Shown in pieces: positions 1 to 64,000 of a stretch of DNA of 64,000 bases. The first letter of the stretch is position 1. Every line of letters starts with the position of its first letter. Origin of the DNA: Anaerolineales bacterium. GTDB lineage: Bacteria > Chloroflexota > Anaerolineae > Anaerolineales > Anaerolineaceae. The DNA lies in assembly GCA_020060485.1 (NCBI GenBank), contig JAGVAB010000174.1:1-64000 (forward strand), read 5' to 3'. The notes under the pieces were generated by a model. It saw only the letters and a list, made by a program, of their open reading frames with translations. It made no database searches and was not told the origin of the DNA. The position numbers and the translations under genes are program-made.

Positions 1-1
1 A

Positions 2-700
2 TTGATGGCTTTCATGTCTTCATCCTTGAAAGTGGATCAAACCGTGACTGGCCTGGCTTTGAACATTTTTGCCAACGGTCTTGCTTTTTATGGCTACCGG
101 GTGGCTTTCAAACAATTTGTCAGCGAGAATTTGCCCACAGTACGAACTTTCCGGCCAGTGCCAATCCCTGTGTTGTCCCGTATTCCGGTGCTGGGCGAAA
201 CCTTGTTCACCCAGCACATATTGACCTATATGGCTTTGGTAATGGTGCCGGTGATCTATTTCTTCCTGTATCGCACCAAGTTCGGGCTTGAACTGCGCTG
301 TCTGGGAGAGAACCCGCGCGCAGTGGATATGCGCGGCATCAATATTCATCTTTACCAGTATCTGGCAGTTATCTTTGGCGGGATGATGGCTGGTTTGGGC
401 GGGGCTTTTTTGACCCTTGCATCAGCCGGTTTGTTCGTGCCCGATATTGCCGCTGGCCGCGGCTGGATCGCCATTGCGATTGTGATCTTTGGCGGCTGGA
501 AGCCTTTCCGCATTCTGGCGGCAGCCTTGTTCTTCGGTTTGCTTGACTCTTTTCAGCTTCAGGTGCAGGGAGTCGGAATTCAGTTCCCGTACCAACTGCT
601 GCTGGCTTTACCTTATGTTTTGACCATTGTGGCCCTGGTAGTGAGCCGCAATCGGCAGGGAGCGCCTTTGTCATTGGGCATCCCATACACCCGCGAATGA
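2..700 (+). CDS. Nucleoside-type ABC importer permease, 5' truncated by window edge
   Basis: Membrane permease of the BMP/nucleoside (YufQ/RbsC-like) importer family. Only the C-terminal 232 residues are present; the frame is open at the left edge, and comparison with the second permease at 14443-15438 suggests about 95 residues are missing. The two share the pattern ending in GENPRA/GENPAA, then a glycine-rich helix, then GRGWIAIAIVIFG versus GKGWIAVALVIFA and a final LLALPYVLTI. Several hydrophobic helices are visible. It is followed after 51 bases by a methyltransferase gene on the same strand, so an importer operon enters the window from the left. The family call is firm; the substrate is inferred. 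Confidence 0.88.
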   Translation: MMAFMSSSLKVDQTVTGLALNIFANGLAFYGYRVAFKQFVSENLPTVRTFRPVPIPVLSRIPVLGETLFTQHILTYMALVMVPVIYFFLYRTKFGLELRCLGENPRAVDMRGINIHLYQYLAVIFGGMMAGLGGAFLTLASAGLFVPDIAAGRGWIAIAIVIFGGWKPFRILAAALFFGLLDSFQLQVQGVGIQFPYQLLLALPYVLTIVALVVSRNRQGAPLSLGIPYTRE

Positions 701-751
701 CTGGTCCTTTAAACCTCGGATTCGCATAATTATTGACTGGAGGATAAAGAA

Positions 752-1813
752 ATGTCACAGAACGCTTTGATCGACCTGGTACAGGGAATGGACCATTTAC
801 CTGTGGTTCCGTTGCTGGGCTTCCCCGGCGCGCAAACCACCAACAGCACAGTGCGCCAGAACATGTTTAATTATGGTTTGCATTTTCGCTCACTGATGAA
901 TCTGGTCAAACGCTACAAACCGGATGCGCTATTCATGATGATGGATCTTTCCCTGGAGATTAATGCTCTGGGCGGGCCGGTGCGCTATGATGAGTTTGCC
1001 GCCCCCAGTGTGCTCGATCATATGGTGGTTGATGAAGCAGGTTTGGAGTCTTTATACAAGATCAACATTCGCCAGGATGCGCGTATCAACGCTTACCTGA
1101 AAACGCTGGGCCTGATGATCAAATATTTCAATGTCATGCCAGCGGCTTATGTGATTGGCCCCTTCACTCTGGCATCCCATTTGCTGGGCGCCAGCAAGGC
1201 GGCCAAAGCCACCATCAAGAATGTGGATTTTCTGCACAAAGTGCTGGACTTTACTGTGGGTGTGATCAAAGACCATGCGGCCATGTTAACCGAAGCCGGG
1301 GCGGAGATGATCTGCGTGCTGGAGCCAAGCGCAATGGGTGTTTCTCCGGCGTCCTTTGATGAATTCTCAAAGCCATATTTGCAGCGCATTTATGAAGGTT
1401 TTACAACCTATTCCGTGCTGCACATTTGCGGCAACACAACGCACCTGGTGGAGAACATGGCTCTTTCGGGCGCGCAGGGTTTGAGCCTGGATAGGGGCAC
1501 TGACCTGGTAGCGGCTGCCGAGAAGGTATCCGACAAAGTGGTCATTATCGGCAATGTGCCGCCGGTGCATGTGGTTCTGGAGCAGACCCCCAAAGATGTT
1601 TACGATTTCACTGTTGATTTGATGCACAAGATGTCACCTTTCAAGAATTTCATCCTTGCGACTGGCTGCGATCTACCTCCAGATACTCCGCTGGATAATA
1701 TTCAGGCGATGATGAATGCCGGCCGCGGGTTGCCTCTCGATGCCCGCCCCGAATATCCGGATGCGTTGAAAGAGGACGAGCAGGCCATTCTGGCAGCATT
1801 GGAACAAGCCTGA
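752..1813 (+). CDS. MtaA/CmuA-family (uroporphyrinogen decarboxylase-like) methyltransferase
   Basis: A 353-residue TIM-barrel protein of the UroD/MtaA/CmuA family. In corrinoid methyl-transfer systems such proteins are the second methyltransferase, moving a methyl group from methyl-cob(III)alamin to a thiol or to tetrahydrofolate. The zinc-binding pattern is visible as H224-x-C226 (in HICGN) and C306 (in TGCDLPPDTP), which argues for a methyltransferase and against haem biosynthesis. GGAGG lies just before the ATG. It is the first of a run leading into two corrinoid-activation proteins, and the likely corrinoid partner is at 15481-16152. The acceptor cannot be read from sequence; tetrahydrofolate is more plausible than coenzyme M in a bacterium. 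Confidence 0.85.
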   Translation: MSQNALIDLVQGMDHLPVVPLLGFPGAQTTNSTVRQNMFNYGLHFRSLMNLVKRYKPDALFMMMDLSLEINALGGPVRYDEFAAPSVLDHMVVDEAGLESLYKINIRQDARINAYLKTLGLMIKYFNVMPAAYVIGPFTLASHLLGASKAAKATIKNVDFLHKVLDFTVGVIKDHAAMLTEAGAEMICVLEPSAMGVSPASFDEFSKPYLQRIYEGFTTYSVLHICGNTTHLVENMALSGAQGLSLDRGTDLVAAAEKVSDKVVIIGNVPPVHVVLEQTPKDVYDFTVDLMHKMSPFKNFILATGCDLPPDTPLDNIQAMMNAGRGLPLDARPEYPDALKEDEQAILAALEQA

Positions 1814-1865
1814 GGTTCACTGGTATTAATGGGTTAATGGTGATGATTGATTACAAGGTTGAAGC

Positions 1866-2594
1866 ATGACGGTTGACAAGCAGCATATTATTGTTAATGG
1901 TTGGGATCTCCCGCTGAGCGTGGACCAGGTTATCTGGAGCCAGGGGGCAGATCCCGCCGTCATGCGCCAGCGCCGGCCGCAGGTTGTGCGCATAGCCGAA
2001 GATGTCGTGCAGCAGGAAGCAGGACATCTGGCGCCGGTGCTGCTCTACCGGCGCATCCCGGTGAAAGGTTTCTGGCATAATCGGCTGGAGTTGGAAGGCG
2101 GCAGTACATTGCAAGGGCAGGTGCTGGCCGAGAATCTGGCTGCGGCTGAGGAGATCGTGATTGCCATTTACACTGTGGGCGAGACTTTGGATGAGCGCCT
2201 GACGTTGGCGATGAAGGGGCGTTTGCCTTATGCTCTGGCGCTGGATGCCCTGGGAACGGCAGCTGTGGATGAGTTGGGGCGGCAGGTGCAGGCCCATTTT
2301 AAAAGCCTGGCACAGGTGGATGGCAAAAAGGTTAGCATGTGTTTCAGTCCGGGTATGTTGGGCTGGGAACTGGCAGAAGGACAGTTGCAAATCTTTGACC
2401 TGATTGATGCCGGGCTGATCGGGGTGCATGTGGCAGATACTGGCCGCATGACGCCGCGCAAGACGATTTCGGCCATTTTTGGCCTGGGAAGTATGTTGAC
2501 GGATAAACCAGTTTCACCCTGCGAGTTTTGCGCTGTGCAGGATCATTGTCAGTATCGAGGAAGATATGGCGAATTTGCCGCACTTCACAATTGA
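1866..2594 (+). CDS. MetH activation-domain-like corrinoid-associated protein
   Basis: 242 residues resembling the vitamin B12-dependent methionine synthase activation region, which binds S-adenosylmethionine during reductive methylation of cob(II)alamin. The characteristic stretch FSPGMLGWELAEGQLQIFDL is followed by a GV-x-(9-12)-M-x-P-x-K-(S/T)-x-SAIFGLG-type segment (MTPRKTISAIFGLG). The C-terminus carries C219-x2-C222-x5-C228, a possible metal or Fe-S site. Stand-alone proteins of this kind occur beside corrinoid methyltransferases and RACE proteins. Its end overlaps the start of the RACE gene by 29 bases, implying translational coupling. An exact role as SAM-dependent reactivator is inferred from context. 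Confidence 0.8.
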   Translation: MTVDKQHIIVNGWDLPLSVDQVIWSQGADPAVMRQRRPQVVRIAEDVVQQEAGHLAPVLLYRRIPVKGFWHNRLELEGGSTLQGQVLAENLAAAEEIVIAIYTVGETLDERLTLAMKGRLPYALALDALGTAAVDELGRQVQAHFKSLAQVDGKKVSMCFSPGMLGWELAEGQLQIFDLIDAGLIGVHVADTGRMTPRKTISAIFGLGSMLTDKPVSPCEFCAVQDHCQYRGRYGEFAALHN

Positions 2595-4407
2595 TCTGGA
2601 GCCAATCGGCAGCCGCGCGGAGATCAGCGGGGAAGAGTCCCTGCTGCACGCGGCCCAACTGGCCGGAGTCCATCTCACCGCAGTTTGCGGTGGGGCGGGC
2701 GTGTGCGGCAAATGCCGGGTGCGGGTCATCAGCGGCGAAGTAACTCGGCCCAACGCCGCCGAGAGAAAAATTTTCAGCCAGCAGGAGCTGGATCAAGGAT
2801 ACCGCCTGGCTTGTGAGACCAGGCCGCTTTCAGACGTCAAGCTGCATTTGCCATCTGAATCATTGACCACCACCCAGCGTTTGCAGGTGGAAGGCAGGGA
2901 GACCCGCATAGCGACTGCACCGGTAGTAACAGGTCTGGATCTGGAGATGGAAGCGCCCAGCCTGGGCGATTTGCGTTCAGATATGGTGCGATTACAGGAT
3001 GCCTGCCGCCAGGCTGGCCGGGTTAATTTGCGGGCTGGACTGCCGGTATTGGCAGACCTTTCTGACCGGCTGCGCCAGATGAACTGGCGTTTCAGGCTGG
3101 TGTTGGCCGAGGATGAGATCGTGGCCGTGCTGCCTTACGGCCAAACGTTGTATGGCCTGGCAGTGGATATTGGCACAACAAAAGTGGCTGCTTATCTGGT
3201 CAATTTGGAAGACGGACAGACTGTGGCCATGACCGGCGCAATGAATCCGCAGGTGGCTTATGGCGAAGATGTGGTCAGCCGGATTGCTTATGTCAATGAA
3301 AGCCCGGATCACAAGACAGCCATGCAGCAGACGTTAATCGATACGCTGAACGTGATGACAGCCCGACTGTGTGAAGAGGGCGGCGTGAGCCGGGAACAAA
3401 TTGTGGATGCAGTGGTGGTGGGAAACACCGCCATTCATCACCTTTTCCTGGGACTGCCGGTTTTGCAGTTGGGCATGTCTCCCTTCATTTCGGCGGTCAG
3501 CCAGGCCATTCAGGTCTCGGCGGTTGAATTGGGTTTGAAGATGGCGCCAGGCGCAATGGTTTACTTGCCGCCCAATATCGCCGGTTATGTAGGGGCGGAT
3601 CATGTTTCCGTGTTGCTTGCCAGCCGCCTTTTGGACGAGAAACGTACTGTGATCGCCTGCGACATCGGCACCAACACCGAGATCAGCATCACTCATCAAG
3701 GTCAGGTTTGGAGCTGTTCCTGCGCTTCCGGCCCGGCATTTGAGGGCGCACACATCAGCGCCGGGATGCGTGCAGCCCCTGGTGCGATTGAACGGGTCAA
3801 GATTCTGGATGGCAAGGTGCGCATCAATACCATTGAGGATCAGCCGCCGGTGGGCATTTGCGGTTCGGGCATTCTGGATGCCATCTCGGAAATGTTTTCG
3901 GCCGGAATGTTAAAAACCAGCGGTGCTTTTACCCAGGGACATGCCCTGGTGCGAAACGATAAACGCAAAGGCGAGGTTTTGCTGGCTGATGAATCTGTCA
4001 GCGGGCATCACCGCCAGATCGTGGTAACGCGTAATGACGTGAATGAGATCCAGCTTGCGAAGGGTGCCATCCGCACTGGCATTGATGTTTTGATGGAAAT
4101 GGCCGGTGTTGATGAAAAAGAGATCGATATGTTCATTCTGGCTGGAGCTTTTGGCACGTATATCGATGTGGAAAGTGGGATCAACATTGGCATGTTTCCC
4201 GATCTGCCGAGCGAGCGTTTTGTGCAGGTAGGGAATGCGGCTGGAATGGGCGCAAAAGAAATGTTGATCTCTAAAAAAATGCGGTTGATGGCTGAGCAAA
4301 TTGCGCAAAAAGTGGCATATATCGAATTGACGACTTACCCTCGCTTTACCCACAAGTTTGCCAAAGCGATGTTTTTTCCTGAAACACAGGGAGCAGGTGA
4401 AGGGTAA
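2566..4407 (+). CDS. RACE protein: [2Fe-2S]/ASKHA reductive activator of corrinoid enzymes
   Basis: 613 residues with an N-terminal plant-type [2Fe-2S] domain (C41, C47, C50, C83), a middle domain and a C-terminal ASKHA ATPase-like domain starting near residue 200 (VDIGTTKVAAYLV) with a second phosphate-loop-like motif (ACDIGTNTEISI). This is the architecture of reductive activators of corrinoid-dependent enzymes (DUF4445/RACE family), which return inactive cob(II)alamin to cob(I)alamin with electrons from the Fe-S cluster. The ATG lies inside the preceding gene. Together with the neighbouring methyltransferases it makes the methyl-transfer system self-sufficient. Family confidence is high; the specific partner, the protein at 15481, is inferred. 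Confidence 0.92.
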   Translation: MANLPHFTIDLEPIGSRAEISGEESLLHAAQLAGVHLTAVCGGAGVCGKCRVRVISGEVTRPNAAERKIFSQQELDQGYRLACETRPLSDVKLHLPSESLTTTQRLQVEGRETRIATAPVVTGLDLEMEAPSLGDLRSDMVRLQDACRQAGRVNLRAGLPVLADLSDRLRQMNWRFRLVLAEDEIVAVLPYGQTLYGLAVDIGTTKVAAYLVNLEDGQTVAMTGAMNPQVAYGEDVVSRIAYVNESPDHKTAMQQTLIDTLNVMTARLCEEGGVSREQIVDAVVVGNTAIHHLFLGLPVLQLGMSPFISAVSQAIQVSAVELGLKMAPGAMVYLPPNIAGYVGADHVSVLLASRLLDEKRTVIACDIGTNTEISITHQGQVWSCSCASGPAFEGAHISAGMRAAPGAIERVKILDGKVRINTIEDQPPVGICGSGILDAISEMFSAGMLKTSGAFTQGHALVRNDKRKGEVLLADESVSGHHRQIVVTRNDVNEIQLAKGAIRTGIDVLMEMAGVDEKEIDMFILAGAFGTYIDVESGINIGMFPDLPSERFVQVGNAAGMGAKEMLISKKMRLMAEQIAQKVAYIELTTYPRFTHKFAKAMFFPETQGAGEG

Positions 4408-4408
4408 A

Positions 4409-5185
4409 ATGACGAAGAAAGCATCCGCCTTTCAGGAAATCTCCAGCGGCATTGCCGCCAAACGGGCTGCTCAGGGCTGCATGGCAATCTGGCCGGTGGC
4501 TTCTTTGGAGCAGCACGGTCCGCACCTGCCCCTGGGCACAGACGCCCTGGTGTTGGACGCTTTGGTCTCTGCTTGCCGCGAAGAATTGGGAGAAGCTTTT
4601 CGGGGTGTTTTTCTGCCTACTTTGAATTATGGCAAAAGTCCGGAGCATTTGCACTTCGCCGGGACGGTCTCCTTGCAGTCAACCACCTTGCTGGCATTGG
4701 TCGATGACATGACAGCCAGCCTGGCGCGGCATGGTTTCCGTCATTTTGTATTCTTCAACGGACATGGCGGCAACGCAGCCTTGCTGCAGGCGGCGGCTTT
4801 TGACCTGCGCGCCAAATATGATGTGCTTGTTTACAATCTGGATTTGTGGGGCGGCGGTTTCTTCCGCTCGATGATAGCTGAATATTTCCCATCGCTGGTT
4901 GGCAGGGAAGTGCATGCCGCTTCAGCAGAAACTGCATTGATGCAGTATTTGTACCCGGCGCTGGTTGGCGATGTGCCCGTGGTGGAAGTTCCGCAGAAGG
5001 ACACAGATGGTCTGTCACATGGCTGGCTGGCCGAGGATTTTCATTCTTCCGGGGTGATTGGTAATCCCGCCCTGGCGAACGCCGCAATTGGTGCGCAGAT
5101 TTTTGCAGATGCAGTGCAGAAGGCAAGTCAATTGCTGCGTGATCTGGAATTACAGATTTCTACATTAACCTTAGGAGGATATTAA
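4409..5185 (+). CDS. Creatininase-family amidohydrolase
   Basis: 258 residues of the creatininase superfamily, metal-dependent hydrolases that open cyclic amides (creatininase) or hydrolyse formamides of purine and pyrimidine breakdown products. Conserved metal ligands appear as E34, H36 and D45 in the EQHGPHLPLGTD segment, followed by the NGHGGN motif and a late HAASAET motif. I chose the ATG at 4409 because GGTGAAGGG precedes it; an upstream in-frame ATG at 4358 would overlap the RACE gene by 50 bases and adds an unconserved extension. The stop overlaps the next start (TAATG), so it is translationally coupled to the deaminase. The substrate is unknown; a nitrogen heterocycle or its ring-opened product fits the context. 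Confidence 0.87.
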   Translation: MTKKASAFQEISSGIAAKRAAQGCMAIWPVASLEQHGPHLPLGTDALVLDALVSACREELGEAFRGVFLPTLNYGKSPEHLHFAGTVSLQSTTLLALVDDMTASLARHGFRHFVFFNGHGGNAALLQAAAFDLRAKYDVLVYNLDLWGGGFFRSMIAEYFPSLVGREVHAASAETALMQYLYPALVGDVPVVEVPQKDTDGLSHGWLAEDFHSSGVIGNPALANAAIGAQIFADAVQKASQLLRDLELQISTLTLGGY

Positions 5186-6573
5186 TGAGTACCTTGCTGG
5201 TCAAGAATGCAGAAGTGGTCATCACTATGGATCAGGAACGCAGACAGATTCGCAATGGCGGTATTTTTGTACGCGATAATGTGATTGAAAAAGTCGGCCC
5301 CATGACGGAACTGCCCGTTGATGCCGATCGGGTGATCGATGCTCAGGGGATGGCCGTCCTGCCTGGTCTGGTCAACACCCACCATCATTTTTACCAGACC
5401 TTAACCAGAGCCGTTCCCGGCGCTGAGAATCATAAACTGTTTGACTGGCTGGTACGCCTGTATCCGATCTGGGGCGAGATGGGTGCTGAAGAAGTGTATG
5501 TCAGCACCAAGACCGCCATGGCCGAGATGATCCTTTCCGGCTGCACCACCAGCAGCGACCATCTTTATCTTTACCCGCATGATGCCACCTTTGGTGATCA
5601 GGTGCGGGCTGCGCAAGAGATCGGCATGCGTTTCCATCCCACACAAGGATCGATGTCGCTCGGTCGCAGCAAGGGCGGTTTGCCGCCGGATCATGTGGTC
5701 AAAGATGAAGACGTGATCCTCAAGGAAAGCCAGCAGATCATTGAGAAATATCACGATGCCAGCCAGTATTCGATGCTGCGGGTCACACTGGCCCCCTGCT
5801 CACCGTTCTCGGTCACGCCCGACCTGATGCGCGAGTCGGCCATCCTGGCACGCAGCTTTGACAAAGTCCAATTGCACACCCACGTGGCAGAAACCATGGA
5901 CGAAGAATCCTTCACCATGCGCGATTTTGGCTTGCGGCCAGCGCGGTTGATGGAAGATTTGGGCTGGGTCGGACCAGATGTATGGTGGGCGCACAGCATT
6001 TTCGTCAACGATGACGAGATACGAATGATGGCTGAAACCGGCACTGGTGTTGCCCACTGCCCGTCTTCCAACATGCGCCTGGGTTCCGGTATTTGCCGGG
6101 TGCGCGAATTGCTGGATGCCGGTGTGAATGTCAGCCTGGCCGTGGATGGTTCAGCCAGCAATGACTCTTCGAATATGTTTGAAGAAGCCCGCCATGCTCT
6201 TCTGCTTCAGAGAGTCAAATACGGTGCGGAAGCCTTCACTGTCCAGGATGCGCTGGATATCGCCATCCTCGGCGGGGCCAAGGTGCTGGGGCGGAATGAC
6301 ATCGGCGTTCTTGAACCAGGTTACGCGGCTGATTTCATCGGTGTAAACCTGAATACGCTTAGCTTGTCCGGCGGTGCAGTGCATGATCCGCTTTCCTCAT
6401 TATTGTTGTGCTCGGTTAACCGGGTGGACTTCTCGGTGATCAATGGCAAGGTGATCGTTGAGGATGGCGAAATGCAGACCCTTGATCTAGAGTCTCACAT
6501 CGCTCATCACAATGAGCTTGCCCGCAAGATGGTTGCCAAACACCCTGAACCGGAGCGTTTCAAGTTGGTATAA
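5185..6573 (+). CDS. 8-oxoguanine deaminase-like amidohydrolase
   Basis: 462-residue metallo-dependent hydrolase of the ATZ/TRZ-like deaminase group. Visible ligands are H66 and H68 (NTHHHFYQTLTRA), H233 and E236 (LHTHVAE), H270 and D321 (AVDGSASNDSSNM). The combination HCPSSNMRLGSGI plus DGSASNDSSNM is typical of bacterial 8-oxoguanine deaminase (8-oxoguanine to urate and ammonia); related enzymes deaminate guanine, isoxanthopterin, s-triazines or creatinine, so the substrate is a prediction. GGAGG sits before the ATG and the gene overlaps the creatininase stop. Next to BMP-type importers and a molybdenum hydroxylase it supports purine or heterocycle catabolism. Confidence 0.85.
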   Translation: MSTLLVKNAEVVITMDQERRQIRNGGIFVRDNVIEKVGPMTELPVDADRVIDAQGMAVLPGLVNTHHHFYQTLTRAVPGAENHKLFDWLVRLYPIWGEMGAEEVYVSTKTAMAEMILSGCTTSSDHLYLYPHDATFGDQVRAAQEIGMRFHPTQGSMSLGRSKGGLPPDHVVKDEDVILKESQQIIEKYHDASQYSMLRVTLAPCSPFSVTPDLMRESAILARSFDKVQLHTHVAETMDEESFTMRDFGLRPARLMEDLGWVGPDVWWAHSIFVNDDEIRMMAETGTGVAHCPSSNMRLGSGICRVRELLDAGVNVSLAVDGSASNDSSNMFEEARHALLLQRVKYGAEAFTVQDALDIAILGGAKVLGRNDIGVLEPGYAADFIGVNLNTLSLSGGAVHDPLSSLLLCSVNRVDFSVINGKVIVEDGEMQTLDLESHIAHHNELARKMVAKHPEPERFKLV

Positions 6574-6672
6574 GTTGTCTGACCAGCCCCAGTCAAAAAA
6601 ATGCGATGGGCTGCGTATAGTCAATCAAGCGGCATGATAGAAAATGACGGAAAACATGTGGAGACAGTTAAA

Positions 6673-7323
6673 ATGATCCAAAAATTAGAATTGCGGCAAG
6701 GCGGCCAGGCGCTCAGAATGGACATGGATGTGCTGCTGGATGATGTTTATGCCCAGCCGGGACTGCCTGAGGCCGTCAAGCAGGCCCTGAGTGGGGCAGT
6801 AAGTTGGCAGCAGCGCAGTGAGACGACTCTGGCTCGCTTCCTGGCTGGCCCCAGTCAGTTTCCGGCTTTGGTGTTGGCCTTGCTGGTTTGCGATACGCTG
6901 GTTTTGACTGATAGTGCCCAGCAGGGCATGGATATGCATGATTATTTTCTGGCCAGAGATCGGCAGGAACCAATGGCTTTGGTGGTGCCGGTTGTTGTGC
7001 TGGGGCGTAAACTTTCTGCTGCCCGGGTAGGCTTGACACCAACCGGGGAGGGGATCGTTCTGGCAGCTGCGGCAGTCACGATTGAGGATGGGCTGGTTAA
7101 AAACGCCCGCCTGGCGTTGAACGGGGTTTGGAAGAAAAAGCAATGGATGAGTGTGGCAGCGGATAAACTGGTTGGTGCACCTTTGAGCGATGAAAGGATT
7201 CAATCTGTGGTAACGGTTATAATGACCGAGGTTGATCCTCCTTCCGATCATCTCGGCAGTGCGGCATATCGCCGGGCAATGGCAGGTGTTATGACCCGCC
7301 AGGTTTTGGAAGCGTGCAGGTAG
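6673..7323 (+). CDS. Truncated FAD-binding subunit-like protein of a molybdenum hydroxylase
   Basis: 216 residues from the ATG at 6673, which has GGAG nine bases upstream; ATG 6601 is in frame but lacks a site. It resembles only the second half of the xanthine dehydrogenase/CO dehydrogenase medium (FAD) subunit. A segment SWQQRSETTLARFLAGPSQ stands where iRn-aTlGGN normally is, and the end DHLGSAAYRRAMAGVM matches the C-terminal domain. The usual N-terminal subdomain with the AGGT flavin-binding loop is absent, and the family is normally about 280-300 residues. It ends 10 bases before the fused large subunit. It may bind no flavin and act as a scaffold, or contact another electron carrier. 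Confidence 0.62.
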   Translation: MIQKLELRQGGQALRMDMDVLLDDVYAQPGLPEAVKQALSGAVSWQQRSETTLARFLAGPSQFPALVLALLVCDTLVLTDSAQQGMDMHDYFLARDRQEPMALVVPVVVLGRKLSAARVGLTPTGEGIVLAAAAVTIEDGLVKNARLALNGVWKKKQWMSVAADKLVGAPLSDERIQSVVTVIMTEVDPPSDHLGSAAYRRAMAGVMTRQVLEACR

Positions 7324-7333
7324 AGAGGCAGAC

Positions 7334-10240
7334 ATGGCAAAGATCACTTTTAAATTGAATGGCGAAACCTGCCAGGCGCAGGCAGACGCTAATGAAAAAT
7401 TGCTGGATTTTCTGCGCGGGTTATCTCTGACCAGCGTCAAATGTGGCTGCCGGGAAGGCGATTGTGGCATGTGCACCGTTCTGCTGGATGGCCGCCCTGT
7501 ACGCAGTTGCATGTTGACCGCCTCCATGGTGCAGAATCGTGAGATCACCACGCTCGAAGGCTTGGCCCAAAGCGGCGAATTGCATCCTCTGCAGGATGCC
7601 TTTATTGAGACCGATGGTGTGCAATGTGGTTTTTGTACCCCGGCCCAGATCCTGACGGCCAAGGCCCTGCTGGACCAGAACGCCAACCCCACGGATGATG
7701 AAGTTCGTGAGGCTTTGAGCGGTGTGCTGTGCCGCTGCACTGGTTTTGTGCAGATCGTCGAAGGCGTACAGCGGGCGGCGGCGGTGCTGCGCGGCGAAGA
7801 CCCCGGCGGGGTGGACTTGCTGCGCCAGGTGCTGCCGGAGGATGTAGCCCAAATCCGTATTCCCGAAGATTATCTCCGCCACAATGGCGAAAAAGCTATT
7901 CTGCACCCCATTATGTTCTCGCCTGCTGACATGCCTGCTATCAATGTTGTCGGCCAGCCAGAGCGCAAGGTGGATGGGCGCAAACTGGTGCAGGGGAAAC
8001 CGGCTTTCACCGATGATTTCAGCCGTCCAGGCATGTTGTATGGTGCGGTGTTGACCAGTCCGCATGCTCACGCCAATATCAAAAAGATTGATACCAGCAA
8101 AGCCGAGGCATTGGAAGGTGTGCATTGTGTGCTCACACATAAGGATTTGCCGCGGGTGAAATACACCTCAGCCGGACAGAGCTACCCGCAGGTCACACCT
8201 TATGACCAGGTCTCACTGGATAACAAGGTGCGCCATGTTGGTGACCGGGTGGCTGTGGTGGCTGCCGAGACGCGTGATCTGGCCCAAAAGGCTCTGCGTC
8301 TGATCGAAGTGGAATACGAGATACTGCCTGCCATTCTGGACGCGCGCGACGCCATGCAGCCTGGGGCGGCAGTTATTCACGATGAACTGGATACCGAAGC
8401 CATTGCCGATCCGCAACGTAACCTGGTGCATCACCTGGAAGCAGCGGTCGGCGATGTTGATGCTGCATTGCAGAAAGCCGACCTGGTTGTGGAAGGTGAA
8501 TTTCGCACGCCAAAACAGCACCACGCCCAGATGGAACAGCATATTTGCCTGTCCTACTGGGACGAGGATGAGCGCCTGGTGGTAATCTCTGCCACCCAGG
8601 TGCCGTTCCAGGTACGGCGGATCATTGCTCCGCTACTTGGGTTGCCGATCAAAAAGATCCGCGTGATCAAACCCCGCATCGGTGGTGGTTTTGGCGGCAA
8701 ACAGGACATGGTGTTCGAAGATTTGGGTGCCTTGTTGACGATCAAGACCGGTAAACCGGTGAAACTGGAGTATAATCGCCGCCAGGAATTTACCAGCGGC
8801 CGCTCACGGCATATCTTTAACATTCACTACACGGCTGGCGTCAGAGGCGATGAGCTTGTCGCTTTGGATCTATACGTGCTGGCCGACACCGGTGCCTTTG
8901 GAACGCATGGCCTGACTGTACCGATGGCAGGTGGTTTCAAGGGGTTGACCCTCTACAACGCCCCCAATTCGCGCTTCCGCTGCGATGTGGTTTACACCAA
9001 CACTACCCCGGCTGGTGCGTTTCGCGGCTATGGCTCGATGCAGTGCATGTTCGCCCTCGAAGTCTTGATGGAGGAAGTTGCTGAAAAGCTGGGTATCGAC
9101 GTGGTGGCCTTCAAACGCAAGAACCTGATCAAAGTTGGCGAACCCATGCTGCTCGCTACCCAGATGGGTGAAGGCCGTGAGGGCATCGAGCAAGTCATGG
9201 AAACCAGCGGGCATGAGGCCTGTATCGCCGCTGGCATGAAAGCCATGGATTATGAAGTCAAGCGCAAGGTTTTTCGGAACCAAACCGGCCGTTATCGCAA
9301 GGGCATCGGTATGGCAGTTGTCTTCCATGGCAGCGGTATCGCCGGGATGGATATGGGCGCCTGTACCCTTAAAATGAATGATGATGGGTCATTCAACATG
9401 ACCGTTGGCGCTACAGACATCGGTACCGGCTCGGACACCATTCTGGGACAGATCGCCGCTGAAATCCTTGGCATCCCCCTCGCCGATCTGATCATTTATT
9501 CATCGGATACCGATTTTACGCCTTTCGATAAGGGCGCTTACGCCTCTTCCACCACCTACGTCAGCGGCGGTGCGGTCAAGAATGCCGCTCTGGAAGTCCG
9601 TCGGCAGATTCTGGTGCATGCTGCCAAAATGCTGGATGTGGCCAAGCCAGATTCTCTGAAATTGGAAGACCGCAAGGTGATCGCCCCCAATGGCGAATAT
9701 GTTACCCTGGCCGAAGTTGCTCTCAGCAGCCTGCACCAGATGGACCAGCATCAGATCATGGCCACTGGTTCGAACATGAGCTACAAGAGCCCGCCGCCGA
9801 CCGCTGCCCAATTCGTTGAGGTCACCGTGGATATGGAAACTGGCGAGGTAACAGTTGATCGAATGTTGATGGCAGTGGACTGCGGCCGGGTGATCAACAC
9901 CCGCACGGCCGCAGGACAGGTGAATGGCGGTATGGCCCAGGCTTTGGGCTTTGCCCGCAGCGAGGAGACTGTGTATGATGCTCTGGGCCGCGTGGTCAAC
10001 GCCCGTTTGGGTGACTATCACATTTTCAAATCCAATGAGCTGCCGGTGATGGATGTGATCTTTGTGGAAACCAACGATCCGTCTGGGCCATTTGGCGCAA
10101 AATCAATCTCGGAACTGACCATTGATGGCGTGGCACCGGCACTGGTCAACGCAGTGCATAACGCGGCTGGAGTATGGGTACATGAGCTCCCCCTGACACC
10201 GGAGCGGGTCTGGCAGGCATTGCAAGCCAAGCAGGGTTAA
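7334..10240 (+). CDS. Fused [2Fe-2S]/molybdopterin subunit of a xanthine dehydrogenase-family hydroxylase
   Basis: 968 residues. The first 160 carry two [2Fe-2S] clusters (C37, C39, C44, C47, C59 region; C98, C101, C133, C135). From about residue 200 comes the molybdopterin-cytosine-dinucleotide large subunit, with IGGGFGGKQD, the FRGYGSMQ arginine loop and the GAKSISE segment whose Glu927 corresponds to the catalytic base. Such enzymes hydroxylate carbons in N-heterocycles such as hypoxanthine, xanthine or nicotinate. Small and large subunits are usually separate in bacteria, so the fusion is notable. It follows the truncated FAD-type protein. The substrate is inferred from the deaminase and importer neighbours. 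Confidence 0.9.
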   Translation: MAKITFKLNGETCQAQADANEKLLDFLRGLSLTSVKCGCREGDCGMCTVLLDGRPVRSCMLTASMVQNREITTLEGLAQSGELHPLQDAFIETDGVQCGFCTPAQILTAKALLDQNANPTDDEVREALSGVLCRCTGFVQIVEGVQRAAAVLRGEDPGGVDLLRQVLPEDVAQIRIPEDYLRHNGEKAILHPIMFSPADMPAINVVGQPERKVDGRKLVQGKPAFTDDFSRPGMLYGAVLTSPHAHANIKKIDTSKAEALEGVHCVLTHKDLPRVKYTSAGQSYPQVTPYDQVSLDNKVRHVGDRVAVVAAETRDLAQKALRLIEVEYEILPAILDARDAMQPGAAVIHDELDTEAIADPQRNLVHHLEAAVGDVDAALQKADLVVEGEFRTPKQHHAQMEQHICLSYWDEDERLVVISATQVPFQVRRIIAPLLGLPIKKIRVIKPRIGGGFGGKQDMVFEDLGALLTIKTGKPVKLEYNRRQEFTSGRSRHIFNIHYTAGVRGDELVALDLYVLADTGAFGTHGLTVPMAGGFKGLTLYNAPNSRFRCDVVYTNTTPAGAFRGYGSMQCMFALEVLMEEVAEKLGIDVVAFKRKNLIKVGEPMLLATQMGEGREGIEQVMETSGHEACIAAGMKAMDYEVKRKVFRNQTGRYRKGIGMAVVFHGSGIAGMDMGACTLKMNDDGSFNMTVGATDIGTGSDTILGQIAAEILGIPLADLIIYSSDTDFTPFDKGAYASSTTYVSGGAVKNAALEVRRQILVHAAKMLDVAKPDSLKLEDRKVIAPNGEYVTLAEVALSSLHQMDQHQIMATGSNMSYKSPPPTAAQFVEVTVDMETGEVTVDRMLMAVDCGRVINTRTAAGQVNGGMAQALGFARSEETVYDALGRVVNARLGDYHIFKSNELPVMDVIFVETNDPSGPFGAKSISELTIDGVAPALVNAVHNAAGVWVHELPLTPERVWQALQAKQG

Positions 10241-10252
10241 TTATGTTCGTCG

Positions 10253-10290
10253 CCGGTGGGCATTTCGCAACCTTTGCAAATGCCCACCGG
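10253..10290. repeat. Perfect 13-bp inverted repeat
   Basis: CCGGTGGGCATTT at 10253-10265 and its exact complement AAATGCCCACCGG at 10278-10290 enclose a 12-base loop. It begins 12 bases after the stop of the molybdenum hydroxylase gene. No T-run follows on either strand, so it is not a standard terminator; a second small hairpin (GGCCGCAAGGCC) follows at once. It may be an extragenic palindrome, a mRNA 3' stabiliser or a protein-binding site. Confidence 0.7.
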
Positions 10291-10373
10291 GAAAACGGCC
10301 GCAAGGCCGCCACATATGTACAGGGGCACCATAGAAGGACAGATGTACACATTTTCCAAGGTTTGTTGTTGTA

Positions 10374-10404
10374 CTTGCAGGCTGTGGTCTGCAAAGGGTT
10401 TTTT
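10374..10404 (+). terminator. Weak candidate terminator or attenuator
   Basis: CTTGCAG and CTGCAA(A)G pair around an 8-base loop and are followed by GGGTTTTTT. The stem is short, so termination may be partial. It lies between the hydroxylase gene and the downstream importer operon. Confidence 0.35.
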
Positions 10405-10709
10405 CGGGATGTGATCTGCCCAAAGCTGAATATCAGACAACGGCTAACAAGTCTGTGAAAGCCCAAAGCAACCTATAAGGTTGATAGTCCATAAAGAAAA
10501 AGGAGGTGACCGGCACAAGAGTATGATTACTGAATAAGGTTGTTTTGTGAGCTATGCTTGCTTTGCAGACACTCTCTGCCGGTGGACCAGGATGGAAGGG
10601 CTTTCAACCGTTCTGCAGTAAATATCCTGGACAGCGTTCCAGGGAAGGGTCATTCAGGGCAAGACAGCACATCAATCGTCAAGAAACAGATAACTTTCAG
10701 GAGAAGAAA

Positions 10710-11750
10710 ATGAAATCCGTAAAGTACATCGTATTTGCCAGCTTGCTTGTTCTTGCTTTAGTGCTCTCTGCTTGTAAACCCGCTGCTCCTGCGGCCCCTG
10801 CAGTTGAAGCCCCGGTGGCAGAAGATGCCCCGGCAGCAGTTGAACCTGAACCGGAAGCCTCTCTGGCAGTGGTTTTGACCGGCCCATGGGACGATAACAG
10901 TTGGAATGAAGCAGGTTATTTGGGGATGAAGGCCTTGGGCGAGCAGGGTGTGAAGGTTGCATTCTCAGAGAATGTTGGCGATGGGGATGCCCAGCGCGTC
11001 ATTCGCGAGTATGCCGAACAGGGATACAAGATGATCGTAGCCCATTCATTCGGTTATCAGGATGCTGTCTTTGCTGTTGCTCCTGAATATCCCGGAACGA
11101 ATTTTGCCTGGGGCGGCGGGATTGGCCGCACGGACAAGAACATTGCCGATTACGACCAGCCCTTCTACGAGGCTGCTTATCCAATTGGTGTGATTGCCGG
11201 TTACATGAGCGAAAGCGGTGTTCTGGGCGCCATTTACGGCTTCGATATCCCGGTCTGCCATGCCATGGGTGAGGCTTTCCTGGCTGGCGCCAAGAGTGTC
11301 AACCCGAATGCGACCTTGATTGCCACTGCTGCCGGGGACTGGGTGGATGTTGCCAAGTCCAAGGAAGCTGCTCTGGCGCAGGCGGATGCCGGCGTTGATT
11401 TCTGGATCGAATGCGGCGAAGGCCCGGCTCTGGGTGCGATTGCGGCTGCCGAAGAAGTAGGCGGTTACGTGACTGGTTATGTTGGCGATATGACCGAAAA
11501 TGGTCCGGATGTCGTGCTGGTGAACCTGATCTGGAACCTGGAACCCATGTTTGCTGATATGTTGAACATGACCATGTCCGGCACTTTTGACAATCCTTTC
11601 TATCGCTATGGTGTCGCAGATGGCGCCATGCTGTATAACTATAATGAAGGTTTGAAGAGCAAGATCCCGGCGGAAGCCATCGCAGCCGCTGAAGCTGCCT
11701 TCAAGGCCATTGCAGCCGGTGAGCTGGTTGTTGAGTTTGTGCCTGAATAA
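10710..11750 (+). CDS. BMP-family substrate-binding lipoprotein (purine nucleoside-type)
   Basis: 346 residues from the ATG at 10710, preceded by AGGAGAAG. It has a type II signal peptide with lipobox LSAC (Cys22) and a Pro/Ala/Glu-rich linker, followed by the BMP/PnrA-like periplasmic-binding domain (LTGPWDDNSWNEAGYLG, an AHSFGY segment, GGGIGRTDKNIADYD, VGDMTENGP). BMP proteins of this type usually bind purine nucleosides and feed the ATPase and two permeases encoded just downstream. The 470-base space upstream suggests its own promoter. Binding of a modified purine or other heterocycle is inferred from the catabolic neighbours. Confidence 0.9.
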   Translation: MKSVKYIVFASLLVLALVLSACKPAAPAAPAVEAPVAEDAPAAVEPEPEASLAVVLTGPWDDNSWNEAGYLGMKALGEQGVKVAFSENVGDGDAQRVIREYAEQGYKMIVAHSFGYQDAVFAVAPEYPGTNFAWGGGIGRTDKNIADYDQPFYEAAYPIGVIAGYMSESGVLGAIYGFDIPVCHAMGEAFLAGAKSVNPNATLIATAAGDWVDVAKSKEAALAQADAGVDFWIECGEGPALGAIAAAEEVGGYVTGYVGDMTENGPDVVLVNLIWNLEPMFADMLNMTMSGTFDNPFYRYGVADGAMLYNYNEGLKSKIPAEAIAAAEAAFKAIAAGELVVEFVPE

Positions 11751-11831
11751 GAATAGACTGTAACAGAATGCGGCGTCCCCAAGACGACGGGGACGCCGCA
11801 AATCGGAAAACTTTGTAAAAAGGATGTGACC

Positions 11832-13394
11832 TTGAACCAAGTAAACGAAACCATTCTGGAAATGCGGGGTATCGTCAAGAAATTCCCTGGCGTTGTGGCG
11901 AATGACGGTGTGGATTTCGAACTGCGTAAAGGGGAAATTCATTCCCTGCTAGGTGAAAACGGCGCTGGCAAGACGACCCTGATGAATGTATTGTATGGCT
12001 TGTACGAACCGGAAGCGGGGGAAATCCTGCTCAACGGCAAGCCTGTTCAGTTCAAGTCTGCGCGGGATGCGATTACCCAAGGTTTGGGCATGGTTCATCA
12101 GCATTTCATGCTTGTGCAGCGGTTCACAGTGGCGGAAAATATCATTCTGGGGCAGCATTCCCCGCGGGAACCTCGCATTGAGGATCAAAAAGCGGTGTAT
12201 GACCGCCTGAAGGCCTTGTCAGATCGTTATTGCTTATCGATTCATCCGGACGCTGAAGTATGGACCCTTTCGGTGGGGGAGCAGCAGCGGGTTGAGATAT
12301 TAAAAGCCCTGTATCGCGGCGCAGAAATCCTGATCCTGGATGAGCCAACCGCGGTATTGACTCCCCAGGAAGCCGAACAACTCCTTGAAATATTGCGCGT
12401 TTTGACCAGAGAAGGCAAGTCGGTTGTCTTCATTTCGCACAAGCTGAATGAGGTGCTGGCAGTCAGCGACCGCATCACGGTATTGCGGGATGGGAGGGTT
12501 ATCGACACCGTGGAGGCCAGATTGACCGAGCAAAAAGGTCTGGCATGCATGATGGTTGGGCGCGATGTGATCTTACAGGTTTCCAAATCCCCGGCGCAAC
12601 CCCAAGAGATGGTCTTAAAAATTGAGGGATTATGTGCCAATGATGATCGTGAATTACAAGCGTTGTATGACATTGATCTGGATGTGCGAGCGGGCGAAAT
12701 CCTTGGCATTGCTGGTGTGGCTGGCAACGGCCAATCCGAGCTGGAGCAGGTGATTGCCGGATTGCGCAAGGCAACCCGCGGGCAGGTGACCATCTGTGGC
12801 AAGGATGTGACCAATTCCTCCCCGCGTGAAGTGGGCTGCTGTGGTCTGGCGCACATTCCTTCGGACCGCTATCGCATGGGTTTACTGTCTGATTTCAGCA
12901 TCGCCGAGAATTTGGTGCTGCAGCGTATAGGTGAAAAGCCTTTCACCAAACGCGGTTGGTTAGATTGGAAGGCCATCCGCCAGCAGGCGGAAGAACTGGT
13001 GCAATCGTTTGATGTGCGTACGCCGTCGGTGGAATTGGCGGCAGGTAAATTATCCGGCGGCAATGCGCAGAAGATGATCCTGGCGCGTGAATTGGCCCGC
13101 CAGCCACGGGTATTGATCTCCGCCCAGCCAACGCGTGGTCTGGATGTGAGTGCCATCGAATATGTTCACCGGCAGCTGATCGCCCAACGTGATGCAGGGG
13201 TTGCGATCCTGTTGTTCTCCACAGAATTACAGGAGATCATGACCCTGTCTGATCGAATTGCGGTGATGTATGAAGGCCGGATTGTGGGCATGGTGGACAG
13301 CAGCCAGGCTGATGTGTTTGAAATCGGGATGATGATGGCTGGCGGCAAGGAGCTTCCTCCTTGCGAAATTGTGGGTACAGGAGTTTCGGTATGA
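11832..13394 (+). CDS. ABC importer ATPase with two nucleotide-binding domains (nucleoside/sugar type)
   Basis: About 520 residues with two tandem ABC domains. The first has Walker A GENGAGKTT, signature LSVGEQQR and Walker B ILILDEPTAVLTP. The second has the degenerate loop GVAGNGQSELEQ and signature LSGGNAQKM, with ISAQPTRGLDV replacing a normal Walker B, as in RbsA-like and BMP-linked ATPases. Two starts are possible: GTG at 11826 sits only one base from AAGGA, whereas TTG at 11832 has it at seven bases, so I prefer TTG. It energises the permeases that follow with ATGA overlaps. Confidence 0.93.
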   Translation: MNQVNETILEMRGIVKKFPGVVANDGVDFELRKGEIHSLLGENGAGKTTLMNVLYGLYEPEAGEILLNGKPVQFKSARDAITQGLGMVHQHFMLVQRFTVAENIILGQHSPREPRIEDQKAVYDRLKALSDRYCLSIHPDAEVWTLSVGEQQRVEILKALYRGAEILILDEPTAVLTPQEAEQLLEILRVLTREGKSVVFISHKLNEVLAVSDRITVLRDGRVIDTVEARLTEQKGLACMMVGRDVILQVSKSPAQPQEMVLKIEGLCANDDRELQALYDIDLDVRAGEILGIAGVAGNGQSELEQVIAGLRKATRGQVTICGKDVTNSSPREVGCCGLAHIPSDRYRMGLLSDFSIAENLVLQRIGEKPFTKRGWLDWKAIRQQAEELVQSFDVRTPSVELAAGKLSGGNAQKMILARELARQPRVLISAQPTRGLDVSAIEYVHRQLIAQRDAGVAILLFSTELQEIMTLSDRIAVMYEGRIVGMVDSSQADVFEIGMMMAGGKELPPCEIVGTGVSV

Positions 13395-14446
13395 GCAAAA
13401 CCTTGGAAGACAGCCAGGAGAAGCGCCTTTCACATGTTCTTCTCTCGATCGGTGCGCCGATCATGGGGTGTTTGATCGGTTTGGTGATTGGCGTCTTTTT
13501 GATCCTTCTGGCAAACGCAGACCCGTTGAGTGCTTACCAAACCATGTTCAAGGGCGCGTTTGGCAGCCAGCGTCAATTTACAGAGACGGTACTGAAAGCC
13601 GGGCCATTGCTTTTGATTGCATTGGGTTTGACCACGGCATTTCGGGCCAAAATCTGGAACATTGGCGCTGAAGGTCAGTATTACATGGGTGCTTTATTTG
13701 GCGGTGTTGTTGCATTGTATCTGACCGACCTGCCTCGCCCTTTGTTGATCACGGTCATGCTGCTGGCGGCTGTGGTTGGTGGAATGATTTGGGGATGGAT
13801 CCCGGCCATGCTCAAAGTGAAGACCGGCATGAACGAGATCATCTCAACCTTGATGTTGAACTATATTGCCATTTTGTTGATGGAATACCTGGCACGCGGC
13901 CCCTTGCAGGAACCTGGCGGTTATTTACCGATGAGTGCCCAGTTTGACAGAGTGACCAGACTGCCTTTGTTGTTCGGCACACGCGTTCACCTGGGTGTTT
14001 TGATCACCCTGGTGCTGGTACCCATCATTTATGTCCTGTTGTGGTCAACACCGCTGGGGTTTCGGGTGCGGGCGGTTGGCTCTCGGGCGTCAGTGGCCCG
14101 ATACGCCGGCGTGCAGGTGGAGAAGATCATCATCTTTGTGCTGGTTCTGAGCGGCGGCATCGCCGGTCTGGCAGGCATTATTGAGGTGGCTACCTTGCAT
14201 ACCCGGTTGAAATCCGGCATATCACAAGGCTATGGTTTTAGCGCCATTCTGGTCGCTTTGCTGGGCCGGATGAATCCTGTCGGAGTTACCGTGGCGGCAA
14301 TCTTTTTTGCGGCGTTGATCATCGGCTCGGAAGCTATGCATGTGGTCTACGGCCTGCCGGTTTCACTGGCAGACGCCATTCAGGCCATCATTGTGTTGTC
14401 CGTGCTGGCAGTGGATGCCCTGGTGAGAAGGAGGATGAACGCATGA
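13391..14446 (+). CDS. Nucleoside-type ABC importer permease (first subunit)
   Basis: 351 residues, about eight to ten hydrophobic helices, of the BPD_transp_2 (RbsC/YufP-like) family. Typical stretches are TAFRAKIWNIGAEGQYYMGA near the N-terminal third, MNEIISTLMLNYIA, and GFRVRAVGSRASVARYAGV with YGFSAILVALLG. The ATG overlaps the ATPase stop (ATGA) and lies 30 bases inside the longest open frame; the overlap decides the start. It pairs with the next gene to form the membrane channel. Confidence 0.92.
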   Translation: MSKTLEDSQEKRLSHVLLSIGAPIMGCLIGLVIGVFLILLANADPLSAYQTMFKGAFGSQRQFTETVLKAGPLLLIALGLTTAFRAKIWNIGAEGQYYMGALFGGVVALYLTDLPRPLLITVMLLAAVVGGMIWGWIPAMLKVKTGMNEIISTLMLNYIAILLMEYLARGPLQEPGGYLPMSAQFDRVTRLPLLFGTRVHLGVLITLVLVPIIYVLLWSTPLGFRVRAVGSRASVARYAGVQVEKIIIFVLVLSGGIAGLAGIIEVATLHTRLKSGISQGYGFSAILVALLGRMNPVGVTVAAIFFAALIIGSEAMHVVYGLPVSLADAIQAIIVLSVLAVDALVRRRMNA

Positions 14447-15438
14447 ATTGGGAATTGATCCTGCAATGGGCGTTCTTGATTTCGCTGCTTAATGCCGGCA
14501 TCCGGCTGGCAGTACCGATCCTGATCGCTGTTTTGGGCGAGATCATCACTGAAAGCTCGGGGGTTACCAACCTGGGGCTGGAAGGGATCATGTCCATCGG
14601 GGCGGTGACGGGCTTTATGACAGCCTTTTATTTCAAGACCCATCCGCTGATCCCGCAAGGGAGCGAATGGAGCACCTGGATCGGTCTGGCCGCGGGTATG
14701 CTGGCCGGGATGTTGATGGGGTTGATCATGGCCGCTCTTTCCGTTACTTTACGGGCGGACCAGATCATCAGCGGTATCACCCTGGTCGTATTTGGCGTCG
14801 GGCTTTCAAATTATTTGTATCGTCAGGCATTTTCGACATTGAGTGAACGGGTAGTGGGCCTCAAGCCATTGGAAATCCCCTTATTAAGCAAGATACCAGT
14901 GGTAGGCGATGTATTGTTCAAGCAGGTACCCACGGTTTATATGGCCGGACTGCTGGTTTTGATAGTCTGGTATTTTCTGTTCAAAACCACCTGGGGCTTG
15001 AAGATCCGTTCGGTGGGAGAGAACCCGGCAGCTGCTGAAACGTCTGGCATCAGTGTGGAGCGCACTCGCTACGCAGCCATCATCCTGGGTTCTGGCCTGG
15101 TGGGTTTGGCCGGGGCGGTGTTGACCGTTGTGCAGCTTACGCTTTTCCGGGAAGGTATCGTGGCCGGGAAAGGCTGGATTGCGGTGGCTCTGGTCATCTT
15201 CGCCCGCTGGCGTTATCCGGGGCGGGCCCTGCTTGGGTCATTGTTGTTTGGGTTGGCAGATTCATTGCAATACCGCATTCAGGCTCTGAGCCAGGTGGAT
15301 CGCGGCGCACAGACCGTCCCCTATGAATTTTTATTGATGCTGCCTTATGTGTTGACCATCCTTGTTTTGTTGAAGCGCGCCAAGGGTAACGAAGAACCGG
15401 CTGCGCTAGGAAAAGCATATGTCAAAGGAGAGCGGTAA
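14443..15438 (+). CDS. Nucleoside-type ABC importer permease (second subunit)
   Basis: 331-residue permease, partner of the preceding one and overlapping it by four bases (ATGA). It carries the family stretches SSGVTNLGLEGIMSIGA, KIRSVGENPAAAETSGI and GKGWIAVALVIFARW. It is a clear paralogue of the truncated permease at the left window edge, so two BMP-type importers flank the catabolic genes. The stop is followed after 42 bases by the corrinoid protein gene, suggesting that transporter and methyl-transfer proteins share one transcript. Confidence 0.92.
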   Translation: MNWELILQWAFLISLLNAGIRLAVPILIAVLGEIITESSGVTNLGLEGIMSIGAVTGFMTAFYFKTHPLIPQGSEWSTWIGLAAGMLAGMLMGLIMAALSVTLRADQIISGITLVVFGVGLSNYLYRQAFSTLSERVVGLKPLEIPLLSKIPVVGDVLFKQVPTVYMAGLLVLIVWYFLFKTTWGLKIRSVGENPAAAETSGISVERTRYAAIILGSGLVGLAGAVLTVVQLTLFREGIVAGKGWIAVALVIFARWRYPGRALLGSLLFGLADSLQYRIQALSQVDRGAQTVPYEFLLMLPYVLTILVLLKRAKGNEEPAALGKAYVKGER

Positions 15439-15480
15439 TCGCTGTCTATATTAAACCAATGTTGGTATGGAGAGGACAAA

Positions 15481-16152
15481 ATGACGATCTCACAGGATAA
15501 GATTCAGGAACTTCAGGCAAAGATCAGAGAAGCCGTGGCCGATTACGATGGCGCGGAAATTGGAATTCCCGTGACTCAACAAGCACTGGATGAGGGGATC
15601 ACCCCTGTGGAATTTTTTCAGGAAGTTATCAGCCCGGTGGTCGAAGAAGTTGGCGACCAGTTCGCCAAGCTGGAGATCTTCCTGCCGGAGTTAATGGTGG
15701 CTGGAATGGTGATCAAGCAGATTCAGGAGAAGGTGCTCGAGCCCGCCATCAAGGCGACCCATACTGGCAGCGGCAGCATGGGCAAAGTGGTAATTGGCAC
15801 CTGCCAGGGTGATCTGCATGATATTGGCAAGGATATGGTGGCCTTAATGCTGCAGGTGAATGGCTTTGAAGTGGTTGACCTGGGCACCGACAATGCTCCG
15901 CAGAAATTCATCGAAGCGGCCAAGAGTGAGAAGGCAGACATCATTGCCATGTCTGCCTTGTTGACACCTTCAGTGCCGTATATCTCGGATGTTTCCAAAT
16001 TGCTGGCAGGTTTTGGTATTCGCGAACAATTCAAGATCATTGTGGGTGGTGCGGCGGTCACCCAGCAATGGGTGGACAGGAACGATGTTGACGGTTATGG
16101 CCGGGATGCAGTGGAAGCTGTTGAGATCTGCCGTTCGATCATGAAGGCGTAA
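15481..16152 (+). CDS. Methyltransferase corrinoid protein (MtbC/MtmC-like)
   Basis: 223 residues: an N-terminal helical cap (B12-binding 2, about residues 10-90) followed by a Rossmann-like cobalamin-binding domain with D111-x-H113-x2-G116 (CQGDLHDIGKDMV). His113 would be the lower axial ligand. Later GTDNAPQKF and the SALLTPSVP stretch match the family. Such proteins shuttle the methyl group between a substrate methyltransferase and a second methyltransferase. It lies 14 bases upstream of the MtmB-like gene, as mtmC does with mtmB in methanogens. The MtaA-like protein at 752 and the RACE protein at 2566 are its probable other partners. Confidence 0.94.
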   Translation: MTISQDKIQELQAKIREAVADYDGAEIGIPVTQQALDEGITPVEFFQEVISPVVEEVGDQFAKLEIFLPELMVAGMVIKQIQEKVLEPAIKATHTGSGSMGKVVIGTCQGDLHDIGKDMVALMLQVNGFEVVDLGTDNAPQKFIEAAKSEKADIIAMSALLTPSVPYISDVSKLLAGFGIREQFKIIVGGAAVTQQWVDRNDVDGYGRDAVEAVEICRSIMKA

Positions 16153-16166
16153 AGGGAAGGAACCCC

Positions 16167-17546
16167 ATGTACAATACCACACGTTTACTGGATATTTTAG
16201 ACCGGGTGGAAAGCGGCCCGATCATTGAGGAATCAAAATGGGATATGTTGATGGTGCCGGGCGAGATCCGCAAGGCACAAAAGGAATTCGACATTGATTT
16301 CAAGCGACTGAACGGGACACTGGTGCCGGATGATGACGACCTGGCTGACCGCATCTATGCCGCCGGGCGGGCAGTGGCCGAGCGATTGGGGGCGTTCTGT
16401 GTAACCACCTCACGGCAGGTTTTGTTCAGCGGTCAGGAAATTGACGCCGCACTGGCTCTGGCACCCACTGAAGTGACCTATGGTGAACGACCCGACCTGC
16501 ACACCGAGCGCAAGCGCAAGATCGAAGATACCCAGCACATGACCATCAAAGGCGGTGGGGTTGGCACTGTTCTGCCAGAGGATATTTACCTGGAAGTTCA
16601 TCAATCTTATGCCCAGGAATCGCTGGTTGATACGATGATCAACTGCACCCTGGAAAGCATTTATGGCCGTGATATTCGCAGCCGGTCGGCCTGGGAGATC
16701 CTCAGCGGCTGGCATGAGTACGAGCTGACCAAGGCCGCCAGGGTGCGGGCTGGCCGGCCAGGCATGGCTGTGGGCTGTGTGGAGAACGCAGTTTCCGAAC
16801 TTTCGGAAATTTCAGCCACGTCTTATGGCGGCTTTAGCCGTTATGACTGGCATCACATTGCCATGATCTCCGAGTTCAAGACTGATTATGGCTCATTGTC
16901 CAAGCTGACTCACCTGATCCGCACGGGCAGCATCATTCACTCGTTCTACAATACCATCTATGGCGGCACGGTTGGCGGCAGCGAAGGTGTGGCGATCGCC
17001 ATCGTAACCGGCATGATCATGCTGCAAATGATGTACATGACCAATACCCACTCGGTTTCTCCGGCGCATCCTTTCTATGGCAACGATACCACGCCCGAGA
17101 TCCTGCGCTCGATCAGTGTTGCCCACCAGGGTTTGGCCCGCAACAGCCGCCTGATGACAGACATGGTGCTAACCCCTGTTAATGGTCCAGGGACAAAGGA
17201 ATTGCTTTACGAAGTGGCAGCCATGACCGTGATGGGCGCTGCCTCGGGCACCTGCGCCATGATTGGCCCGCGCTCGAATGCCGGGGTACACAATGGCAAT
17301 GTTTCCGGCCTGGAGGCGCGTTTCATGGCTGAAGTTGGTCATGCTGCGGCGGGCATGCCGCGCAAACAGGCCGATGAGCTGGTGACCTGGCTGGTTGACA
17401 AATACAAAGACACACTGGACAAGCGTCCAATTGGCAAGCATTTTACGGAAGTGTATGACCTTAAGACCGTCAAGCCCAAACCGGAATGGCTGGCGATGTA
17501 CGAAGAGGTCAAGGATGAATTGCGCGCCAGAGGGCTGGCTTTGTAA
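16167..17546 (+). CDS. MtmB-family methyltransferase lacking pyrrolysine
   Basis: 459 residues, matching the length and pattern of monomethylamine methyltransferase MtmB (about 458 residues, known from methanogens). Recognisable blocks are KARVRAGRPGM-type residues 191-200, ENAVSELSEISATSYGG, the late AASGTCAMIGPRSNAGVHN with SGLEARFMAEVGHA, and the end GKHFTEVYDLKTVKP. In methanogen MtmB the residue after RPGMGV is pyrrolysine, encoded by UAG. Here the aligned codon (residue 203, bases 16773-16775) is GGC, Gly, followed by Cys204, and the gene has no in-frame UAG. It is therefore a non-pyrrolysine relative whose substrate need not be methylamine. AAGGGAAGG precedes the ATG; a strong terminator follows. 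Confidence 0.88.
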   Translation: MYNTTRLLDILDRVESGPIIEESKWDMLMVPGEIRKAQKEFDIDFKRLNGTLVPDDDDLADRIYAAGRAVAERLGAFCVTTSRQVLFSGQEIDAALALAPTEVTYGERPDLHTERKRKIEDTQHMTIKGGGVGTVLPEDIYLEVHQSYAQESLVDTMINCTLESIYGRDIRSRSAWEILSGWHEYELTKAARVRAGRPGMAVGCVENAVSELSEISATSYGGFSRYDWHHIAMISEFKTDYGSLSKLTHLIRTGSIIHSFYNTIYGGTVGGSEGVAIAIVTGMIMLQMMYMTNTHSVSPAHPFYGNDTTPEILRSISVAHQGLARNSRLMTDMVLTPVNGPGTKELLYEVAAMTVMGAASGTCAMIGPRSNAGVHNGNVSGLEARFMAEVGHAAAGMPRKQADELVTWLVDKYKDTLDKRPIGKHFTEVYDLKTVKPKPEWLAMYEEVKDELRARGLAL

Positions 17547-17575
17547 GCATCCCATCCTTACAGCATGCAGTATTC

Positions 17576-17607
17576 AGAGCAGACGGATTTCCCCGTCTGC
17601 TCTTTTT
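17576..17607 (+). terminator. Rho-independent terminator of the importer/methyltransferase operon
   Basis: AGAGCAGACGG (17576-17586) pairs perfectly with CCGTCTGCTCT (17593-17603) around a six-base loop, followed by a T-run. It lies 30 bases after the MtmB-like gene. Confidence 0.93.
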
Positions 17608-17683
17608 ATCAAACCGTACACCGGGTTGGTCGGGGTGTCGGTTTGATTGATCGAATTGTGCATTGCGCTTTGCAAGGTGTAGC

Positions 17684-17830
17684 TTGAATGCTGCGCGACC
17701 CAATTCAGTTTATGGCGTATATCAAGAGGATATTCGGCAGCGGGTCCGGGTGACCGGGGAAGAAATCCCCCAGATGGACGAGAACCATATTCACCATGTG
17801 CATGATGTGAGCGGCATGCTTCGAGGGTAA
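17684..17830 (+). CDS. Short open frame or gene remnant of unknown function
   Basis: A 48-codon frame from TTG at 17684 to TAA at 17830 looks protein-like in composition (YGVYQEDIRQRV, TGEEIPQMDENHIHHVHDVS), but there is no ATG near its start and only a weak AAGGTG four bases upstream. The open frame extends back about ten codons to a stop. It may be the tail of a degraded gene or a small protein. I do not recognise a family. Confidence 0.25.
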   Translation: MNAARPNSVYGVYQEDIRQRVRVTGEEIPQMDENHIHHVHDVSGMLRG

Positions 17831-17883
17831 AGTTAATCTGCGGATATTTGGCGATGATCAGTGCAAAAGACAAGGAGAATATC

Positions 17884-18387
17884 ATGTTGCCGATCATGAA
17901 TGAAAAATATATTGAAGGCGCAAGCCGGCGTGACCAATTGCGCTATAAAGACGAAGTCCGGGCACATTTTGTGGCACAGGAACTTTACCGCAAGGTGGAA
18001 CGCAAAGCCAAACGACGGAAATTCTTCTGCAGATTTTTGAAACGCTGTTACACCCTGCGCAATCTTTCGCGGGATGTTTCGCAAAGAGAGCTGGAAAACA
18101 GTTACAGCAAGGGGATTCAGGCGGTGGAATTGAACAGGATTTGCGGCAGCGAAAGCCGCAGCAACGATTTCGATTCAATCTTTAATCCACTCACTGAAAA
18201 GAACCGCTCGCGCTGGGTACATATTGCGCAGGAATGTTTGCTTGGACACAGTCTGCCTGCCGTAGAGCTGATCCAGGTGGGCAGTGAGTATTTTGTCCGA
18301 GACGGCCACCATCGCATTTCGGTGATGCGTACCCTGGGTTACCAGTTTGTTGATGCACAGGTTACCGTCTGGCGGGCGGCAGACTGA
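17884..18387 (+). CDS. Small ParB-like domain protein
   Basis: 167 residues from the ATG at 17884, chosen because AAGGAG lies six to seven bases upstream. The N-terminal two thirds are basic (RKVERKAKRRKFFCRF) with no family I recognise. The C-terminal 60 residues contain LIQVGSEYFVRDGHHRISVMRTLG, the core motif (DGHHRI) of ParB/Srx-like nucleotide-binding domains. Length is well below a true chromosome-partitioning ParB and no DNA-binding HTH is evident. It is followed after about 50 bases by a zinc ribbon gene on the same strand. A regulatory or nucleic-acid role is a guess. Confidence 0.65.
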   Translation: MLPIMNEKYIEGASRRDQLRYKDEVRAHFVAQELYRKVERKAKRRKFFCRFLKRCYTLRNLSRDVSQRELENSYSKGIQAVELNRICGSESRSNDFDSIFNPLTEKNRSRWVHIAQECLLGHSLPAVELIQVGSEYFVRDGHHRISVMRTLGYQFVDAQVTVWRAAD

Positions 18388-18437
18388 GAGAAGTTTACAG
18401 TGGCCGCAAGACAGCGGTTACGAAAGGAGACTGGTCG

Positions 18438-18686
18438 ATGAGCCGAAAGAACGTTGAAGGGATGCTGGAACAGGCTTTTGTGTGTGTAAAATGCGGCAAC
18501 AGGGGAGCGAAAGTGGAACGCCTGGCAATGTCCGGAACGGGCTTGTCAAGGTTGATGGAGATACAGGCGCATCGCTATGCATTCGTTTCCTGTCGAAACT
18601 GCGGTTTTACCGAAGTCTATGATTTGCAGACATTGGCGGGCAAGGACCATCTGGGAACCTTACTGGAGATCCTTTTCCACGATTAG
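18438..18686 (+). CDS. Zinc ribbon nucleic-acid-binding-like small protein
   Basis: 82 residues with two CxxC pairs: FVCVKCGN near residue 15 and VSCRNCGFTEVYDL near residue 51, matching the DUF2082/zinc-ribbon family often annotated as nucleic-acid-binding. AAAGGAG precedes the ATG. It sits between the ParB-like gene and a terminator, so these two likely form one short transcript. No experimentally defined function is known to me for this family. Confidence 0.78.
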   Translation: MSRKNVEGMLEQAFVCVKCGNRGAKVERLAMSGTGLSRLMEIQAHRYAFVSCRNCGFTEVYDLQTLAGKDHLGTLLEILFHD

Positions 18687-18716
18687 GGTTATTCCAGCCA
18701 ATACTTTGGCACTTGG

Positions 18717-18748
18717 GCAGCAGCGCCAGAATTGCGCTGCTGCTTTTA
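18717..18748 (+). terminator. Rho-independent terminator
   Basis: GCAGCAGCGC (18717-18726) pairs with GCGCTGCTGC (18734-18743) around a seven-base loop, followed by TTTTAT. It closes the ParB-like/zinc ribbon unit. Confidence 0.9.
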
Positions 18749-18879
18749 TGTCATGCGGGTTTTTAACGATATAATTGCGCCGCCAGAATGATTGGGGTAC
18801 ACTTTAACAAGTCCTGAAAAACAATTGAAAAAAAGAGGATCCGTCCCCGGGCATGAGCTTGCGGATGGAGGGATGGGGT

Positions 18880-19509
18880 ATGAGCGAATTTACCAATCAG
18901 GAGTGGCTTGAGAAATTGCAAGCCCCAGATAACAATGAGGCATTGCAACACCTAAGGGCTTACTTGCAGCGCGGGCTGCGTTATGCTTTGGCAGGACGGG
19001 TGGATCAAAATCGCCTGGACCCATTAATTGAAGATTCGGCTCAGGAGGCTTTGCTGCGTATCCTGGACAATCTGGACAGCTTCCGCGGGGAAAGCCGCTT
19101 CACCACCTGGGCCACCAAAATTGCCGTGCGCCTGGCTTTGACCGAACTGCGCCGCAAACGCTGGGAAGAAGTGGCCCTGGAAGACCTGGTGCCAGAAGAT
19201 GCCAGCCTGGATTTTACCCCCCAAGTACTGACTGATGATGGGAAATCCCCTGAAGAGCAAACCTATCAGCGTGAGGTGATGTCGGTTGTGGAGCGCCTGA
19301 TCGCTACTGAGCTGACGTCCCGCCAGCAGCAGGTCATTCTGGCGATTGTCAAGGGCGGCATGCCGCTGGCCGAGGTGGCAGAGCGTTTGGGAACCAATCG
19401 CAATGCCTTGTATAAAATGCTGCACGATGCCCGCCAGCGCCTCAGAGACCGTCTGGAAGAAGAAGGGTATTCGCCGCATGAGATACTGGATGTTTTTTCG
19501 GGCGGGTAA
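18880..19509 (+). CDS. ECF-type RNA polymerase sigma factor
   Basis: 209 residues from the ATG at 18880, which has GGAGGG seven bases upstream; an earlier in-frame ATG at 18853 has none. Region 2 is visible as DSAQEALLRILDNLDSFRGE followed by SRFTTWATKIAVRLAL, and region 4 as LTSRQQQVILAIVKGGMPLAEVAERLG followed by NRNALYKMLHDARQRLRDRL. The next gene is a small zinc-finger protein that probably acts as its anti-sigma partner. Target promoters cannot be read here; a thioredoxin-like lipoprotein and CcdA-like genes follow downstream. Confidence 0.88.
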   Translation: MSEFTNQEWLEKLQAPDNNEALQHLRAYLQRGLRYALAGRVDQNRLDPLIEDSAQEALLRILDNLDSFRGESRFTTWATKIAVRLALTELRRKRWEEVALEDLVPEDASLDFTPQVLTDDGKSPEEQTYQREVMSVVERLIATELTSRQQQVILAIVKGGMPLAEVAERLGTNRNALYKMLHDARQRLRDRLEEEGYSPHEILDVFSGG

Positions 19510-19554
19510 GAACTTTGTTTTAGTGGTTGTCTACAATATACAGGAAATGAACAA

Positions 19555-19800
19555 ATGAAACTAGAACCCCAATTCCTCAAACAAATCGTACGGGCGATCG
19601 TGGATACGCAGCCTGAAGAGATGGATTGCGACCAGTGCTTTGAAGAACTGGACTTCTTCGCCGAGATGGTGCTGGCAGGCAAGCCTGCCGAAGAGGCCAT
19701 GCCCCTGGTGCAGGATCATTTGCACCGCTGTGGCCCCTGCCGTGAGGAATTTGAAGCCCTGCTGGATGCATTGAAACAATTGGATGATGAGCAGGATTGA
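19555..19800 (+). CDS. Small zinc-finger anti-sigma-like protein
   Basis: 81 residues with CDQC near residue 25 and an HRCGPC element near residue 60 (H-x-x-C-x-x-C), resembling the zf-HC2/ZAS domain of anti-sigma factors. It has no membrane segment, so it would be a soluble, possibly redox-sensitive, partner of the sigma factor encoded 45 bases upstream. Acidic overall. A terminator follows 35 bases after the stop, making sigma and partner a two-gene unit. Confidence 0.7.
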   Translation: MKLEPQFLKQIVRAIVDTQPEEMDCDQCFEELDFFAEMVLAGKPAEEAMPLVQDHLHRCGPCREEFEALLDALKQLDDEQD

Positions 19801-19835
19801 CCCTGGGTTGTTTTGCATTCTCCATGATGATAACC

Positions 19836-19866
19836 AAAAGACCAGCTTTCAACGCTGGTCTTTTTT
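19836..19866 (+). terminator. Rho-independent terminator
   Basis: AAAAGACCAGC (19836-19846) and GCTGGTCTTTT pair around TTTCAAC, with six T residues following. It ends the sigma/zinc-finger unit. Confidence 0.93.
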
Positions 19867-20082
19867 GTCCTGTGGGACGGTGAGGGGGATTCAGGCAAGG
19901 GGTTTAAAAGAACTGGTGTTAACCCGGGCGCTTGACGGGAATATGGGCGTATGGCGCAATGCAGCCTCGAAATACGGCCAGGGGGAGATATTAATAAAGA
20001 CAAAAACGATACTAAAAGTAAGAATAAGAACATTGAGTTTATCTAATTCATCATAGATGGGTGATCACCGAGGAGGTTAGGA

Positions 20083-20733
20083 ATGCGAAAAAAAACCGGT
20101 TGGGTTTTAATCATAGGCGCAATTATCCTGTCCGCTTGTGCGCCGCAGGCGATAACGCAAATCGTATCGGAGGTGCCGCAGATTGAAGCGCCGGCAGCCC
20201 TGGTATTGGATGACAGCCCGGCTGCCATCGAAACACTTGAAGCAGCAGCGCCGGTGATGAATGCACCTGCCTTGATGGTGGACCAAGTCAGCCTGCCGAG
20301 GGATTTTGAGGTCAAACTGTATCAAGGCCAGGAGAGCTATGGAAACGATGCGGTTTTACTCTCTACTGTATTTATGGCGGGCAAACCGGTGGTGGTGAAT
20401 TATTTTGCCGGTCTCTGCTCTTTGTGCCGCAAGGAACTTCCTGAATTGCAGACGATGTATGAGCAATATGGTGACCGGGTGAACTTTGTTCTGGTAGATA
20501 TTGGGCCATATGTGGGTCTGGGTTCAGAGCAGGACGGCATAGCCATGCTCACCAATCTGGGTGTGACAATTCCGGCCGGCAGCCTGTCGGATGGGGATGT
20601 GCTGCGGACGTATCAGGTATTTGGCACGCCTGCTCTGCAATTCTTCCTGCCAGATGGCAGCTTACAATTCCAACGCGGGGGCTTGCTCTCGGCGGCTCAA
20701 ATCGAGGAACAGATCCTGGGCTTGTTGCAATGA
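20083..20733 (+). CDS. TlpA-like thioredoxin-fold lipoprotein
   Basis: 216 residues. Signal peptide with lipobox LSAC (Cys19), a 60-residue Ala/Pro-rich spacer, then a thioredoxin-like domain with the active-site motif C-S-L-C in FAGLCSLCRKELPEL, a VLVDIG strand and the cis-Pro segment FGTPALQFF. GGAGG precedes the ATG. It would be a membrane-anchored extracytoplasmic thiol-disulfide oxidoreductase. The next gene encodes the transmembrane electron donor expected for it (CcdA/DsbD-like), 51 bases away, so the two probably form a redox relay. Confidence 0.88.
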   Translation: MRKKTGWVLIIGAIILSACAPQAITQIVSEVPQIEAPAALVLDDSPAAIETLEAAAPVMNAPALMVDQVSLPRDFEVKLYQGQESYGNDAVLLSTVFMAGKPVVVNYFAGLCSLCRKELPELQTMYEQYGDRVNFVLVDIGPYVGLGSEQDGIAMLTNLGVTIPAGSLSDGDVLRTYQVFGTPALQFFLPDGSLQFQRGGLLSAAQIEEQILGLLQ

Positions 20734-20784
20734 CCGAAAAGGATGGCAACGTGACACGCTCAGAGCAGTTCACAGGAGGAGAGG

Positions 20785-21639
20785 ATGAAACCTGAAGGGG
20801 TGAACTTCAACCTGGGGATGCCGGAAAAAAAGCACACGAGCTGGAAGGTTGCGCTTGGCCTGCTCCTGCCGATGCTGGCTGTGGTGGCAGCGCTCTTTGT
20901 GCTGGTCAGCTATCGCGACGGGATTGAAGCCGGGGTTGCCAACCTGGCTTTGCTGCTGCCCTTTGGCTATGCCTTTGGGGCGGGTATGGTGGCCAGCGTT
21001 AACCCGTGCGGGGTTTTGCTTTTGCCTTCCTTTGCCTTTTCCCAATTGAAAGGCCGTGACGAGCAGGAAGGTGCTGCCCGTTCTTCACAGCTGCTGAAAA
21101 GCCTGCTGCGGGCTGGCATGGTGACCCTGGGATTCGTGGTTGTCTTTTTGAGTGTGGGTTTGCTGCTTTCGCTGGGTGGGCGCTGGCTGACGGGGGCATT
21201 CAAGACCCTGGGCCTGCTGATTGGCGCTGCAATGGTGATCCTTGGTCTGGTGCTTCTTCTGACGCAGCGCGAGCTGGGCATCCCGGCTCTGCGGCGTTTG
21301 CGGATCACACCCAAGCCAACCAACTGGAATGCCTTCCTGTTTGGAATCGTTTATGCGGTCAGCTCTTTGAGCTGTTCGCTGCCCATTTTTCTGGTGGTGG
21401 TCGGCACGTCTCTTGCCGGGGAAGATCTGCTCAATTCGGCCGGTCAATTCGTGGGATATTCTCTCGGCATGGGGGTTGTGGTGGTGGCGGTGGTGCTGGG
21501 GGCAGCTTTCTTTCGCCAGGCCATGCTGCGCTGGCTGGATAGGGCTGCCGGTCACGTGCAGCGCTTCAGCGCCCTGTTTGTGCTGGGGGCGGGAGCTTAT
21601 TTGATCTACTACTGGCTGGTGGACAGCGGGTTGTTATGA
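20785..21639 (+). CDS. CcdA/DsbD-type transmembrane thiol-disulfide electron carrier
   Basis: 284 residues with about seven hydrophobic helices. Conserved cysteines occur in SVNPCGVLLLPS (first helix pair) and AVSSLSCSLPIFL, the two positions used by CcdA/DsbD to carry electrons from cytoplasmic thioredoxin across the membrane. AGGAGGAGAGG lies before the ATG. Its likely partner is the TlpA-like lipoprotein just upstream. A strong bidirectional terminator follows. Confidence 0.88.
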   Translation: MKPEGVNFNLGMPEKKHTSWKVALGLLLPMLAVVAALFVLVSYRDGIEAGVANLALLLPFGYAFGAGMVASVNPCGVLLLPSFAFSQLKGRDEQEGAARSSQLLKSLLRAGMVTLGFVVVFLSVGLLLSLGGRWLTGAFKTLGLLIGAAMVILGLVLLLTQRELGIPALRRLRITPKPTNWNAFLFGIVYAVSSLSCSLPIFLVVVGTSLAGEDLLNSAGQFVGYSLGMGVVVVAVVLGAAFFRQAMLRWLDRAAGHVQRFSALFVLGAGAYLIYYWLVDSGLL

Positions 21640-21682
21640 AGATAGGGATCTATTGATCAGCTGATTTGGGAATAGCAAAATT

Positions 21683-21724
21683 AAAACAGCCTCCTGCGAA
21701 TCTTTCGCAGGAGGCTGTTTTTTA
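21683..21724. terminator. Bidirectional terminator between convergent genes
   Basis: An 18-bp perfect stem (AAAACAGCCTCCTGCGAA and its complement ending at 21721) with a three-base loop is flanked by A- and T-runs on the two strands. It serves the CcdA-like gene and the convergent MFS gene, whose stop codon overlaps it. Confidence 0.93.
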
Positions 21725-22990
21725 GACCGTCTCGGCCACTGCACTGCCCAGCGGCGTGTGTTCCACCCGGGTTTTGTTTTTGCGGCGGCGGCGTTCCATA
21801 CCGCTGTTGAGCAGCAGGAAGCTGACCACGGCTCCCAGGGCGATCATGCCTGCGATCTTCCAGACCCACAGCGGGCTGGCGTTGTCCATGAGCAGGCCGG
21901 CGCCCAACGGGCCGATGGCGTGCGGAATGATCCAGCAAAAATCGTTCATGGCGATGTAACGGCCGCGCATGTCTTCAGGGGCAAACTCGGCTACCAGAGC
22001 CTGCGAAACCGGGCTGACCAGCATTTCGCCGATGGTGATGATGACGATGGCCAGGATGAATAAGCCGTAGGCAGAGGTGAAGCCGAACATGCTGAAGCCG
22101 ATGGCATACAGCAGGGTGCCGGCAGCCATGACCGCCATCGGGCGGAAGTTCTTGATGCGATGGGTGATCCAGAACTGGAACAGCACCACCATGCCGGCGT
22201 TCATGCTCAACAGGGTTCCATAAGCGGTGGGGGCCATGCCCAGAACCGAGTTCATGTAAACTGGCAAGGTCGAGTTCATCTGGATGTAGACGATGACCAT
22301 CAACATCTGCGCTCCGATGAAGGACAGGAACAAGCCGTCTTTCAGTACCTTGCGGTAGCCGGAGATGGTTTCCAGCAGACTTTGCTTCTCCATTTCGGGG
22401 GCAGCCTGTGGTTTGGTTTCCGGCAGCTTGACAAACACGATGATTGCCATGATGGTGCTGGTGATGGCGTCCAGAATAAACAGGGCCATAAAGGAGCGGG
22501 TGGCGATCAGGCCGCCAATCAGCGGGCCGATGGTGATGGCCAGGTTAGCCACCACGCGCATGATGCCGAAGCCTTCGGCGCGTTTCTCTTCCGGCAGCAG
22601 GTCGGCCACCATGGCGTGATGGGCTGGAAACCCGGTGTCGGCCAGCAGACCGACTGTTCCGCTGACCAGGAACAGCAAGGCCAGACTGTCCACCAGACCA
22701 AACAGCAGCATGGTGATGGCGCTGAACACCAGGCCGAAGATCATCATTTTTTTGCGGCCAAATTTGTCGGCCATGGCGCCGCCCAGGGTGCCGCCGATCA
22801 TGCCGGTTACCGAGAAGAGGGCAAACAGCTGGCCAACCTGGGTCATGCCGACCCCAAAGCGCTGGGTAATATAGACGGCAAAGAAGGGAAAGACCAGGCC
22901 GCCGCCCAGCCGGTCGATGAAGGCTGCGCCGACCAGCACCCAGAAGTGGCGCGGGAATTCATGATAGGTGTGTTTCATCTTCGCTAACAT
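21722..22990 (-). CDS. MFS transporter
   Basis: 422 residues from the ATG at 22990 (MLAKMKHTYHEF), with GAGG about nine bases upstream; the longer TTG frame starts inside that site. About twelve hydrophobic helices are visible, with the MFS loop between helices 2 and 3 (GGAMADKFGRKKM). The C-terminus is short and basic. It follows three regulatory genes on the same strand with a 254-base gap that contains a short inverted repeat. Substrate is unknown; drug or metabolite export is possible. Confidence 0.85.
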   Translation of the reverse strand: MLAKMKHTYHEFPRHFWVLVGAAFIDRLGGGLVFPFFAVYITQRFGVGMTQVGQLFALFSVTGMIGGTLGGAMADKFGRKKMMIFGLVFSAITMLLFGLVDSLALLFLVSGTVGLLADTGFPAHHAMVADLLPEEKRAEGFGIMRVVANLAITIGPLIGGLIATRSFMALFILDAITSTIMAIIVFVKLPETKPQAAPEMEKQSLLETISGYRKVLKDGLFLSFIGAQMLMVIVYIQMNSTLPVYMNSVLGMAPTAYGTLLSMNAGMVVLFQFWITHRIKNFRPMAVMAAGTLLYAIGFSMFGFTSAYGLFILAIVIITIGEMLVSPVSQALVAEFAPEDMRGRYIAMNDFCWIIPHAIGPLGAGLLMDNASPLWVWKIAGMIALGAVVSFLLLNSGMERRRRKNKTRVEHTPLGSAVAETV

Positions 22991-23071
22991 TTTCTTTTTC
23001 CTCAAGCTGGCGTTTCTTTTTTGGGGAAAGCGCCAACCGGTTCATTTCATTTTGATTATTAGTTTTCAATG

Positions 23072-23094
23072 CGCAGCCCGTCTTTCAGGCTGCG
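23072..23094. repeat. Short inverted repeat upstream of the MFS gene
   Basis: CGCAGCC and GGCTGCG form a 7-bp stem with a nine-base loop and no T-run. It lies about 80 bases before the MFS start and could be a regulator site or a mRNA hairpin. Confidence 0.4.
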
Positions 23095-23244
23095 TGACAG
23101 CAATTGCATGTCAAATTCGGGCATCTTTTCTTCGCACGGCATGTCCTGGCCGGCCGCATGTGGCTGGTGTGTATGGTCAAATCTTGATCGGCAACAAATG
23201 AAGGCCAACAGGCGTGTGGGAAGACCAATCCGCGCGATGGTTTG

Positions 23245-23634
23245 CTAAGCAGCAGGTACGGCTTGCAGATGCCAGTGGTTGAGATGCTTGAGGGTCTGCA
23301 AGAGGGTTTCGGGCGGGGCGCTTTTATTGACAAAAGCGCTGGCGCCAAACCCCAGGGCAAGGCGCTGGTTTTCCGGGTGACTGGAGAGGGCAATGATCGC
23401 CGCCTCCGGCAGGATGACCCGCAGGGCATACAGGGTGCTGCCGGCCAGGCCGGGCAGTTCCCAATCCATCAACAGCACATTGGGGTGCAGCGATTTAAGC
23501 TGGGTGAGCATGTCGATGGCATCAACCGCCTCGCCAATCACTACCATATCGCTTTGACATTCCAGCGAAACGCGCAATGCAAGGCGTACTTTGGGCTGGT
23601 CGTCGGCGATGAAGACTTTTAAACTGGTTGGCAT
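23245..23634 (-). CDS. Receiver-only response regulator
   Basis: 129 residues from the ATG at 23634, preceded by an excellent AAAGGAGGTG site; the longer open frame from 23691 is unlikely. It is a single CheY-like receiver domain with the acidic pair IADDQ, phospho-acceptor Asp in VLLMDWELPG, a conserved Ser (ALSS) and Lys (FVNKSA). No output domain follows. It lies 299 bases downstream of a NarL-type regulator. It may work by protein contact or phosphate competition within the kinase system encoded upstream. Confidence 0.83.
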   Translation of the reverse strand: MPTSLKVFIADDQPKVRLALRVSLECQSDMVVIGEAVDAIDMLTQLKSLHPNVLLMDWELPGLAGSTLYALRVILPEAAIIALSSHPENQRLALGFGASAFVNKSAPPETLLQTLKHLNHWHLQAVPAA

Positions 23635-23709
23635 TTCTGCACCTCCTTTCAAAAAGTGTTGACGCGGGGTCAGGGCATTGAAACTTTTCATAATGCTATC
23701 TTAACGATA

Positions 23710-23744
23710 AAGTTCCCCGTGTGCATCAGGCAGGTGGGGAACTT
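23710..23744. repeat. Inverted repeat in intergenic region
   Basis: AAGTTCCCC and GGGGAACTT are separated by 17 bases. It lies between the NarL-type gene and the receiver-only gene; no T-run follows, so the role is open. Confidence 0.45.
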
Positions 23745-23835
23745 TGGACTAGGCCATGTGGGGGATATTCAGGTGGGGGTGAAATTATCGAAGTCGAATG
23801 AGAAGTTAATGCGTTGTTTTTTCTGCCGGCGGGGC

Positions 23836-23863
23836 GGACAGGTTCGCTTCGTTGAACCTGTCC
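23836..23863. repeat. Extragenic palindrome
   Basis: GGACAGGTTC (23836-23845) pairs perfectly with GAACCTGTCC (23854-23863). A stem of this kind without a T-run downstream of a gene resembles dispersed extragenic palindromes. The surrounding 23635-23933 region holds no gene. Confidence 0.55.
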
Positions 23864-23933
23864 CGATCTGTCGGTTTTCATTTGTTGCGAAGATGATCTA
23901 ATGAAATGCAAACCTGTTGGGAAAGCGAAATAT

Positions 23934-24584
23934 CTATGCTACCAATTTGTGTTTCAGTGCGATCGAGACGGCTTCGGAGCGGTTGGCAGCATTCAGCTTG
24001 GCAAGGATGTTGCTGACATGGGCCTTGACCGTGGAGCGGCTGACCACCAGGCGCTCAGCGATTTCGGGATTGGTCAGGCCTTCGACCATCAGGGCAAGCA
24101 CTTCCAGTTCACGCTGGGTGAGGGCGGCGATCAGCTCATCGGCTGGCGGGTCGCTGGCGGGATGAGCCAGCGCTTCCATTGCTTCACGGGTGAGGGTGGA
24201 GAATCCGGCATGGGCAGACTGGATGGCTTTGGTCAGCTCGATGGCAGAGACGTTCTTCAGCAGATAGCTGATTGCCCCGGCTTGCAGGGCCTTGCGGATC
24301 AAGTCCTCCTCCTGGAAGCTGGTGAGGACAATAACCTTGATGGCAGGGTGGCGCTGGCTGATAATGCGCGTAGCTGTCACGCCGTCCATGCCGGGCATCA
24401 GCAGGTCCATCAAGACCACATCCGGCTGATGTGTCTGGCACAGGCGCAAGGCATCTTCGCCGTTGCTGCCCTCGCCGACCAGTTCCAGTTCGGGGCGGGC
24501 CATAAGGAAGGTGGCCAGGCCGCGCCGCACCATGGCGTGGTCATCGATGATCAATACTTTGATCGCTTCTTCTACTGGGTTCAT
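23934..24584 (-). CDS. NarL/LuxR-family response regulator
   Basis: 216 residues: receiver domain (IIDDHAMVRRG, phospho-acceptor Asp in VVLMDLLMPGMDG, LLKNVS) and a C-terminal LuxR-type helix-turn-helix (LTQRELEVLALMVEGLTNPEIAERL then VSRSTVKAHVSNILAKL). It is encoded 87 bases downstream of the sensor kinase at 24672-26738, same strand, and is its probable cognate. DNA targets are not visible; the MFS gene downstream is one candidate. Confidence 0.92.
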   Translation of the reverse strand: MNPVEEAIKVLIIDDHAMVRRGLATFLMARPELELVGEGSNGEDALRLCQTHQPDVVLMDLLMPGMDGVTATRIISQRHPAIKVIVLTSFQEEDLIRKALQAGAISYLLKNVSAIELTKAIQSAHAGFSTLTREAMEALAHPASDPPADELIAALTQRELEVLALMVEGLTNPEIAERLVVSRSTVKAHVSNILAKLNAANRSEAVSIALKHKLVA

Positions 24585-24671
24585 CAGGTTTCTTCCTGTT
24601 TGCTAAAAAATTCCGCGGATTGGATTGATGAATTTTGCTGATCGCACGACAATCCTTGGGAGGTTGGATGC

Positions 24672-26738
24672 TCACTGGTCAGCAATTTTCAAGGTGACAG
24701 TCAAGCGGGTACCTTTACCCGGCTGACTGGTGACCGCAAATTTGCCGCCGATCGATTCCACGCGTTCGCGCATGATGCGCAGCCCCAGATGCTCGGGGGG
24801 AACAGTTGCCGGGTCAAAGCCGCGGCCGTTGTCCACGATCTCCAGCTTGAGCGAGGTTTTTCCGGCCGTGGAATGGCCGCCAAAACAGAACAAGTTTATC
24901 ACGACATGCGTGGCCTGGGCATGTTTGGCAATATTGTTAAGAGCTTCCTGGGCGACGCGGTACATGACGATCTTGACATTGGGTGGCAACTGGCATAGTC
25001 CTTCAATGTTGACCGTAACTGGCACACCCAGGCGGCCCATGCCGGCTTCGGCCAACTGGTGCAGCAAGTTCTCAAGCTGGGCTTCCTGCAAGGCCTGAGG
25101 GCGCAGCTCTAGCAGCAGGGTACGCATCTCGGCCAGGGCGCCGCGGTTGAGCTGACGGATTTCACTCAGCAACTTCAGCCCCTGCTCGGGTGCGTTCTGC
25201 CAGATATCCGGCAGAACATCGGCGATCAGGCTGGCCGAAAAGAGGGTTTGGGTGACGGCGTCGTGCAGGTCGCGCGCCAGGCGGTTGCGCTCGGTCACAG
25301 CTGCGTTGACCTCGGCTTGCTGGTAAAGCAGGGCATTTTCAACGGCAATTGCCAAACGGTCGGCGATGGACTGAAAGAGGGGGTGGTAGTCTTCGCTGAA
25401 AGGATTGTGCGGCTGACCGCTGATGCCCAGCGCGCCGATCACCTCGCCGCGAGCACGCAGGGGCAGCAGTACGCTTTCTCCGGCAGGGCTGGTCATAAAA
25501 GCCAGTTTGCCGGTTTCGATCACCTGGCCGCCAGCCAGATTGAGTTTGAGCAGCTCTTCGGGAGGGGCTGTTCCGGCCGGGCTGTAGGCGCGGATCTCAA
25601 GCTGGCCGGTGACCGAGTCACGCAGCATGACAGCCGCCCGTCTGGCGTCGATCAAGCTCACCAACTGTTCCAGGGCTGTTTCCAGCATGCTGTCGAGGCT
25701 GAGCGAGCTATTGGTGGCCGAGGCGAAGTCAAGCAGCACCTGCAATTCACGCGTGCGCTCTGCGACGCGGGCTTCGAGGGTCTGGTAGGCATAGGCAATT
25801 TCTTCCTGTGAGCGTTTTTGCTGCAAGGCATTCACAAACAGCTCGCTGACGATCTTGAGCAGGTTGATGCTGTCATCTGTCCATGTCTTTTGTGCCTTGA
25901 CCGAATCAAAGCCGAGGAAACCGATCGCTTGCAGCTGATACATCATCGGTACCAGCAGTAAGGACTGAATGCCGTGGCTGTTCAGCTCCTTGCGGTCCAG
26001 CCGGGCATCGGCTGGCAGCGTGTCCAACTGCGGCAAGTGCACGATCTGGCCGCGATGGATGCTTCCAGTCAGGCAGGGCAATTTGTCCTGCGTCAGGTTT
26101 GGCATGATCTCCTGCAGGGAGGCGATAGCGGCAGCATGCCATTCATGGCTGACTTGCATTGTGTTGTCGCCTGCAGAAAAATGGCACACATAACAACGGT
26201 CAACGTTGGTGAATTCGCCAATGGTCTTGAGGGCATCGTTAATGCCGCCATCAATCTGGTGCGGTTTAAGATTGATGAAGCGGGTGGAAAGGCTGGTCAC
26301 CAGGGCCTCAAATTCGATCTGCTGGCGCAGGCGTTCTTCGGCGTGTTTTTGCTGGCTGATGTCGATCAGCAGGCCGTTAAAGTGGGTCAGTGTTCCGCTT
26401 TCATCCACCACCGGTGTGGTCAGGATGCGTACCCAGCACCAGGTATTCTTGCGGGGGTTGAAGATGCGCGCCGACTCGTCAAACGCCGTGCCGGTTTCAA
26501 AGGCCTGCTGATTGGCCGCCAGAACGCGACGGATATCTTCCGGGTGTACATAGCGGAACCACGAGCCATAATCCTGCGGGTCGCTGATCCCGATGATGTC
26601 GCTGATCGAGGGGCTGACCATGCTCACCGTCCCGCCATAGGGGTGCGCAGCATCCACCGCCAGCCGGTAGATGGCGAAGTTCTGGGATTTTTCCAACAGC
26701 GAACGGAGGTCTTGCAGGGTGGTGTCGTCTGGTTTCAT
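24672..26738 (-). CDS. PAS/GAF sensor histidine kinase (NarX/DegS type)
   Basis: 688 residues without an evident membrane segment. Order: PAS near residues 20-130, a GAF-like domain about 140-315, a helix linker (ARVAERTRELQVLLDF), a second GAF about 345-480, HisKA_3 dimerisation with phospho-acceptor His492 (NRLARDLHDAVTQTL), and an HATPase domain with GRGFDP and GLRIMRERVESIGG. Such kinases pair with NarL-type regulators, as here. The soluble input domains suggest a cytoplasmic small-molecule or redox signal; the ligand is unknown. Confidence 0.92.
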   Translation of the reverse strand: MKPDDTTLQDLRSLLEKSQNFAIYRLAVDAAHPYGGTVSMVSPSISDIIGISDPQDYGSWFRYVHPEDIRRVLAANQQAFETGTAFDESARIFNPRKNTWCWVRILTTPVVDESGTLTHFNGLLIDISQQKHAEERLRQQIEFEALVTSLSTRFINLKPHQIDGGINDALKTIGEFTNVDRCYVCHFSAGDNTMQVSHEWHAAAIASLQEIMPNLTQDKLPCLTGSIHRGQIVHLPQLDTLPADARLDRKELNSHGIQSLLLVPMMYQLQAIGFLGFDSVKAQKTWTDDSINLLKIVSELFVNALQQKRSQEEIAYAYQTLEARVAERTRELQVLLDFASATNSSLSLDSMLETALEQLVSLIDARRAAVMLRDSVTGQLEIRAYSPAGTAPPEELLKLNLAGGQVIETGKLAFMTSPAGESVLLPLRARGEVIGALGISGQPHNPFSEDYHPLFQSIADRLAIAVENALLYQQAEVNAAVTERNRLARDLHDAVTQTLFSASLIADVLPDIWQNAPEQGLKLLSEIRQLNRGALAEMRTLLLELRPQALQEAQLENLLHQLAEAGMGRLGVPVTVNIEGLCQLPPNVKIVMYRVAQEALNNIAKHAQATHVVINLFCFGGHSTAGKTSLKLEIVDNGRGFDPATVPPEHLGLRIMRERVESIGGKFAVTSQPGKGTRLTVTLKIADQ

Positions 26739-26804
26739 GGGTTGGGCTGTGATTGATAAGAGATCGGCCCGTTAATTATAACTTATTGGCTATATGGAAA
26801 ATAA

Positions 26805-26831
26805 ACACAGCCTGCGATGAACTCGCAGGCT
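26805..26831 (-). terminator. Terminator of the ZIP transporter gene
   Basis: AGCCTGCGA and TCGCAGGCT pair around five bases just after the ZIP gene; on the minus strand the stem is followed by a moderately T-rich stretch (GTGTTTAT). Confidence 0.65.
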
Positions 26832-26851
26832 TATGATGAGATGTTTGCGTA

Positions 26852-27661
26852 TTACACAAACAACAGCAGGCTGATGGCCATCACGGCCATGCCGCCAACC
26901 AAGCCCCAGATGGCAATATGGTGCTCGCCGTATTCTTCTGCTGTCGGCAGCAGTTCGTCGAGCGAGATGTAAATCATGATGCCGGCCACGCTGGCGAAGA
27001 CTAGGCCAAACATGGAGTCATTGAAGATCGAGCGCAGCAGGAAATAGCCGATCAATGCGCCAACTGGTTCTGCAAGACCGGAAAGGAAAGAGAGGATGAA
27101 GGCTTTCTTGCGGCTCTTGGTGGCATAGAATATGGGGACGGAAACCGCCAGTCCTTCCGGGATATTGTGGATGGCGATGGCGACAGCAATGCTGATGCCC
27201 AGGGCAGGATCGGCCAGCCCGCTCATGAAGGTCGCCAGGCCTTCAGGGAAATTGTGAATGGCTAGGGCAAGGGCGGAAAACAACCCCATGCGCATCAATT
27301 TGTGTTTATTCTCGTCATCTGTTTTCTCATGAGATTCGATATTCTTGGGTTCATGAGGGTTTTCGGCAGAGGGGATGAGCTTATCGATCAGGGCGATCAA
27401 GGCGATGCCGGTAAAAAAAGCGATCACAGTGTAGACATAGCCCTGCTTCTCGCCAAATACCAGGGTCAAAGAGTCCTTTGCCTTAACGAAAATCTCGATC
27501 ATGGAAACATAGATCATCACGCCAGCCGAAAAGCCCAGCGAACCGGCAAGGAATTTGGGGTTGAATTTCTTGGAGAGTAATCCAATCAGGCTGCCAATGC
27601 CTGTCGAAAGCCCGGCAAAGACCGTTAATCCAAGCGCAAAAAGAATGTTGTGTTGTTCCAT
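26852..27661 (-). CDS. zupT: ZIP-family divalent metal transporter
   Basis: 269 residues, eight predicted helices, of the ZupT type. Metal-binding helices carry [10 protein letters not shown] and [10 protein letters not shown], the two hallmark motifs. A His/Glu/Lys-rich cytoplasmic loop ([10 protein letters not shown] area) lies between helices 3 and 4. It would import zinc, iron, manganese or possibly nickel. It lies about 195 bases downstream of the hydrogenase operon on the same strand but beyond a likely terminator, so co-transcription with the nickel enzyme is uncertain. Confidence 0.93.
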
Positions 27662-27796
27662 AGTATGTTGTATCTTCCATTAACAGATATTCATTTATCA
27701 CTGCGGCAATTTTTTGGAAGATCGCCGGGTGGTCAAGGGTACGGCCATTGCTGTTGATACCTGAAAACAGTTATACCATTTTTTCGATTGAAGCAT

Positions 27797-27837
27797 TAAA
27801 ACCGCCAGCCCCCGGGGAGCCACCGCCGGGAGCTGGC
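27797..27837 (-). terminator. Terminator of the hox operon
   Basis: GCCAGCCCCCGG (27804-27815) and CCGGGAGCTGGC (27826-27837) pair with one mismatch; on the minus strand the stem is followed by GGTTTTAA. It lies 19 bases after the maturation protease stop. Confidence 0.7.
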
Positions 27838-27855
27838 AAAGGTTGGAAGGTGCAA

Positions 27856-28329
27856 TCAAAGGGCTGGCGCTGCTTTTTCAAGCGCGGAGATGACCAGATT
27901 TTCCACCCTGGTAAGCAGGTCTGGCAGCGCCGCTTTAACTGCGGGCGAGAGAGTCTCGCCGAGGGCAAAGGTTTCCGCGCCAATCGATACAAGAAAGGCC
28001 TGAGGGGTGCTGGCATACAGCAATTCGGTGAATGCCAGCAGTTTGGCCGGAGTGAAATCGTGACTGAACTGCGCAGGCAGGTTCTCGTCTGGCTGCACTG
28101 CCGCGCAGTTCAGCACACCGGGAGGCTGGTCGATGCTGGCGTCGATGAAGATGGCAAGTTCGACTGCGCATAGTTTTCCTGCCAGTTCAGGGGTGAGCTG
28201 TTGACAGGCACATACTTCAACCTGGGTCTGGCTCTGCAGGAGAGCTTCAAGGCGTTGCGCGGCCTGCCAGCCCAGTCTGTCGTCACTGCGTAGCGGGTTA
28301 CCGTATCCGATCACCAGCACTTTCGTCAT
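27856..28329 (-). CDS. hoxW: Hydrogenase maturation protease
   Basis: 157 residues of the HycI/HoxW endopeptidase family: VIGYGNPLRSDDRLGW at the N-terminus contains the nickel-sensing acidic residue region, FIDASID the second, and SHDFTPAKLLAF the conserved His. It trims the C-terminal tail of the [NiFe] large subunit after nickel insertion. It lies four bases after hoxH, the expected substrate, and is the last gene of the operon. Confidence 0.9.
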   Translation of the reverse strand: MTKVLVIGYGNPLRSDDRLGWQAAQRLEALLQSQTQVEVCACQQLTPELAGKLCAVELAIFIDASIDQPPGVLNCAAVQPDENLPAQFSHDFTPAKLLAFTELLYASTPQAFLVSIGAETFALGETLSPAVKAALPDLLTRVENLVISALEKAAPAL

Positions 28330-28332
28330 TTT

Positions 28333-29757
28333 CTAGCCTCGGGTCAGTTCGTCCAGTTTGTCACCATCAGCGGAGTACAGTTCAATGTTGAGCGGCATCT
28401 GCCCGGCGGCATGGGTGGAGCAGGCCAGGCAGGGGTCGAAAGCGCGTACCACAGCTTCCACCCGGTTGAGCATACCTTCCTGCAGCTTGTCGCCGCGCAC
28501 ATAATTACGGGCCACCTGCAAGACGCCCTTGTTCATGGCCAGGTTGTTATTACCCGATGCAATGATCATGTTGGCCCATTCCACCAAACCGTCCTGGTTG
28601 ACTTTGTAATGGTGTACCAGGGTGCCGCGCGGGGCTTCGGTCATACCGATGCCTTCCAGGTGATTGACGCCGGCAATGGCGCGCACGTTGCGATCCAGAA
28701 TGTTGGGGTGGTTGAGCAGCATTTCGACTTGTTCAATGCAGTACAGCACCTCGATCAAACGGGCGTAGTGATAGTGGAAGGAGCTGAGTACAGCCCCCAG
28801 ATCAAGACAATGAAATTCGGCCAATTCCTGGTCAGCCAGAGGTGTGCCGCACTGATTGGCGATGTTCAAACGGGCCAGCGGCCCCACCCGATACATGCCT
28901 TCAGGATAGCCCATCGGTTTGTAATAGGGGAATTTGAGAAAGGTCCAGGGTTCAATGGCTTCGCCGATGTAGTCCTGGTAATCTTCCGGGTCAAGCTGGT
29001 CGGCATAAACACTGCCGCGGGCAGTGACCACGCGGATGCGGCCGTGGTAATGCTCCAGGCTGCCATCTTTGCTGACCAGCCCAAGAAACAGACTGGGGAA
29101 GTTGGCAAACGTGCGGATGTAATCCTGGTATTTATCCAGTTCGCCCTTGAAGCTATCAATGGTGCGGCGGATGATTTGCAGCACTTCGGGAATGTCGGCC
29201 AAAATCGCTTCGCGGGCACCCGGTTCGAGGGGACTATTGACCCCGCCAGGCACCACCCAGGCGGGGTGGATGCGTTTGTTAGCCAGGCGTTCAATGATCT
29301 GCTGGCCGAACTGGCGCAGGCGTACGCCGTCGCGCGCCATTTCGGGGTATTGTTTCATGACACCGAAGAAATTGCGCTGGGCGGGATCTGCATCCATGCC
29401 GAGGAGCAGATCTGGCGAAGAAAGGTAAAAGAAATTCAAGGCGTGTGACTGAATGATCTGCCCATAGTTGAGGATGCGGCGCAGCAGGATGGCTGTCTCG
29501 GGAATGCGTACCGAGAGGATCTGATCGCAGGCTTTGGCAGCTGCCAGCTCGTGGCTGACCGGACAGATGCCACAGGTGCGGGCGGTGAGGGAGGGCATCT
29601 CGTAGAAGGGGCGTCCTTCCATGAATTTTTCAAAACCGCGCACCTGGGTCACATGCATTTGGGCATCCTGAACGCGGCCTTCCTTGTCCAACTGCAGAGT
29701 GATCTTGGCGTGGCCTTCAATGCGGGTTACGTTTTCGATAGTGATCGTCTTTTTCAT
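28333..29757 (-). CDS. hoxH: [NiFe] hydrogenase large subunit
   Basis: 474 residues. The nickel ligands are in the L1 motif R60TCGIC (Cys62, Cys65) and the L2 motif DPCLACSTH (Cys443, Cys446, His449). About 25 residues follow His449 and would be removed by the protease encoded next, as is normal for HoxH. With HoxY it forms the hydrogenase module of a NAD(P)-linked soluble enzyme that can make or use hydrogen. The gene ends four bases before the protease. Confidence 0.95.
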   Translation of the reverse strand: MKKTITIENVTRIEGHAKITLQLDKEGRVQDAQMHVTQVRGFEKFMEGRPFYEMPSLTARTCGICPVSHELAAAKACDQILSVRIPETAILLRRILNYGQIIQSHALNFFYLSSPDLLLGMDADPAQRNFFGVMKQYPEMARDGVRLRQFGQQIIERLANKRIHPAWVVPGGVNSPLEPGAREAILADIPEVLQIIRRTIDSFKGELDKYQDYIRTFANFPSLFLGLVSKDGSLEHYHGRIRVVTARGSVYADQLDPEDYQDYIGEAIEPWTFLKFPYYKPMGYPEGMYRVGPLARLNIANQCGTPLADQELAEFHCLDLGAVLSSFHYHYARLIEVLYCIEQVEMLLNHPNILDRNVRAIAGVNHLEGIGMTEAPRGTLVHHYKVNQDGLVEWANMIIASGNNNLAMNKGVLQVARNYVRGDKLQEGMLNRVEAVVRAFDPCLACSTHAAGQMPLNIELYSADGDKLDELTRG

Positions 29758-29768
29758 GATGACTGCTC

Positions 29769-30302
29769 CTAAGCGCCAAAGCGGGAAAGCTGGGTGAGGT
29801 CTGGCAGGCGCCCTTCCACCAGTTCGGTGAGGACATAGTAAATGGTATCGGCTGAGGGCGGGCAGCCCGGGATGAAGAGGTCAACCTTGACGTAGGTATG
29901 CAGGGGGAAGGCGCGTTCATTCAAACGGGGCACAACTACGGTGGGTATTTGGGGCTGGATGGCATTGCTTTGCAGGTAAACAGCTTCCATCATTTTCTGG
30001 GCGCCTATAGGATTGCGCATGGAGGGAATATTGGCGGTGACGGCACAGTCACCAAAGGCTGCCAGAATGCGGGTGCTTTGGCGTATCTTGCGGATCTTTT
30101 CTTCATCCTCGTTGGTGCTGACCGCACCTTCCACCAGGGTGATGTCCACGTTTTTGGGGAATTCTTTGGTATCCACCAGCGGGCTGAAGACCACTTCCAC
30201 TTTGTCGGCCAGGTCGATCAGGCGTTGGTCAATATCCAACAAAGACATATGACAGCCAGAGCAGCCATCCAGCCAGATAGTTGCTAATCGAATCTTTTTC
30301 AT
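29769..30302 (-). CDS. hoxY: [NiFe] hydrogenase small subunit
   Basis: 177 residues, the short form typical of HoxY. It has the proximal [4Fe-4S] ligands in WLDGCSGCHMSLLD, a later AFGDCAVTANIPSMRN and IPGCPPSADTIYY. There is no Tat signal, so the enzyme is cytoplasmic. Its start overlaps the hoxU stop by one base. It passes electrons between HoxH and the diaphorase subunits. Confidence 0.95.
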   Translation of the reverse strand: MKKIRLATIWLDGCSGCHMSLLDIDQRLIDLADKVEVVFSPLVDTKEFPKNVDITLVEGAVSTNEDEEKIRKIRQSTRILAAFGDCAVTANIPSMRNPIGAQKMMEAVYLQSNAIQPQIPTVVVPRLNERAFPLHTYVKVDLFIPGCPPSADTIYYVLTELVEGRLPDLTQLSRFGA

Positions 30303-31018
30303 TAGTTGCTCACTTTTCTCATGGTTACCAGATAGGGCAGGAACTGACGGCGTTTGGCCATTTCAGCCACAGATTTCCCTTTCTCAAAAAGGGCGCCGGT
30401 GGGGCAAACATTGACGCATTTGCCACAACTGGTGCAGGTGGAAGAATCACCCCAGGGAGCATTAAAGTCGGTAATAACCATTGAGTCGATCCCGCGGTTT
30501 TTCAAGTCCCAGGTATGGGCGCCTTCAATTTCGTCACAGACGCGCACACAACGGGTGCACAGGATGCAGCGATTGTGATCCAGGGCAAAATGGGCATGAG
30601 AAGCGTCCACTGGCATCTGCGGATTACGGTAGTCGAAAGTGATGTGCGTTACTCCAAGTTTCTGGGCCATGTCTTGCAGGTCGCAGTGGCCGTTGGAAAC
30701 ACACACGGCACAGATATGATTGCGCTCCGAGAAGATCAGTTCGAGGATCATGCGGCGGTACTTCTGCAATTTCTCGGAATCGGTGGTGACTTCCATGCCT
30801 TCACTGATGTGAGTTACGCAGGCCGGCAGGAGTTTGTTGAAGCCTTTAATTTCCACCAGGCATAAACGGCAGGCGCCGGTTGAGGATAACCCGTCCAGGT
30901 TGCACAAGGTGGGGATGTCGATGTCGTTCTCGCGCGCCACCTGCAGGATGGTTTCACCTTCCAGGCCGCTGACATGCTTGCCGTTAATGAAAAGGGTCAT
31001 GATACGATTGGGGCTCAT
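30302..31018 (-). CDS. hoxU: NAD-reducing hydrogenase diaphorase subunit HoxU
   Basis: 238 residues resembling the N-terminal part of NuoG: [2Fe-2S] domain ([17 protein letters not shown]), a His/Cys [4Fe-4S] segment ([15 protein letters not shown]) and two ferredoxin-like [4Fe-4S] motifs ([28 protein letters not shown]). It wires HoxF to HoxY. The ATG overlaps the hoxF end by four bases. Confidence 0.95.
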
Positions 31019-32652
31019 GCTGCCACCTCCGTTTTGCTCTCAGCCGGTGGTTCGGCCTGGGGTTGGATTTTTTCCAGATATTCGTGGCGGAAATAACGCA
31101 GGGTGCTTATGACCGGGTTGGGTGCCGATTGCCCCAGCCCACACAGGCTGGTGTTTTTGACCAGGTCGCACAGGTCTTCGAGCGTATGCAGATCGTGCTT
31201 GGTGGCCTTGCCGTCCAGGAATTTGCAGAGCAAATCGTAGATTTGGGCGGTGCCGGTGCGGCAAGGGATACATTTGCCACACGATTCTTCCATCGAAAAT
31301 TCCATGAAATATTTGGCAACGTCAATCATGCTGGAGGTGTCGTCAATCACGATCATGCCGCCGGAGCCCATAATGGAACCCAGTTCGTTCAATGATTCAT
31401 AGCTGACCGGGGTGTCCAGGTATTCTTCGGGGATGCAGCCGCCGGAAGGGCCGCCAGTCTGCACGGCTTTGAATTTGTGGCCGTTGGGGATGCCGCCGCC
31501 AATGTCGTATATGATCTCACGCAGGGTGATGCCCATGGGCACTTCAATCAGACCGGTGTGGTTGATCTTGCCGGTCAGGGCAAAAACTTTGGTGCCTTTG
31601 CTTTTTTCGGTGCCGATGCGGGCAAACCACTTGCCGCCGTTGCGAATGATACCGGGAATGTTTGCCAGGGTTTCCACGTTATTGATGAGGGTTGGCTTTT
31701 CCCAGATGCCGCTTTCGGCCGGGTAGGGCGGCCGCGGACGGGGCGTGCCGCGCATGCCCTCGATGGAGTTGATCAGGGCGGTTTCTTCACCGCAGACGAA
31801 GGCTCCGGCGCCCAGGCGCAGCTGGACGACAAAGTTGAATGGCGTGCCGCAGATCTCGTTGCCCAGCAGGTTCATGCGCTCCGCCTGGCGAATGGCGCTG
31901 CGCAAGCGCTTGATCGCCAGCGGGTATTCCGCGCGCACGTAAACATACCCTTTGCTGGCGCCAACGGCATATGCAGCGATTGCCATGCCTTCCAGCACTG
32001 CGTGCGGGTCACTTTCCAGGATGGAGCGGTCCATAAAAGCTCCTGGGTCGCCTTCGTCTGCGTTGCAGATGATGTATTTGGGATCGCCAACAGCCTTGTA
32101 AACTGTGCTCCATTTCAAGCCAGTGGGGAAACCGCCGCCGCCTCTGCCGCGCAGGCCGCTGTCCATGACTTCGCGGATAACCTGGTCAGGCGACATCTCT
32201 GTCAAGGCTTGCAAGAGGGCAGTATAACCGTCTTCGGCGATATAGTCCTCGATGCGTTCCGGGTTGATGATGCCGGACTTGTCGAGGGTGGTCTTTTCTT
32301 GCCGGTAAAAGAAAGGCAGGTCGTTGGGAAGGAGCATGCGTTCCACCGGATTCTTGCCCAGAGATTCGATGATCTCGGCTGCGTCTGCAGTGGTTACGCT
32401 CTGATAAAGGATATCGTCTGGCAAAATGGAAACTACTGGGCCGGCAGCACATAGCCCCATGCACCCTACTTTGCGGACCAGCACCTGATCCTGAAGGCCG
32501 CGGTTTTCCACCTCTGTTTCGAGGGCCTTAATCAATTCTTCGCTGTTGGAAGAAATACAGCCTGTTCCGGCACAGATGTGGATGCGGTGTTTGTATTGCT
32601 TCAGGCTGGCTTGTTCTTCTTCTGCGATTTGGAGAAGTTCTTCACTATTCAT
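31015..32652 (-). CDS. hoxF: NAD-reducing hydrogenase diaphorase subunit HoxF
   Basis: 545 residues. An N-terminal thioredoxin-like [2Fe-2S] domain (CAGTGC and CMGLCAAGP) precedes a NuoF-like core with the NADH/FMN motif [23 protein letters not shown] and [16 protein letters not shown], and a [4Fe-4S] motif [12 protein letters not shown]. It is the NAD(H)/FMN site of the complex. Related subunits also occur in bifurcating HydB/HndC enzymes, but with HoxY/HoxH here a Hox-type enzyme is the simpler reading. It overlaps hoxE by eight bases. Confidence 0.94.
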
Positions 32653-33157
32653 TGTTTACCCACTCCCGGATGGTTGTTTTCATTTCTTCCACGTTCATTC
32701 TGCCCGTTACTTTTCCGTCGAGGATGAGAACAGGAGCCAGGCCGCAAGCACCGACACAACGGGCCGCCATGAAGGATAATTTGTTGTTACTTGTCGTTTC
32801 ACCGGGGTTCAAACCATATTCATCCTTCATGAATTCAACAATCTTGTCATTGCCTTTTACGTAACAGGCTGTGCCTGTGCAAACAACCAGGGTATGATCG
32901 CCCTGCGGTTTCATGCTGAACAGATTGTAGAAGGTTGCCACACCGTACACCTTGCTGGGCGGCAGAGAGAGGCAGTCAGCAATATATTCCAGAGAGCCTT
33001 CCTCGATAAAGCCAAATGTATTTTGCACAGCGTGCAGGGTTTCAATCAAGGCCTTGGGTTTGTAACCATGCCGCTGCATGGCGGCATCCACGGCCTTCCA
33101 CCGTTTATCATCAGTAGGGTGGGCTTTTTTGGTTGGACTGAGAACGATTTCGGTCAT
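32645..33157 (-). CDS. hoxE: NAD-reducing hydrogenase subunit HoxE (NuoE-like)
   Basis: 170 residues from the ATG at 33157 (MTEIVLSPTKK), chosen because GAGGAAAG precedes it; the open frame runs further upstream. The [2Fe-2S] thioredoxin-like pattern is VCTGTACYVKG then MAARCVGACGLAP. It is the accessory [2Fe-2S] subunit of the diaphorase module. It lies 41 bases after the CBS-domain gene and overlaps hoxF. Confidence 0.93.
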   Translation of the reverse strand: MTEIVLSPTKKAHPTDDKRWKAVDAAMQRHGYKPKALIETLHAVQNTFGFIEEGSLEYIADCLSLPPSKVYGVATFYNLFSMKPQGDHTLVVCTGTACYVKGNDKIVEFMKDEYGLNPGETTSNNKLSFMAARCVGACGLAPVLILDGKVTGRMNVEEMKTTIREWVNNE

Positions 33158-33198
33158 TTTTCTTTCCTCGGCTTGGTGTTGGTTAGGTTGATTGAGGA

Positions 33199-34044
33199 TC
33201 AATCAAAGAACTTCATCACGATCAGGCGGAACAGGTCGCTGTCGGTGATGATGCCGATCAACTCGCCGCGTTCATCGACCACCGGCAGGCAGTGGAACTT
33301 GTGCGTACGCATCAAGCGGGCAGCTTCGACAATGGGGGCGTTTTCCTTGATGGTGATCGGGTTGCAAGTCATCACATCCTGCACCGACTGGCTTTGCACT
33401 TTGAGCGATTGCTCCTGGTTACCGCGGTTGTATAGGCGGGATGGGTCGGCGCTCATTACGTCTGTGCGGGTGAGGATTCCGGTCAGTTTACCACTTTCGG
33501 TTACCACAGGCAGGGCGCGGATGCGCTTCCAGCCCATGATACGGTGCACTTCCAGCAGGCTTTCATCCGGTGTGATGGTTACAGGTTCATAGGACATATA
33601 GTTTCGAACCAGGATCTGCCGTTCCAGGTGAGGCACCTCTTCTTCAATCACCCGGAACAGGTCGGAAGAAGTGATGATCCCCACGATTTCCTGATGATCC
33701 TTGACCACTGGCAGTGATTCGATCTTGTTTTCCATCATCACCCGGGCTGCTTTTGCTACAGGTGATTCGGAGTCGATCTGTACTACCTCAGGGCTCATGA
33801 TGCGTTCAACAGTCTCGTCTTTGAGGTTTTCACCGGGAAGGTTGTTCTCAAGCTGGGCGGTGGAAAGATCAGCCCGCAAAAGGTCGCGGCGGGTGACGAT
33901 TCCTTTAAGGACGTTATTTTTCAGAACTGGCAGGGCGCGCACTTTCTCTGCATTCATAATGCGCCGTGCGTCATACAGGTGAGTCTCTGGGGCAATGGAG
34001 ATCACCTCACTGGTCATCCAATTTCGAACGAGAGATTTCTTCAT
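33199..34044 (-). CDS. Four-CBS-domain protein heading the hox operon
   Basis: 281 residues made of four CBS motifs in two Bateman modules: VRNWMTSEVISIAPETHLYD near residue 6, VERIMSPEVVQID near 79, VRNYMSYEPVTIT near 147 and VQDVMTCNPITIK near 222, each ending in a GIVTRRD/GIITSSD-type stretch. No catalytic or DNA-binding domain is attached. CBS pairs bind adenine nucleotides such as AMP, ATP or NAD(H). As first gene of the hydrogenase operon it may tune the complex to energy or redox state; this is inferred from position only. Confidence 0.9.
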   Translation of the reverse strand: MKKSLVRNWMTSEVISIAPETHLYDARRIMNAEKVRALPVLKNNVLKGIVTRRDLLRADLSTAQLENNLPGENLKDETVERIMSPEVVQIDSESPVAKAARVMMENKIESLPVVKDHQEIVGIITSSDLFRVIEEEVPHLERQILVRNYMSYEPVTITPDESLLEVHRIMGWKRIRALPVVTESGKLTGILTRTDVMSADPSRLYNRGNQEQSLKVQSQSVQDVMTCNPITIKENAPIVEAARLMRTHKFHCLPVVDERGELIGIITDSDLFRLIVMKFFD

Positions 34045-34065
34045 GGTTCCCTCCGGAACATACTG

Positions 34066-34085
34066 ATTGTGAAATTTGGAACAAT
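34066..34085 (-). promoter_or_regulatory. Degenerate Rex-like operator before the hox operon
   Basis: ATTGTGA-N6-GAACAAT matches the Rex consensus ATTGTGA-N6-TCACAAT at 12 of 14 arm positions. It lies 21 bases upstream of the CBS gene start, just downstream of a possible -10 (AGTATA on plus, TATACT on minus, 34095-34100). The arrangement parallels the perfect site at adhE. Confidence 0.5.
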
Positions 34086-34285
34086 TACAGCATCAGTATA
34101 GCCTTGTAAAAGGTATTTGCCATCCTGAGAAAAGATGTACTTTGCTCCACGAAATCGTTGATGTTTCATCATGAAAAGATCAATAAAAATGTTGAGAGAA
34201 AAAGGTAAAAATGGCAGCAGTACAAACAGCCAAAAACACCCCCGTATATCCCATGCTTCGCGGTAGTTTCCATTGACCTCTGAAA

Positions 34286-35443
34286 ATGCGGCGGGCAGTG
34301 CTTGTTAGCCGGTCCGGTTTCAGGCATTTGGTATACTTAAACCAATTGAAACGGGCGATCCTGGGAATCGCATCAAGCGCATTTCGAGAAAGGTGGAAGA
34401 ATTTGAACCAGTTGACTCAAGCTGATCTGGATTATTTGGTACGTGGACTGATGTCCAGAAAGCATATCTATGGAGCTGTGTTCCATGTCTCATCGCAAGC
34501 CCGCGGCCTAGAACTGATCAGCGCGGCAGGTGAGATGACCCCGGACAGGCCGTATTATATTGCCAGCATCAATAAATTCTTTGTGTCTGCAGTTGTTCTC
34601 AGGTTGTGCGCACAGCAGCAAATGGGATTGCAGGATAAACTGGCAGACTATCTGGATGCAGATTTAATCTCCGGGTTGCACGTTTACGAGGGCCGGGATT
34701 ATTCTGAGGAGATTTCCATTCAGCATTTGCTGTCTCAAACATCTGGATTGCCCTGCTATTTGATGGACAGGCAGGCTAACGGGGTGCGGGCAATGGATGA
34801 ACTGGAGGCAGGTTCGGATCAACCCTGGCCAGTCGAAAGAGTGATTTCGATTGTCAAACAAATGAAACCACATTTCCGTCCGGGTGATGCCGGCCGGGCC
34901 AAATATGTGGATACCAACCACCAGATTCTGGGGGTGGTGATCGAGAAAGTTACCGGGCAGCCGGTGGAAAAGGTCCTGGCAAGTTTATTCGCAGAACTCG
35001 GCATGCGGTCAACTTTTGTCTGTGAGCAAGTCGGGCATGACGAATTTGCCCCCTTGTATTTTAAATCTCGTCAGGTTCAGATTCCACAATTTCTCAATTC
35101 AACCCAGAATGACATCATTTCAACAGCCAAAGACCAGATGGTCTTCCTCAAGGCGTTCTTTGATGGATATTTTTATCCCAAAGACAGATTGTATGAACTT
35201 GAGAAGTGGAATAATATTTTCTTTCCTTTCCGCTACGGGATTGGTGTCCAGAAATTCTATACGCCGCGCATATTCTCACCTTTTCAGTCCATACCCGATA
35301 TGGTGGGTCATTGCGGTTCAACCGGCTCGGTGGCTTTTTATGTGCCAGACCGGGAAGTATACATCACAGGCACGATCAACCAGCAAGCCAGCCCAAATGT
35401 CTCTTTTCAGACCATGATGCGCATCATTCATAAACTCGGGTGA
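34286..35443 (+). CDS. Beta-lactamase-family serine hydrolase
   Basis: Up to 385 residues of the beta-lactamase/PBP-like (class C, esterase) family. The nucleophile motif S-x-x-K appears in YIASINKFF, the Tyr motif in KYVDTNHQILG, and a late HCGSTGSVAF stands for the HxG/KTG element. The start is uncertain: ATG 34286 lacks a good site, whereas TTG at 34403 follows AAAGGTGG and would remove a non-conserved 39-residue N-terminus. No signal peptide is evident. Peptidase or esterase activity is possible; the substrate is unknown. It is isolated between two minus-strand operons. Confidence 0.78.
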   Translation: MRRAVLVSRSGFRHLVYLNQLKRAILGIASSAFRERWKNLNQLTQADLDYLVRGLMSRKHIYGAVFHVSSQARGLELISAAGEMTPDRPYYIASINKFFVSAVVLRLCAQQQMGLQDKLADYLDADLISGLHVYEGRDYSEEISIQHLLSQTSGLPCYLMDRQANGVRAMDELEAGSDQPWPVERVISIVKQMKPHFRPGDAGRAKYVDTNHQILGVVIEKVTGQPVEKVLASLFAELGMRSTFVCEQVGHDEFAPLYFKSRQVQIPQFLNSTQNDIISTAKDQMVFLKAFFDGYFYPKDRLYELEKWNNIFFPFRYGIGVQKFYTPRIFSPFQSIPDMVGHCGSTGSVAFYVPDREVYITGTINQQASPNVSFQTMMRIIHKLG

Positions 35444-35451
35444 TGTAGCAG

Positions 35452-35509
35452 AACAAAAGAGGAAAACCCAACCTGCGCAAGGCAACATGCTGCCTTGCGC
35501 AGGTTGGGT
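35452..35509 (-). terminator. Strong terminator of the second NarL-type regulator
   Basis: A perfect 19-bp stem (35466-35484 with 35491-35509, six-base loop) is followed on the minus strand by TTTTCCTCTTTT. It lies just beyond the regulator gene end and also just after the convergent serine hydrolase. Confidence 0.88.
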
Positions 35510-35531
35510 CCAATTCAAGTGACGCGGGTCG

Positions 35532-36209
35532 TTATGCCAGATTGTCTCCCGGTCCACCAGAAAGCGGTACAAGACCTTCGCGCAGTGCCAGCAAGGCGGC
35601 CTGGGTGCGGCTGTTGACTTCCAGTTTGTTCAGAATCTTGTTGACATGCGAATGTACAGTCGCCTGACTGATGACCATCACTTGAGCGATCTCCTGATTG
35701 CTTAAACCCTGGGCCACGTATTTCAATACTTCCAATTCGCGATCAGTCAGTGATTCCAGTTTGGAGGTATTTGCACTTTGTGGGCGGCTCAAACGTGCCA
35801 CAAGGTGTTTGGCGGCGGCCGGGTGAAGGGAGGATTCTCCCTGGTGTACCTGACGGATGGCCTGTATGAGCACTTCCGGGTCTGAATCCTTGAGCAAATA
35901 GCCCGTTGCACCAGCGTTGATTGAAGCGATGACTTTGTCTTCGCTGCTGAAGCTGGTCAATACCAGGATGCGGGCAGAGGGGTCAATGCAGGTGATTTGC
36001 TGAATGGCTTCCACGCCGTCCACTTCCGGCATGACCAGATCCATCAATGTCACGTCCGGTTTGAGGGCGACCACTTTTTGAATGGCTTCTTTGCCACCGG
36101 AACATTCAGCAATGATCTCCAATCCAGGTTCGGTTTCCAGCATGGCGACAATCCCCTTGCGTACCACAGGGTGATCATCAACAACAATGATGCGGATCGT
36201 ATCAGTCAT
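35532..36209 (-). CDS. NarL/LuxR-family response regulator
   Basis: 225 residues: receiver (VVDDHPVVRKG, Asp in VTLMDLVMPEVDG, LLKDSD) and LuxR HTH (LTDRELEVLKYVAQGLSNQEIAQVM then ISQATVHSHVNKILNKL). Its start overlaps the stop of the sensor kinase upstream by four bases, a clear cognate pair. A strong terminator follows. The target genes are not known; adhE lies next upstream but has its own promoter. Confidence 0.93.
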   Translation of the reverse strand: MTDTIRIIVVDDHPVVRKGIVAMLETEPGLEIIAECSGGKEAIQKVVALKPDVTLMDLVMPEVDGVEAIQQITCIDPSARILVLTSFSSEDKVIASINAGATGYLLKDSDPEVLIQAIRQVHQGESSLHPAAAKHLVARLSRPQSANTSKLESLTDRELEVLKYVAQGLSNQEIAQVMVISQATVHSHVNKILNKLEVNSRTQAALLALREGLVPLSGGPGDNLA

Positions 36210-38224
36210 AGTTCTACCTTTACAGAGATATTGCTGCCTTCTCCTGAGGCAGATTGAATGGTGAAGCTGGCCTGTATAGAATCGGCGCGCTCCCGCATGG
36301 TTTTCAGTCCCAGACCGCCAGACTGGCTGGCTGCCTGCACATCAAAACCGATGCCATCATCCTGCACATGCAGCAGCAGGGTTTGTCCACTTTGAATGAG
36401 GTGGATGGTCACGTGTTTGGCCTGGGCATGTTTGATGATGTTGTTGAGGGCTTCCTGCACGATGCGATACAGCGCCTCTTCGATATGCGCCGGCAGGCTG
36501 CTGGTGATTCGTGCTTTCAGACCAATCTCCAGACCGGTACGCTCTTCGACGGATTTCAATCGCTCCTGAATGGCATTGACCAGTCCTTTTTGTTTCAAGA
36601 TCGGCGGGCGCAATTCGAAAACCAGCAGGCGCATTTCTGCCAGGGCGTCTTTGGCGGTGTTGGCCAGGGTTTCCAAATTCTGGCGCGCGCCATCGGGGTC
36701 ATTCGCCAGTAATTTGCGGTTGGCGGCGCTTGCATACAGGTTGATGGCATATAAAGCCTGGTTGACCGAATCGTGCAGTTCACGCGCCAGCCGTTGGCGC
36801 TCTTCCAGGATGGCCACTTGCTCGGCAGATTGGTACAGGCGGGCGTGTTCAATTGCCATGGCAGCCTGATCTGCGAACAATTTCATCACCCTCACGTCTT
36901 CAGGTGTGAAGCCGAATTTTTTATGCACCACATCCAGCACACCGATCACCTCGCCCTGTACTTTGAGCGGCACGGCTAACATGGAAAGCGGAGCTTCGCC
37001 AGTTTCCTTGTGCTCTGTGTTTTGAGGATTATTGATCAACAGGGCGTCACCGCGGCGAACCACCAGGCCCAAAAGCGAGTCATTGGTGGCGACCAGGCTG
37101 GAACTATGTACAGATGCGCCGCTTTGAAAGGCAATGCGCAGCCATTTGTCATTTTCCAGCAGAGAGACCGAACTGCCCATGGCATTTGTCAGGCGTTGCG
37201 CCTCGGAACAGACGATCTCCAGTACTTCCGGGAGTTCCAGCTTTTGCAGCAAGGCCAGGGTGATCTGGCGCAGACCGCTGCTTTCGACCAGCCGTTTGCG
37301 GGTTTCGTCATAGAGCAGTTTGTTTTCCTGGGCCAGCCCCAGGGCGCGGGCGATCATGCTGCCCAGTTCGATCTGTTCCTCGCTAAAGGGGGCAGCTTCC
37401 GGGGGATTGCAGGCCAGGATGATGCCATAAATATGTTCCGGGTCGGTGCTGATGGGCAGGGCCAGCATACGCTCGAATTTCAGTTGGCTGGCAACGGAGG
37501 GGGTGATGGCCATGTCCTGGTTTGCCTGGGCAGATACCAGGGGTTTGCCGTCTGCCAGCAGGCGATGCAGCAACAGGTCAGTGGATGGATCAAGTGCTAA
37601 AGCATGAAAGTCTCGTTTTTGGTTGGCAGAGATGCTGCCGACACTGAACAAAGGCAGAAAGCTTTGCTGGTTTTCAATAGCCATGTAAACATAACCAGTT
37701 GAGGCTCCTGTCATTCTGATCAGAGACGCAGCCATGTCTTCCAGAATTCTATGGATATCCGGGGGAGGATTGAGCGGGCGGGAATCCCAGGATCGTTTGA
37801 TTGTATCCGGCGGCATGGCTGCCCTGGCTTGCGGCGGGTTGCGCTGCAAATCCAGGAAGCTGATGGTGATTTCGTTGATGAGCGTATCCATCATGTTCAG
37901 ACGAATGGAAAGCATCGGCAGGTCATTTTCAAAACCTTCGACCACAAAAGGCATCAGAGCGGTACGCAGGTTCATCAGACCGCGGGTAGCTGTGTGCATT
38001 TCGAGGTTTTCGGCCTGGGTATTTAACACCATTTCTTGCAGAATCCGTTTTAAGGGCCGGTCATTGCCGGCAGTGAGCACTTCGAAGAAGGCTTCAAGAA
38101 AGCTGCTTGCCCAGGCGGGTTGCTGCATTAAAGTCAAACAAGGCCGGGAACTCTGGTTGAGAACCAGCCAGTCCTGAATGATGCGGGTCTGGTTGTGGCG
38201 CAATTGCTCGATCATTTTGTCCAT
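36206..38224 (-). CDS. GAF-containing sensor histidine kinase (NarX/DegS type)
   Basis: 672 residues, apparently soluble. An N-terminal helical region (about 1-125) precedes two GAF-like domains (about 155-300 and 315-460), HisKA_3 with phospho-acceptor His484 (RLARELHDSVNQALY) and HATPase (DGIGFDV, GLGLKTMRERADSI). It is translationally coupled to the NarL-type regulator. The N-terminal domain resembles RsbR-like or heme-type sensor helices only loosely; the signal is unknown. Confidence 0.92.
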   Translation of the reverse strand: MDKMIEQLRHNQTRIIQDWLVLNQSSRPCLTLMQQPAWASSFLEAFFEVLTAGNDRPLKRILQEMVLNTQAENLEMHTATRGLMNLRTALMPFVVEGFENDLPMLSIRLNMMDTLINEITISFLDLQRNPPQARAAMPPDTIKRSWDSRPLNPPPDIHRILEDMAASLIRMTGASTGYVYMAIENQQSFLPLFSVGSISANQKRDFHALALDPSTDLLLHRLLADGKPLVSAQANQDMAITPSVASQLKFERMLALPISTDPEHIYGIILACNPPEAAPFSEEQIELGSMIARALGLAQENKLLYDETRKRLVESSGLRQITLALLQKLELPEVLEIVCSEAQRLTNAMGSSVSLLENDKWLRIAFQSGASVHSSSLVATNDSLLGLVVRRGDALLINNPQNTEHKETGEAPLSMLAVPLKVQGEVIGVLDVVHKKFGFTPEDVRVMKLFADQAAMAIEHARLYQSAEQVAILEERQRLARELHDSVNQALYAINLYASAANRKLLANDPDGARQNLETLANTAKDALAEMRLLVFELRPPILKQKGLVNAIQERLKSVEERTGLEIGLKARITSSLPAHIEEALYRIVQEALNNIIKHAQAKHVTIHLIQSGQTLLLHVQDDGIGFDVQAASQSGGLGLKTMRERADSIQASFTIQSASGEGSNISVKVEL

Positions 38225-38342
38225 CTTGGGTTGTGTGCTTTCCTCATATTATAGCCGGACTTGACTGCCCGAATGTTGCAGAATGCTGCTGGGACTGCTT
38301 GCATCTTTTTCCAGCGTTGGCATATTCACTGAGTGACAAGCG

Positions 38343-38384
38343 CAATAAATGCCTCCCCCAAAAACAGTATATTTTTGAGGGAGG
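38343..38384 (-). terminator. Probable terminator of adhE
   Basis: CCTCCCCCAAAAA and TTTTTGAGGGAGG form a 13-base stem with one mismatch just beyond the adhE stop; the minus strand continues into CATTTATTG, a weak T-tract. Confidence 0.65.
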
Positions 38385-38405
38385 TTTGCCAGAAATTGCC
38401 TATAA

Positions 38406-41045
38406 CTATTTTCCGTAATAAGCCCGGGTGTATAGTTCCTTGATCTCACTGATCAACGGGTAGCGCGGGTTTGCGCCCGTGCACTGGTCGTCGAATGCCT
38501 GTTCAGAAAGATCATCCAGTTTGGCCAAAAATTCAGTTTCTTCTACGCCCCAATCCTTGATGCTGGCCGGGATGTTGAGGTTGGCTTTCAATTCTTCTGT
38601 AGCCTGGATCAGATTGTTAATCTTTTCTTCTTCATCTTTGCCGCCCAGACCCAGGTAATCGGCTGCACGGGCATAGCGGGCTCTGGTTGAAGGGTATTCG
38701 TATTGCGGGAAAGCAGCCTGTTTGGTGGGTACATCGGTGGCGTTGAAGCGGATGACTTCATTGATCAGCATGGCATTGGCAATGCCGTGCGGGATGTGGA
38801 AGGCTGCACCCAGTTTGTGTGCCATGGAGTGACATATGCCCAGAAAAGCGTTGGCGAAGGCCATGCCGGCCATGGTGGCTGCATTGTGCACTTTCTCGCG
38901 AGCCTTGATGTCATCGGCGCCTTTTTCGTAGGCCAGGGGCAAGTACTTGTAAAGTAAACGCAGGCTTTCCAGAGCCATACCATTCGTATAGTCAGTAGCC
39001 AACGCGGAAGCCAACGCTTCCAGGCAGTGAGTGATGGCGTCAATGCCAGAGGCTGCGGTCAGCGATTTTGGCTGGTGAATGACCAGTTCGGCATCTACAA
39101 TGGCCATGTTGGGGGTCAGTGCGTAATCGGCGATCGGGTATTTGAAGCCTGTGCGATCGTCTGTTACCACCGAGAAGGGGGTTACTTCGGAGCCGGTGCC
39201 GGATGTTGTCGGGATGGCGACCAGTTCAGCTTTCTTGCCCATGTTGGGGAATTCATAGATGCGTTTGCGGATGTCCAGAAAGCGCAAAGCAAGACCTTCG
39301 AATTTAACTTCCGGGTTTTCATAGAGCAGCCACATGATCTTGGCGGCATCCATTGGCGAACCGCCACCCAGGGCAATGATCACGTCTGGTTTGAAAGCAT
39401 TCATGATCTCCAGGCCCTTGTTGATCGTGGACAGGGTGGGATCCGGCTTTACCTGATGGAAGCATTCACACTCCACGCCCAGCGGCTCAAGCACATTGGT
39501 CACTTTTTCCACATAGCCCATGTTGAACAAAACCGAGTCGGTCACGATGAAGGCGCGTTTCTTGCTTTTCAGTTCTTGCAGGGCTACCGGCAGACAGCCA
39601 TATTTGTGGTAAATCTTGGGAGGAACCTTGAACCAGAGCATGTTTTCCCGTCTTTCTGCGATGGTTTTGATGTTGATCAGGTGTTTGACGCCTACATTCT
39701 CGCTGATCGAGTTGCCGCCCCAGCTTCCACAGCCCAGGGTCAGCGAAGGCTCAAGCATAAAATTGTAAATGTCGCCAATGGCGCCCTGCGACGCGGGCAT
39801 GTTGACCAGCACCCGGCCGGTTTTTACAATATCACCAAAGGCCTGGATGCGCCCGTTGTTGAGCTTGTTGGTAAAGAGCAGGGAAGTGTGGCCAAAGCCG
39901 CCAAATTCTATCAGGCGGCGCGCCATATCGGTGCCGTCTTCGAAACTGCGGCATTTGATCAACCCCAGCAGAGGGGACAGTTTTTCATAAGCAAAAGGTT
40001 CAGTAGCATCAATGGCAGTAAATTCACCAATCAACACTTTGGTGCGCGGATCAACTTCAATGCCAGCCATGGCCGCGATATCGGCAGCAGATTGCCCAAC
40101 GATTTTGGGATTGATCGTGCCGCGTTTCTCATCCAGAATGATGCGATCAATTTTTGCTTTTTCATCCGGGCTAAGAAAGTAAGCGCCGCGGGCAATGAAT
40201 TCCTGTTTGACTTGTTCGTAAACATCTTTGTGTACGATGACAGCCTGTTCTGAAGCACAGATCACGCCATTGTCGAAGGTTTTGCTGATGAGGATCGAGT
40301 TGACGGCCAGCTTGATCTTGGCAGTCTCGTCGATGAGGGCGGGTGTGTTACCAGCGCCCACGCCGATCGCCGGTTTGCCGGAGGAGTAGGCTGCCTTGAC
40401 CATGCCCGGACCGCCGGTGGCCAGGATGAGGCTGATGTCTTTGTGGGTCATCAATTGGTCTGTCATTTCGATGGAGGGCTCGGCGATCCAGGCAATGATG
40501 TCGCGCGGGGCGCCTGCCTTGACTGCTGCTTCCAGAATGATACGGGCAGCAGCTGCGGTGCATTCCCTGGCGCGCGGGTGGGGGGCAAAGATGATCGCAT
40601 TACGGGTCTTCAGAGTGATCAAAGCCTTGAAGATGGCAGTGGATGTCGGGTTTGTGGTGGGAATGACGCCGGCTACAACACCTACCGGCTCGGCAATTTT
40701 GGTAATGCCAAACGAAGCGTCTTCTTCGATGACGCCGCAGGTTTTGGTGTCACGATACTTGTTGAAGATATACTCTGAAGCGAAGTGGTTCTTGATGACC
40801 TTGTCTTCGACGATCCCCATGCCGGTTTCTGCCACTGCCAGTTTGGCCAGACTGATGCGGGCTTCATTGGCTGCGATGGCCGCGTGATAAAAGATTTCAT
40901 CCACTTTCTCCTGGGGAAAGGTGGAAAATTGAAGCTGGGCGGCTTTGACCCGGGCGATCAATGCTTCCAATTCCTCCGGGTTGCGGGCACCCTCATACAG
41001 GGAACTGCCGTTGCTGTTCTTGCCATTCGAGCGTTTTGTGGTCAT
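38406..41045 (-). CDS. adhE: Bifunctional acetaldehyde-CoA/alcohol dehydrogenase
   Basis: 879 residues with an N-terminal CoA-acylating aldehyde dehydrogenase domain (catalytic Cys in DNGVICASEQAVIV; GAGNTPALID) and a C-terminal iron-dependent alcohol dehydrogenase (ALGGGSPMDAAKIMW, TTSGTGSEVTPF, metal-binding HCLEALAS and CHSMAHKLG). It turns acetyl-CoA to ethanol with oxidation of two NADH and forms spirosomes in other bacteria. The start is at a clear ATG; a sigma70-like promoter and a perfect Rex operator lie upstream, so expression should rise when NADH is high. Confidence 0.97.
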   Translation of the reverse strand: MTTKRSNGKNSNGSSLYEGARNPEELEALIARVKAAQLQFSTFPQEKVDEIFYHAAIAANEARISLAKLAVAETGMGIVEDKVIKNHFASEYIFNKYRDTKTCGVIEEDASFGITKIAEPVGVVAGVIPTTNPTSTAIFKALITLKTRNAIIFAPHPRARECTAAAARIILEAAVKAGAPRDIIAWIAEPSIEMTDQLMTHKDISLILATGGPGMVKAAYSSGKPAIGVGAGNTPALIDETAKIKLAVNSILISKTFDNGVICASEQAVIVHKDVYEQVKQEFIARGAYFLSPDEKAKIDRIILDEKRGTINPKIVGQSAADIAAMAGIEVDPRTKVLIGEFTAIDATEPFAYEKLSPLLGLIKCRSFEDGTDMARRLIEFGGFGHTSLLFTNKLNNGRIQAFGDIVKTGRVLVNMPASQGAIGDIYNFMLEPSLTLGCGSWGGNSISENVGVKHLINIKTIAERRENMLWFKVPPKIYHKYGCLPVALQELKSKKRAFIVTDSVLFNMGYVEKVTNVLEPLGVECECFHQVKPDPTLSTINKGLEIMNAFKPDVIIALGGGSPMDAAKIMWLLYENPEVKFEGLALRFLDIRKRIYEFPNMGKKAELVAIPTTSGTGSEVTPFSVVTDDRTGFKYPIADYALTPNMAIVDAELVIHQPKSLTAASGIDAITHCLEALASALATDYTNGMALESLRLLYKYLPLAYEKGADDIKAREKVHNAATMAGMAFANAFLGICHSMAHKLGAAFHIPHGIANAMLINEVIRFNATDVPTKQAAFPQYEYPSTRARYARAADYLGLGGKDEEEKINNLIQATEELKANLNIPASIKDWGVEETEFLAKLDDLSEQAFDDQCTGANPRYPLISEIKELYTRAYYGK

Positions 41046-41122
41046 GGTATTGCTCCTTTATTTTTTTCTCTCTGCCAGAAACAATATTGGTTGGGGCAGG
41101 AGGATCTTTCTGCTGTGCTTAT

Positions 41123-41142
41123 ATTGTGATAATTTTCACAAT
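41123..41142 (-). promoter_or_regulatory. Rex operator (perfect palindrome) at adhE
   Basis: ATTGTGATAATTTTCACAAT is an exact match to the Rex consensus TTGTGA-N6-TCACAA with one further matching base on each side. It sits 4 bases downstream of the predicted -10 box and over the expected transcription start of adhE, an ideal place for NADH-responsive repression. No rex gene lies in the window. Confidence 0.9.
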
Positions 41143-41146
41143 CAGG

Positions 41147-41174
41147 ATTATCCTGCATATGCAAGTGGATGTCA
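41147..41174 (-). promoter_or_regulatory. Predicted adhE promoter
   Basis: On the minus strand TTGACA (41169-41174) and GATAAT (41147-41152) are separated by 16 bases, directly upstream of the Rex operator. Confidence 0.75.
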
Positions 41175-41282
41175 AGGAGATTGAGAAATAATTCACAAAT
41201 AAGGAAGATTGACTATGATACACCTGTGACAATGTTCTTAACCTTCTCAATAATTTTGTTGATTTTTTGTAGGCTTGAGGGT

Positions 41283-41431
41283 AGAACAAATTTGAGCGGG
41301 GGAACATTCACGACGCTGAACTGCATAAATTGCCTGTGGCAGTTGCGAAAAAGATGGGACTAACGTATGATCAACATTGTGTTGATGAGGAAATCGGCTT
41401 CATCGGAGAGCGAGGAATGAAAGCATGGCAT
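41283..41431 (+). pseudogene. Possible gene remnant
   Basis: A 45-50 codon open frame with protein-like composition (HDAELHKLPVAVAKKMGLTY then DQHCVDEEIGFIGERGMKAW) runs from a stop near 41284 to just past the start of the DUF3788 gene. It has no convincing start codon or ribosome site. It may be the tail of a decayed gene; I do not recognise it. The rest of 41046-41424 holds the adhE promoter and Rex site. Confidence 0.25.
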
Positions 41432-41844
41432 TGAGCATATTCGAGGATAAATCCAGACCGCCAACCGAGGATGACCTGGCAGAGACATTGGGGGAATGTA
41501 AACCACTCTGGGACGAGCTGTATGCTGCGAGTAACCAGGATTTCGGCCCGCTCAGGAGTGAGTGGAAATTTTACGGGAAGAATTCAGGCTGGACACTGTT
41601 GCTTAAAAACAATAAACGCACCATTCTCTATCTATACCCGCAGCATGGTGCTTTTATTACCCTGTTTGTGTTTGGCGAGAAGGCAGTCGATGCTGCCCGG
41701 CTGGCAGCATGGCCTGCCGGGATCATGACCTTGATTGATGATGCAAAGCCCTATATGGAAGGACGTTCTTTCCAGGTGAAAGTGGGGACATCAGATGATC
41801 TGGCAGTGATCCATAAACTGGCAGCGATCAAAATGGCGCATTAG
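41425..41844 (+). CDS. DUF3788-like protein
   Basis: 139 residues. The pattern LWDELYAASNQDFGPLRSEW with KNSGWTLLLKNNKRTILYLY and GAFITLFVFGEKAVDAA matches the DUF3788 family of small soluble proteins without a known function. A GAGGAATG stretch lies about eight bases before the ATG. It stands alone between adhE and a small membrane protein; no operon is evident. No catalytic residues can be named. Confidence 0.72.
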   Translation: MALSIFEDKSRPPTEDDLAETLGECKPLWDELYAASNQDFGPLRSEWKFYGKNSGWTLLLKNNKRTILYLYPQHGAFITLFVFGEKAVDAARLAAWPAGIMTLIDDAKPYMEGRSFQVKVGTSDDLAVIHKLAAIKMAH

Positions 41845-41967
41845 AAGGGCGCTGCTTACCGCCTGGAGCTTGGCCAGGCGACTACGAGACGTCAGAATTT
41901 TTGAGCAGATGATGATGTGGATTCAGGGATGGTTGTTTTTTCATCAAATAATCGACAGGAGGTTCAC

Positions 41968-42267
41968 ATGGGTTTCAGAAAATTTATGAGTTTTGAGCGC
42001 ATGGTTACGCCTTTGATCATCCGGGTTTTCTTCTGGATCGGGGTGGTGATTGCCATTTTGACAGGTCTGGCGGTCGTGGTGGGCGGCGTTATCGGCGGCC
42101 TGAGGGAAGAGAATTTTCTTCTCGTGGTTGGCGGTCTGGTTGGTGGACCGCTGGCCATCCTGCTGGGTGTTTTGATGGTGCGCATTTATGCCGAGCTGTT
42201 GATCCTGGCTTTCCGGATCAATGAGACCCTGACAGACATCAAGGTCCTTCTGGAAAAAAAGCAGTAA
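41968..42267 (+). CDS. Small DUF4282-like membrane protein
   Basis: 99 residues from the ATG at 41968, which has ACAGGAGG upstream; an earlier in-frame ATG lacks a site. Two long hydrophobic segments (about residues 15-42 and 48-75) flank a short REENF turn, then RIYAELLILAFRINETLTDI, the conserved end of the DUF4282 family. It probably sits in the cytoplasmic membrane with both ends inside. Function unknown. Confidence 0.7.
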   Translation: MGFRKFMSFERMVTPLIIRVFFWIGVVIAILTGLAVVVGGVIGGLREENFLLVVGGLVGGPLAILLGVLMVRIYAELLILAFRINETLTDIKVLLEKKQ

Positions 42268-42432
42268 TCGCCTGTCTTTTCCGGGGCTGTTGAGAACCCA
42301 TCTTCTCAACTTTTGGCTGTACGCATGCAATCATGTTATCTCATGCCACAGCTCTTTTGGGCGCGGTTGGTGCCGCTCGATGGGCTGTTTGTGTCATGCA
42401 TCCCCATGTCATGGAAAAACCACAGGTGCCTC

Positions 42433-42493
42433 TTGAAAATGGGAAAAACCCGTGCTATTATAATCAGAATACGAATTCTAATTCTAATCTGAT
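42433..42493 (+). promoter_or_regulatory. Predicted promoter and operator of the TetR gene
   Basis: TTGAAA (42433-42438) and TATTAT (42456-42461) are spaced by 17 bases. From 42463 to 42493 an imperfect palindrome starts ATCAGA and ends TCTGAT, with repeated ATTCTA words between; it overlaps the start codon and could be an autoregulatory operator. Confidence 0.45.
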
Positions 42494-43142
42494 GGAGTTA
42501 ACAGCAGATATGGAAAGCGGCATTCAGGAACCTCTGCAGGATCGCAGTATGCAAACCATGAATCAAATTCTGGATGCAGCCAGTGAATTGCTCGAGGAAC
42601 GATTGTTTGAAGAAATTTCCATTGCCGAGATCGTGGCCCGGGCGGGCTGCTCGGTGGGGGCTTTTTACGGGCGTTTTAAGGATAAAAGTGCGCTGTTGTT
42701 TGCCCTGGACGAATACCATTTTCAGGATTTCATTGTCGCAGCCAATGCGTTGATCGCTGAAATCCAGTCTGAGGATCGGGGATTGCAGGAGGTGATCCGC
42801 TCAGTGGTGCAATTCCTGGTGGATGCCTATGGGCGGCGGCCGGGTCTTTTGCGGGCGCTGGTGCTGTATGCCAAACAGCATCACGACGAAGGCTTCCGCT
42901 TGCGCGAACGGCGCGCCTGGGCGCTGTATCCGCAGCTCCATCAGATCATCCTGAACCACGCGGCTGAAATGGATTGCCCAGACCCTAATTTTGCTGTGCG
43001 ATTTGGTTTTATGCAGGTCTTTTTCACGGCCAGTGAGATCCTCTTGTGGGGCACACGCAATGAGGATTTTCCCGTCTCTGCCGATCAACTGGTCACAGAA
43101 TTAACCCGCACTTACCTGGCTTATCTGGGCGTCAATCCGTAA
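42492..43142 (+). CDS. TetR-family transcriptional regulator
   Basis: 216 residues from the ATG at 42492; the open frame extends upstream, but the extra 53 residues are not TetR-like and cross the predicted promoter. The N-terminal HTH is clear: QILDAASELLEERLFEEIS then IAEIVARAGCSVGAFYGRFK. The C-terminal ligand domain is unassigned. The start lacks a strong ribosome site. It lies 54 bases upstream of an MFS gene and probably controls it and itself. Confidence 0.85.
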   Translation: MELTADMESGIQEPLQDRSMQTMNQILDAASELLEERLFEEISIAEIVARAGCSVGAFYGRFKDKSALLFALDEYHFQDFIVAANALIAEIQSEDRGLQEVIRSVVQFLVDAYGRRPGLLRALVLYAKQHHDEGFRLRERRAWALYPQLHQIILNHAAEMDCPDPNFAVRFGFMQVFFTASEILLWGTRNEDFPVSADQLVTELTRTYLAYLGVNP

Positions 43143-43196
43143 AGGATACTTTGCGGGTTTTAATCATACTTTTTAACTGAAACATTGGAGGAGAAC

Positions 43197-44387
43197 ATGG
43201 AAAAAAGGGACAGGTTTTTAAGGCTGGCTTTGTTTGGCGGGGTGTATTTTGTGGAAGGCGCCTTGTTGACTTATTTTTCAGCATTCAATGTCATCTATTT
43301 GCGCAGTTTTGACCTTTCTTATTCAAACATTGGCTTGATCAGCGGGATCACGCTGGTGCCGTTTGTGCTCAAGATCTTCATTGGCCTTTTGAGCGACAAG
43401 GTCAAGATTGGCCGCTGGGGATACCGTAAGCCGTATATCTTATTCGGGCTTGCTCTGCAGGCTGTGGCTTTTTTCCTGGTGCAGTTTGTTCATCCTGTTC
43501 ACCAATTTTCGGCTTTTCTGGTGTTGATGGTTTTATCTGCTTTGGGAATGTCCACCTATGATACTTGTACAGATGGGCTGTCCATCGATACCACTCCCGA
43601 AGCCGACCGCGGCCTGGTGCAGGGCATTATGGTGGGCGGGCGTGCGTTGAGCTCGATCTTGGCGGCAGCAGTGATCGGTTTGCTCTCGGCCCGCGGCAAT
43701 TGGCCGATGGTTTTTACATTGATTGCTGTTTTGAGCGTGCTGGTATTTGTCCTGACTTTCTTTGTGCAAGAGGCCAAAGAACGCAAAACGGAAGTGGCCT
43801 ATGAGAAAGGGGCATTCTCCGCTTTTCGTGATTGGGGTTTCATTCTCTTTCTGGTGCTGGGCATTTTATACCCGCTGGCTCTCTACAGCGCCAATGGAAT
43901 GGTGTCACCTTTCCTGAATGAATCTCTGGGCATTTCTCTGGACCGGGTGGGATTGTATATCTCTGTCTTTGGCTTTGGCACCGTTTTGGGGGCGGTGGTT
44001 GGCGGTCCTTTGATGAAGGTGCTGGGACGGCGCAAAAGCATTCTGGTTGCGCTTGTTCTAACCCTGGTTTCGACTGTGGGTTTGGCGTTGGCGCCTTCGG
44101 CTGGTTTGGCCTGGGTGATCGTCTTTCTGTTTGGCGTAGCCTTCGGGTACTACGAAACCGTTTACTTTGCCATGGGCATGGACTTTTCCGACCCGCGCAT
44201 CGCAGCCTTTATGTTCTCGATCATCATGGCGGTGGGCAATATCGGTATTGGTCTGGGTGCCCCGCTGGCCGGGGTGTTGGTGGACAATCTGGGCTTTCAG
44301 TCCATGTTCTGGATCTTTGCCGGGGTACATGTGCTGACCCTGCCGGTGGTGCTGGGTATTTTCAGGCTGCGCAAGGACATGCGCTAG
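43197..44387 (+). CDS. MFS transporter
   Basis: 396 residues from the ATG at 43197, with GGAGGAG just upstream; a TTG frame starting at 43185 would lie on that site. About twelve hydrophobic helices. The loop LSDKVKIGRWGYRKPYILFG follows helix 2, and PFLNESLGISLDRVGLYIS starts the second half. It belongs to a group that includes AmpG- and melibiose-type carriers; substrate unknown. Regulated probably by the upstream TetR protein, and followed by an enolase-superfamily enzyme and a peptidase. Confidence 0.83.
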   Translation: MEKRDRFLRLALFGGVYFVEGALLTYFSAFNVIYLRSFDLSYSNIGLISGITLVPFVLKIFIGLLSDKVKIGRWGYRKPYILFGLALQAVAFFLVQFVHPVHQFSAFLVLMVLSALGMSTYDTCTDGLSIDTTPEADRGLVQGIMVGGRALSSILAAAVIGLLSARGNWPMVFTLIAVLSVLVFVLTFFVQEAKERKTEVAYEKGAFSAFRDWGFILFLVLGILYPLALYSANGMVSPFLNESLGISLDRVGLYISVFGFGTVLGAVVGGPLMKVLGRRKSILVALVLTLVSTVGLALAPSAGLAWVIVFLFGVAFGYYETVYFAMGMDFSDPRIAAFMFSIIMAVGNIGIGLGAPLAGVLVDNLGFQSMFWIFAGVHVLTLPVVLGIFRLRKDMR

Positions 44388-44485
44388 CCCAGCGTCAACT
44401 TTGATGCCTGGTGGAAATCTTTCAAATTGTATGGGAAAACAACAAAAAATTCGGATTTTTGTGGCATGAGAAAGCAGGTGAATGG

Positions 44486-45556
44486 ATGAAGATTATTGAG
44501 ATGCGCGTATGGCCTTTGAACCTGGAACCGGTCAGCGCTTTCACCGTGGCCTATGGCAGTTACGATGTCTTTGAATATGCGCTCATTGAACTCATTACCG
44601 ATACAGGCTTGAGCGGCCTGGGCGAGGCCGCCCCGGATACCGAGGTGACCGGGGAGACGCAAGTCTCGGTGCTGCGCGATCTGGATTCTGCCCGGCAGGC
44701 TGTGGTCGGCAAGGATCCCTTTGACATGGAGCTGATCCTGCGCCACCTGGAGGAACTGCTGCCGCATGGTCCTTCTTCCCGGGCGGCGGTGGACATGGCC
44801 CTGTATGACCTGGTGGGCAAGGCGCTGGGTGTGCCTGTGTACCGCCTGTTGGGGGGCAAGGCGCACGCTGCGGTGCCGGCTTATCCGGTAGTGCCTTTGG
44901 ATGTGGCAGAGAGCATGGCGGCAGTGGCGGCGCAGTTTGCCGCTGGCGGAGCAAATACGCTGAAGGTCAAGATCGGCACCACCATTGAAGAAGATGAAGC
45001 CCGCCTGGCGGCCATTCGGGCAGCCATCGGCATGGAGATCAGGCTGCGGGTGGATGTTAACCAGGGTTGGGGGGATGCCGACACAGCCATAGCGGCTATT
45101 CGCCGGTTGACCAGGTTCAATTTGGACTATGTTGAGCAGCCGGTCAAGGACAGCGATATTGACGGCATGGCAGCGGTTTGCCGCGCCGTGGACGTGCCCA
45201 TCATGGCCGACGAAAGTTTGCACAGCCCGGCAGATGCCCTGGAGATCATCCAGAAGGGGGCGGCTGATATCCTTAATATCAAGTTGATGAAGTGCGGCGG
45301 CATTTATCGCGGTTTGCAGATTCTGGCGCTGGCCGAGGCGGCCGGCCTGCCCTGCATTGTGGGTTCGATGGGCGAGAGCAGCATTGCCAGCGCGGCGGGG
45401 GTGCATCTGACAGCAGCCAAAGCCAATATCCTGTCTTGCGAGGCCATCGGACCGCTATTCGTCAAAAACGACCCGGCAGAAGGTTTTCTGGCGGATCTGG
45501 AACGGATGGTCTTGCTGCCGCCGGAAGCGCCCGGCCTGGGGGTGCGCTTGAAATGA
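44486..45556 (+). CDS. Enolase-superfamily enzyme (MLE/dipeptide-epimerase subgroup)
   Basis: 356 residues from the ATG at 44486, preceded by AGGTGA. It has a capping domain followed by a TIM barrel with the catalytic K-x-K (LKVKIG), metal ligands in RVDVNQGW, EQPVKD and MADESLHS, and the second Lys in LNIKLMKCGG. These are typical of muconate-lactonising/dipeptide-epimerase members. The final strand is GSMGESSIASAAG and the classic DxD of L-Ala-D/L-Glu epimerases is not evident. It overlaps an M20 peptidase by ATGA, so racemisation of an amino-acid derivative or dipeptide is a reasonable guess. Confidence 0.83.
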   Translation: MKIIEMRVWPLNLEPVSAFTVAYGSYDVFEYALIELITDTGLSGLGEAAPDTEVTGETQVSVLRDLDSARQAVVGKDPFDMELILRHLEELLPHGPSSRAAVDMALYDLVGKALGVPVYRLLGGKAHAAVPAYPVVPLDVAESMAAVAAQFAAGGANTLKVKIGTTIEEDEARLAAIRAAIGMEIRLRVDVNQGWGDADTAIAAIRRLTRFNLDYVEQPVKDSDIDGMAAVCRAVDVPIMADESLHSPADALEIIQKGAADILNIKLMKCGGIYRGLQILALAEAAGLPCIVGSMGESSIASAAGVHLTAAKANILSCEAIGPLFVKNDPAEGFLADLERMVLLPPEAPGLGVRLK

Positions 45557-46893
45557 AACCTCCATCCGACCTGGGAGAACGTGCGGCGCGCTTGCTGAGC
45601 GAGTACATCCAGATCAACACCACCAACCCGCCGGGCAATGAGGCCCAGGCAGCGGATTTCTTTGCCCAGCAATTGCGCCAGCGCGGACTGGAACCGCGGG
45701 TTTATCCCACTGCGCCGGGGCGGGCGAATGTGGTAGCCCGCCTGAAAGGCCGGGGGGATGGCAGCCGCGGCCCACTGCTCTTGCTGCATCACATGGACGT
45801 GGTGACTGCCGAGGCAGCGGATTGGGTGCATGACCCCTTTGGCGGGGAGCTTGACGATGGTTATGTGTATGGGCGCGGTGCGCTGGATATGAAGTGCTTC
45901 GGCATCATGCACCTGATGGCCCTGGATATGCTTTTGCAGCAGGGTATGCCCCTTGACCGCGACATTATCTTCTTGGCTGTGGCCGATGAAGAGCAGGAAG
46001 GCGAATTTGGCGCGGGCTGGATGGTGGAGAATCACTGGGAGGAAATTGCCCCCGAGATCGTCTGGGACGAGGGCGGCTATGGCATCCGCGGGTTGTTGAA
46101 AGACGAGCTGGTCTTCTATGTGTCCGTGGCCGAGAAGAACGGGCTGTGGACACGGTTGATCGCCAGTGGAGAGGCGGGCCTGGGTTCCATTCCGCGCGGC
46201 AACAACCCGATTGATGTTTTGACACAGGCCTTGCACAAATTGCAGGAGTACCCTTTTCCGCCGCGTCTCACCCCAACCTCGGCTGAAATGCTGCGCCGCT
46301 TGGGAAGCACAGCCGGGTTCCCGCAGTCCTTTCTGTTGCAGCATGCCGCGAATCCCTTGCTCTGGCCGCTGGTCAGCCGCGCACTGACTGGGATGCCCAC
46401 CCTGAATGCGATGGTGCGCAATCTGGCCACGCCCACCGTGCTGCGCGGCGGTGAGAAAGAAAACATCATCCCTGCCCGGGCTGAGGCGATGCTGGACGTG
46501 CGCCTGCTGCCGGATGAAGACCCGGCGCGGTTCTTTGCAGAATTGGAAGCCTTGCTTGCTGACGACCGTCTGCGCCTGGAAACGCCAGCCGACCTGACAA
46601 TGCCTGCCGTGACACCCTTCGAGCATCCCTTCTTCGCTGGCCTGGAAGCCGGCATCACCGGCCTGGTGCCCGATTGCCAGGTGGCCCCCATGCTCACCCC
46701 CGGCGGCACCGACTCACGCTACTTCCGCCGCAAGGGCGCAGCCGCCTTTGGCCTGATCCCGATCATCATCGATCCTGATGAACTGGAGCGCATGCACGGC
46801 ATCGACGAGCGCATCTCGGTGGAGAATTTGGCGCTGGGGTCGCGGGTGGTGGCGGATGTGGTGGGGAGGGTGTGCAAAAGCACCCCATCCTAA
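45553..46893 (+). CDS. M20-family metallopeptidase
   Basis: 446 residues from the ATG at 45553, which overlaps the previous stop; the longer open frame is spurious. Zinc ligands appear in LLHHMDVV, GALDMKC, VADEEQEGEFGAG and near the C-terminus TPGGTDSRYF. The ArgE/DapE/carboxypeptidase G2 group hydrolyses N-acyl amino acids or dipeptides. Coupled translation with the epimerase-like enzyme suggests both act on one peptide-like compound imported or exported by the MFS protein. Exact substrate unknown. Confidence 0.88.
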   Translation: MKPPSDLGERAARLLSEYIQINTTNPPGNEAQAADFFAQQLRQRGLEPRVYPTAPGRANVVARLKGRGDGSRGPLLLLHHMDVVTAEAADWVHDPFGGELDDGYVYGRGALDMKCFGIMHLMALDMLLQQGMPLDRDIIFLAVADEEQEGEFGAGWMVENHWEEIAPEIVWDEGGYGIRGLLKDELVFYVSVAEKNGLWTRLIASGEAGLGSIPRGNNPIDVLTQALHKLQEYPFPPRLTPTSAEMLRRLGSTAGFPQSFLLQHAANPLLWPLVSRALTGMPTLNAMVRNLATPTVLRGGEKENIIPARAEAMLDVRLLPDEDPARFFAELEALLADDRLRLETPADLTMPAVTPFEHPFFAGLEAGITGLVPDCQVAPMLTPGGTDSRYFRRKGAAAFGLIPIIIDPDELERMHGIDERISVENLALGSRVVADVVGRVCKSTPS

Positions 46894-47013
46894 CCTTCCC
46901 CAATTTGTGGTACTGCTACAAATCAGGGAAGGCATATGTTGAGTATCCAAAATTTGATGATAATAAGTTATTGTATTATGAAGTTTTGGCGTACTGAATA
47001 GATCGATAGCATA

Positions 47014-47048
47014 AGCTGCCTGCTGGTTATTCCGCAGGCGGCTTTTTG
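47014..47048 (+). terminator. Terminator of the TetR-MFS-epimerase-peptidase unit
   Basis: AGCTGCCTGC and GCAGGCGGCT pair (one G-U) around ten bases and are followed by TTTTTGAT. It lies 120 bases after the peptidase stop; the stretch between shows no gene. Confidence 0.75.
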
Positions 47049-47082
47049 ATTTCCCGGTATTGAAATAATCTTGCCTGTCCCT

Positions 47083-47131
47083 GCGAAAAAAACAGTCCCG
47101 TTTTGCATGATTTTGCAAAACGGGACTGTTT
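47083..47131 (-). terminator. Terminator of the threonine operon
   Basis: A perfect 18-bp stem (47090-47107 with 47114-47131, loop six bases) is followed on the minus strand by seven T residues. It lies five bases beyond the thrC stop. Confidence 0.93.
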
Positions 47132-47136
47132 GTGTC

Positions 47137-48459
47137 CTACAACTTTCTCTCTCCAATTGCCTTAAGCACGGCATCATAGCTGGCTTCGAGTTCAACCGGT
47201 GGGTTGGCGAACTGCGACTCGATGCCATCCAGACGCAGGTTGTGATAATCGACCTTGAAGCCGGAGAACTTCAAGCCGTGGGCGGTGGAGATGACCACCA
47301 CGCGCTCGTCGGAATGGATGATGCCTTTGTCGAGCAGCTTGATCAGGGCGCCCAGGGCGACGCCGGTGTGCGGGCAGCAGTACAGTCCGGTGCGGTCGGC
47401 GCGGGCGGCGGCGTTGGCCAGCTCTTCCTCACTGACCTGCTCGACCACACCGTCAAAGGATTTGAGGATGCGCACGGCGCGTTCGTAGCTGACCGGGTTG
47501 CCGATCTGGATAGCGGAGGCGAGGGTCTTCTTTGCGGCCACGGGTTTGAAATCGGTATAGTCGGTGATGAAGCTCAGGTATAGGGGATTGGCCTGGTCCG
47601 ACTGGGCGCAGGCGATGCGCGGCAGGCGTTCGATCAGGCCCAGTTCTTTCATCATCAGCAGGCCCTTGCCCAGCGCCGAAACATTGCCCAGATTGCCTGA
47701 GGGCAGGATGATCCAGTCCGGCACTTGCCAATCGAGCTGCTGCACGATCTCGATGCCGACCGTCTTCTGGCCCTCGATGCGCAGGGAGTTCATCGAATTG
47801 GCCAGGTAGATGGTGGGGTCTTCCGAAAGCTGCTGCACGATGCGCATGCAGCCGTCGAAGTCTGTGTCCAGCGAGAGCACCAGCGCGCCGTTGGCGATGG
47901 GCTGGATGAGTTGAGCAGTGGAGACCTTGCCCCGCGGCAGGAGGATCACGGCGGGGATCTCGGAGGCGGCGGCGTAGGCGGCCAGGGCGGCGGAGGTGTC
48001 TCCGGTGGATGCGCAGGCGATGGCTTTGATGTCCTTGCCGTCCTTGCGCATCTGCTTGACCGCCGAGACGAGCACCGTCATGCCCAGGTCCTTGAAAGAG
48101 CCGGTGTGGCTGTTGCCGCACAGCTTGACCCACAGATCGGGCACGCCGATCTGCTTGCCCAGCAGGTGGGCGTTGTAGATGTTGGAGTTGCCTTCGTACA
48201 TGGAGACCACGCTGTCGTTCTCCAACTGCGGGCAGACCCATTCTTTTTTGCCCCACACGCCGCTGCCGTATGGATAGCGGCGTGTGTGTTCGCGCAAGTC
48301 AAAGAGCTCTTTCCATTCTTCAGCGCTGTGGTCCTTGAGGGCGTCCAGGTCATGTTCGACTTCCAGCAAGCCACCGCAGTCTTCGCAGCGATAGATTACA
48401 TCATAGATCGGGTAGCGCTTTTGACAGCGGATACATTCATACCAGCAGGTGTAGCTCAT
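47137..48459 (-). CDS. thrC: Threonine synthase
   Basis: 440 residues, PLP-dependent fold type II. A zinc-ribbon-like N-terminus (CIRCQK, CEDCGG) precedes the core with PLP-binding Lys123 in [23 protein letters not shown] and [15 protein letters not shown]. It converts O-phosphohomoserine to threonine. Last gene of a minus-strand run with lysC, asd, hom and an unknown HAD-like protein. Because no homoserine kinase is recognised in the operon, the source of its substrate is an open question. Confidence 0.94.
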
Positions 48460-48462
48460 GGG

Positions 48463-49590
48463 TCACGCTCCGAGTATGTGGGTTTCGGTCTGGTGGATGG
48501 GGCGCAGACCTGCTGCTGCCTGTTCGGCGGAAGGCATGGAGGCTTCATCCGGTTTGTCGGAAATGCCAAACAACAGCGCCCCCGCAGATTGCCATTGCAG
48601 GGCGATCTGATAGACCTCGCGGGTCAGCACGATCTCTTCTTTGAGCATGGTTTCCGGTAGAGTATCATCTGGCAGATGCCCCATGCGTTTGACGGTGGCC
48701 AGGTATTCACATTGGCGGAAGGCCTTAAAAGGCGTGGGGTCGCCTTGCGCATAGCTTTCATAGAAACATTCGTGCATCTGGCGGAGTTCCTGTGGAAAAC
48801 CGGCTTTGGCGGCCTCGCTTTCGGCCACCAATTCAGAGAAGGAGGCCACTTTTTTCGCATAGTACCATTCCAGCAGGCGGTCGAGGTTGACCCAGCCGCC
48901 GCTCAGTACCAGGCAGATATACACAAGGTAATCCTGGTTATCGGCGGTCAGCGGGTGGAAATCGGGCTGGTTGAGAGTGTCGTACATTTTCTGAAATTGA
49001 AGCAGATCTGCATCTTCGCCCAGCACTTTACCGGCGGTGATGCAGGCAGCCTCCAGGCGCGCCTGGTCGATGAGCTTGTGGTTGCGGCCTCTGGCGCCCA
49101 GGGCGGTTTTGTCAATGTCGAAGAGCACGACGGTGGTTTCATCCACCAGGAAGTTCAGTTGTTTCAAAGTCTGCGCGAATTGTTCAAGCGCCGTCCAGCG
49201 GTTGGCGGTGTACAGGGTGCCGGAATCCAGCTTTTCGGCATGGAAGCTCAAGGGGCCGATTTTTTCCGAACCGATGAAGGCCATCCCCGGCCAGCCGCCA
49301 ACGGCAGCAATGTTGGCGAAGGCAGTGCCGTCATTCATGCGCGTATCACCCATATACACCAGGCGCGCCAGCGGATTGGCCGAGCGCATCTGTTGGGCGG
49401 TTTGCAGCACAGCGTGGATCACCCTGGCATATTCGGGGGTGGTTTTACGCGGGATGCTGCCAGGCTCAATGCCCAACTGGCTGCGTAATTGCGGCAGGCC
49501 CGGCAGGCCGGGGTCGGCAGGGATCAGATTGCGGTAGAGGACACGGTCACCCAGAAAGGAACTGAGCGCTGCCCGTTCAACAGGTTTCAT
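48463..49590 (-). CDS. Unknown protein with HAD motifs in permuted order, in the threonine operon
   Basis: 375 residues not matching a named family I know. Four HAD-phosphatase-like motifs are visible but in circularly permuted order: a Lys motif ([16 protein letters not shown], Lys49), GDTRMND (Asp82, Asp87), the nucleophile motif FDIDKT (Asp158, Asp160, Thr162), then a cap-like stretch, then [11 protein letters not shown] (Ser334, Lys336). In ordinary HAD proteins FDxDxT comes first. The gene overlaps asd by four bases and lies three bases before thrC, the place where thrB is often found. Phosphotransfer to homoserine or phosphatase activity is possible; this is inference. Confidence 0.6.
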
Positions 49591-50639
49591 TGTATGTACC
49601 CTCCTGCGACCAACAGCTCGGCGTTGAGCAGAGAACCGCCAGCTGCGCCGCGAATGGCATTGTGCACCACGCTCACCAGACGCAAGTCGAGCATGGGGCA
49701 GGGACGCACGCGCCCCACCGTACAGACCATGCCGTTGTCGGCATCCCGGTCCCGACGGGGTTGGGGACGATCAGGCTCCATGCGCACGATCACCGGGTGG
49801 GCAGGGGCGCTGGGCAGGTCCCAGGCCAGTTCAGGACCGCGGTAATTTGCCAGCACCTCGATGGCTTCCTGCGGGCTGGGCTTGCGTTTGAAGCCCACCG
49901 ACAGGCAGATGGTGTGGCCGTGCAGCACCGGTGCGCGGTTGGATTGGGCCGAGATGACCATCTCGGCATCAATGCGCCTGCCGTTTTGCATCTTGCCCAG
50001 CAAGGCACGGCTTTCCGATTCCATCTTTTCTTCTTCACCCTGGATGAATGGGATCAGGTTGTCGCTGGCGTCCAGGAATGAAACGCCGGGGTAACCTGCA
50101 CCAGAGATGGCCTGAAAAGAAACCGCCATGAAGCGGTCGATCTCAAAGGCTTGATGCAGAGGCTTGAGGGCCATGACGATGCCGGTGGTGGTACAGTTTG
50201 GGCTGGTCACCAGCAGACCTTTCCAGCCGCGGTTCTTTTTCTGTTCAGCCAGCATGGCAATGTGATCGCCATTCACTTCGGGGATGATGACCGGCACATC
50301 CGGATCCAGACGGAAGGCCGAGGCATTGGAACACACGGCAACACCGGCCTCAGCCAGGCGGGGTTCGATTTGGCGGGCCACTTCGGCTGGCAGGGCCGAG
50401 AAGGCCACCCGGCCGGGAATCTCGGCGTCCAGAGGCAGGACGGGCATTTGGTTGATGCCTTGCGGCGGGTCGCCGGCGATGACCCAGTTGGCGGCTTCGC
50501 CGTAGGTTCGGCCAGCGCTGCGTTCTGAACCAACCAGAGCAGCAATTTCAAACCAGGGATGATTTGCCAGCATTTGAATGAAACGCTGGCCCACGATGCC
50601 TGTGGCACCCAAAACTGCAACGGGAATTTTGTTCATCAT
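49587..50639 (-). CDS. asd: Aspartate-semialdehyde dehydrogenase
   Basis: 350 residues of the archaeal/fungal-like Asd group. NADP-binding GATGIVGQRF at the N-terminus, catalytic Cys149 in TSPNCTTTG, the SGAGYPGVSF segment and the late His in LHGHTICLSVGFKRKP. It reduces aspartyl phosphate to the semialdehyde. It overlaps the permuted HAD-like gene and lies 111 bases after lysC. Confidence 0.94.
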   Translation of the reverse strand: MMNKIPVAVLGATGIVGQRFIQMLANHPWFEIAALVGSERSAGRTYGEAANWVIAGDPPQGINQMPVLPLDAEIPGRVAFSALPAEVARQIEPRLAEAGVAVCSNASAFRLDPDVPVIIPEVNGDHIAMLAEQKKNRGWKGLLVTSPNCTTTGIVMALKPLHQAFEIDRFMAVSFQAISGAGYPGVSFLDASDNLIPFIQGEEEKMESESRALLGKMQNGRRIDAEMVISAQSNRAPVLHGHTICLSVGFKRKPSPQEAIEVLANYRGPELAWDLPSAPAHPVIVRMEPDRPQPRRDRDADNGMVCTVGRVRPCPMLDLRLVSVVHNAIRGAAGGSLLNAELLVAGGYIQ

Positions 50640-50750
50640 ATTTCACCTTTCGCCCAAGAGCGGGCGGATATTTTTTTCGGTCATTGCGACAAGTTCAGCG
50701 GTTTGATCGATCCGGTGCCCAGGCCGCGAAGTGCAGGCCAGGCAAACGGA

Positions 50751-52166
50751 TCAGTTTCCGTTTTTCTCAACCACTTCGGCATGGATGGCCTGCACGGCGC
50801 GGTTGGCGTCTTTGGCTGCCAGCACCAGGGAAATGCTGAACTCGGAAGAGCCCTGGGCGATGGCGATGACGTTGATGCCGGCCTGGCCTAAAGCGCCAAA
50901 GATGCGGGCAGAAACGCCGGGTGTCTCCCGCATGCCGGCCCCGATGACGGTCAGGATCTCCACTTCGTCTTGCGCCCAGATGCGGTCAATGTCACGGCGC
51001 ATCAATTCGAGGGCCATCTCGGTCTCGATCGATTTCAGTACGCCGGGCACACTTTCCGAAGGGATGACGAAACAGATCGACTGTTCCGAGGAGGACTGCG
51101 AGATCATCAGCACGCTGGCACCCTCGCGGGCCACGGCGGCAAAGGTGCGGGCGGCGATGCCGGGTACGCCCAGCATGCCGCGGCCTTCCACGTTGAGGAT
51201 GCTCAGATTGCGGATGGTGGTAATGGCAGTGACAATGCCGGGCTTGCTGTTCGAATCCTTGCTGATGCGCGTGCCGGGGTGGGTTGGGTTGAAGGTATTC
51301 TTGACCCACAGGGGAATACCGCGCTCAATGATCGGGCGAATGGTCTTGGGGTGCAGCACCTTGGCGCCGAAATAGGCCAGTTCACCTACCTCGCTGTACG
51401 ACAGCTCTGACACCACTTTGGCGGAAGGCACCACACGCGGGTCGGCTGTCATCACGCCGTCCACATCGGTATAGGTATACACTTCGGCTGCATCGAGGCA
51501 GTCGCCCAGGATGGCAGAGGTATAATCACTGCCGCCGCGGCCCAGGGTGGTGGTTACGCCGCTCCGGGTGGCGCCAATGAAACCGGTCACTACCGGGGTC
51601 AGGCCTTTTTCCAGCAAGGGCAGCATTTTTTCCTGAATGCGGGTGCGCGTCAAATCCATGACGGGAGCAGCGTCCATGAAATGTTCATCGGTAACGATCA
51701 GTTCGGAAGCATCCACTGCCATGCTGGGGGTGCCAATCTCTTGCAGCAGGGCGGCAAAGACGCGGGCATTCATACGCTCGCCCAGCGAGGCAATTGAATC
51801 GGTACCGCGCGGAGTCACTTCGCCCATGACGTGGATACTGCCGCATAAGGTGCGCAATTCCCGGATGAAGTGACTGATGCCGGTTTCCAGTGCGGTGCGG
51901 GCTTCGCCTTTTGGCAGCAGGGCACGGATGGTTTCCTGGTGGCGGTAGTGAATATCATCAATAGTGGTGGTATACAGCTTTTCGTCGCCTGATGCAGCGG
52001 CTTTGGCCGCGGTCAGCAGGGCGTTGGTGATGCCGCTCATGGCAGATACCACAACGACTACATGGTCCCAGTCACGGGTTTGTTGTTGTACAATGGCTGC
52101 GGCCTGGCGCAGGGCATCCACGCTACCTACTGAGGTGCCGCCGAATTTTATGGTTAAGACGCTCAT
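50751..52166 (-). CDS. lysC: Aspartokinase with ACT domains
   Basis: 471 residues. Kinase motifs KFGGTSVGS at the N-terminus, then GRGGSDYTSA and VYTYTDVDGVMTADPR, followed by two C-terminal ACT domains (about 315-460; ISQSSSEQSICF and IAQGSSEFSISLVL) for feedback control by threonine or lysine. First committed step of the aspartate family. It ends 111 bases upstream of asd and lies 22 bases after hom. Confidence 0.95.
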   Translation of the reverse strand: MSVLTIKFGGTSVGSVDALRQAAAIVQQQTRDWDHVVVVVSAMSGITNALLTAAKAAASGDEKLYTTTIDDIHYRHQETIRALLPKGEARTALETGISHFIRELRTLCGSIHVMGEVTPRGTDSIASLGERMNARVFAALLQEIGTPSMAVDASELIVTDEHFMDAAPVMDLTRTRIQEKMLPLLEKGLTPVVTGFIGATRSGVTTTLGRGGSDYTSAILGDCLDAAEVYTYTDVDGVMTADPRVVPSAKVVSELSYSEVGELAYFGAKVLHPKTIRPIIERGIPLWVKNTFNPTHPGTRISKDSNSKPGIVTAITTIRNLSILNVEGRGMLGVPGIAARTFAAVAREGASVLMISQSSSEQSICFVIPSESVPGVLKSIETEMALELMRRDIDRIWAQDEVEILTVIGAGMRETPGVSARIFGALGQAGINVIAIAQGSSEFSISLVLAAKDANRAVQAIHAEVVEKNGN

Positions 52167-52188
52167 AGAATGATCCTTGATAATGAGA

Positions 52189-53256
52189 TTAGACAGCCAG
52201 ATGCAGGATGTCGCTGAAAACGCCGGCGGCGGTTACTGCTACCCCGGCTCCCGGCCCGGCGATGACCAGCGGTGTATCGGCGTAGCGGGCGGTGGTCAGG
52301 GCAAAATAATTGTCCGGCCCTTGCAAGGCACCCAGGGCGCTGCTTTTGGCCGCCATTTCCAGGCCGACAGCCGCTTTGCCGGCAGAGATGCGCGCCACAT
52401 AGCGCGGCACCATGCCTTCAGCCAGGGCAGGCTGCAAACGTTGTTGAAAGACTTCATCCAGCGTGTGCATATTGGTCAAAAAATCATCCAGCGATAGACT
52501 GGCGATCTGGTCGCTATACAATTTTTCGATGGGCAGGTTGTCCATTTCCAGGGGCATGCCGGCCGTGCGGGCCAGGATGACAGCCTTGCGGGCTACATCC
52601 AGACCGCTGAGGTCCTGGCGGGGGTCTGGCTCGGTGTATCCCAACTGGTGCGCCTCGTTGACCGCAGCACTGTAGGATACGCCTTGTTCCAGCCGGGTGC
52701 AGAGAAAGCCCAGTGTGCCGCTCAGGCAGCCCTGAATGGCAGTAACCGTGTCGCCGGTAGCCAGAAGGTCACGCAGGGCAGCCATGACCGGCAGCCCGGC
52801 CCCGACAGTGGCCTCGCAGCGCAGCCGGGGATGACCAAAAAGCGGACTCGCCTGCTCCCAGGGCGCGCTGATGGGGTGCTTGTTAGCCAGCACTACGCCG
52901 CAGCCATTGTGCAAGGCAGACAGGATGAGCGGCATGGTCTCAACGGAGGCGGTGGTATCCACGAGAATGGAACCGGCATGCAGTAAATTGTTCAGGGAAG
53001 CGGCGGCCTGACTCGCCGGCAGATCTGCCAGTGAACGCCCGGCCGCCTTTTGAGTTATGGCGGTACGGATTTGCTGATCCGTCAACCCGGAGGCGGCATG
53101 CAGCACGGCCCGGCTGTCGGCCAGAGTGGTGAAGCCCAGCTCCAGGTGGCGGTCTTTTTGCAGGCGGCTGCGGCTGGTCAGTACCTGATTTGCCAGTTCC
53201 TGACCGACCTTGCCCAGCCCCAGCAGGATGATGTTGATCTTTTTGTGTACCGTCAT
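52189..53256 (-). CDS. hom: Homoserine dehydrogenase
   Basis: 355 residues from the ATG at 53256 (MTVHKKINIILLGLG), which has TGGAG upstream; the longer frame from 53322 is unlikely. NAD(P)-binding GLGKVGQEL, ANKHPISA, the active-site EATVGAGLPVMAALRDLL with LSGTLGFL, and LGYTEPDPRQDLSGLDVARK are all present. No ACT domain follows, so feedback presumably acts at aspartokinase. First gene of the aspartate-family run. Confidence 0.94.
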   Translation of the reverse strand: MTVHKKINIILLGLGKVGQELANQVLTSRSRLQKDRHLELGFTTLADSRAVLHAASGLTDQQIRTAITQKAAGRSLADLPASQAAASLNNLLHAGSILVDTTASVETMPLILSALHNGCGVVLANKHPISAPWEQASPLFGHPRLRCEATVGAGLPVMAALRDLLATGDTVTAIQGCLSGTLGFLCTRLEQGVSYSAAVNEAHQLGYTEPDPRQDLSGLDVARKAVILARTAGMPLEMDNLPIEKLYSDQIASLSLDDFLTNMHTLDEVFQQRLQPALAEGMVPRYVARISAGKAAVGLEMAAKSSALGALQGPDNYFALTTARYADTPLVIAGPGAGVAVTAAGVFSDILHLAV

Positions 53257-53358
53257 AATTTTTGCTCCAGTAAAGGATAGCGCTGTGAGTTTGGCAGGTT
53301 TCGCCAAACTCACAGGTAACATCCAGGGATGAACTGACTGGCAATGCGCCGGATAGGT

Positions 53359-56013
<2,655 letters not shown>

Positions 56014-56069
56014 GGGATTTCTCCGGTGATTGTTTTTTTTGCGTGTTTATGCACCAAATTATTTGTGCG

Positions 56070-56092
56070 GGGGCGAGACATGCCTCGTCCCT
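56070..56092. repeat. Extragenic palindrome between icd and acnA
   Basis: GGGGCGAG and CTCGTCCC flank ACATGC, ending with CTAC: an imperfect palindrome of the GGGACGAGGCATGTCTCG type. No T-run follows. It resembles dispersed extragenic repeats. Confidence 0.55.
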
Positions 56093-56131
56093 ACGTTATT
56101 TGGATATCGATCGCACCAATTTATCGTTGAT

Positions 56132-57436
56132 CTACTTCTCCATATACTTTATGACAGCCTGCCCAAATTCCGAGGTTGAGAGCAGCTTTGCGCCCAGCAC
56201 CAGTTTGTGCAGGTCAAAGGTTAACATACGCCGGGCGACTGTGGTCTCGATACCCTTCACTACCAGATCGGCGGCTTCGTTCCAGCCCAGGTGACGCAGG
56301 AGCATCTCGCCCGAAAGGATCAATGAACTTGGGTTGGCGCAATTCTGACCGGCGAACTGCGGAGCGGTGCCATGCGTGGCCTCAAAGATGGCTGCGCCGG
56401 TGTCATAATTGATGTTACCGCCAGGAGCGATGCCCACCCCGCCCACCTGGGCAGCCAGGGCATCCGAAAGGTAATCGCCGTTCAGGTTGAGGGTGGCCAG
56501 CACATCCAGGCTGGCAGGGTCGGTGAGCAGCTTTTCAAAGGCGATGTCGGCAATCAAATCTTTGACCAGCAACCGGCCGCCAGCCAGGGCGGTTTCCATT
56601 TCAGCGTTGGCTGCATCGTTGCCCTTTTCGACTTTGGTGCGCTGCCATTGTTCCATTGTGTAAACTCGATCCCCAAATTCTTCCTGAGCCAGGGCATAGC
56701 CCCAGTTTCGAAAGGCGCCTTCGGTGAATTTCATGATATTGCCCTTATGCACCAGGGTCACGCTGCGGCGTTGATGGTCAAGCGCCCACTGGATGGCGGC
56801 CCGCACCAGGCGCTGGCTGCCTTGCTGAGAAACAGGTTTGATGCCCAGGCCAACATTCTCGGCAAAGCGCAGCTTGGCATAGTCTTTGGGGAAATGCTCT
56901 TTCAGCAGGCTCAGAAATTTTTGATTGTCTTCGCTCCCGGCGGCGAACTCGATGCCGGTGTAGATATCCTCGGTGTTCTCGCGAAAGACGATCATGTTCA
57001 CATGCTCGGGAGTGCGCACTGGCGAAGGCAGGCCATTGAACCAGCGCACCGGCCGTTGGCAGACGTAGAGGTCAAGGGCCTTGCGCAGAGCCACGTTCAG
57101 CGAGCGGATGCCGCCACCGACCGGGGTGGTCAGCGGGCCTTTGATGCCCACCAGATGGTCGGTAAAGGATTGGATGGTTGCATCTGGCAGCCAGGATCCA
57201 GTCAGGTTGAAGGCTTTTTCACCGGCCAGCACTTCCAGCCAGTGAATGCGGCGCTGGCTTCCATAGGCTCTCTCCACGGCTGCATCCAGCACACGATGGG
57301 CAGCTTGCCAAATGTCCGGGCCGATGCCGTCACCCTCAATGAAAGGGATCAGCGGATCGGGTGGAACGTTCAGTTGGCCGCCAGGGATGCAGGTGATGCG
57401 GTTGCCAGACGTTGCTGCAGAGGAATGGGTCATCAT
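56132..57436 (-). CDS. icd: Isocitrate dehydrogenase (NADP type)
   Basis: 434 residues from the ATG at 57436, chosen for GGAGG eight bases upstream. [14 protein letters not shown] opens the enzyme; the substrate Ser region is [20 protein letters not shown], followed by [24 protein letters not shown] and [11 protein letters not shown]. The residue set resembles Escherichia coli Icd and predicts NADP use. With acnA, gltA and the IclR gene it forms the oxidative branch from oxaloacetate to 2-oxoglutarate, probably for glutamate synthesis in an anaerobe. Confidence 0.94.
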
Positions 57437-57471
57437 GGAATTCGCCTCCGGGAGAGGATTGTCTTGTTTGA

Positions 57472-57498
57472 TGGGACAGTGTCTGAACAGATGGGACA
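57472..57498 (-). promoter_or_regulatory. Tandem TGTCCCA operator at icd
   Basis: On the minus strand TGTCCCA occurs twice (57492-57498 and 57472-57478), 20 bases apart start to start. The first copy is contiguous with the -10 box of icd. An identical arrangement precedes the divergent IclR gene. Confidence 0.75.
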
Positions 57499-57527
57499 AT
57501 TCTACTTGCCGCAGCATGGCATGTCAA
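57499..57527 (-). promoter_or_regulatory. Predicted icd promoter
   Basis: On the minus strand TTGACA (57522-57527) and TAGAAT (57499-57504) are separated by 17 bases, with the TGTCCCA operator immediately downstream. Confidence 0.8.
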
Positions 57528-57761
57528 GGTTTCTGGTGGAAATCACCCGGTCGCTAGCCAGGCGGTATGGATCCTTCCGGCAGAGCTTGCCGGCATTGAC
57601 CCTGTAAGGCAAGCCGGCATGTGGGCCGCGGATGATTTCAAGGGGCGTTCCCTATGCCAGTCGAAGGAAACGAGTTTCCATATTAACACGACGGCTGCGC
57701 AAGTTGAAGCCGATACCCTTTCAGTTGCTCCGTTGATAACAAAATCTTAACCAAAAACCTC

Positions 57762-57791
57762 TTGACAAGCGCCAGAAAAAAGTTGTATAAT
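57762..57791 (+). promoter_or_regulatory. Predicted promoter of the IclR gene
   Basis: TTGACA (57762-57767) and TATAAT (57786-57791) are separated by 18 bases. The region from 57528 to 57761 between the two promoters shows no gene. Confidence 0.85.
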
Positions 57792-57818
57792 TGTCCCATT
57801 AGACTGGACGATGTCCCA
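57792..57818 (+). promoter_or_regulatory. Tandem TGTCCCA operator at the IclR gene
   Basis: TGTCCCA at 57792-57798, contiguous with the -10 box, and again at 57812-57818. The 20-base period equals that at icd and places both copies on one helix face; repression of both genes by the IclR protein is the simplest reading. Confidence 0.75.
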
Positions 57819-57843
57819 CTTGGTAAGACGAAATTAAAAACCT

Positions 57844-58608
57844 ATGCCTGCTGAAAAGATGCAATCCCTGGAAAGAGCCGTATCCATCCTCAACTGCTTC
57901 AGTTTGGAGCAGCCGGAGATGGGTGTGCGCGAAGTGGCGCGCAAGATCGACCTTTCGGCCAGCACCACCGGGCGCATCATGGCTGGTTTGAAAGAAATGG
58001 GTTTGCTCAGTCAGAATCCCGACACACGGGCTTATGCTTTGGGGGCTTCTGTGCTGGTGTGGGCCGGGGTTTATTCCAGTACGCTGGATGTGCGCAACGC
58101 AGCCCTTTCGGCCATTGACCGCCTGCACCGCGACACGCAAGAGACCATTAGCCTGTACATTCTGCAAGGCGACGAGCGGGTGTGTGTAGAGCGGCGCGAA
58201 AGTCCGCAAACTGTGCGCCTGGTGACCCGCGTTGGCCGGCGTCTGCCGCTTTATGCCGGGTCTGCAGGCAAAGTCTTTTTGGCATTTTTGCCTGCTGAAA
58301 GAACCTCCGAAATTCTCGACAAATCAGCCTTCACTCCCTTCACGCCCAGCACAATCATCGATCGCAATGCACTGGAAGCTGAACTGGAAGTTGTGCGTCG
58401 TCAGGGATTTGCTCTCAGCACTGGCGAATGGCAGAGCGAAGCCTCCGGGATCGCTGCACCGATCTTTAACGAAAAAGGCGAGATCGTGGCAGCATTAACC
58501 ATCTCCGGCCCTTCCCAGCGCTTCACAGAGGAAAAGATGAATCAGTATGCTGATGTGGTTGCCGCGGCCGCAGGTGAAGTCTCACGCACCATGGGATACA
58601 GGAGGTGA
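57844..58608 (+). CDS. IclR-family transcriptional regulator
   Basis: 254 residues. N-terminal winged helix (SLERAVSILNCFS then MGVREVARKIDLSASTTGRI) and C-terminal GAF-like effector domain (RRLPLYAGSAGKVFLAF, GFALSTGEWQSEASGIAAPI). The start at 57844 has a poor ribosome site. It is divergent from icd/acnA and upstream of gltA, and both it and icd have the same tandem operator, so it is likely an autoregulated controller of these TCA genes. The effector, perhaps a TCA acid, is unknown. Confidence 0.92.
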   Translation: MPAEKMQSLERAVSILNCFSLEQPEMGVREVARKIDLSASTTGRIMAGLKEMGLLSQNPDTRAYALGASVLVWAGVYSSTLDVRNAALSAIDRLHRDTQETISLYILQGDERVCVERRESPQTVRLVTRVGRRLPLYAGSAGKVFLAFLPAERTSEILDKSAFTPFTPSTIIDRNALEAELEVVRRQGFALSTGEWQSEASGIAAPIFNEKGEIVAALTISGPSQRFTEEKMNQYADVVAAAAGEVSRTMGYRR

Positions 58609-58610
58609 TC

Positions 58611-58718
58611 ATGAAAATTGCCATGCTCTTGATGCCTCAGCTTTTGCCGCGACTGCCAGAGCAGCCAGCGGCTATGCAGCCCGTGATTTTCCAGCCGGCT
58701 GCCATGGGTGAGATGTAA
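58611..58718 (+). CDS. Possible 35-residue small protein
   Basis: A 35-codon frame starts at ATG 58611, two bases after the IclR stop, and is preceded by AGGAGGTGATC, a near-perfect ribosome site located in the end of the IclR gene. The peptide is MKIAMLLMPQLLPRLPEQPA then AMQPVIFQPAAMGEM, hydrophobic and proline-rich. A terminator follows. It could be a real small protein or the truncated start of a lost gene. No family is recognised. Confidence 0.45.
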   Translation: MKIAMLLMPQLLPRLPEQPAAMQPVIFQPAAMGEM

Positions 58719-58744
58719 GAAGGTGCAGGAAATTGAAATGAATC

Positions 58745-58777
58745 ATTCCCTGGCCTTCCAGGGAATTTTTATTTTTG
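58745..58777 (+). terminator. Terminator after the IclR gene
   Basis: ATTCCCTGG and CCAGGGAAT pair around CCTT and are followed by a long T-rich tract (TTTTATTTTT). It separates the IclR unit from gltA. Confidence 0.9.
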
Positions 58778-58833
58778 ATGCGTTTGGTGAGATGGCAAAA
58801 GGCGTTACGGGACAAATTTAATGGAGGAGGATC

Positions 58834-60201
58834 ATGGTGCTCGCAGATAATAACCTTTCAACAAATCTTTCGCTTTTTTCCAGCGTACTGCCGCAACTGG
58901 AGGAAAAGATCGCGGCCCAGTTGCCAGCCATGAGAACCCGCATCCAGCGCCTGGTCAAAGAACATGGCGATCAGAAGATCGGCGAAGTCACCGTGGCCCA
59001 GGTCTTTGGCGGGCTGCGCGGGGTGAACATGCTCACCGGTGATATTTCCTACGTGGACCCGTATGATGGCATCCAAATGCGCGGGTTGTCTATCGATTGC
59101 TTGATGGAAAAGCTTCCCAAGCGGCCAGGAACACAAGTACCCCTGGCCGGCGGGGTGTATTATTTGCTGTTGATTGGCGAGATGCCCACCCTGGAAGATG
59201 CCTTGATGATTGAGGACGAGTGGAAGGAGAGGCGCTTGATCCCGGGGTATGTGCTGCGCATGTTGAAAGCCATGCCGCAGGAGACGCACCCCATGACCAT
59301 GTTCTCGCAGGCTGTGCTGGCCATGCAGAATGAATCCGAATTTGTGCGCGCGTATCAAAACGGTTTGCGCAAGCCGGATTACTGGAGACCGACCCTGGAG
59401 GACAGCCTTAACCTGACCGCCAAATTGCCTGCCCTGGCTGCATATATCTACAACCTGAAATACCGCGACGGCCAATTCATCCCCATGGATCTGGATATGG
59501 ACTGGAGCGCCAACTTTGCCCATATGATTGGCAAGGAGGATGACCTGGAGTATCAGGAGCTGTGCCGGTTGTTCTTCTTCCTGCATGCTGACCAGGGGCG
59601 CGGCAATGTTACTGCCCATACCACCCATCTGGTCAGCTCAACCCTTTCGGACGTGTATTATGCCTGCTCGGCAGGCTTGAACGGCCTGGCCGGCCCGCTG
59701 CATGGCCTGGCCAACCAGGAATGCCTGCGCTGGCTGCTTGACCTGCGCGCCGGCTTTGGCGGCCTGCCATCCCGCGCCCAGTTGGAGAACTTCGCCTGGC
59801 GCACCCTTGACTCCGGTCAGGTGATCCCTGGTTACGGGCATGCCGTGTTGCGCCACACTGACCCGCGCTTTACCGCCCAACTGGAATTTGGCAAGAAGTA
59901 CATGCCAGATGACGATCTGTTCAAGCTGGTTGAACTGGTCTATCAGGTTGTGCCGCGGGTGTTGACCAAGCTGGGCAAGGTGAAGAGCCCCTGGCCGAAT
60001 GTGGACGCCATCAGCGGCACCCTGCAATATCATTACGGCGTGCGCGAATTTGATTTCTACACCGTGCTGTTTGGCGTCAGCCGCATGCTGGGTGTGACCG
60101 CCGCCTGTGTGTGGGAACGCGCTCTCGGCCAGCCGATTGAGCGTCCCAAATCGATGACCACCGATATGCTTGAAAAATTAATTGGACTGGACGCCGAGTG
60201 A
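58834..60201 (+). CDS. gltA: Citrate synthase
   Basis: 455 residues, longer than typical bacterial GltA and closer to the eukaryote-like type I layout. Active-site segments are THLVSSTLSD, the His in GPLHGLANQE, and GYGHAVLRHTDPRF, with the catalytic Asp near NVDAISG. GGAGGAGG lies just before the ATG. It condenses acetyl-CoA with oxaloacetate and feeds the aconitase and isocitrate dehydrogenase encoded nearby. A CGGGACA word at 58808 resembles the IclR motif once. A strong terminator follows. Confidence 0.94.
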   Translation: MVLADNNLSTNLSLFSSVLPQLEEKIAAQLPAMRTRIQRLVKEHGDQKIGEVTVAQVFGGLRGVNMLTGDISYVDPYDGIQMRGLSIDCLMEKLPKRPGTQVPLAGGVYYLLLIGEMPTLEDALMIEDEWKERRLIPGYVLRMLKAMPQETHPMTMFSQAVLAMQNESEFVRAYQNGLRKPDYWRPTLEDSLNLTAKLPALAAYIYNLKYRDGQFIPMDLDMDWSANFAHMIGKEDDLEYQELCRLFFFLHADQGRGNVTAHTTHLVSSTLSDVYYACSAGLNGLAGPLHGLANQECLRWLLDLRAGFGGLPSRAQLENFAWRTLDSGQVIPGYGHAVLRHTDPRFTAQLEFGKKYMPDDDLFKLVELVYQVVPRVLTKLGKVKSPWPNVDAISGTLQYHYGVREFDFYTVLFGVSRMLGVTAACVWERALGQPIERPKSMTTDMLEKLIGLDAE

Positions 60202-60239
60202 GTTTTAGCAACTACCTGATCTTTTGAATTCTCCATGAG

Positions 60240-60280
60240 CCCGTCACCCTCCCGCTGGTCGGGAGGGTGACGGGGTTTTT
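60240..60280 (+). terminator. Terminator of gltA
   Basis: A perfect 15-bp GC-rich stem (60240-60254 with 60260-60274) with loop CTGGT is followed by GTTTTT. Confidence 0.93.
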
Positions 60281-60323
60281 AATGAGAAGTGAACTCACCA
60301 CAGGGTCAATGTTGTCTGGTGGA

Positions 60324-60716
60324 TTATTCCAGCACCTCAATCCAACCCGCTTCCCCATCCACCCTCAACTGCATCCCACTCGCCAGCCTGTCAATCTCGA
60401 TGCGGTCCACGCAGGGGATCTCGGAGATGATGCAGCCCACGGCGGTGATGGTCTCGGTCTCGGCGTTGACCACCGCGGCCGGGGCCATGCCGTTGGCTTT
60501 CAGGCGGTAGAGGGTATACGAGCCGACCGTGGAGCCTTTACCGCTGGGGAAGACCAGCACTTTTCCGGCGATGCTCTGCCCTTCGAGGTCGTGCCCTTTT
60601 TCCAGGATGATTCCCGTGTCGGGGTCCACGCCGCCGTAAAAGGAAATGCCCATGTGGGAGACGAGGGCTTCGCCTTCCACCGTGCCGGAGAAAATCTTGC
60701 GTCCTTGCAGTTTCAT
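60324..60716 (-). CDS. Aconitase X small (swivel) subunit, DUF126
   Basis: 130 residues of the DUF126 swivel domain: a beta-rich start (GRKIFSGTVEGEALVS), GGVDPDTGIILEKGHDL and VFPSGKGSTVGSYTLYRL, the phosphate/substrate loop of AcnX enzymes. It forms a heterodimer with the large subunit encoded immediately upstream, overlapping by four bases. In archaea this pair is phosphomevalonate dehydratase; bacterial homologues can be cis-3-hydroxyproline dehydratases. Confidence 0.9.
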   Translation of the reverse strand: MKLQGRKIFSGTVEGEALVSHMGISFYGGVDPDTGIILEKGHDLEGQSIAGKVLVFPSGKGSTVGSYTLYRLKANGMAPAAVVNAETETITAVGCIISEIPCVDRIEIDRLASGMQLRVDGEAGWIEVLE

Positions 60717-61909
60717 TTCACCGCCTCCAGCACCACATCATCAAAGGATTTGTAAATGATCTTGAAGCCGTTTTTGGCATAGCCGTAATAGCAGGCCTTG
60801 GCGCTGTCGGTGGCCAGGGTTTTGAAGCGGCCCTGGATGGGAGCCACCACGCAGCAGGTGTCGGCGGCGAATTTTGCACCAGCCGCCTCGATAATTTGCG
60901 TATAGCCAGCTTTGTCGGCGATCTGCTTGGTGGGGCGGGCGGTGGTGATCCAGAATTCTTTGGTCACCTGCTTGCCTTCCAGCAGCTCGGCGATGCGGGC
61001 GATCTCCCGCAGTGAGAGGTGCGGGCAGCCCAGGCTGACAAAATCCACCTCGTCTGCCGCGTCATTCATTGAATCAATTGTCTCATCAATGTTGGCCTGG
61101 GTGATGTTAATGCGTTCCTGCGGGGCGGTGTAGCGTTCTGTTTCGGGGGTGATGCCTGGCATGTGGAAGAGTGCTGCCCCGCCATAGGTGGCGATGCTGG
61201 CGCAAAAGGATTTCAACTGTTCCACGGATGCCTGCGGGATACCCAGGATATATGGCACGGGCCGTATGCTGCGCCCTTCGAGCTGGTTGCCGATACATTT
61301 GCCCAGCGCACCAAAGTGGTGGTTTTCTGTCATTTCGGCATCGACTTCAATCGTGATGGTGGGGCGGCGGTTATTTTCCAGGTGCATGCCGTAGGCCGGG
61401 GTGAAGCCGGTCAGGCTGGCAGCCAGGGCGCTGGGGCCGCCTTCACGGTTGGTGCGTGCACCGAGTACCGAGTTGGCATAACACACCGCACTGCTCTCGG
61501 CCCAGGCGATATGCTCGCCAAAATGGGGCGTGTTGCCAAACAGGTAGGGTGTGCAGGAGCAGGTGGTGATCACGCCCATGCGCGCAAAAGCATCCAGCAC
61601 GCGGTTCTGGTTGCGGGCGAAGTCCTCGGGGATGCCGAGGGCCTGCCAGTTTTCGGTGTCCATGCCGGCCGGGTTGAGGGTGGTCAGCACACGCGCCCGA
61701 CCGTCGCCCGCGGCCAGCTCATCCAGGAATTGCAGCCCGGCCTCGCCCAGATTGGCGTAGCTGACCCCCGCCACCTGCACCGAGGTGACGGGCACCATTT
61801 CTTCGGTTCCGTAGATAGTGCCCAGGGCATCCAGTATCTGCATGGCTTTCCGGGTAGCCTTGCCGTGCGCCCCGTCGAGCATGGCTTGCTGAAGTGTGGT
61901 GAGTTTCAT
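60713..61909 (-). CDS. Aconitase X large (catalytic) subunit, DUF521
   Basis: 398 residues of the AcnX family. Candidate Fe-S ligands lie in ITTCSCTPYLFGN (Cys117, Cys119), VSLGCPHLS and AADTCCVVAP; SSAVCYANSVLGARTNREGG and RRPTITIEVDAEM are further family blocks. AcnX enzymes dehydrate either mevalonate 5-phosphate (archaeal type) or cis-3-hydroxy-L-proline (bacterial type). The neighbouring UbiD and UbiX genes favour the mevalonate reading because the product trans-anhydromevalonate phosphate is decarboxylated by a UbiD-type enzyme. This is inferred from context. Confidence 0.9.
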   Translation of the reverse strand: MKLTTLQQAMLDGAHGKATRKAMQILDALGTIYGTEEMVPVTSVQVAGVSYANLGEAGLQFLDELAAGDGRARVLTTLNPAGMDTENWQALGIPEDFARNQNRVLDAFARMGVITTCSCTPYLFGNTPHFGEHIAWAESSAVCYANSVLGARTNREGGPSALAASLTGFTPAYGMHLENNRRPTITIEVDAEMTENHHFGALGKCIGNQLEGRSIRPVPYILGIPQASVEQLKSFCASIATYGGAALFHMPGITPETERYTAPQERINITQANIDETIDSMNDAADEVDFVSLGCPHLSLREIARIAELLEGKQVTKEFWITTARPTKQIADKAGYTQIIEAAGAKFAADTCCVVAPIQGRFKTLATDSAKACYYGYAKNGFKIIYKSFDDVVLEAVK

Positions 61910-61967
61910 TTATTTCCTTTTCGCAGTTATATGAACCTGAGTTGCGGAGGATTAAATCGCGTTTATC

Positions 61968-62074
61968 GTAGTGACGAATTTATTCGTCATAATGGCTGTT
62001 AATAACGACTAAAGTCATTACTACAATTTTTAACAAAATTCAGGCTAGAAAAAAATAACGAGAGTCGTTACTAC
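61968..62074. repeat. Cluster of three related short hairpin repeats
   Basis: Copy 1 at 61968-61990 (GTAGTGACGAATTTATTCGTCAT type, plus), copy 2 at 62002-62024 and copy 3 at 62055-62074 (both minus, GTAGTAATGACT and GTAGTAACGACT type). Each starts GTAGT(A/G)A(C/T)GA and folds on itself. They fill the 184-base space between the AcnX large subunit and the UbiD gene. Confidence 0.7.
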
Positions 62075-62093
62075 AATTATTTTGCATTTCAGG

Positions 62094-63404
62094 TTAAAAA
62101 TCCTCCAACCCGAATTGCTTCAGGTCAACCCGCGGGAAGGCTGCTTTGTTGAAAGACTTGCCTGCTGTGTGCAGCGGTTTGGTCAGGTCAAAGCCCAGGC
62201 GGGTGGTGTTTTTGGTTTCCGGATCAGCCGAAGGGTCCAGGCTTGATCCCGGGGTGCGTTCTCTCATCACCAGATCTACATCTCCCTGGAAACGGGTTGC
62301 CAGCGCCCATTCCACTTGCAGCGGGTCATAGATATCGATATCATCGTTTACCACGAAGACGTGCTTGCAGGAGCCGTGCCCGGCAAAGGCAGCCTCAATC
62401 GCCTTGCGGCCATCGTCCTCATGTTGCTTGTCGATTTGTACGATGGCATGCAGCCAGGAGCAGCCGCCCGGGTTGACATTGACATCCAGGCAGCGCACCA
62501 CCTCGTTGACCTTTTTGAAAATGGTGGGTTCACGCGGCATACCCATCAGCAGCTTATGTTCCAATGCTCCAGGCAGCAGGGCGTGCCAGATGGCATCCCG
62601 GCGGTGGGTTACGGCCTTGACCAGCATGGTGGGTTCCTGGCGGATGGTGTCATAGGTCTCGGTCAGGTCAACGAATGGTCCTTCCGGGCTGCGCCGGTCC
62701 AGATAAACCGTGCCCTCGATCACAAATTCGCTTTCGGCGGGTACCAGCAGGTCAATGGTTTTGGCAGGCACCATTTGCAGCGGCTCAAGGGAATTGGCAA
62801 TGGTCATTTCATCTATGCCAAGCTCAACCGAGGTGGCCGCCGCGGCCAGCACATTGGGCGCATTGCCGATGCAGATGGCCACGTCCAGCTCTTTGCGCTC
62901 CTGCAGGAAGGCGTCAAAATGCCGCGAGCGCACCACGCGCACCGCCATTTCGGTCGCCGAGAGCTGCATACAGCGATGGAAGTCGGCATTCTGACCATAC
63001 AGCGGGTGCTTTGCAATGAAGACCCCGGAGCTGATGTAGTTGCCGCCGTCTTTTTCGCAGTGGCGCAGGATGGGTAAGCGGTTCAGGTCAGGTTTCAGGT
63101 CAATCACTTCCTGGCATGGGGCATCACGCACCACCTGATATGGTGTGGGGTTGGCGATAGCAGCCATCAGGGCGGGAATGATGTGGGCCACAGGGATGTT
63201 GAAGTAGTCCGCAAAGGCGGACTTGCTGCAAAAAAGGTTACCTGCTACGCGGAAGGCGGAGTCGGTCACTTGTTCGAACAGGGCGGCCTGCGGCTCAATC
63301 CCCTTTAGTACGCCGGCCATCTCATAGGTTTTCGAGATGGGTGCGCTGACGCATACCAGACGATTTTCAGTTTCCAGTTTGTGAAGATGGGTTCTCAGAG
63401 ACAT
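62094..63404 (-). CDS. UbiD-family prenylated-FMN decarboxylase (short form)
   Basis: 436 residues, near the short archaeal-type UbiD length and shorter than E. coli UbiD (about 497). Family features are PILRHCEKDGGNYISSGVF, MQLSATEMAVRVVRSRHFD, ICIGNAPNVLAAAA, and the acidic active-site region FVIEGTVYLDRRSPEGPFVD. Such enzymes need prenylated FMN made by UbiX, whose gene is next. Beside AcnX subunits, anhydromevalonate phosphate decarboxylase is the leading hypothesis. Aromatic-acid decarboxylation is the main alternative. Confidence 0.88.
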   Translation of the reverse strand: MSLRTHLHKLETENRLVCVSAPISKTYEMAGVLKGIEPQAALFEQVTDSAFRVAGNLFCSKSAFADYFNIPVAHIIPALMAAIANPTPYQVVRDAPCQEVIDLKPDLNRLPILRHCEKDGGNYISSGVFIAKHPLYGQNADFHRCMQLSATEMAVRVVRSRHFDAFLQERKELDVAICIGNAPNVLAAAATSVELGIDEMTIANSLEPLQMVPAKTIDLLVPAESEFVIEGTVYLDRRSPEGPFVDLTETYDTIRQEPTMLVKAVTHRRDAIWHALLPGALEHKLLMGMPREPTIFKKVNEVVRCLDVNVNPGGCSWLHAIVQIDKQHEDDGRKAIEAAFAGHGSCKHVFVVNDDIDIYDPLQVEWALATRFQGDVDLVMRERTPGSSLDPSADPETKNTTRLGFDLTKPLHTAGKSFNKAAFPRVDLKQFGLEDF

Positions 63405-63463
63405 GGGGGAGTTTCACCTTTGCATTTTGGCTATGATATGGAAAAGAAACCTGCCAGTCGGTC

Positions 63464-64000
63464 TCATTCCGCTGGCGGTGTCATACCCTGCCATTGGTAT
63501 ACGCCGGACAGGGAAACGCCCAGACGCTGGAGAAGGCGCAGAACGATATTGTCGATCATGTCTTCCAGGGTCTGCGGACGCTGGTAAAAAGCCGGCAAGG
63601 GCGGGGCAATGATTGCGCCTGCCTGGGCGGCCTGGTCCATGATCCTGATATGGCCGCGGTGCAAGGGGGTTTCGCGCACCGCCAGGACCAGCGGGCGGCC
63701 TTCCTTCAGGCAGACATCCGCCGCCCGGGCAATCAAATTCTCGGCGTGGGCATTGGCAACCTCGGACAGGGTTTTGATCGAGCAGGGCAGGATGAGCATG
63801 CCGTCAACGGGAAAGGAGCCGGAAGCCAGCGGAGCGGCGATGTCCTCCGGCTGGTAGTAATGGTTGGCCAGGGCTTCAACCGCGCTGATCTGCCAGTCGG
63901 TCTCCTGGGTAATGGTCAGGCGGGCTGGGCCGCTGATGATGAGGTGCGTTTCCAGACCTGCCTGGCGCAGGAGCTGCAAGGCGCGGATTCCCAATATTGC
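63464..64000 (-). CDS. ubiX: UbiX flavin prenyltransferase, 5' truncated by window edge
   Basis: 178 residues are present; the frame is open past the right edge and the N-terminal GISGASG-like segment is outside. Visible family blocks are THLIISGPARLTI, the SGSFPVDGMLILPCSIKTL loop, NLIARAADVCLKEGRPLVLA, RETPLHRGHIRIM and PPLPAFYQRPQTLEDMIDNI. UbiX prenylates FMN with a dimethylallyl group, the cofactor of the UbiD enzyme encoded 59 bases downstream. Confidence 0.93.
   Translation of the reverse strand, partial: AILGIRALQLLRQAGLETHLIISGPARLTITQETDWQISAVEALANHYYQPEDIAAPLASGSFPVDGMLILPCSIKTLSEVANAHAENLIARAADVCLKEGRPLVLAVRETPLHRGHIRIMDQAAQAGAIIAPPLPAFYQRPQTLEDMIDNIVLRLLQRLGVSLSGVYQWQGMTPPAE

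Follow-up and report, generated by a model that had tools for sequence, protein, structure and literature searches.

A pyrrolysine-free MtmB-family methyltransferase linked to a BMP-type importer in Anaerolineales suggests a route for demethylating purine-like rings without O2

A 64,000-nucleotide stretch of DNA from an Anaerolineales bacterium (hereafter the window) carries a single plus-strand array, at positions 752-17546, that encodes a pyrrolysine-free (non-Pyl) MtmB-family methyltransferase, its corrinoid protein, a URO-D/MtaA-like enzyme and a RACo-type reactivator. The same array includes genes for a BMP-type importer, a creatininase-family hydrolase, an 8-oxoguanine deaminase and a molybdenum hydroxylase (Table 1). 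Profile searches, motifs and fold confirm this inventory, which had first been drawn up in a sequence-only reading of the DNA. The unit that is conserved among relatives is narrower than the whole cluster, and consists of the BMP importer, the corrinoid protein and MtmB. The arrangement suggests a pathway, so far undescribed, for stripping methyl groups from purine-like rings in the absence of O2.

Table 1. Genes and predicted RNA or DNA elements of the array and its upstream edge, in window coordinates
Feature	Position	Strand	Evidence
Last permease of an upstream BMP-type importer (remainder outside window)	2..700	+	BPD_transp_2, 102 bits
URO-D/MtaA-like second methyltransferase, Zn motif HIC...C	752..1813	+	PF01208, 191 bits; motif
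MetH-reactivation-like protein, C-terminal Cys motif (weak assignment)	1866..2594	+	1j6r, E=0.0022; no Pfam match
RACo/AcsV-type corrinoid reactivator with 2Fe-2S domain	2566..4407	+	PF14574, PF17651, PF17650, PF00111
Creatininase-family amidohydrolase	4409..5185 (ORF from 4358; likely start ATG 4409)	+	PF02633, 210 bits; metal motifs
8-oxoguanine deaminase	5185..6573	+	NF006055, 664.5 bits; PDB 3hpa, 7ww2
FAD-subunit-like protein, C-terminal domain only	6601..7323	+	PF03450, 55 bits
Molybdenum hydroxylase, fused FeS and Mo domains, XdhA/XdhD-like	7334..10240	+	PF01799, PF02738, PF20256, PF01315
Strong hairpin (approximate ends), directly 3' of the Mo hydroxylase gene	10253..10290	+	fold z -4.97
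Terminator-like stem-loop followed by T6	10375..10394	+	terminator scan
BMP/PnrA-type substrate-binding lipoprotein	10710..11750 (ORF from 10554; likely start ATG 10710)	+	PF02608, 137.5 bits; lipobox
ATPase of BMP ABC importer	11826..13394	+	46-71% identity to ATPases beside other BMP-linked MtmBs
BMP importer permease A	13361..14446	+	counterparts in other MtmB loci
BMP importer permease B	14443..15438	+	counterparts in other MtmB loci
Cognate corrinoid protein	15481..16152	+	PF02310, PF02607; DxHxxG
Pyrrolysine-free MtmB-family methyltransferase (core enzyme)	16167..17546	+	PF05369 full-length match; TIM-barrel fold

The association of importer and methyltransferase extends well beyond the window. 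Its MtmB falls within a supported clade (100/98) of 26 rows in our tree. Among eight directly read loci of this clade, six carry the BMP importer, corrinoid protein and MtmB together (G566, G824, G402, G784, G965:C320 and, from another phylum, G001), with G784 and G965:C320 being placed by partial MtmB sequences, outside the tree; at the remaining two loci, the contigs stop beside MtmB. Genomic context is known for 15 of the 26 clade rows, of which 14 are BMP-linked, eight of these indirectly through contigs of equal size and source. Seven of these eight equal-size pairs measure at least 5 kb, against 0.09 expected. The sole row without the linkage lies on a contig that ends 99 bp past MtmB.

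Within the same genomes, a BMP gene occurs in 11 of 45 MtmB loci versus 0 of 33 arbitrary loci (fixed positions on chosen contigs, not random draws) and 0 of 20 MttB loci, although the MtmB loci are mutually related and Fisher p-values therefore overstate their independence. The sequence compared amounts to 650 kb, 486 kb and 294 kb, respectively, and the counts leave out a 3.3 kb contig (L039), two MtmB fragments (L054 and L085) and four overlapping second reads (L044, L045, L047 and L088). A corrinoid gene is present in 37 of the 45 MtmB loci. The sequence-only reading had proposed a search across genomes for co-occurrence of MtmB-like, BMP and deaminase genes, and the importer-MtmB part of this linkage recurs across the clade and reaches a second phylum, with phyla being assigned from the names of related proteins.

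The profile match and fold of the core enzyme place it in the MtmB family and rule out an MttB-type system; members of the MttB superfamily are only 10-12% identical to it in structure matches. Its gene contains no in-frame TAG, and the absence of a pyrrolysine codon rules out the monomethylamine methyltransferase MtmB proper. In this respect it resembles the MtgB-type MttB proteins, which are likewise corrinoid methyltransferases of the non-Pyl kind. Glycine occupies the position of Pyl202 in all 25 clade rows examined (the 26-row clade minus G001C272_1). Where MtmB of the Methanosarcina MtmB/MtmC/MtbA system has Pyl202 and, in what we take to be partner roles, Glu259, Gln333 and Tyr335, the window enzyme is aligned with Gly, Phe, Val and Thr. 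Conserved aromatic residues of the clade lie near these four positions in sequence, which we count in favor of the preferred reading given below, and a clade-specific aspartate (D332) is two residues away from one pocket position. No relative of this MtmB was found among plasmid sequences or in any of 10 candidate stretches of viral contigs.

The best guide to the imported compound is the BMP protein. Its top-scoring matches among solved structures are 3s99, a Brucella protein with adenine modelled, and AtzT, which was solved with guanine; the window protein has their fold family and aromatic sandwich positions in common. When the guanine contacts of AtzT are compared (Tyr45, Ser97, Phe98, Glu165, Trp194, Asn218 and Asn220), the positions that sandwich the ring remain aromatic (Tyr to Trp; Trp) and Ser97 and Phe98 are unchanged, whereas Glu165, Asn218 and Asn220 become Val, Cys and Glu. 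Because three polar contacts to guanine are replaced, the ligand is probably not simply guanine. This Val/Cys/Glu signature is identical in the window and in all 15 BMP proteins beside MtmBs of two Chloroflexota clades, eight of which are tied to MtmB only by contigs of equal size, and it is absent from the BMP proteins of G001 and from two further BMP genes of L120. We favor a purine-type substrate because the BMP protein scores best against purine-bound 3s99 and AtzT, and because ring-catabolism genes recur near MtmBs.

Alternatively, the methylated ring might not be a purine at all but a pyridinium compound (N-methylnicotinate), a pyrimidine, a hydantoin or a ring resembling creatinine. Creatininase-family and hydantoinase-type genes each occur sparsely near MtmB, in 2 of 46 stretches, NMT1/THI5-like binding proteins adjoin two MtmBs of G402, and the BMP protein weakly resembles a putative B6 transporter model (110 versus a cut-off of 400). 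However, the best-scoring solved binding proteins take purines and the window deaminase is of the 8-oxoguanine type, and we consider a non-purine ring unlikely. The mechanism in that case would overlap with the one outlined below, with only the substrate being different.

The URO-D protein carries, in addition to its URO-D domain, H224, C226 and C306, which we take to be the ligands of the zinc motif HxC...C. It scores below every MtaA/MtbA/CmuA cut-off listed (138-157 bits versus 235-400, with MtbA at 118 versus 600) and is not assigned to MtaA, MtbA or CmuA proper. URO-D-type second methyltransferases with this motif act on a thiol, and a thiol is therefore a more likely methyl acceptor than tetrahydrofolate, which the sequence-only reading had named and which now appears doubtful. 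Inspection of the listed ORFs by eye revealed no pterin-binding methyltransferase (PF00809). The reactivator has the Fer2, linker, middle and ASKHA C-terminal domains of a RACo-type protein (four Pfam matches). Its score with the AcsV model (463 bits) is under the cut-off of 800, and the methylamine activase RamA was rejected as its identity (TIGR04270, 145 versus a cut-off of 500). The MetH-like protein, which has no match to Met_synt_B12, gave an unusable structure model (pLDDT 32); its homologues occupy 10 places across 9 of 22 genomes, and two of these places are flanked by a corrinoid gene.

Among the ring-catabolism proteins, the deaminase exceeds the 8-oxoguanine deaminase cut-off of 532, the Mo hydroxylase is near but below the XdhA cut-off (NF043082, 706.4 versus 780), and the creatininase homologue belongs to superfamily PF02633 but falls short of a true creatinine amidohydrolase (TIGR04448, 99.5 versus 235). 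At least one gene of the BMP, XdhD, deaminase-like or creatininase type occurs in 22 of 45 MtmB loci, versus 2 of 33 arbitrary and 2 of 20 MttB loci. For XdhD alone, the difference (6 of 45 versus 1 of 33 and 1 of 20) is not significant (p 0.12 and 0.3). Xanthine-dehydrogenase-type enzymes are located beside more distant MtmBs in G402, G001, G1025 and G965:C401, and G001 also encodes, near MtmB, a hydantoinase above its cut-off and SsnA/TRZ-ATZ-type amidohydrolases below theirs.

The deaminase proved to be a poor marker of the MtmB cluster and was dropped as such, since it is close to universal in the class (present in 313 of 396 genomes, mostly without MtmB) and the 20 deaminase loci that were fetched contain no MtmB, corrinoid or RACE gene. 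In G797 it lies on a different contig from MtmB, and only two equal-size contigs are common to MtmB and deaminase, among them one of 4486 bases, no more than in some shifted controls. In the close relatives G566 (~29 kb read) and G824 (14 kb read), MtmB had neither the deaminase nor a Mo hydroxylase among its neighbors, and xanthine dehydrogenase was likewise set aside as a linked gene of the close clade; G784 (4.6 kb) and G965:C320 (6 kb) offer too little sequence for judging either linkage. The broader proposal of methylated-heterocycle import and demethylation is thus supported in part, by importer-methyltransferase coupling and by N-heterocycle genes near other MtmBs, whereas conserved coupling to the deaminase is not supported.

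These results bear on the possibility that two independent modules, one operon for taking up and degrading purines and another in which importer and MtmB serve a different compound, are adjacent by chance and share no pathway. Positions 10241-10300, between the two halves, fold with a z of -4.97, and 0 of 200 shuffles fold equally well. A terminator scan of the stretch yields two sites, one per strand, versus 0.4 expected in shuffles. The plus-strand site, whose own fold is unexceptional (z -0.72), is the probable boundary of two transcription units. The single Rfam match between the halves (E 3.7) was taken as chance, and a riboswitch at this location was dismissed; the whole window has no Rfam match at gathering score.

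Independence of the modules is favored by this hairpin and terminator-like site, by the abundance of the deaminase at loci devoid of MtmB, by the importer-MtmB units of G566 and G824 that lack purine genes in the stretches read, and by G810, in which BMP importer, creatininase and deaminase genes form one row without MtmB. On the other hand, the window has no MtaA-like or reactivator gene other than those of the purine half, which are located between the permease and creatininase genes. Moreover, the upstream permease is 66% identical to one in G001:C257 (next best 45% among loci compared), and in both the window and G001 a URO-D gene follows the permease, with a corrinoid protein and MtmB coming next in that other phylum. 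Mo hydroxylases also lie beside MtmB in G402 and G001, and deaminase and BMP genes share equal-size contigs twice more (12298 and 22601 bases). We judge chance adjacency to be improbable.

One non-Pyl MtmB has a function assigned, namely MtqB of Methanococcoides methylutens Q3c, which acts on tetramethylammonium and choline. Its authors described this in March 2026 as the first function for any non-Pyl MtmB, with the other clades of their 1,061-sequence tree being so far without an assigned function (PMC13044021). As in the window, MtqB/MtqC combines a pyrrolysine-free MtmB-family enzyme with a cognate corrinoid protein encoded by the adjoining gene. Unlike the window system, it is archaeal and CoM-dependent, and the Results and Discussion of that account mention neither a BMP importer nor ring-catabolism genes, both of which are present here. 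By this precedent the substrate of the window MtmB might be a methylated amine, either quaternary or simple (such as choline or tetramethylammonium), that enters through the BMP importer, with the purine genes as unrelated neighbors, and the clade-conserved aromatics near the Pyl position could build a cation-pi cage in a pocket (candidate residues placed by sequence) that would also suit a quaternary ammonium ion, but purines are bound in the top-scoring solved BMP relatives and ring-catabolism genes recur near other MtmBs. We consider an amine distinctly unlikely.

Our preferred reading joins N-heterocycle import, corrinoid N-demethylation, URO-D transfer, and Mo hydroxylation plus deamination in one pathway. 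The gene set with its motifs, the fold and the repeated linkage of importer, corrinoid protein and MtmB are observed, whereas we infer which class of substrate is used, what accepts the methyl group and in which order the later steps proceed. Specifically, the BMP-type ABC importer would bring into the anaerobic cell a small planar N-heterocycle that bears a methyl group, with an N-methylated purine-type base as the likeliest candidate. The non-Pyl MtmB would then methylate the corrinoid protein of the adjoining gene, in its Co(I) form, and the URO-D/MtaA-like enzyme would hand the methyl group to the acceptor, presumably a thiol. Oxidised corrinoid would be re-reduced by the RACo-type protein, perhaps together with the MetH-like protein. 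Once demethylated, the base would undergo carbon hydroxylation by the Mo enzyme, and deamination. We hold this joint reading tentatively, as a possibility slightly short of probable.

A more speculative extension, rather unlikely to hold in full, is that the non-Pyl MtmB clade, which spans Chloroflexota and one or more further phyla, uses a corrinoid to N-demethylate purine-type bases (methylguanines or methylxanthines) after their import, independently of O2, and that enzyme pairs beside one importer would take off successive methyl groups. Such a system would be an anaerobic counterpart to the aerobic caffeine demethylases. The methylxanthine N-demethylases NdmABC perform the same overall job, N-methyl removal from purines, and are Rieske oxygenases that require O2. 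In the open literature we found no report joining caffeine, methylxanthine or methylated purines with corrinoid-dependent methyl transfer or demethylation, none on a corrinoid monomethylamine methyltransferase in Chloroflexota, and none that brings together MtmB, pyrrolysine and Anaerolineae.

Non-Pyl MtmB proteins are widespread, and the presence of an importer beside a whole clade provides a direct handle on their function. The BMP protein can be screened for its ligand, which is the candidate substrate of MtmB. If the ligand is a methylated purine, then these genes would let anaerobes process methylated bases of the caffeine type and those derived from RNA.

The gene cluster described by the sequence-only reading, in which corrinoid demethylation genes are embedded among genes for purine-type import and heterocycle catabolism, is real and has a recurring core of importer, corrinoid protein and pyrrolysine-free MtmB-family methyltransferase across relatives. 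Using the window proteins as sole queries, we compared 45 MtmB loci (46 stretches read, two of them joined; three small or fragmentary stretches were left out) with 33 arbitrary loci and 20 loci of another corrinoid methyltransferase family, MttB. Both control sets were taken at fixed positions from genomes that also carry MtmB, and they comprise less sequence (486 kb and 294 kb, respectively, versus 650 kb). A gene for BMP, the PnrA-type binding lipoprotein of an ABC importer, is present at 11 of the 45 MtmB loci, versus 0 of 33 arbitrary (p 0.0013) and 0 of 20 MttB loci (p 0.011). At least one of the BMP, XdhD (xanthine-dehydrogenase-type, or XDH-type, Mo hydroxylase), deaminase-like and creatininase genes occurs at 22/45 versus 2/33 and 2/20 loci, or at 16/38 MtmB loci once those of genomes G001 and G007 are removed. 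Taken alone, neither XdhD (6/45 versus 1/33 and 1/20) nor creatininase (2/45 versus 0/33 and 0/20) reaches significance. The corrinoid reactivator RACE is found at 5/45 versus 0/33 and 1/20 loci. MttB itself (PF06253) shows large expansions in some genomes, with 22, 20 and 18 matches in G847, G870 and G821.

Independent support for the linkage comes from the protein database, where we counted matches sharing both longest-contig size and source, with expectations derived from shifted sizes. Among the matches listed, MtmB and BMP share at least eight, of which seven measure 5 kb or longer (0.09 expected). For deaminase and BMP the number is at least two (12298 and 22601 bases), against 0.09 expected from 5 kb upward. 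At least two of the matches listed are likewise common to MtmB and deaminase, one of 4486 bases and the other a contig of 5.4 Mb, which is silent on the distance between the genes, but shifted controls also gave two, and this pair is therefore not evidence.

MtmB turned up in 2 of 192 G001 relatives (G001 itself included), 6 of 400 genomes in the phylum of G104 and 27 of 396 in the class of G566; these genomes supplied the stretches read. One search of genome contigs returned a single relative (38% identity), in G001 from another phylum, where a BMP protein, a corrinoid protein and two MtmBs lie in one row. That genome carries seven MtmB genes on six contigs, and window proteins as queries detect a BMP importer, XDH-type or amidohydrolase gene at the MtmB locus of all six. 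DUF1611-family genes lie upstream of non-Pyl MtmBs in G001 (locus L001, Pfam-tested) and G007 (L023, by sequence look only).

In a tree of 72 rows, the window MtmB falls in a supported 26-row clade (100/98). Fourteen rows are BMP-linked (the window, five read directly at four loci, and eight by equal longest-contig size), one lacks BMP (G797, whose contig stops 99 bases past MtmB), and context is not known for 11. Two partial MtmBs outside the tree are also BMP-linked (G784, 62 residues, 60% identity; G965:C320, 70%), and the sequence of G965:C512 is cut at MtmB. The importer is thus seen in six of eight directly read loci of this clade, the other two being uninformative because of contig ends. 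A second clade of seven rows (100/100) has five BMP-linked rows, and in G566, G784 and G824 its MtmB shares a row with a first-clade MtmB, giving two methyltransferases and one importer. Two MtmB genes adjoin one BMP importer at loci L046, L083, L113, L001 and L042, and in the first three they belong to different clades. Such pairing suggests that two methyl groups are removed one after the other. A separate row, L048 (G402:C24), holds MtmB, a corrinoid protein, DUF6282, a branched-chain-type importer and a creatininase-family gene, and is a further candidate demethylation unit, one with an importer of different type.

The top-scoring solved structures for the window BMP protein are 3s99 and AtzT. 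In AtzT, as reported in PMC6834077, guanine is sandwiched by Tyr45 and Trp194 and contacted by Ser97, Phe98, Glu165, Asn218 and Asn220. The window protein keeps the aromatic pair (Trp replacing Tyr45), Ser97 and Phe98, whereas the last three become Val, Cys and Glu. The same signature occurs in 15 of 15 binding proteins adjoining MtmBs of the two Chloroflexota clades (seven read directly, eight linked by equal longest-contig size); it is not shared by the G001 BMP proteins or by two further BMP genes 5-9 kb from the MtmB of L120. A planar ring whose edge is altered and partly more hydrophobic would fit a methylated base.

Features of the window
Feature	Position	Strand	Remark
Permease	2-700	+	upstream half
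URO-D/MtaA-like enzyme	752-1813	+	upstream half
MetH-like protein	1866-2594	+	upstream half
RACo-type reactivator	2566-4407	+	upstream half
Creatininase family	4409-5185	+	upstream half
8-oxoguanine deaminase	5185-6573	+	upstream half
FAD-protein fragment	6601-7323	+	upstream half
Mo hydroxylase, FeS domains fused	7334-10240	+	upstream half
Hairpin	10241-10300	+	-30.6 kcal/mol, z -4.97
Terminator-like site	10375-10394		in gap
BMP lipoprotein	10710-11750	+	3' of 469-base gap
ATPase	11826-13394	+	after BMP lipoprotein
Two permeases	13361-15438	+	after ATPase
Corrinoid protein	15481-16152	+	after permeases
MtmB	16167-17546	+	last of row
NiFe hydrogenase large subunit, NuoF/NuoE-like partners, in row	28333-33202	-	closest VhuA; partners by eye
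UbiX, UbiD-family decarboxylase, aconitase X large subunit, DUF126 small-subunit protein, in row	60324-64000	-	profile scores

All genes from 2 to 17546 run in the same direction, and 469 bases separate the Mo hydroxylase and BMP genes. Because this gap contains a very stable hairpin, 12 bases 3' of the Mo hydroxylase gene and with no Rfam match found, as well as a terminator-like site, we read the row as two transcription units. A search of 10200-10760 gave no sigma-70-type promoter.

The proposed co-occurrence of MtmB, BMP and deaminase genes across genomes is supported for MtmB with BMP but not for the deaminase. Of the 396 genomes in the class, 313 carry the deaminase at E 1e-120 or better, versus 27 with MtmB. 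No MtmB, corrinoid or RACE gene occurs at any of 20 deaminase loci hand-picked among the top-scoring ones; XDH occurs at two of them and BMP at three. Among close MtmB relatives, the stretches read of G566:C207 (~29 kb) and G824:C51 (14 kb) showed neither deaminase nor Mo hydroxylase, and the G784 and G965:C320 stretches are too short to judge; G402 (MtmBs at 52% and 50%) does have two XDH-type enzymes downstream, along with an amidohydrolase. At one deaminase locus, that of G810, a single row comprises deaminase, creatininase, two permeases, ATPase and BMP, and it looks like the upstream half of the window minus the URO-D, MetH-like and reactivator genes. Given this likeness, the methyl-transfer trio appears to lie within an uptake operon of this type. 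The strongest evidence for the two halves being linked is a parallel in gene order with G001:C257 (AHase-BMP-ATPase-permease-permease-URO-D-CobW-Corr-MtmB): the first window permease is 66% identical to a permease there (next best 45%), and in both a URO-D gene follows it, with MtmB in the same row.

The second methyltransferase belongs to the URO-D type and carries HxC...C. URO-D-type methyltransferases of methanogens use a Zn-bound thiol (CoM), whereas the tetrahydrofolate methyltransferases of bacteria form a different family. Tetrahydrofolate, proposed earlier as the methyl acceptor, therefore stays a candidate.

Elsewhere in the window, UbiX scores above its cut-off, as do the UbiD-family decarboxylase (TIGR00148, 337 > 245) and the DUF126 protein (175.5 > 163). 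Together with the aconitase X large subunit, this set resembles two enzymes of the mevalonate pathway in its archaeal-type form, phosphomevalonate dehydratase and anhydromevalonate phosphate decarboxylase; their presence would be unusual for a bacterium. The hydrogenase large subunit scores 383 bits against VhuA, under the cut-off of 800, and its row is consistent with anaerobic H2 metabolism.

MtqB is the first non-Pyl MtmB with proven function, and the only one in the literature examined (PMC13044021); a word search of that paper gave no purine, xanthine, Chloroflexi, Chloroflexota or creatinine. A word search of PMC10418091, which deals with other SCMT clusters, returned no MtmB, purine or xanthine. 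The purine part of the proposal is plausible, yet it depends on a linkage that varies, and the recurring importer-MtmB core is directly testable.
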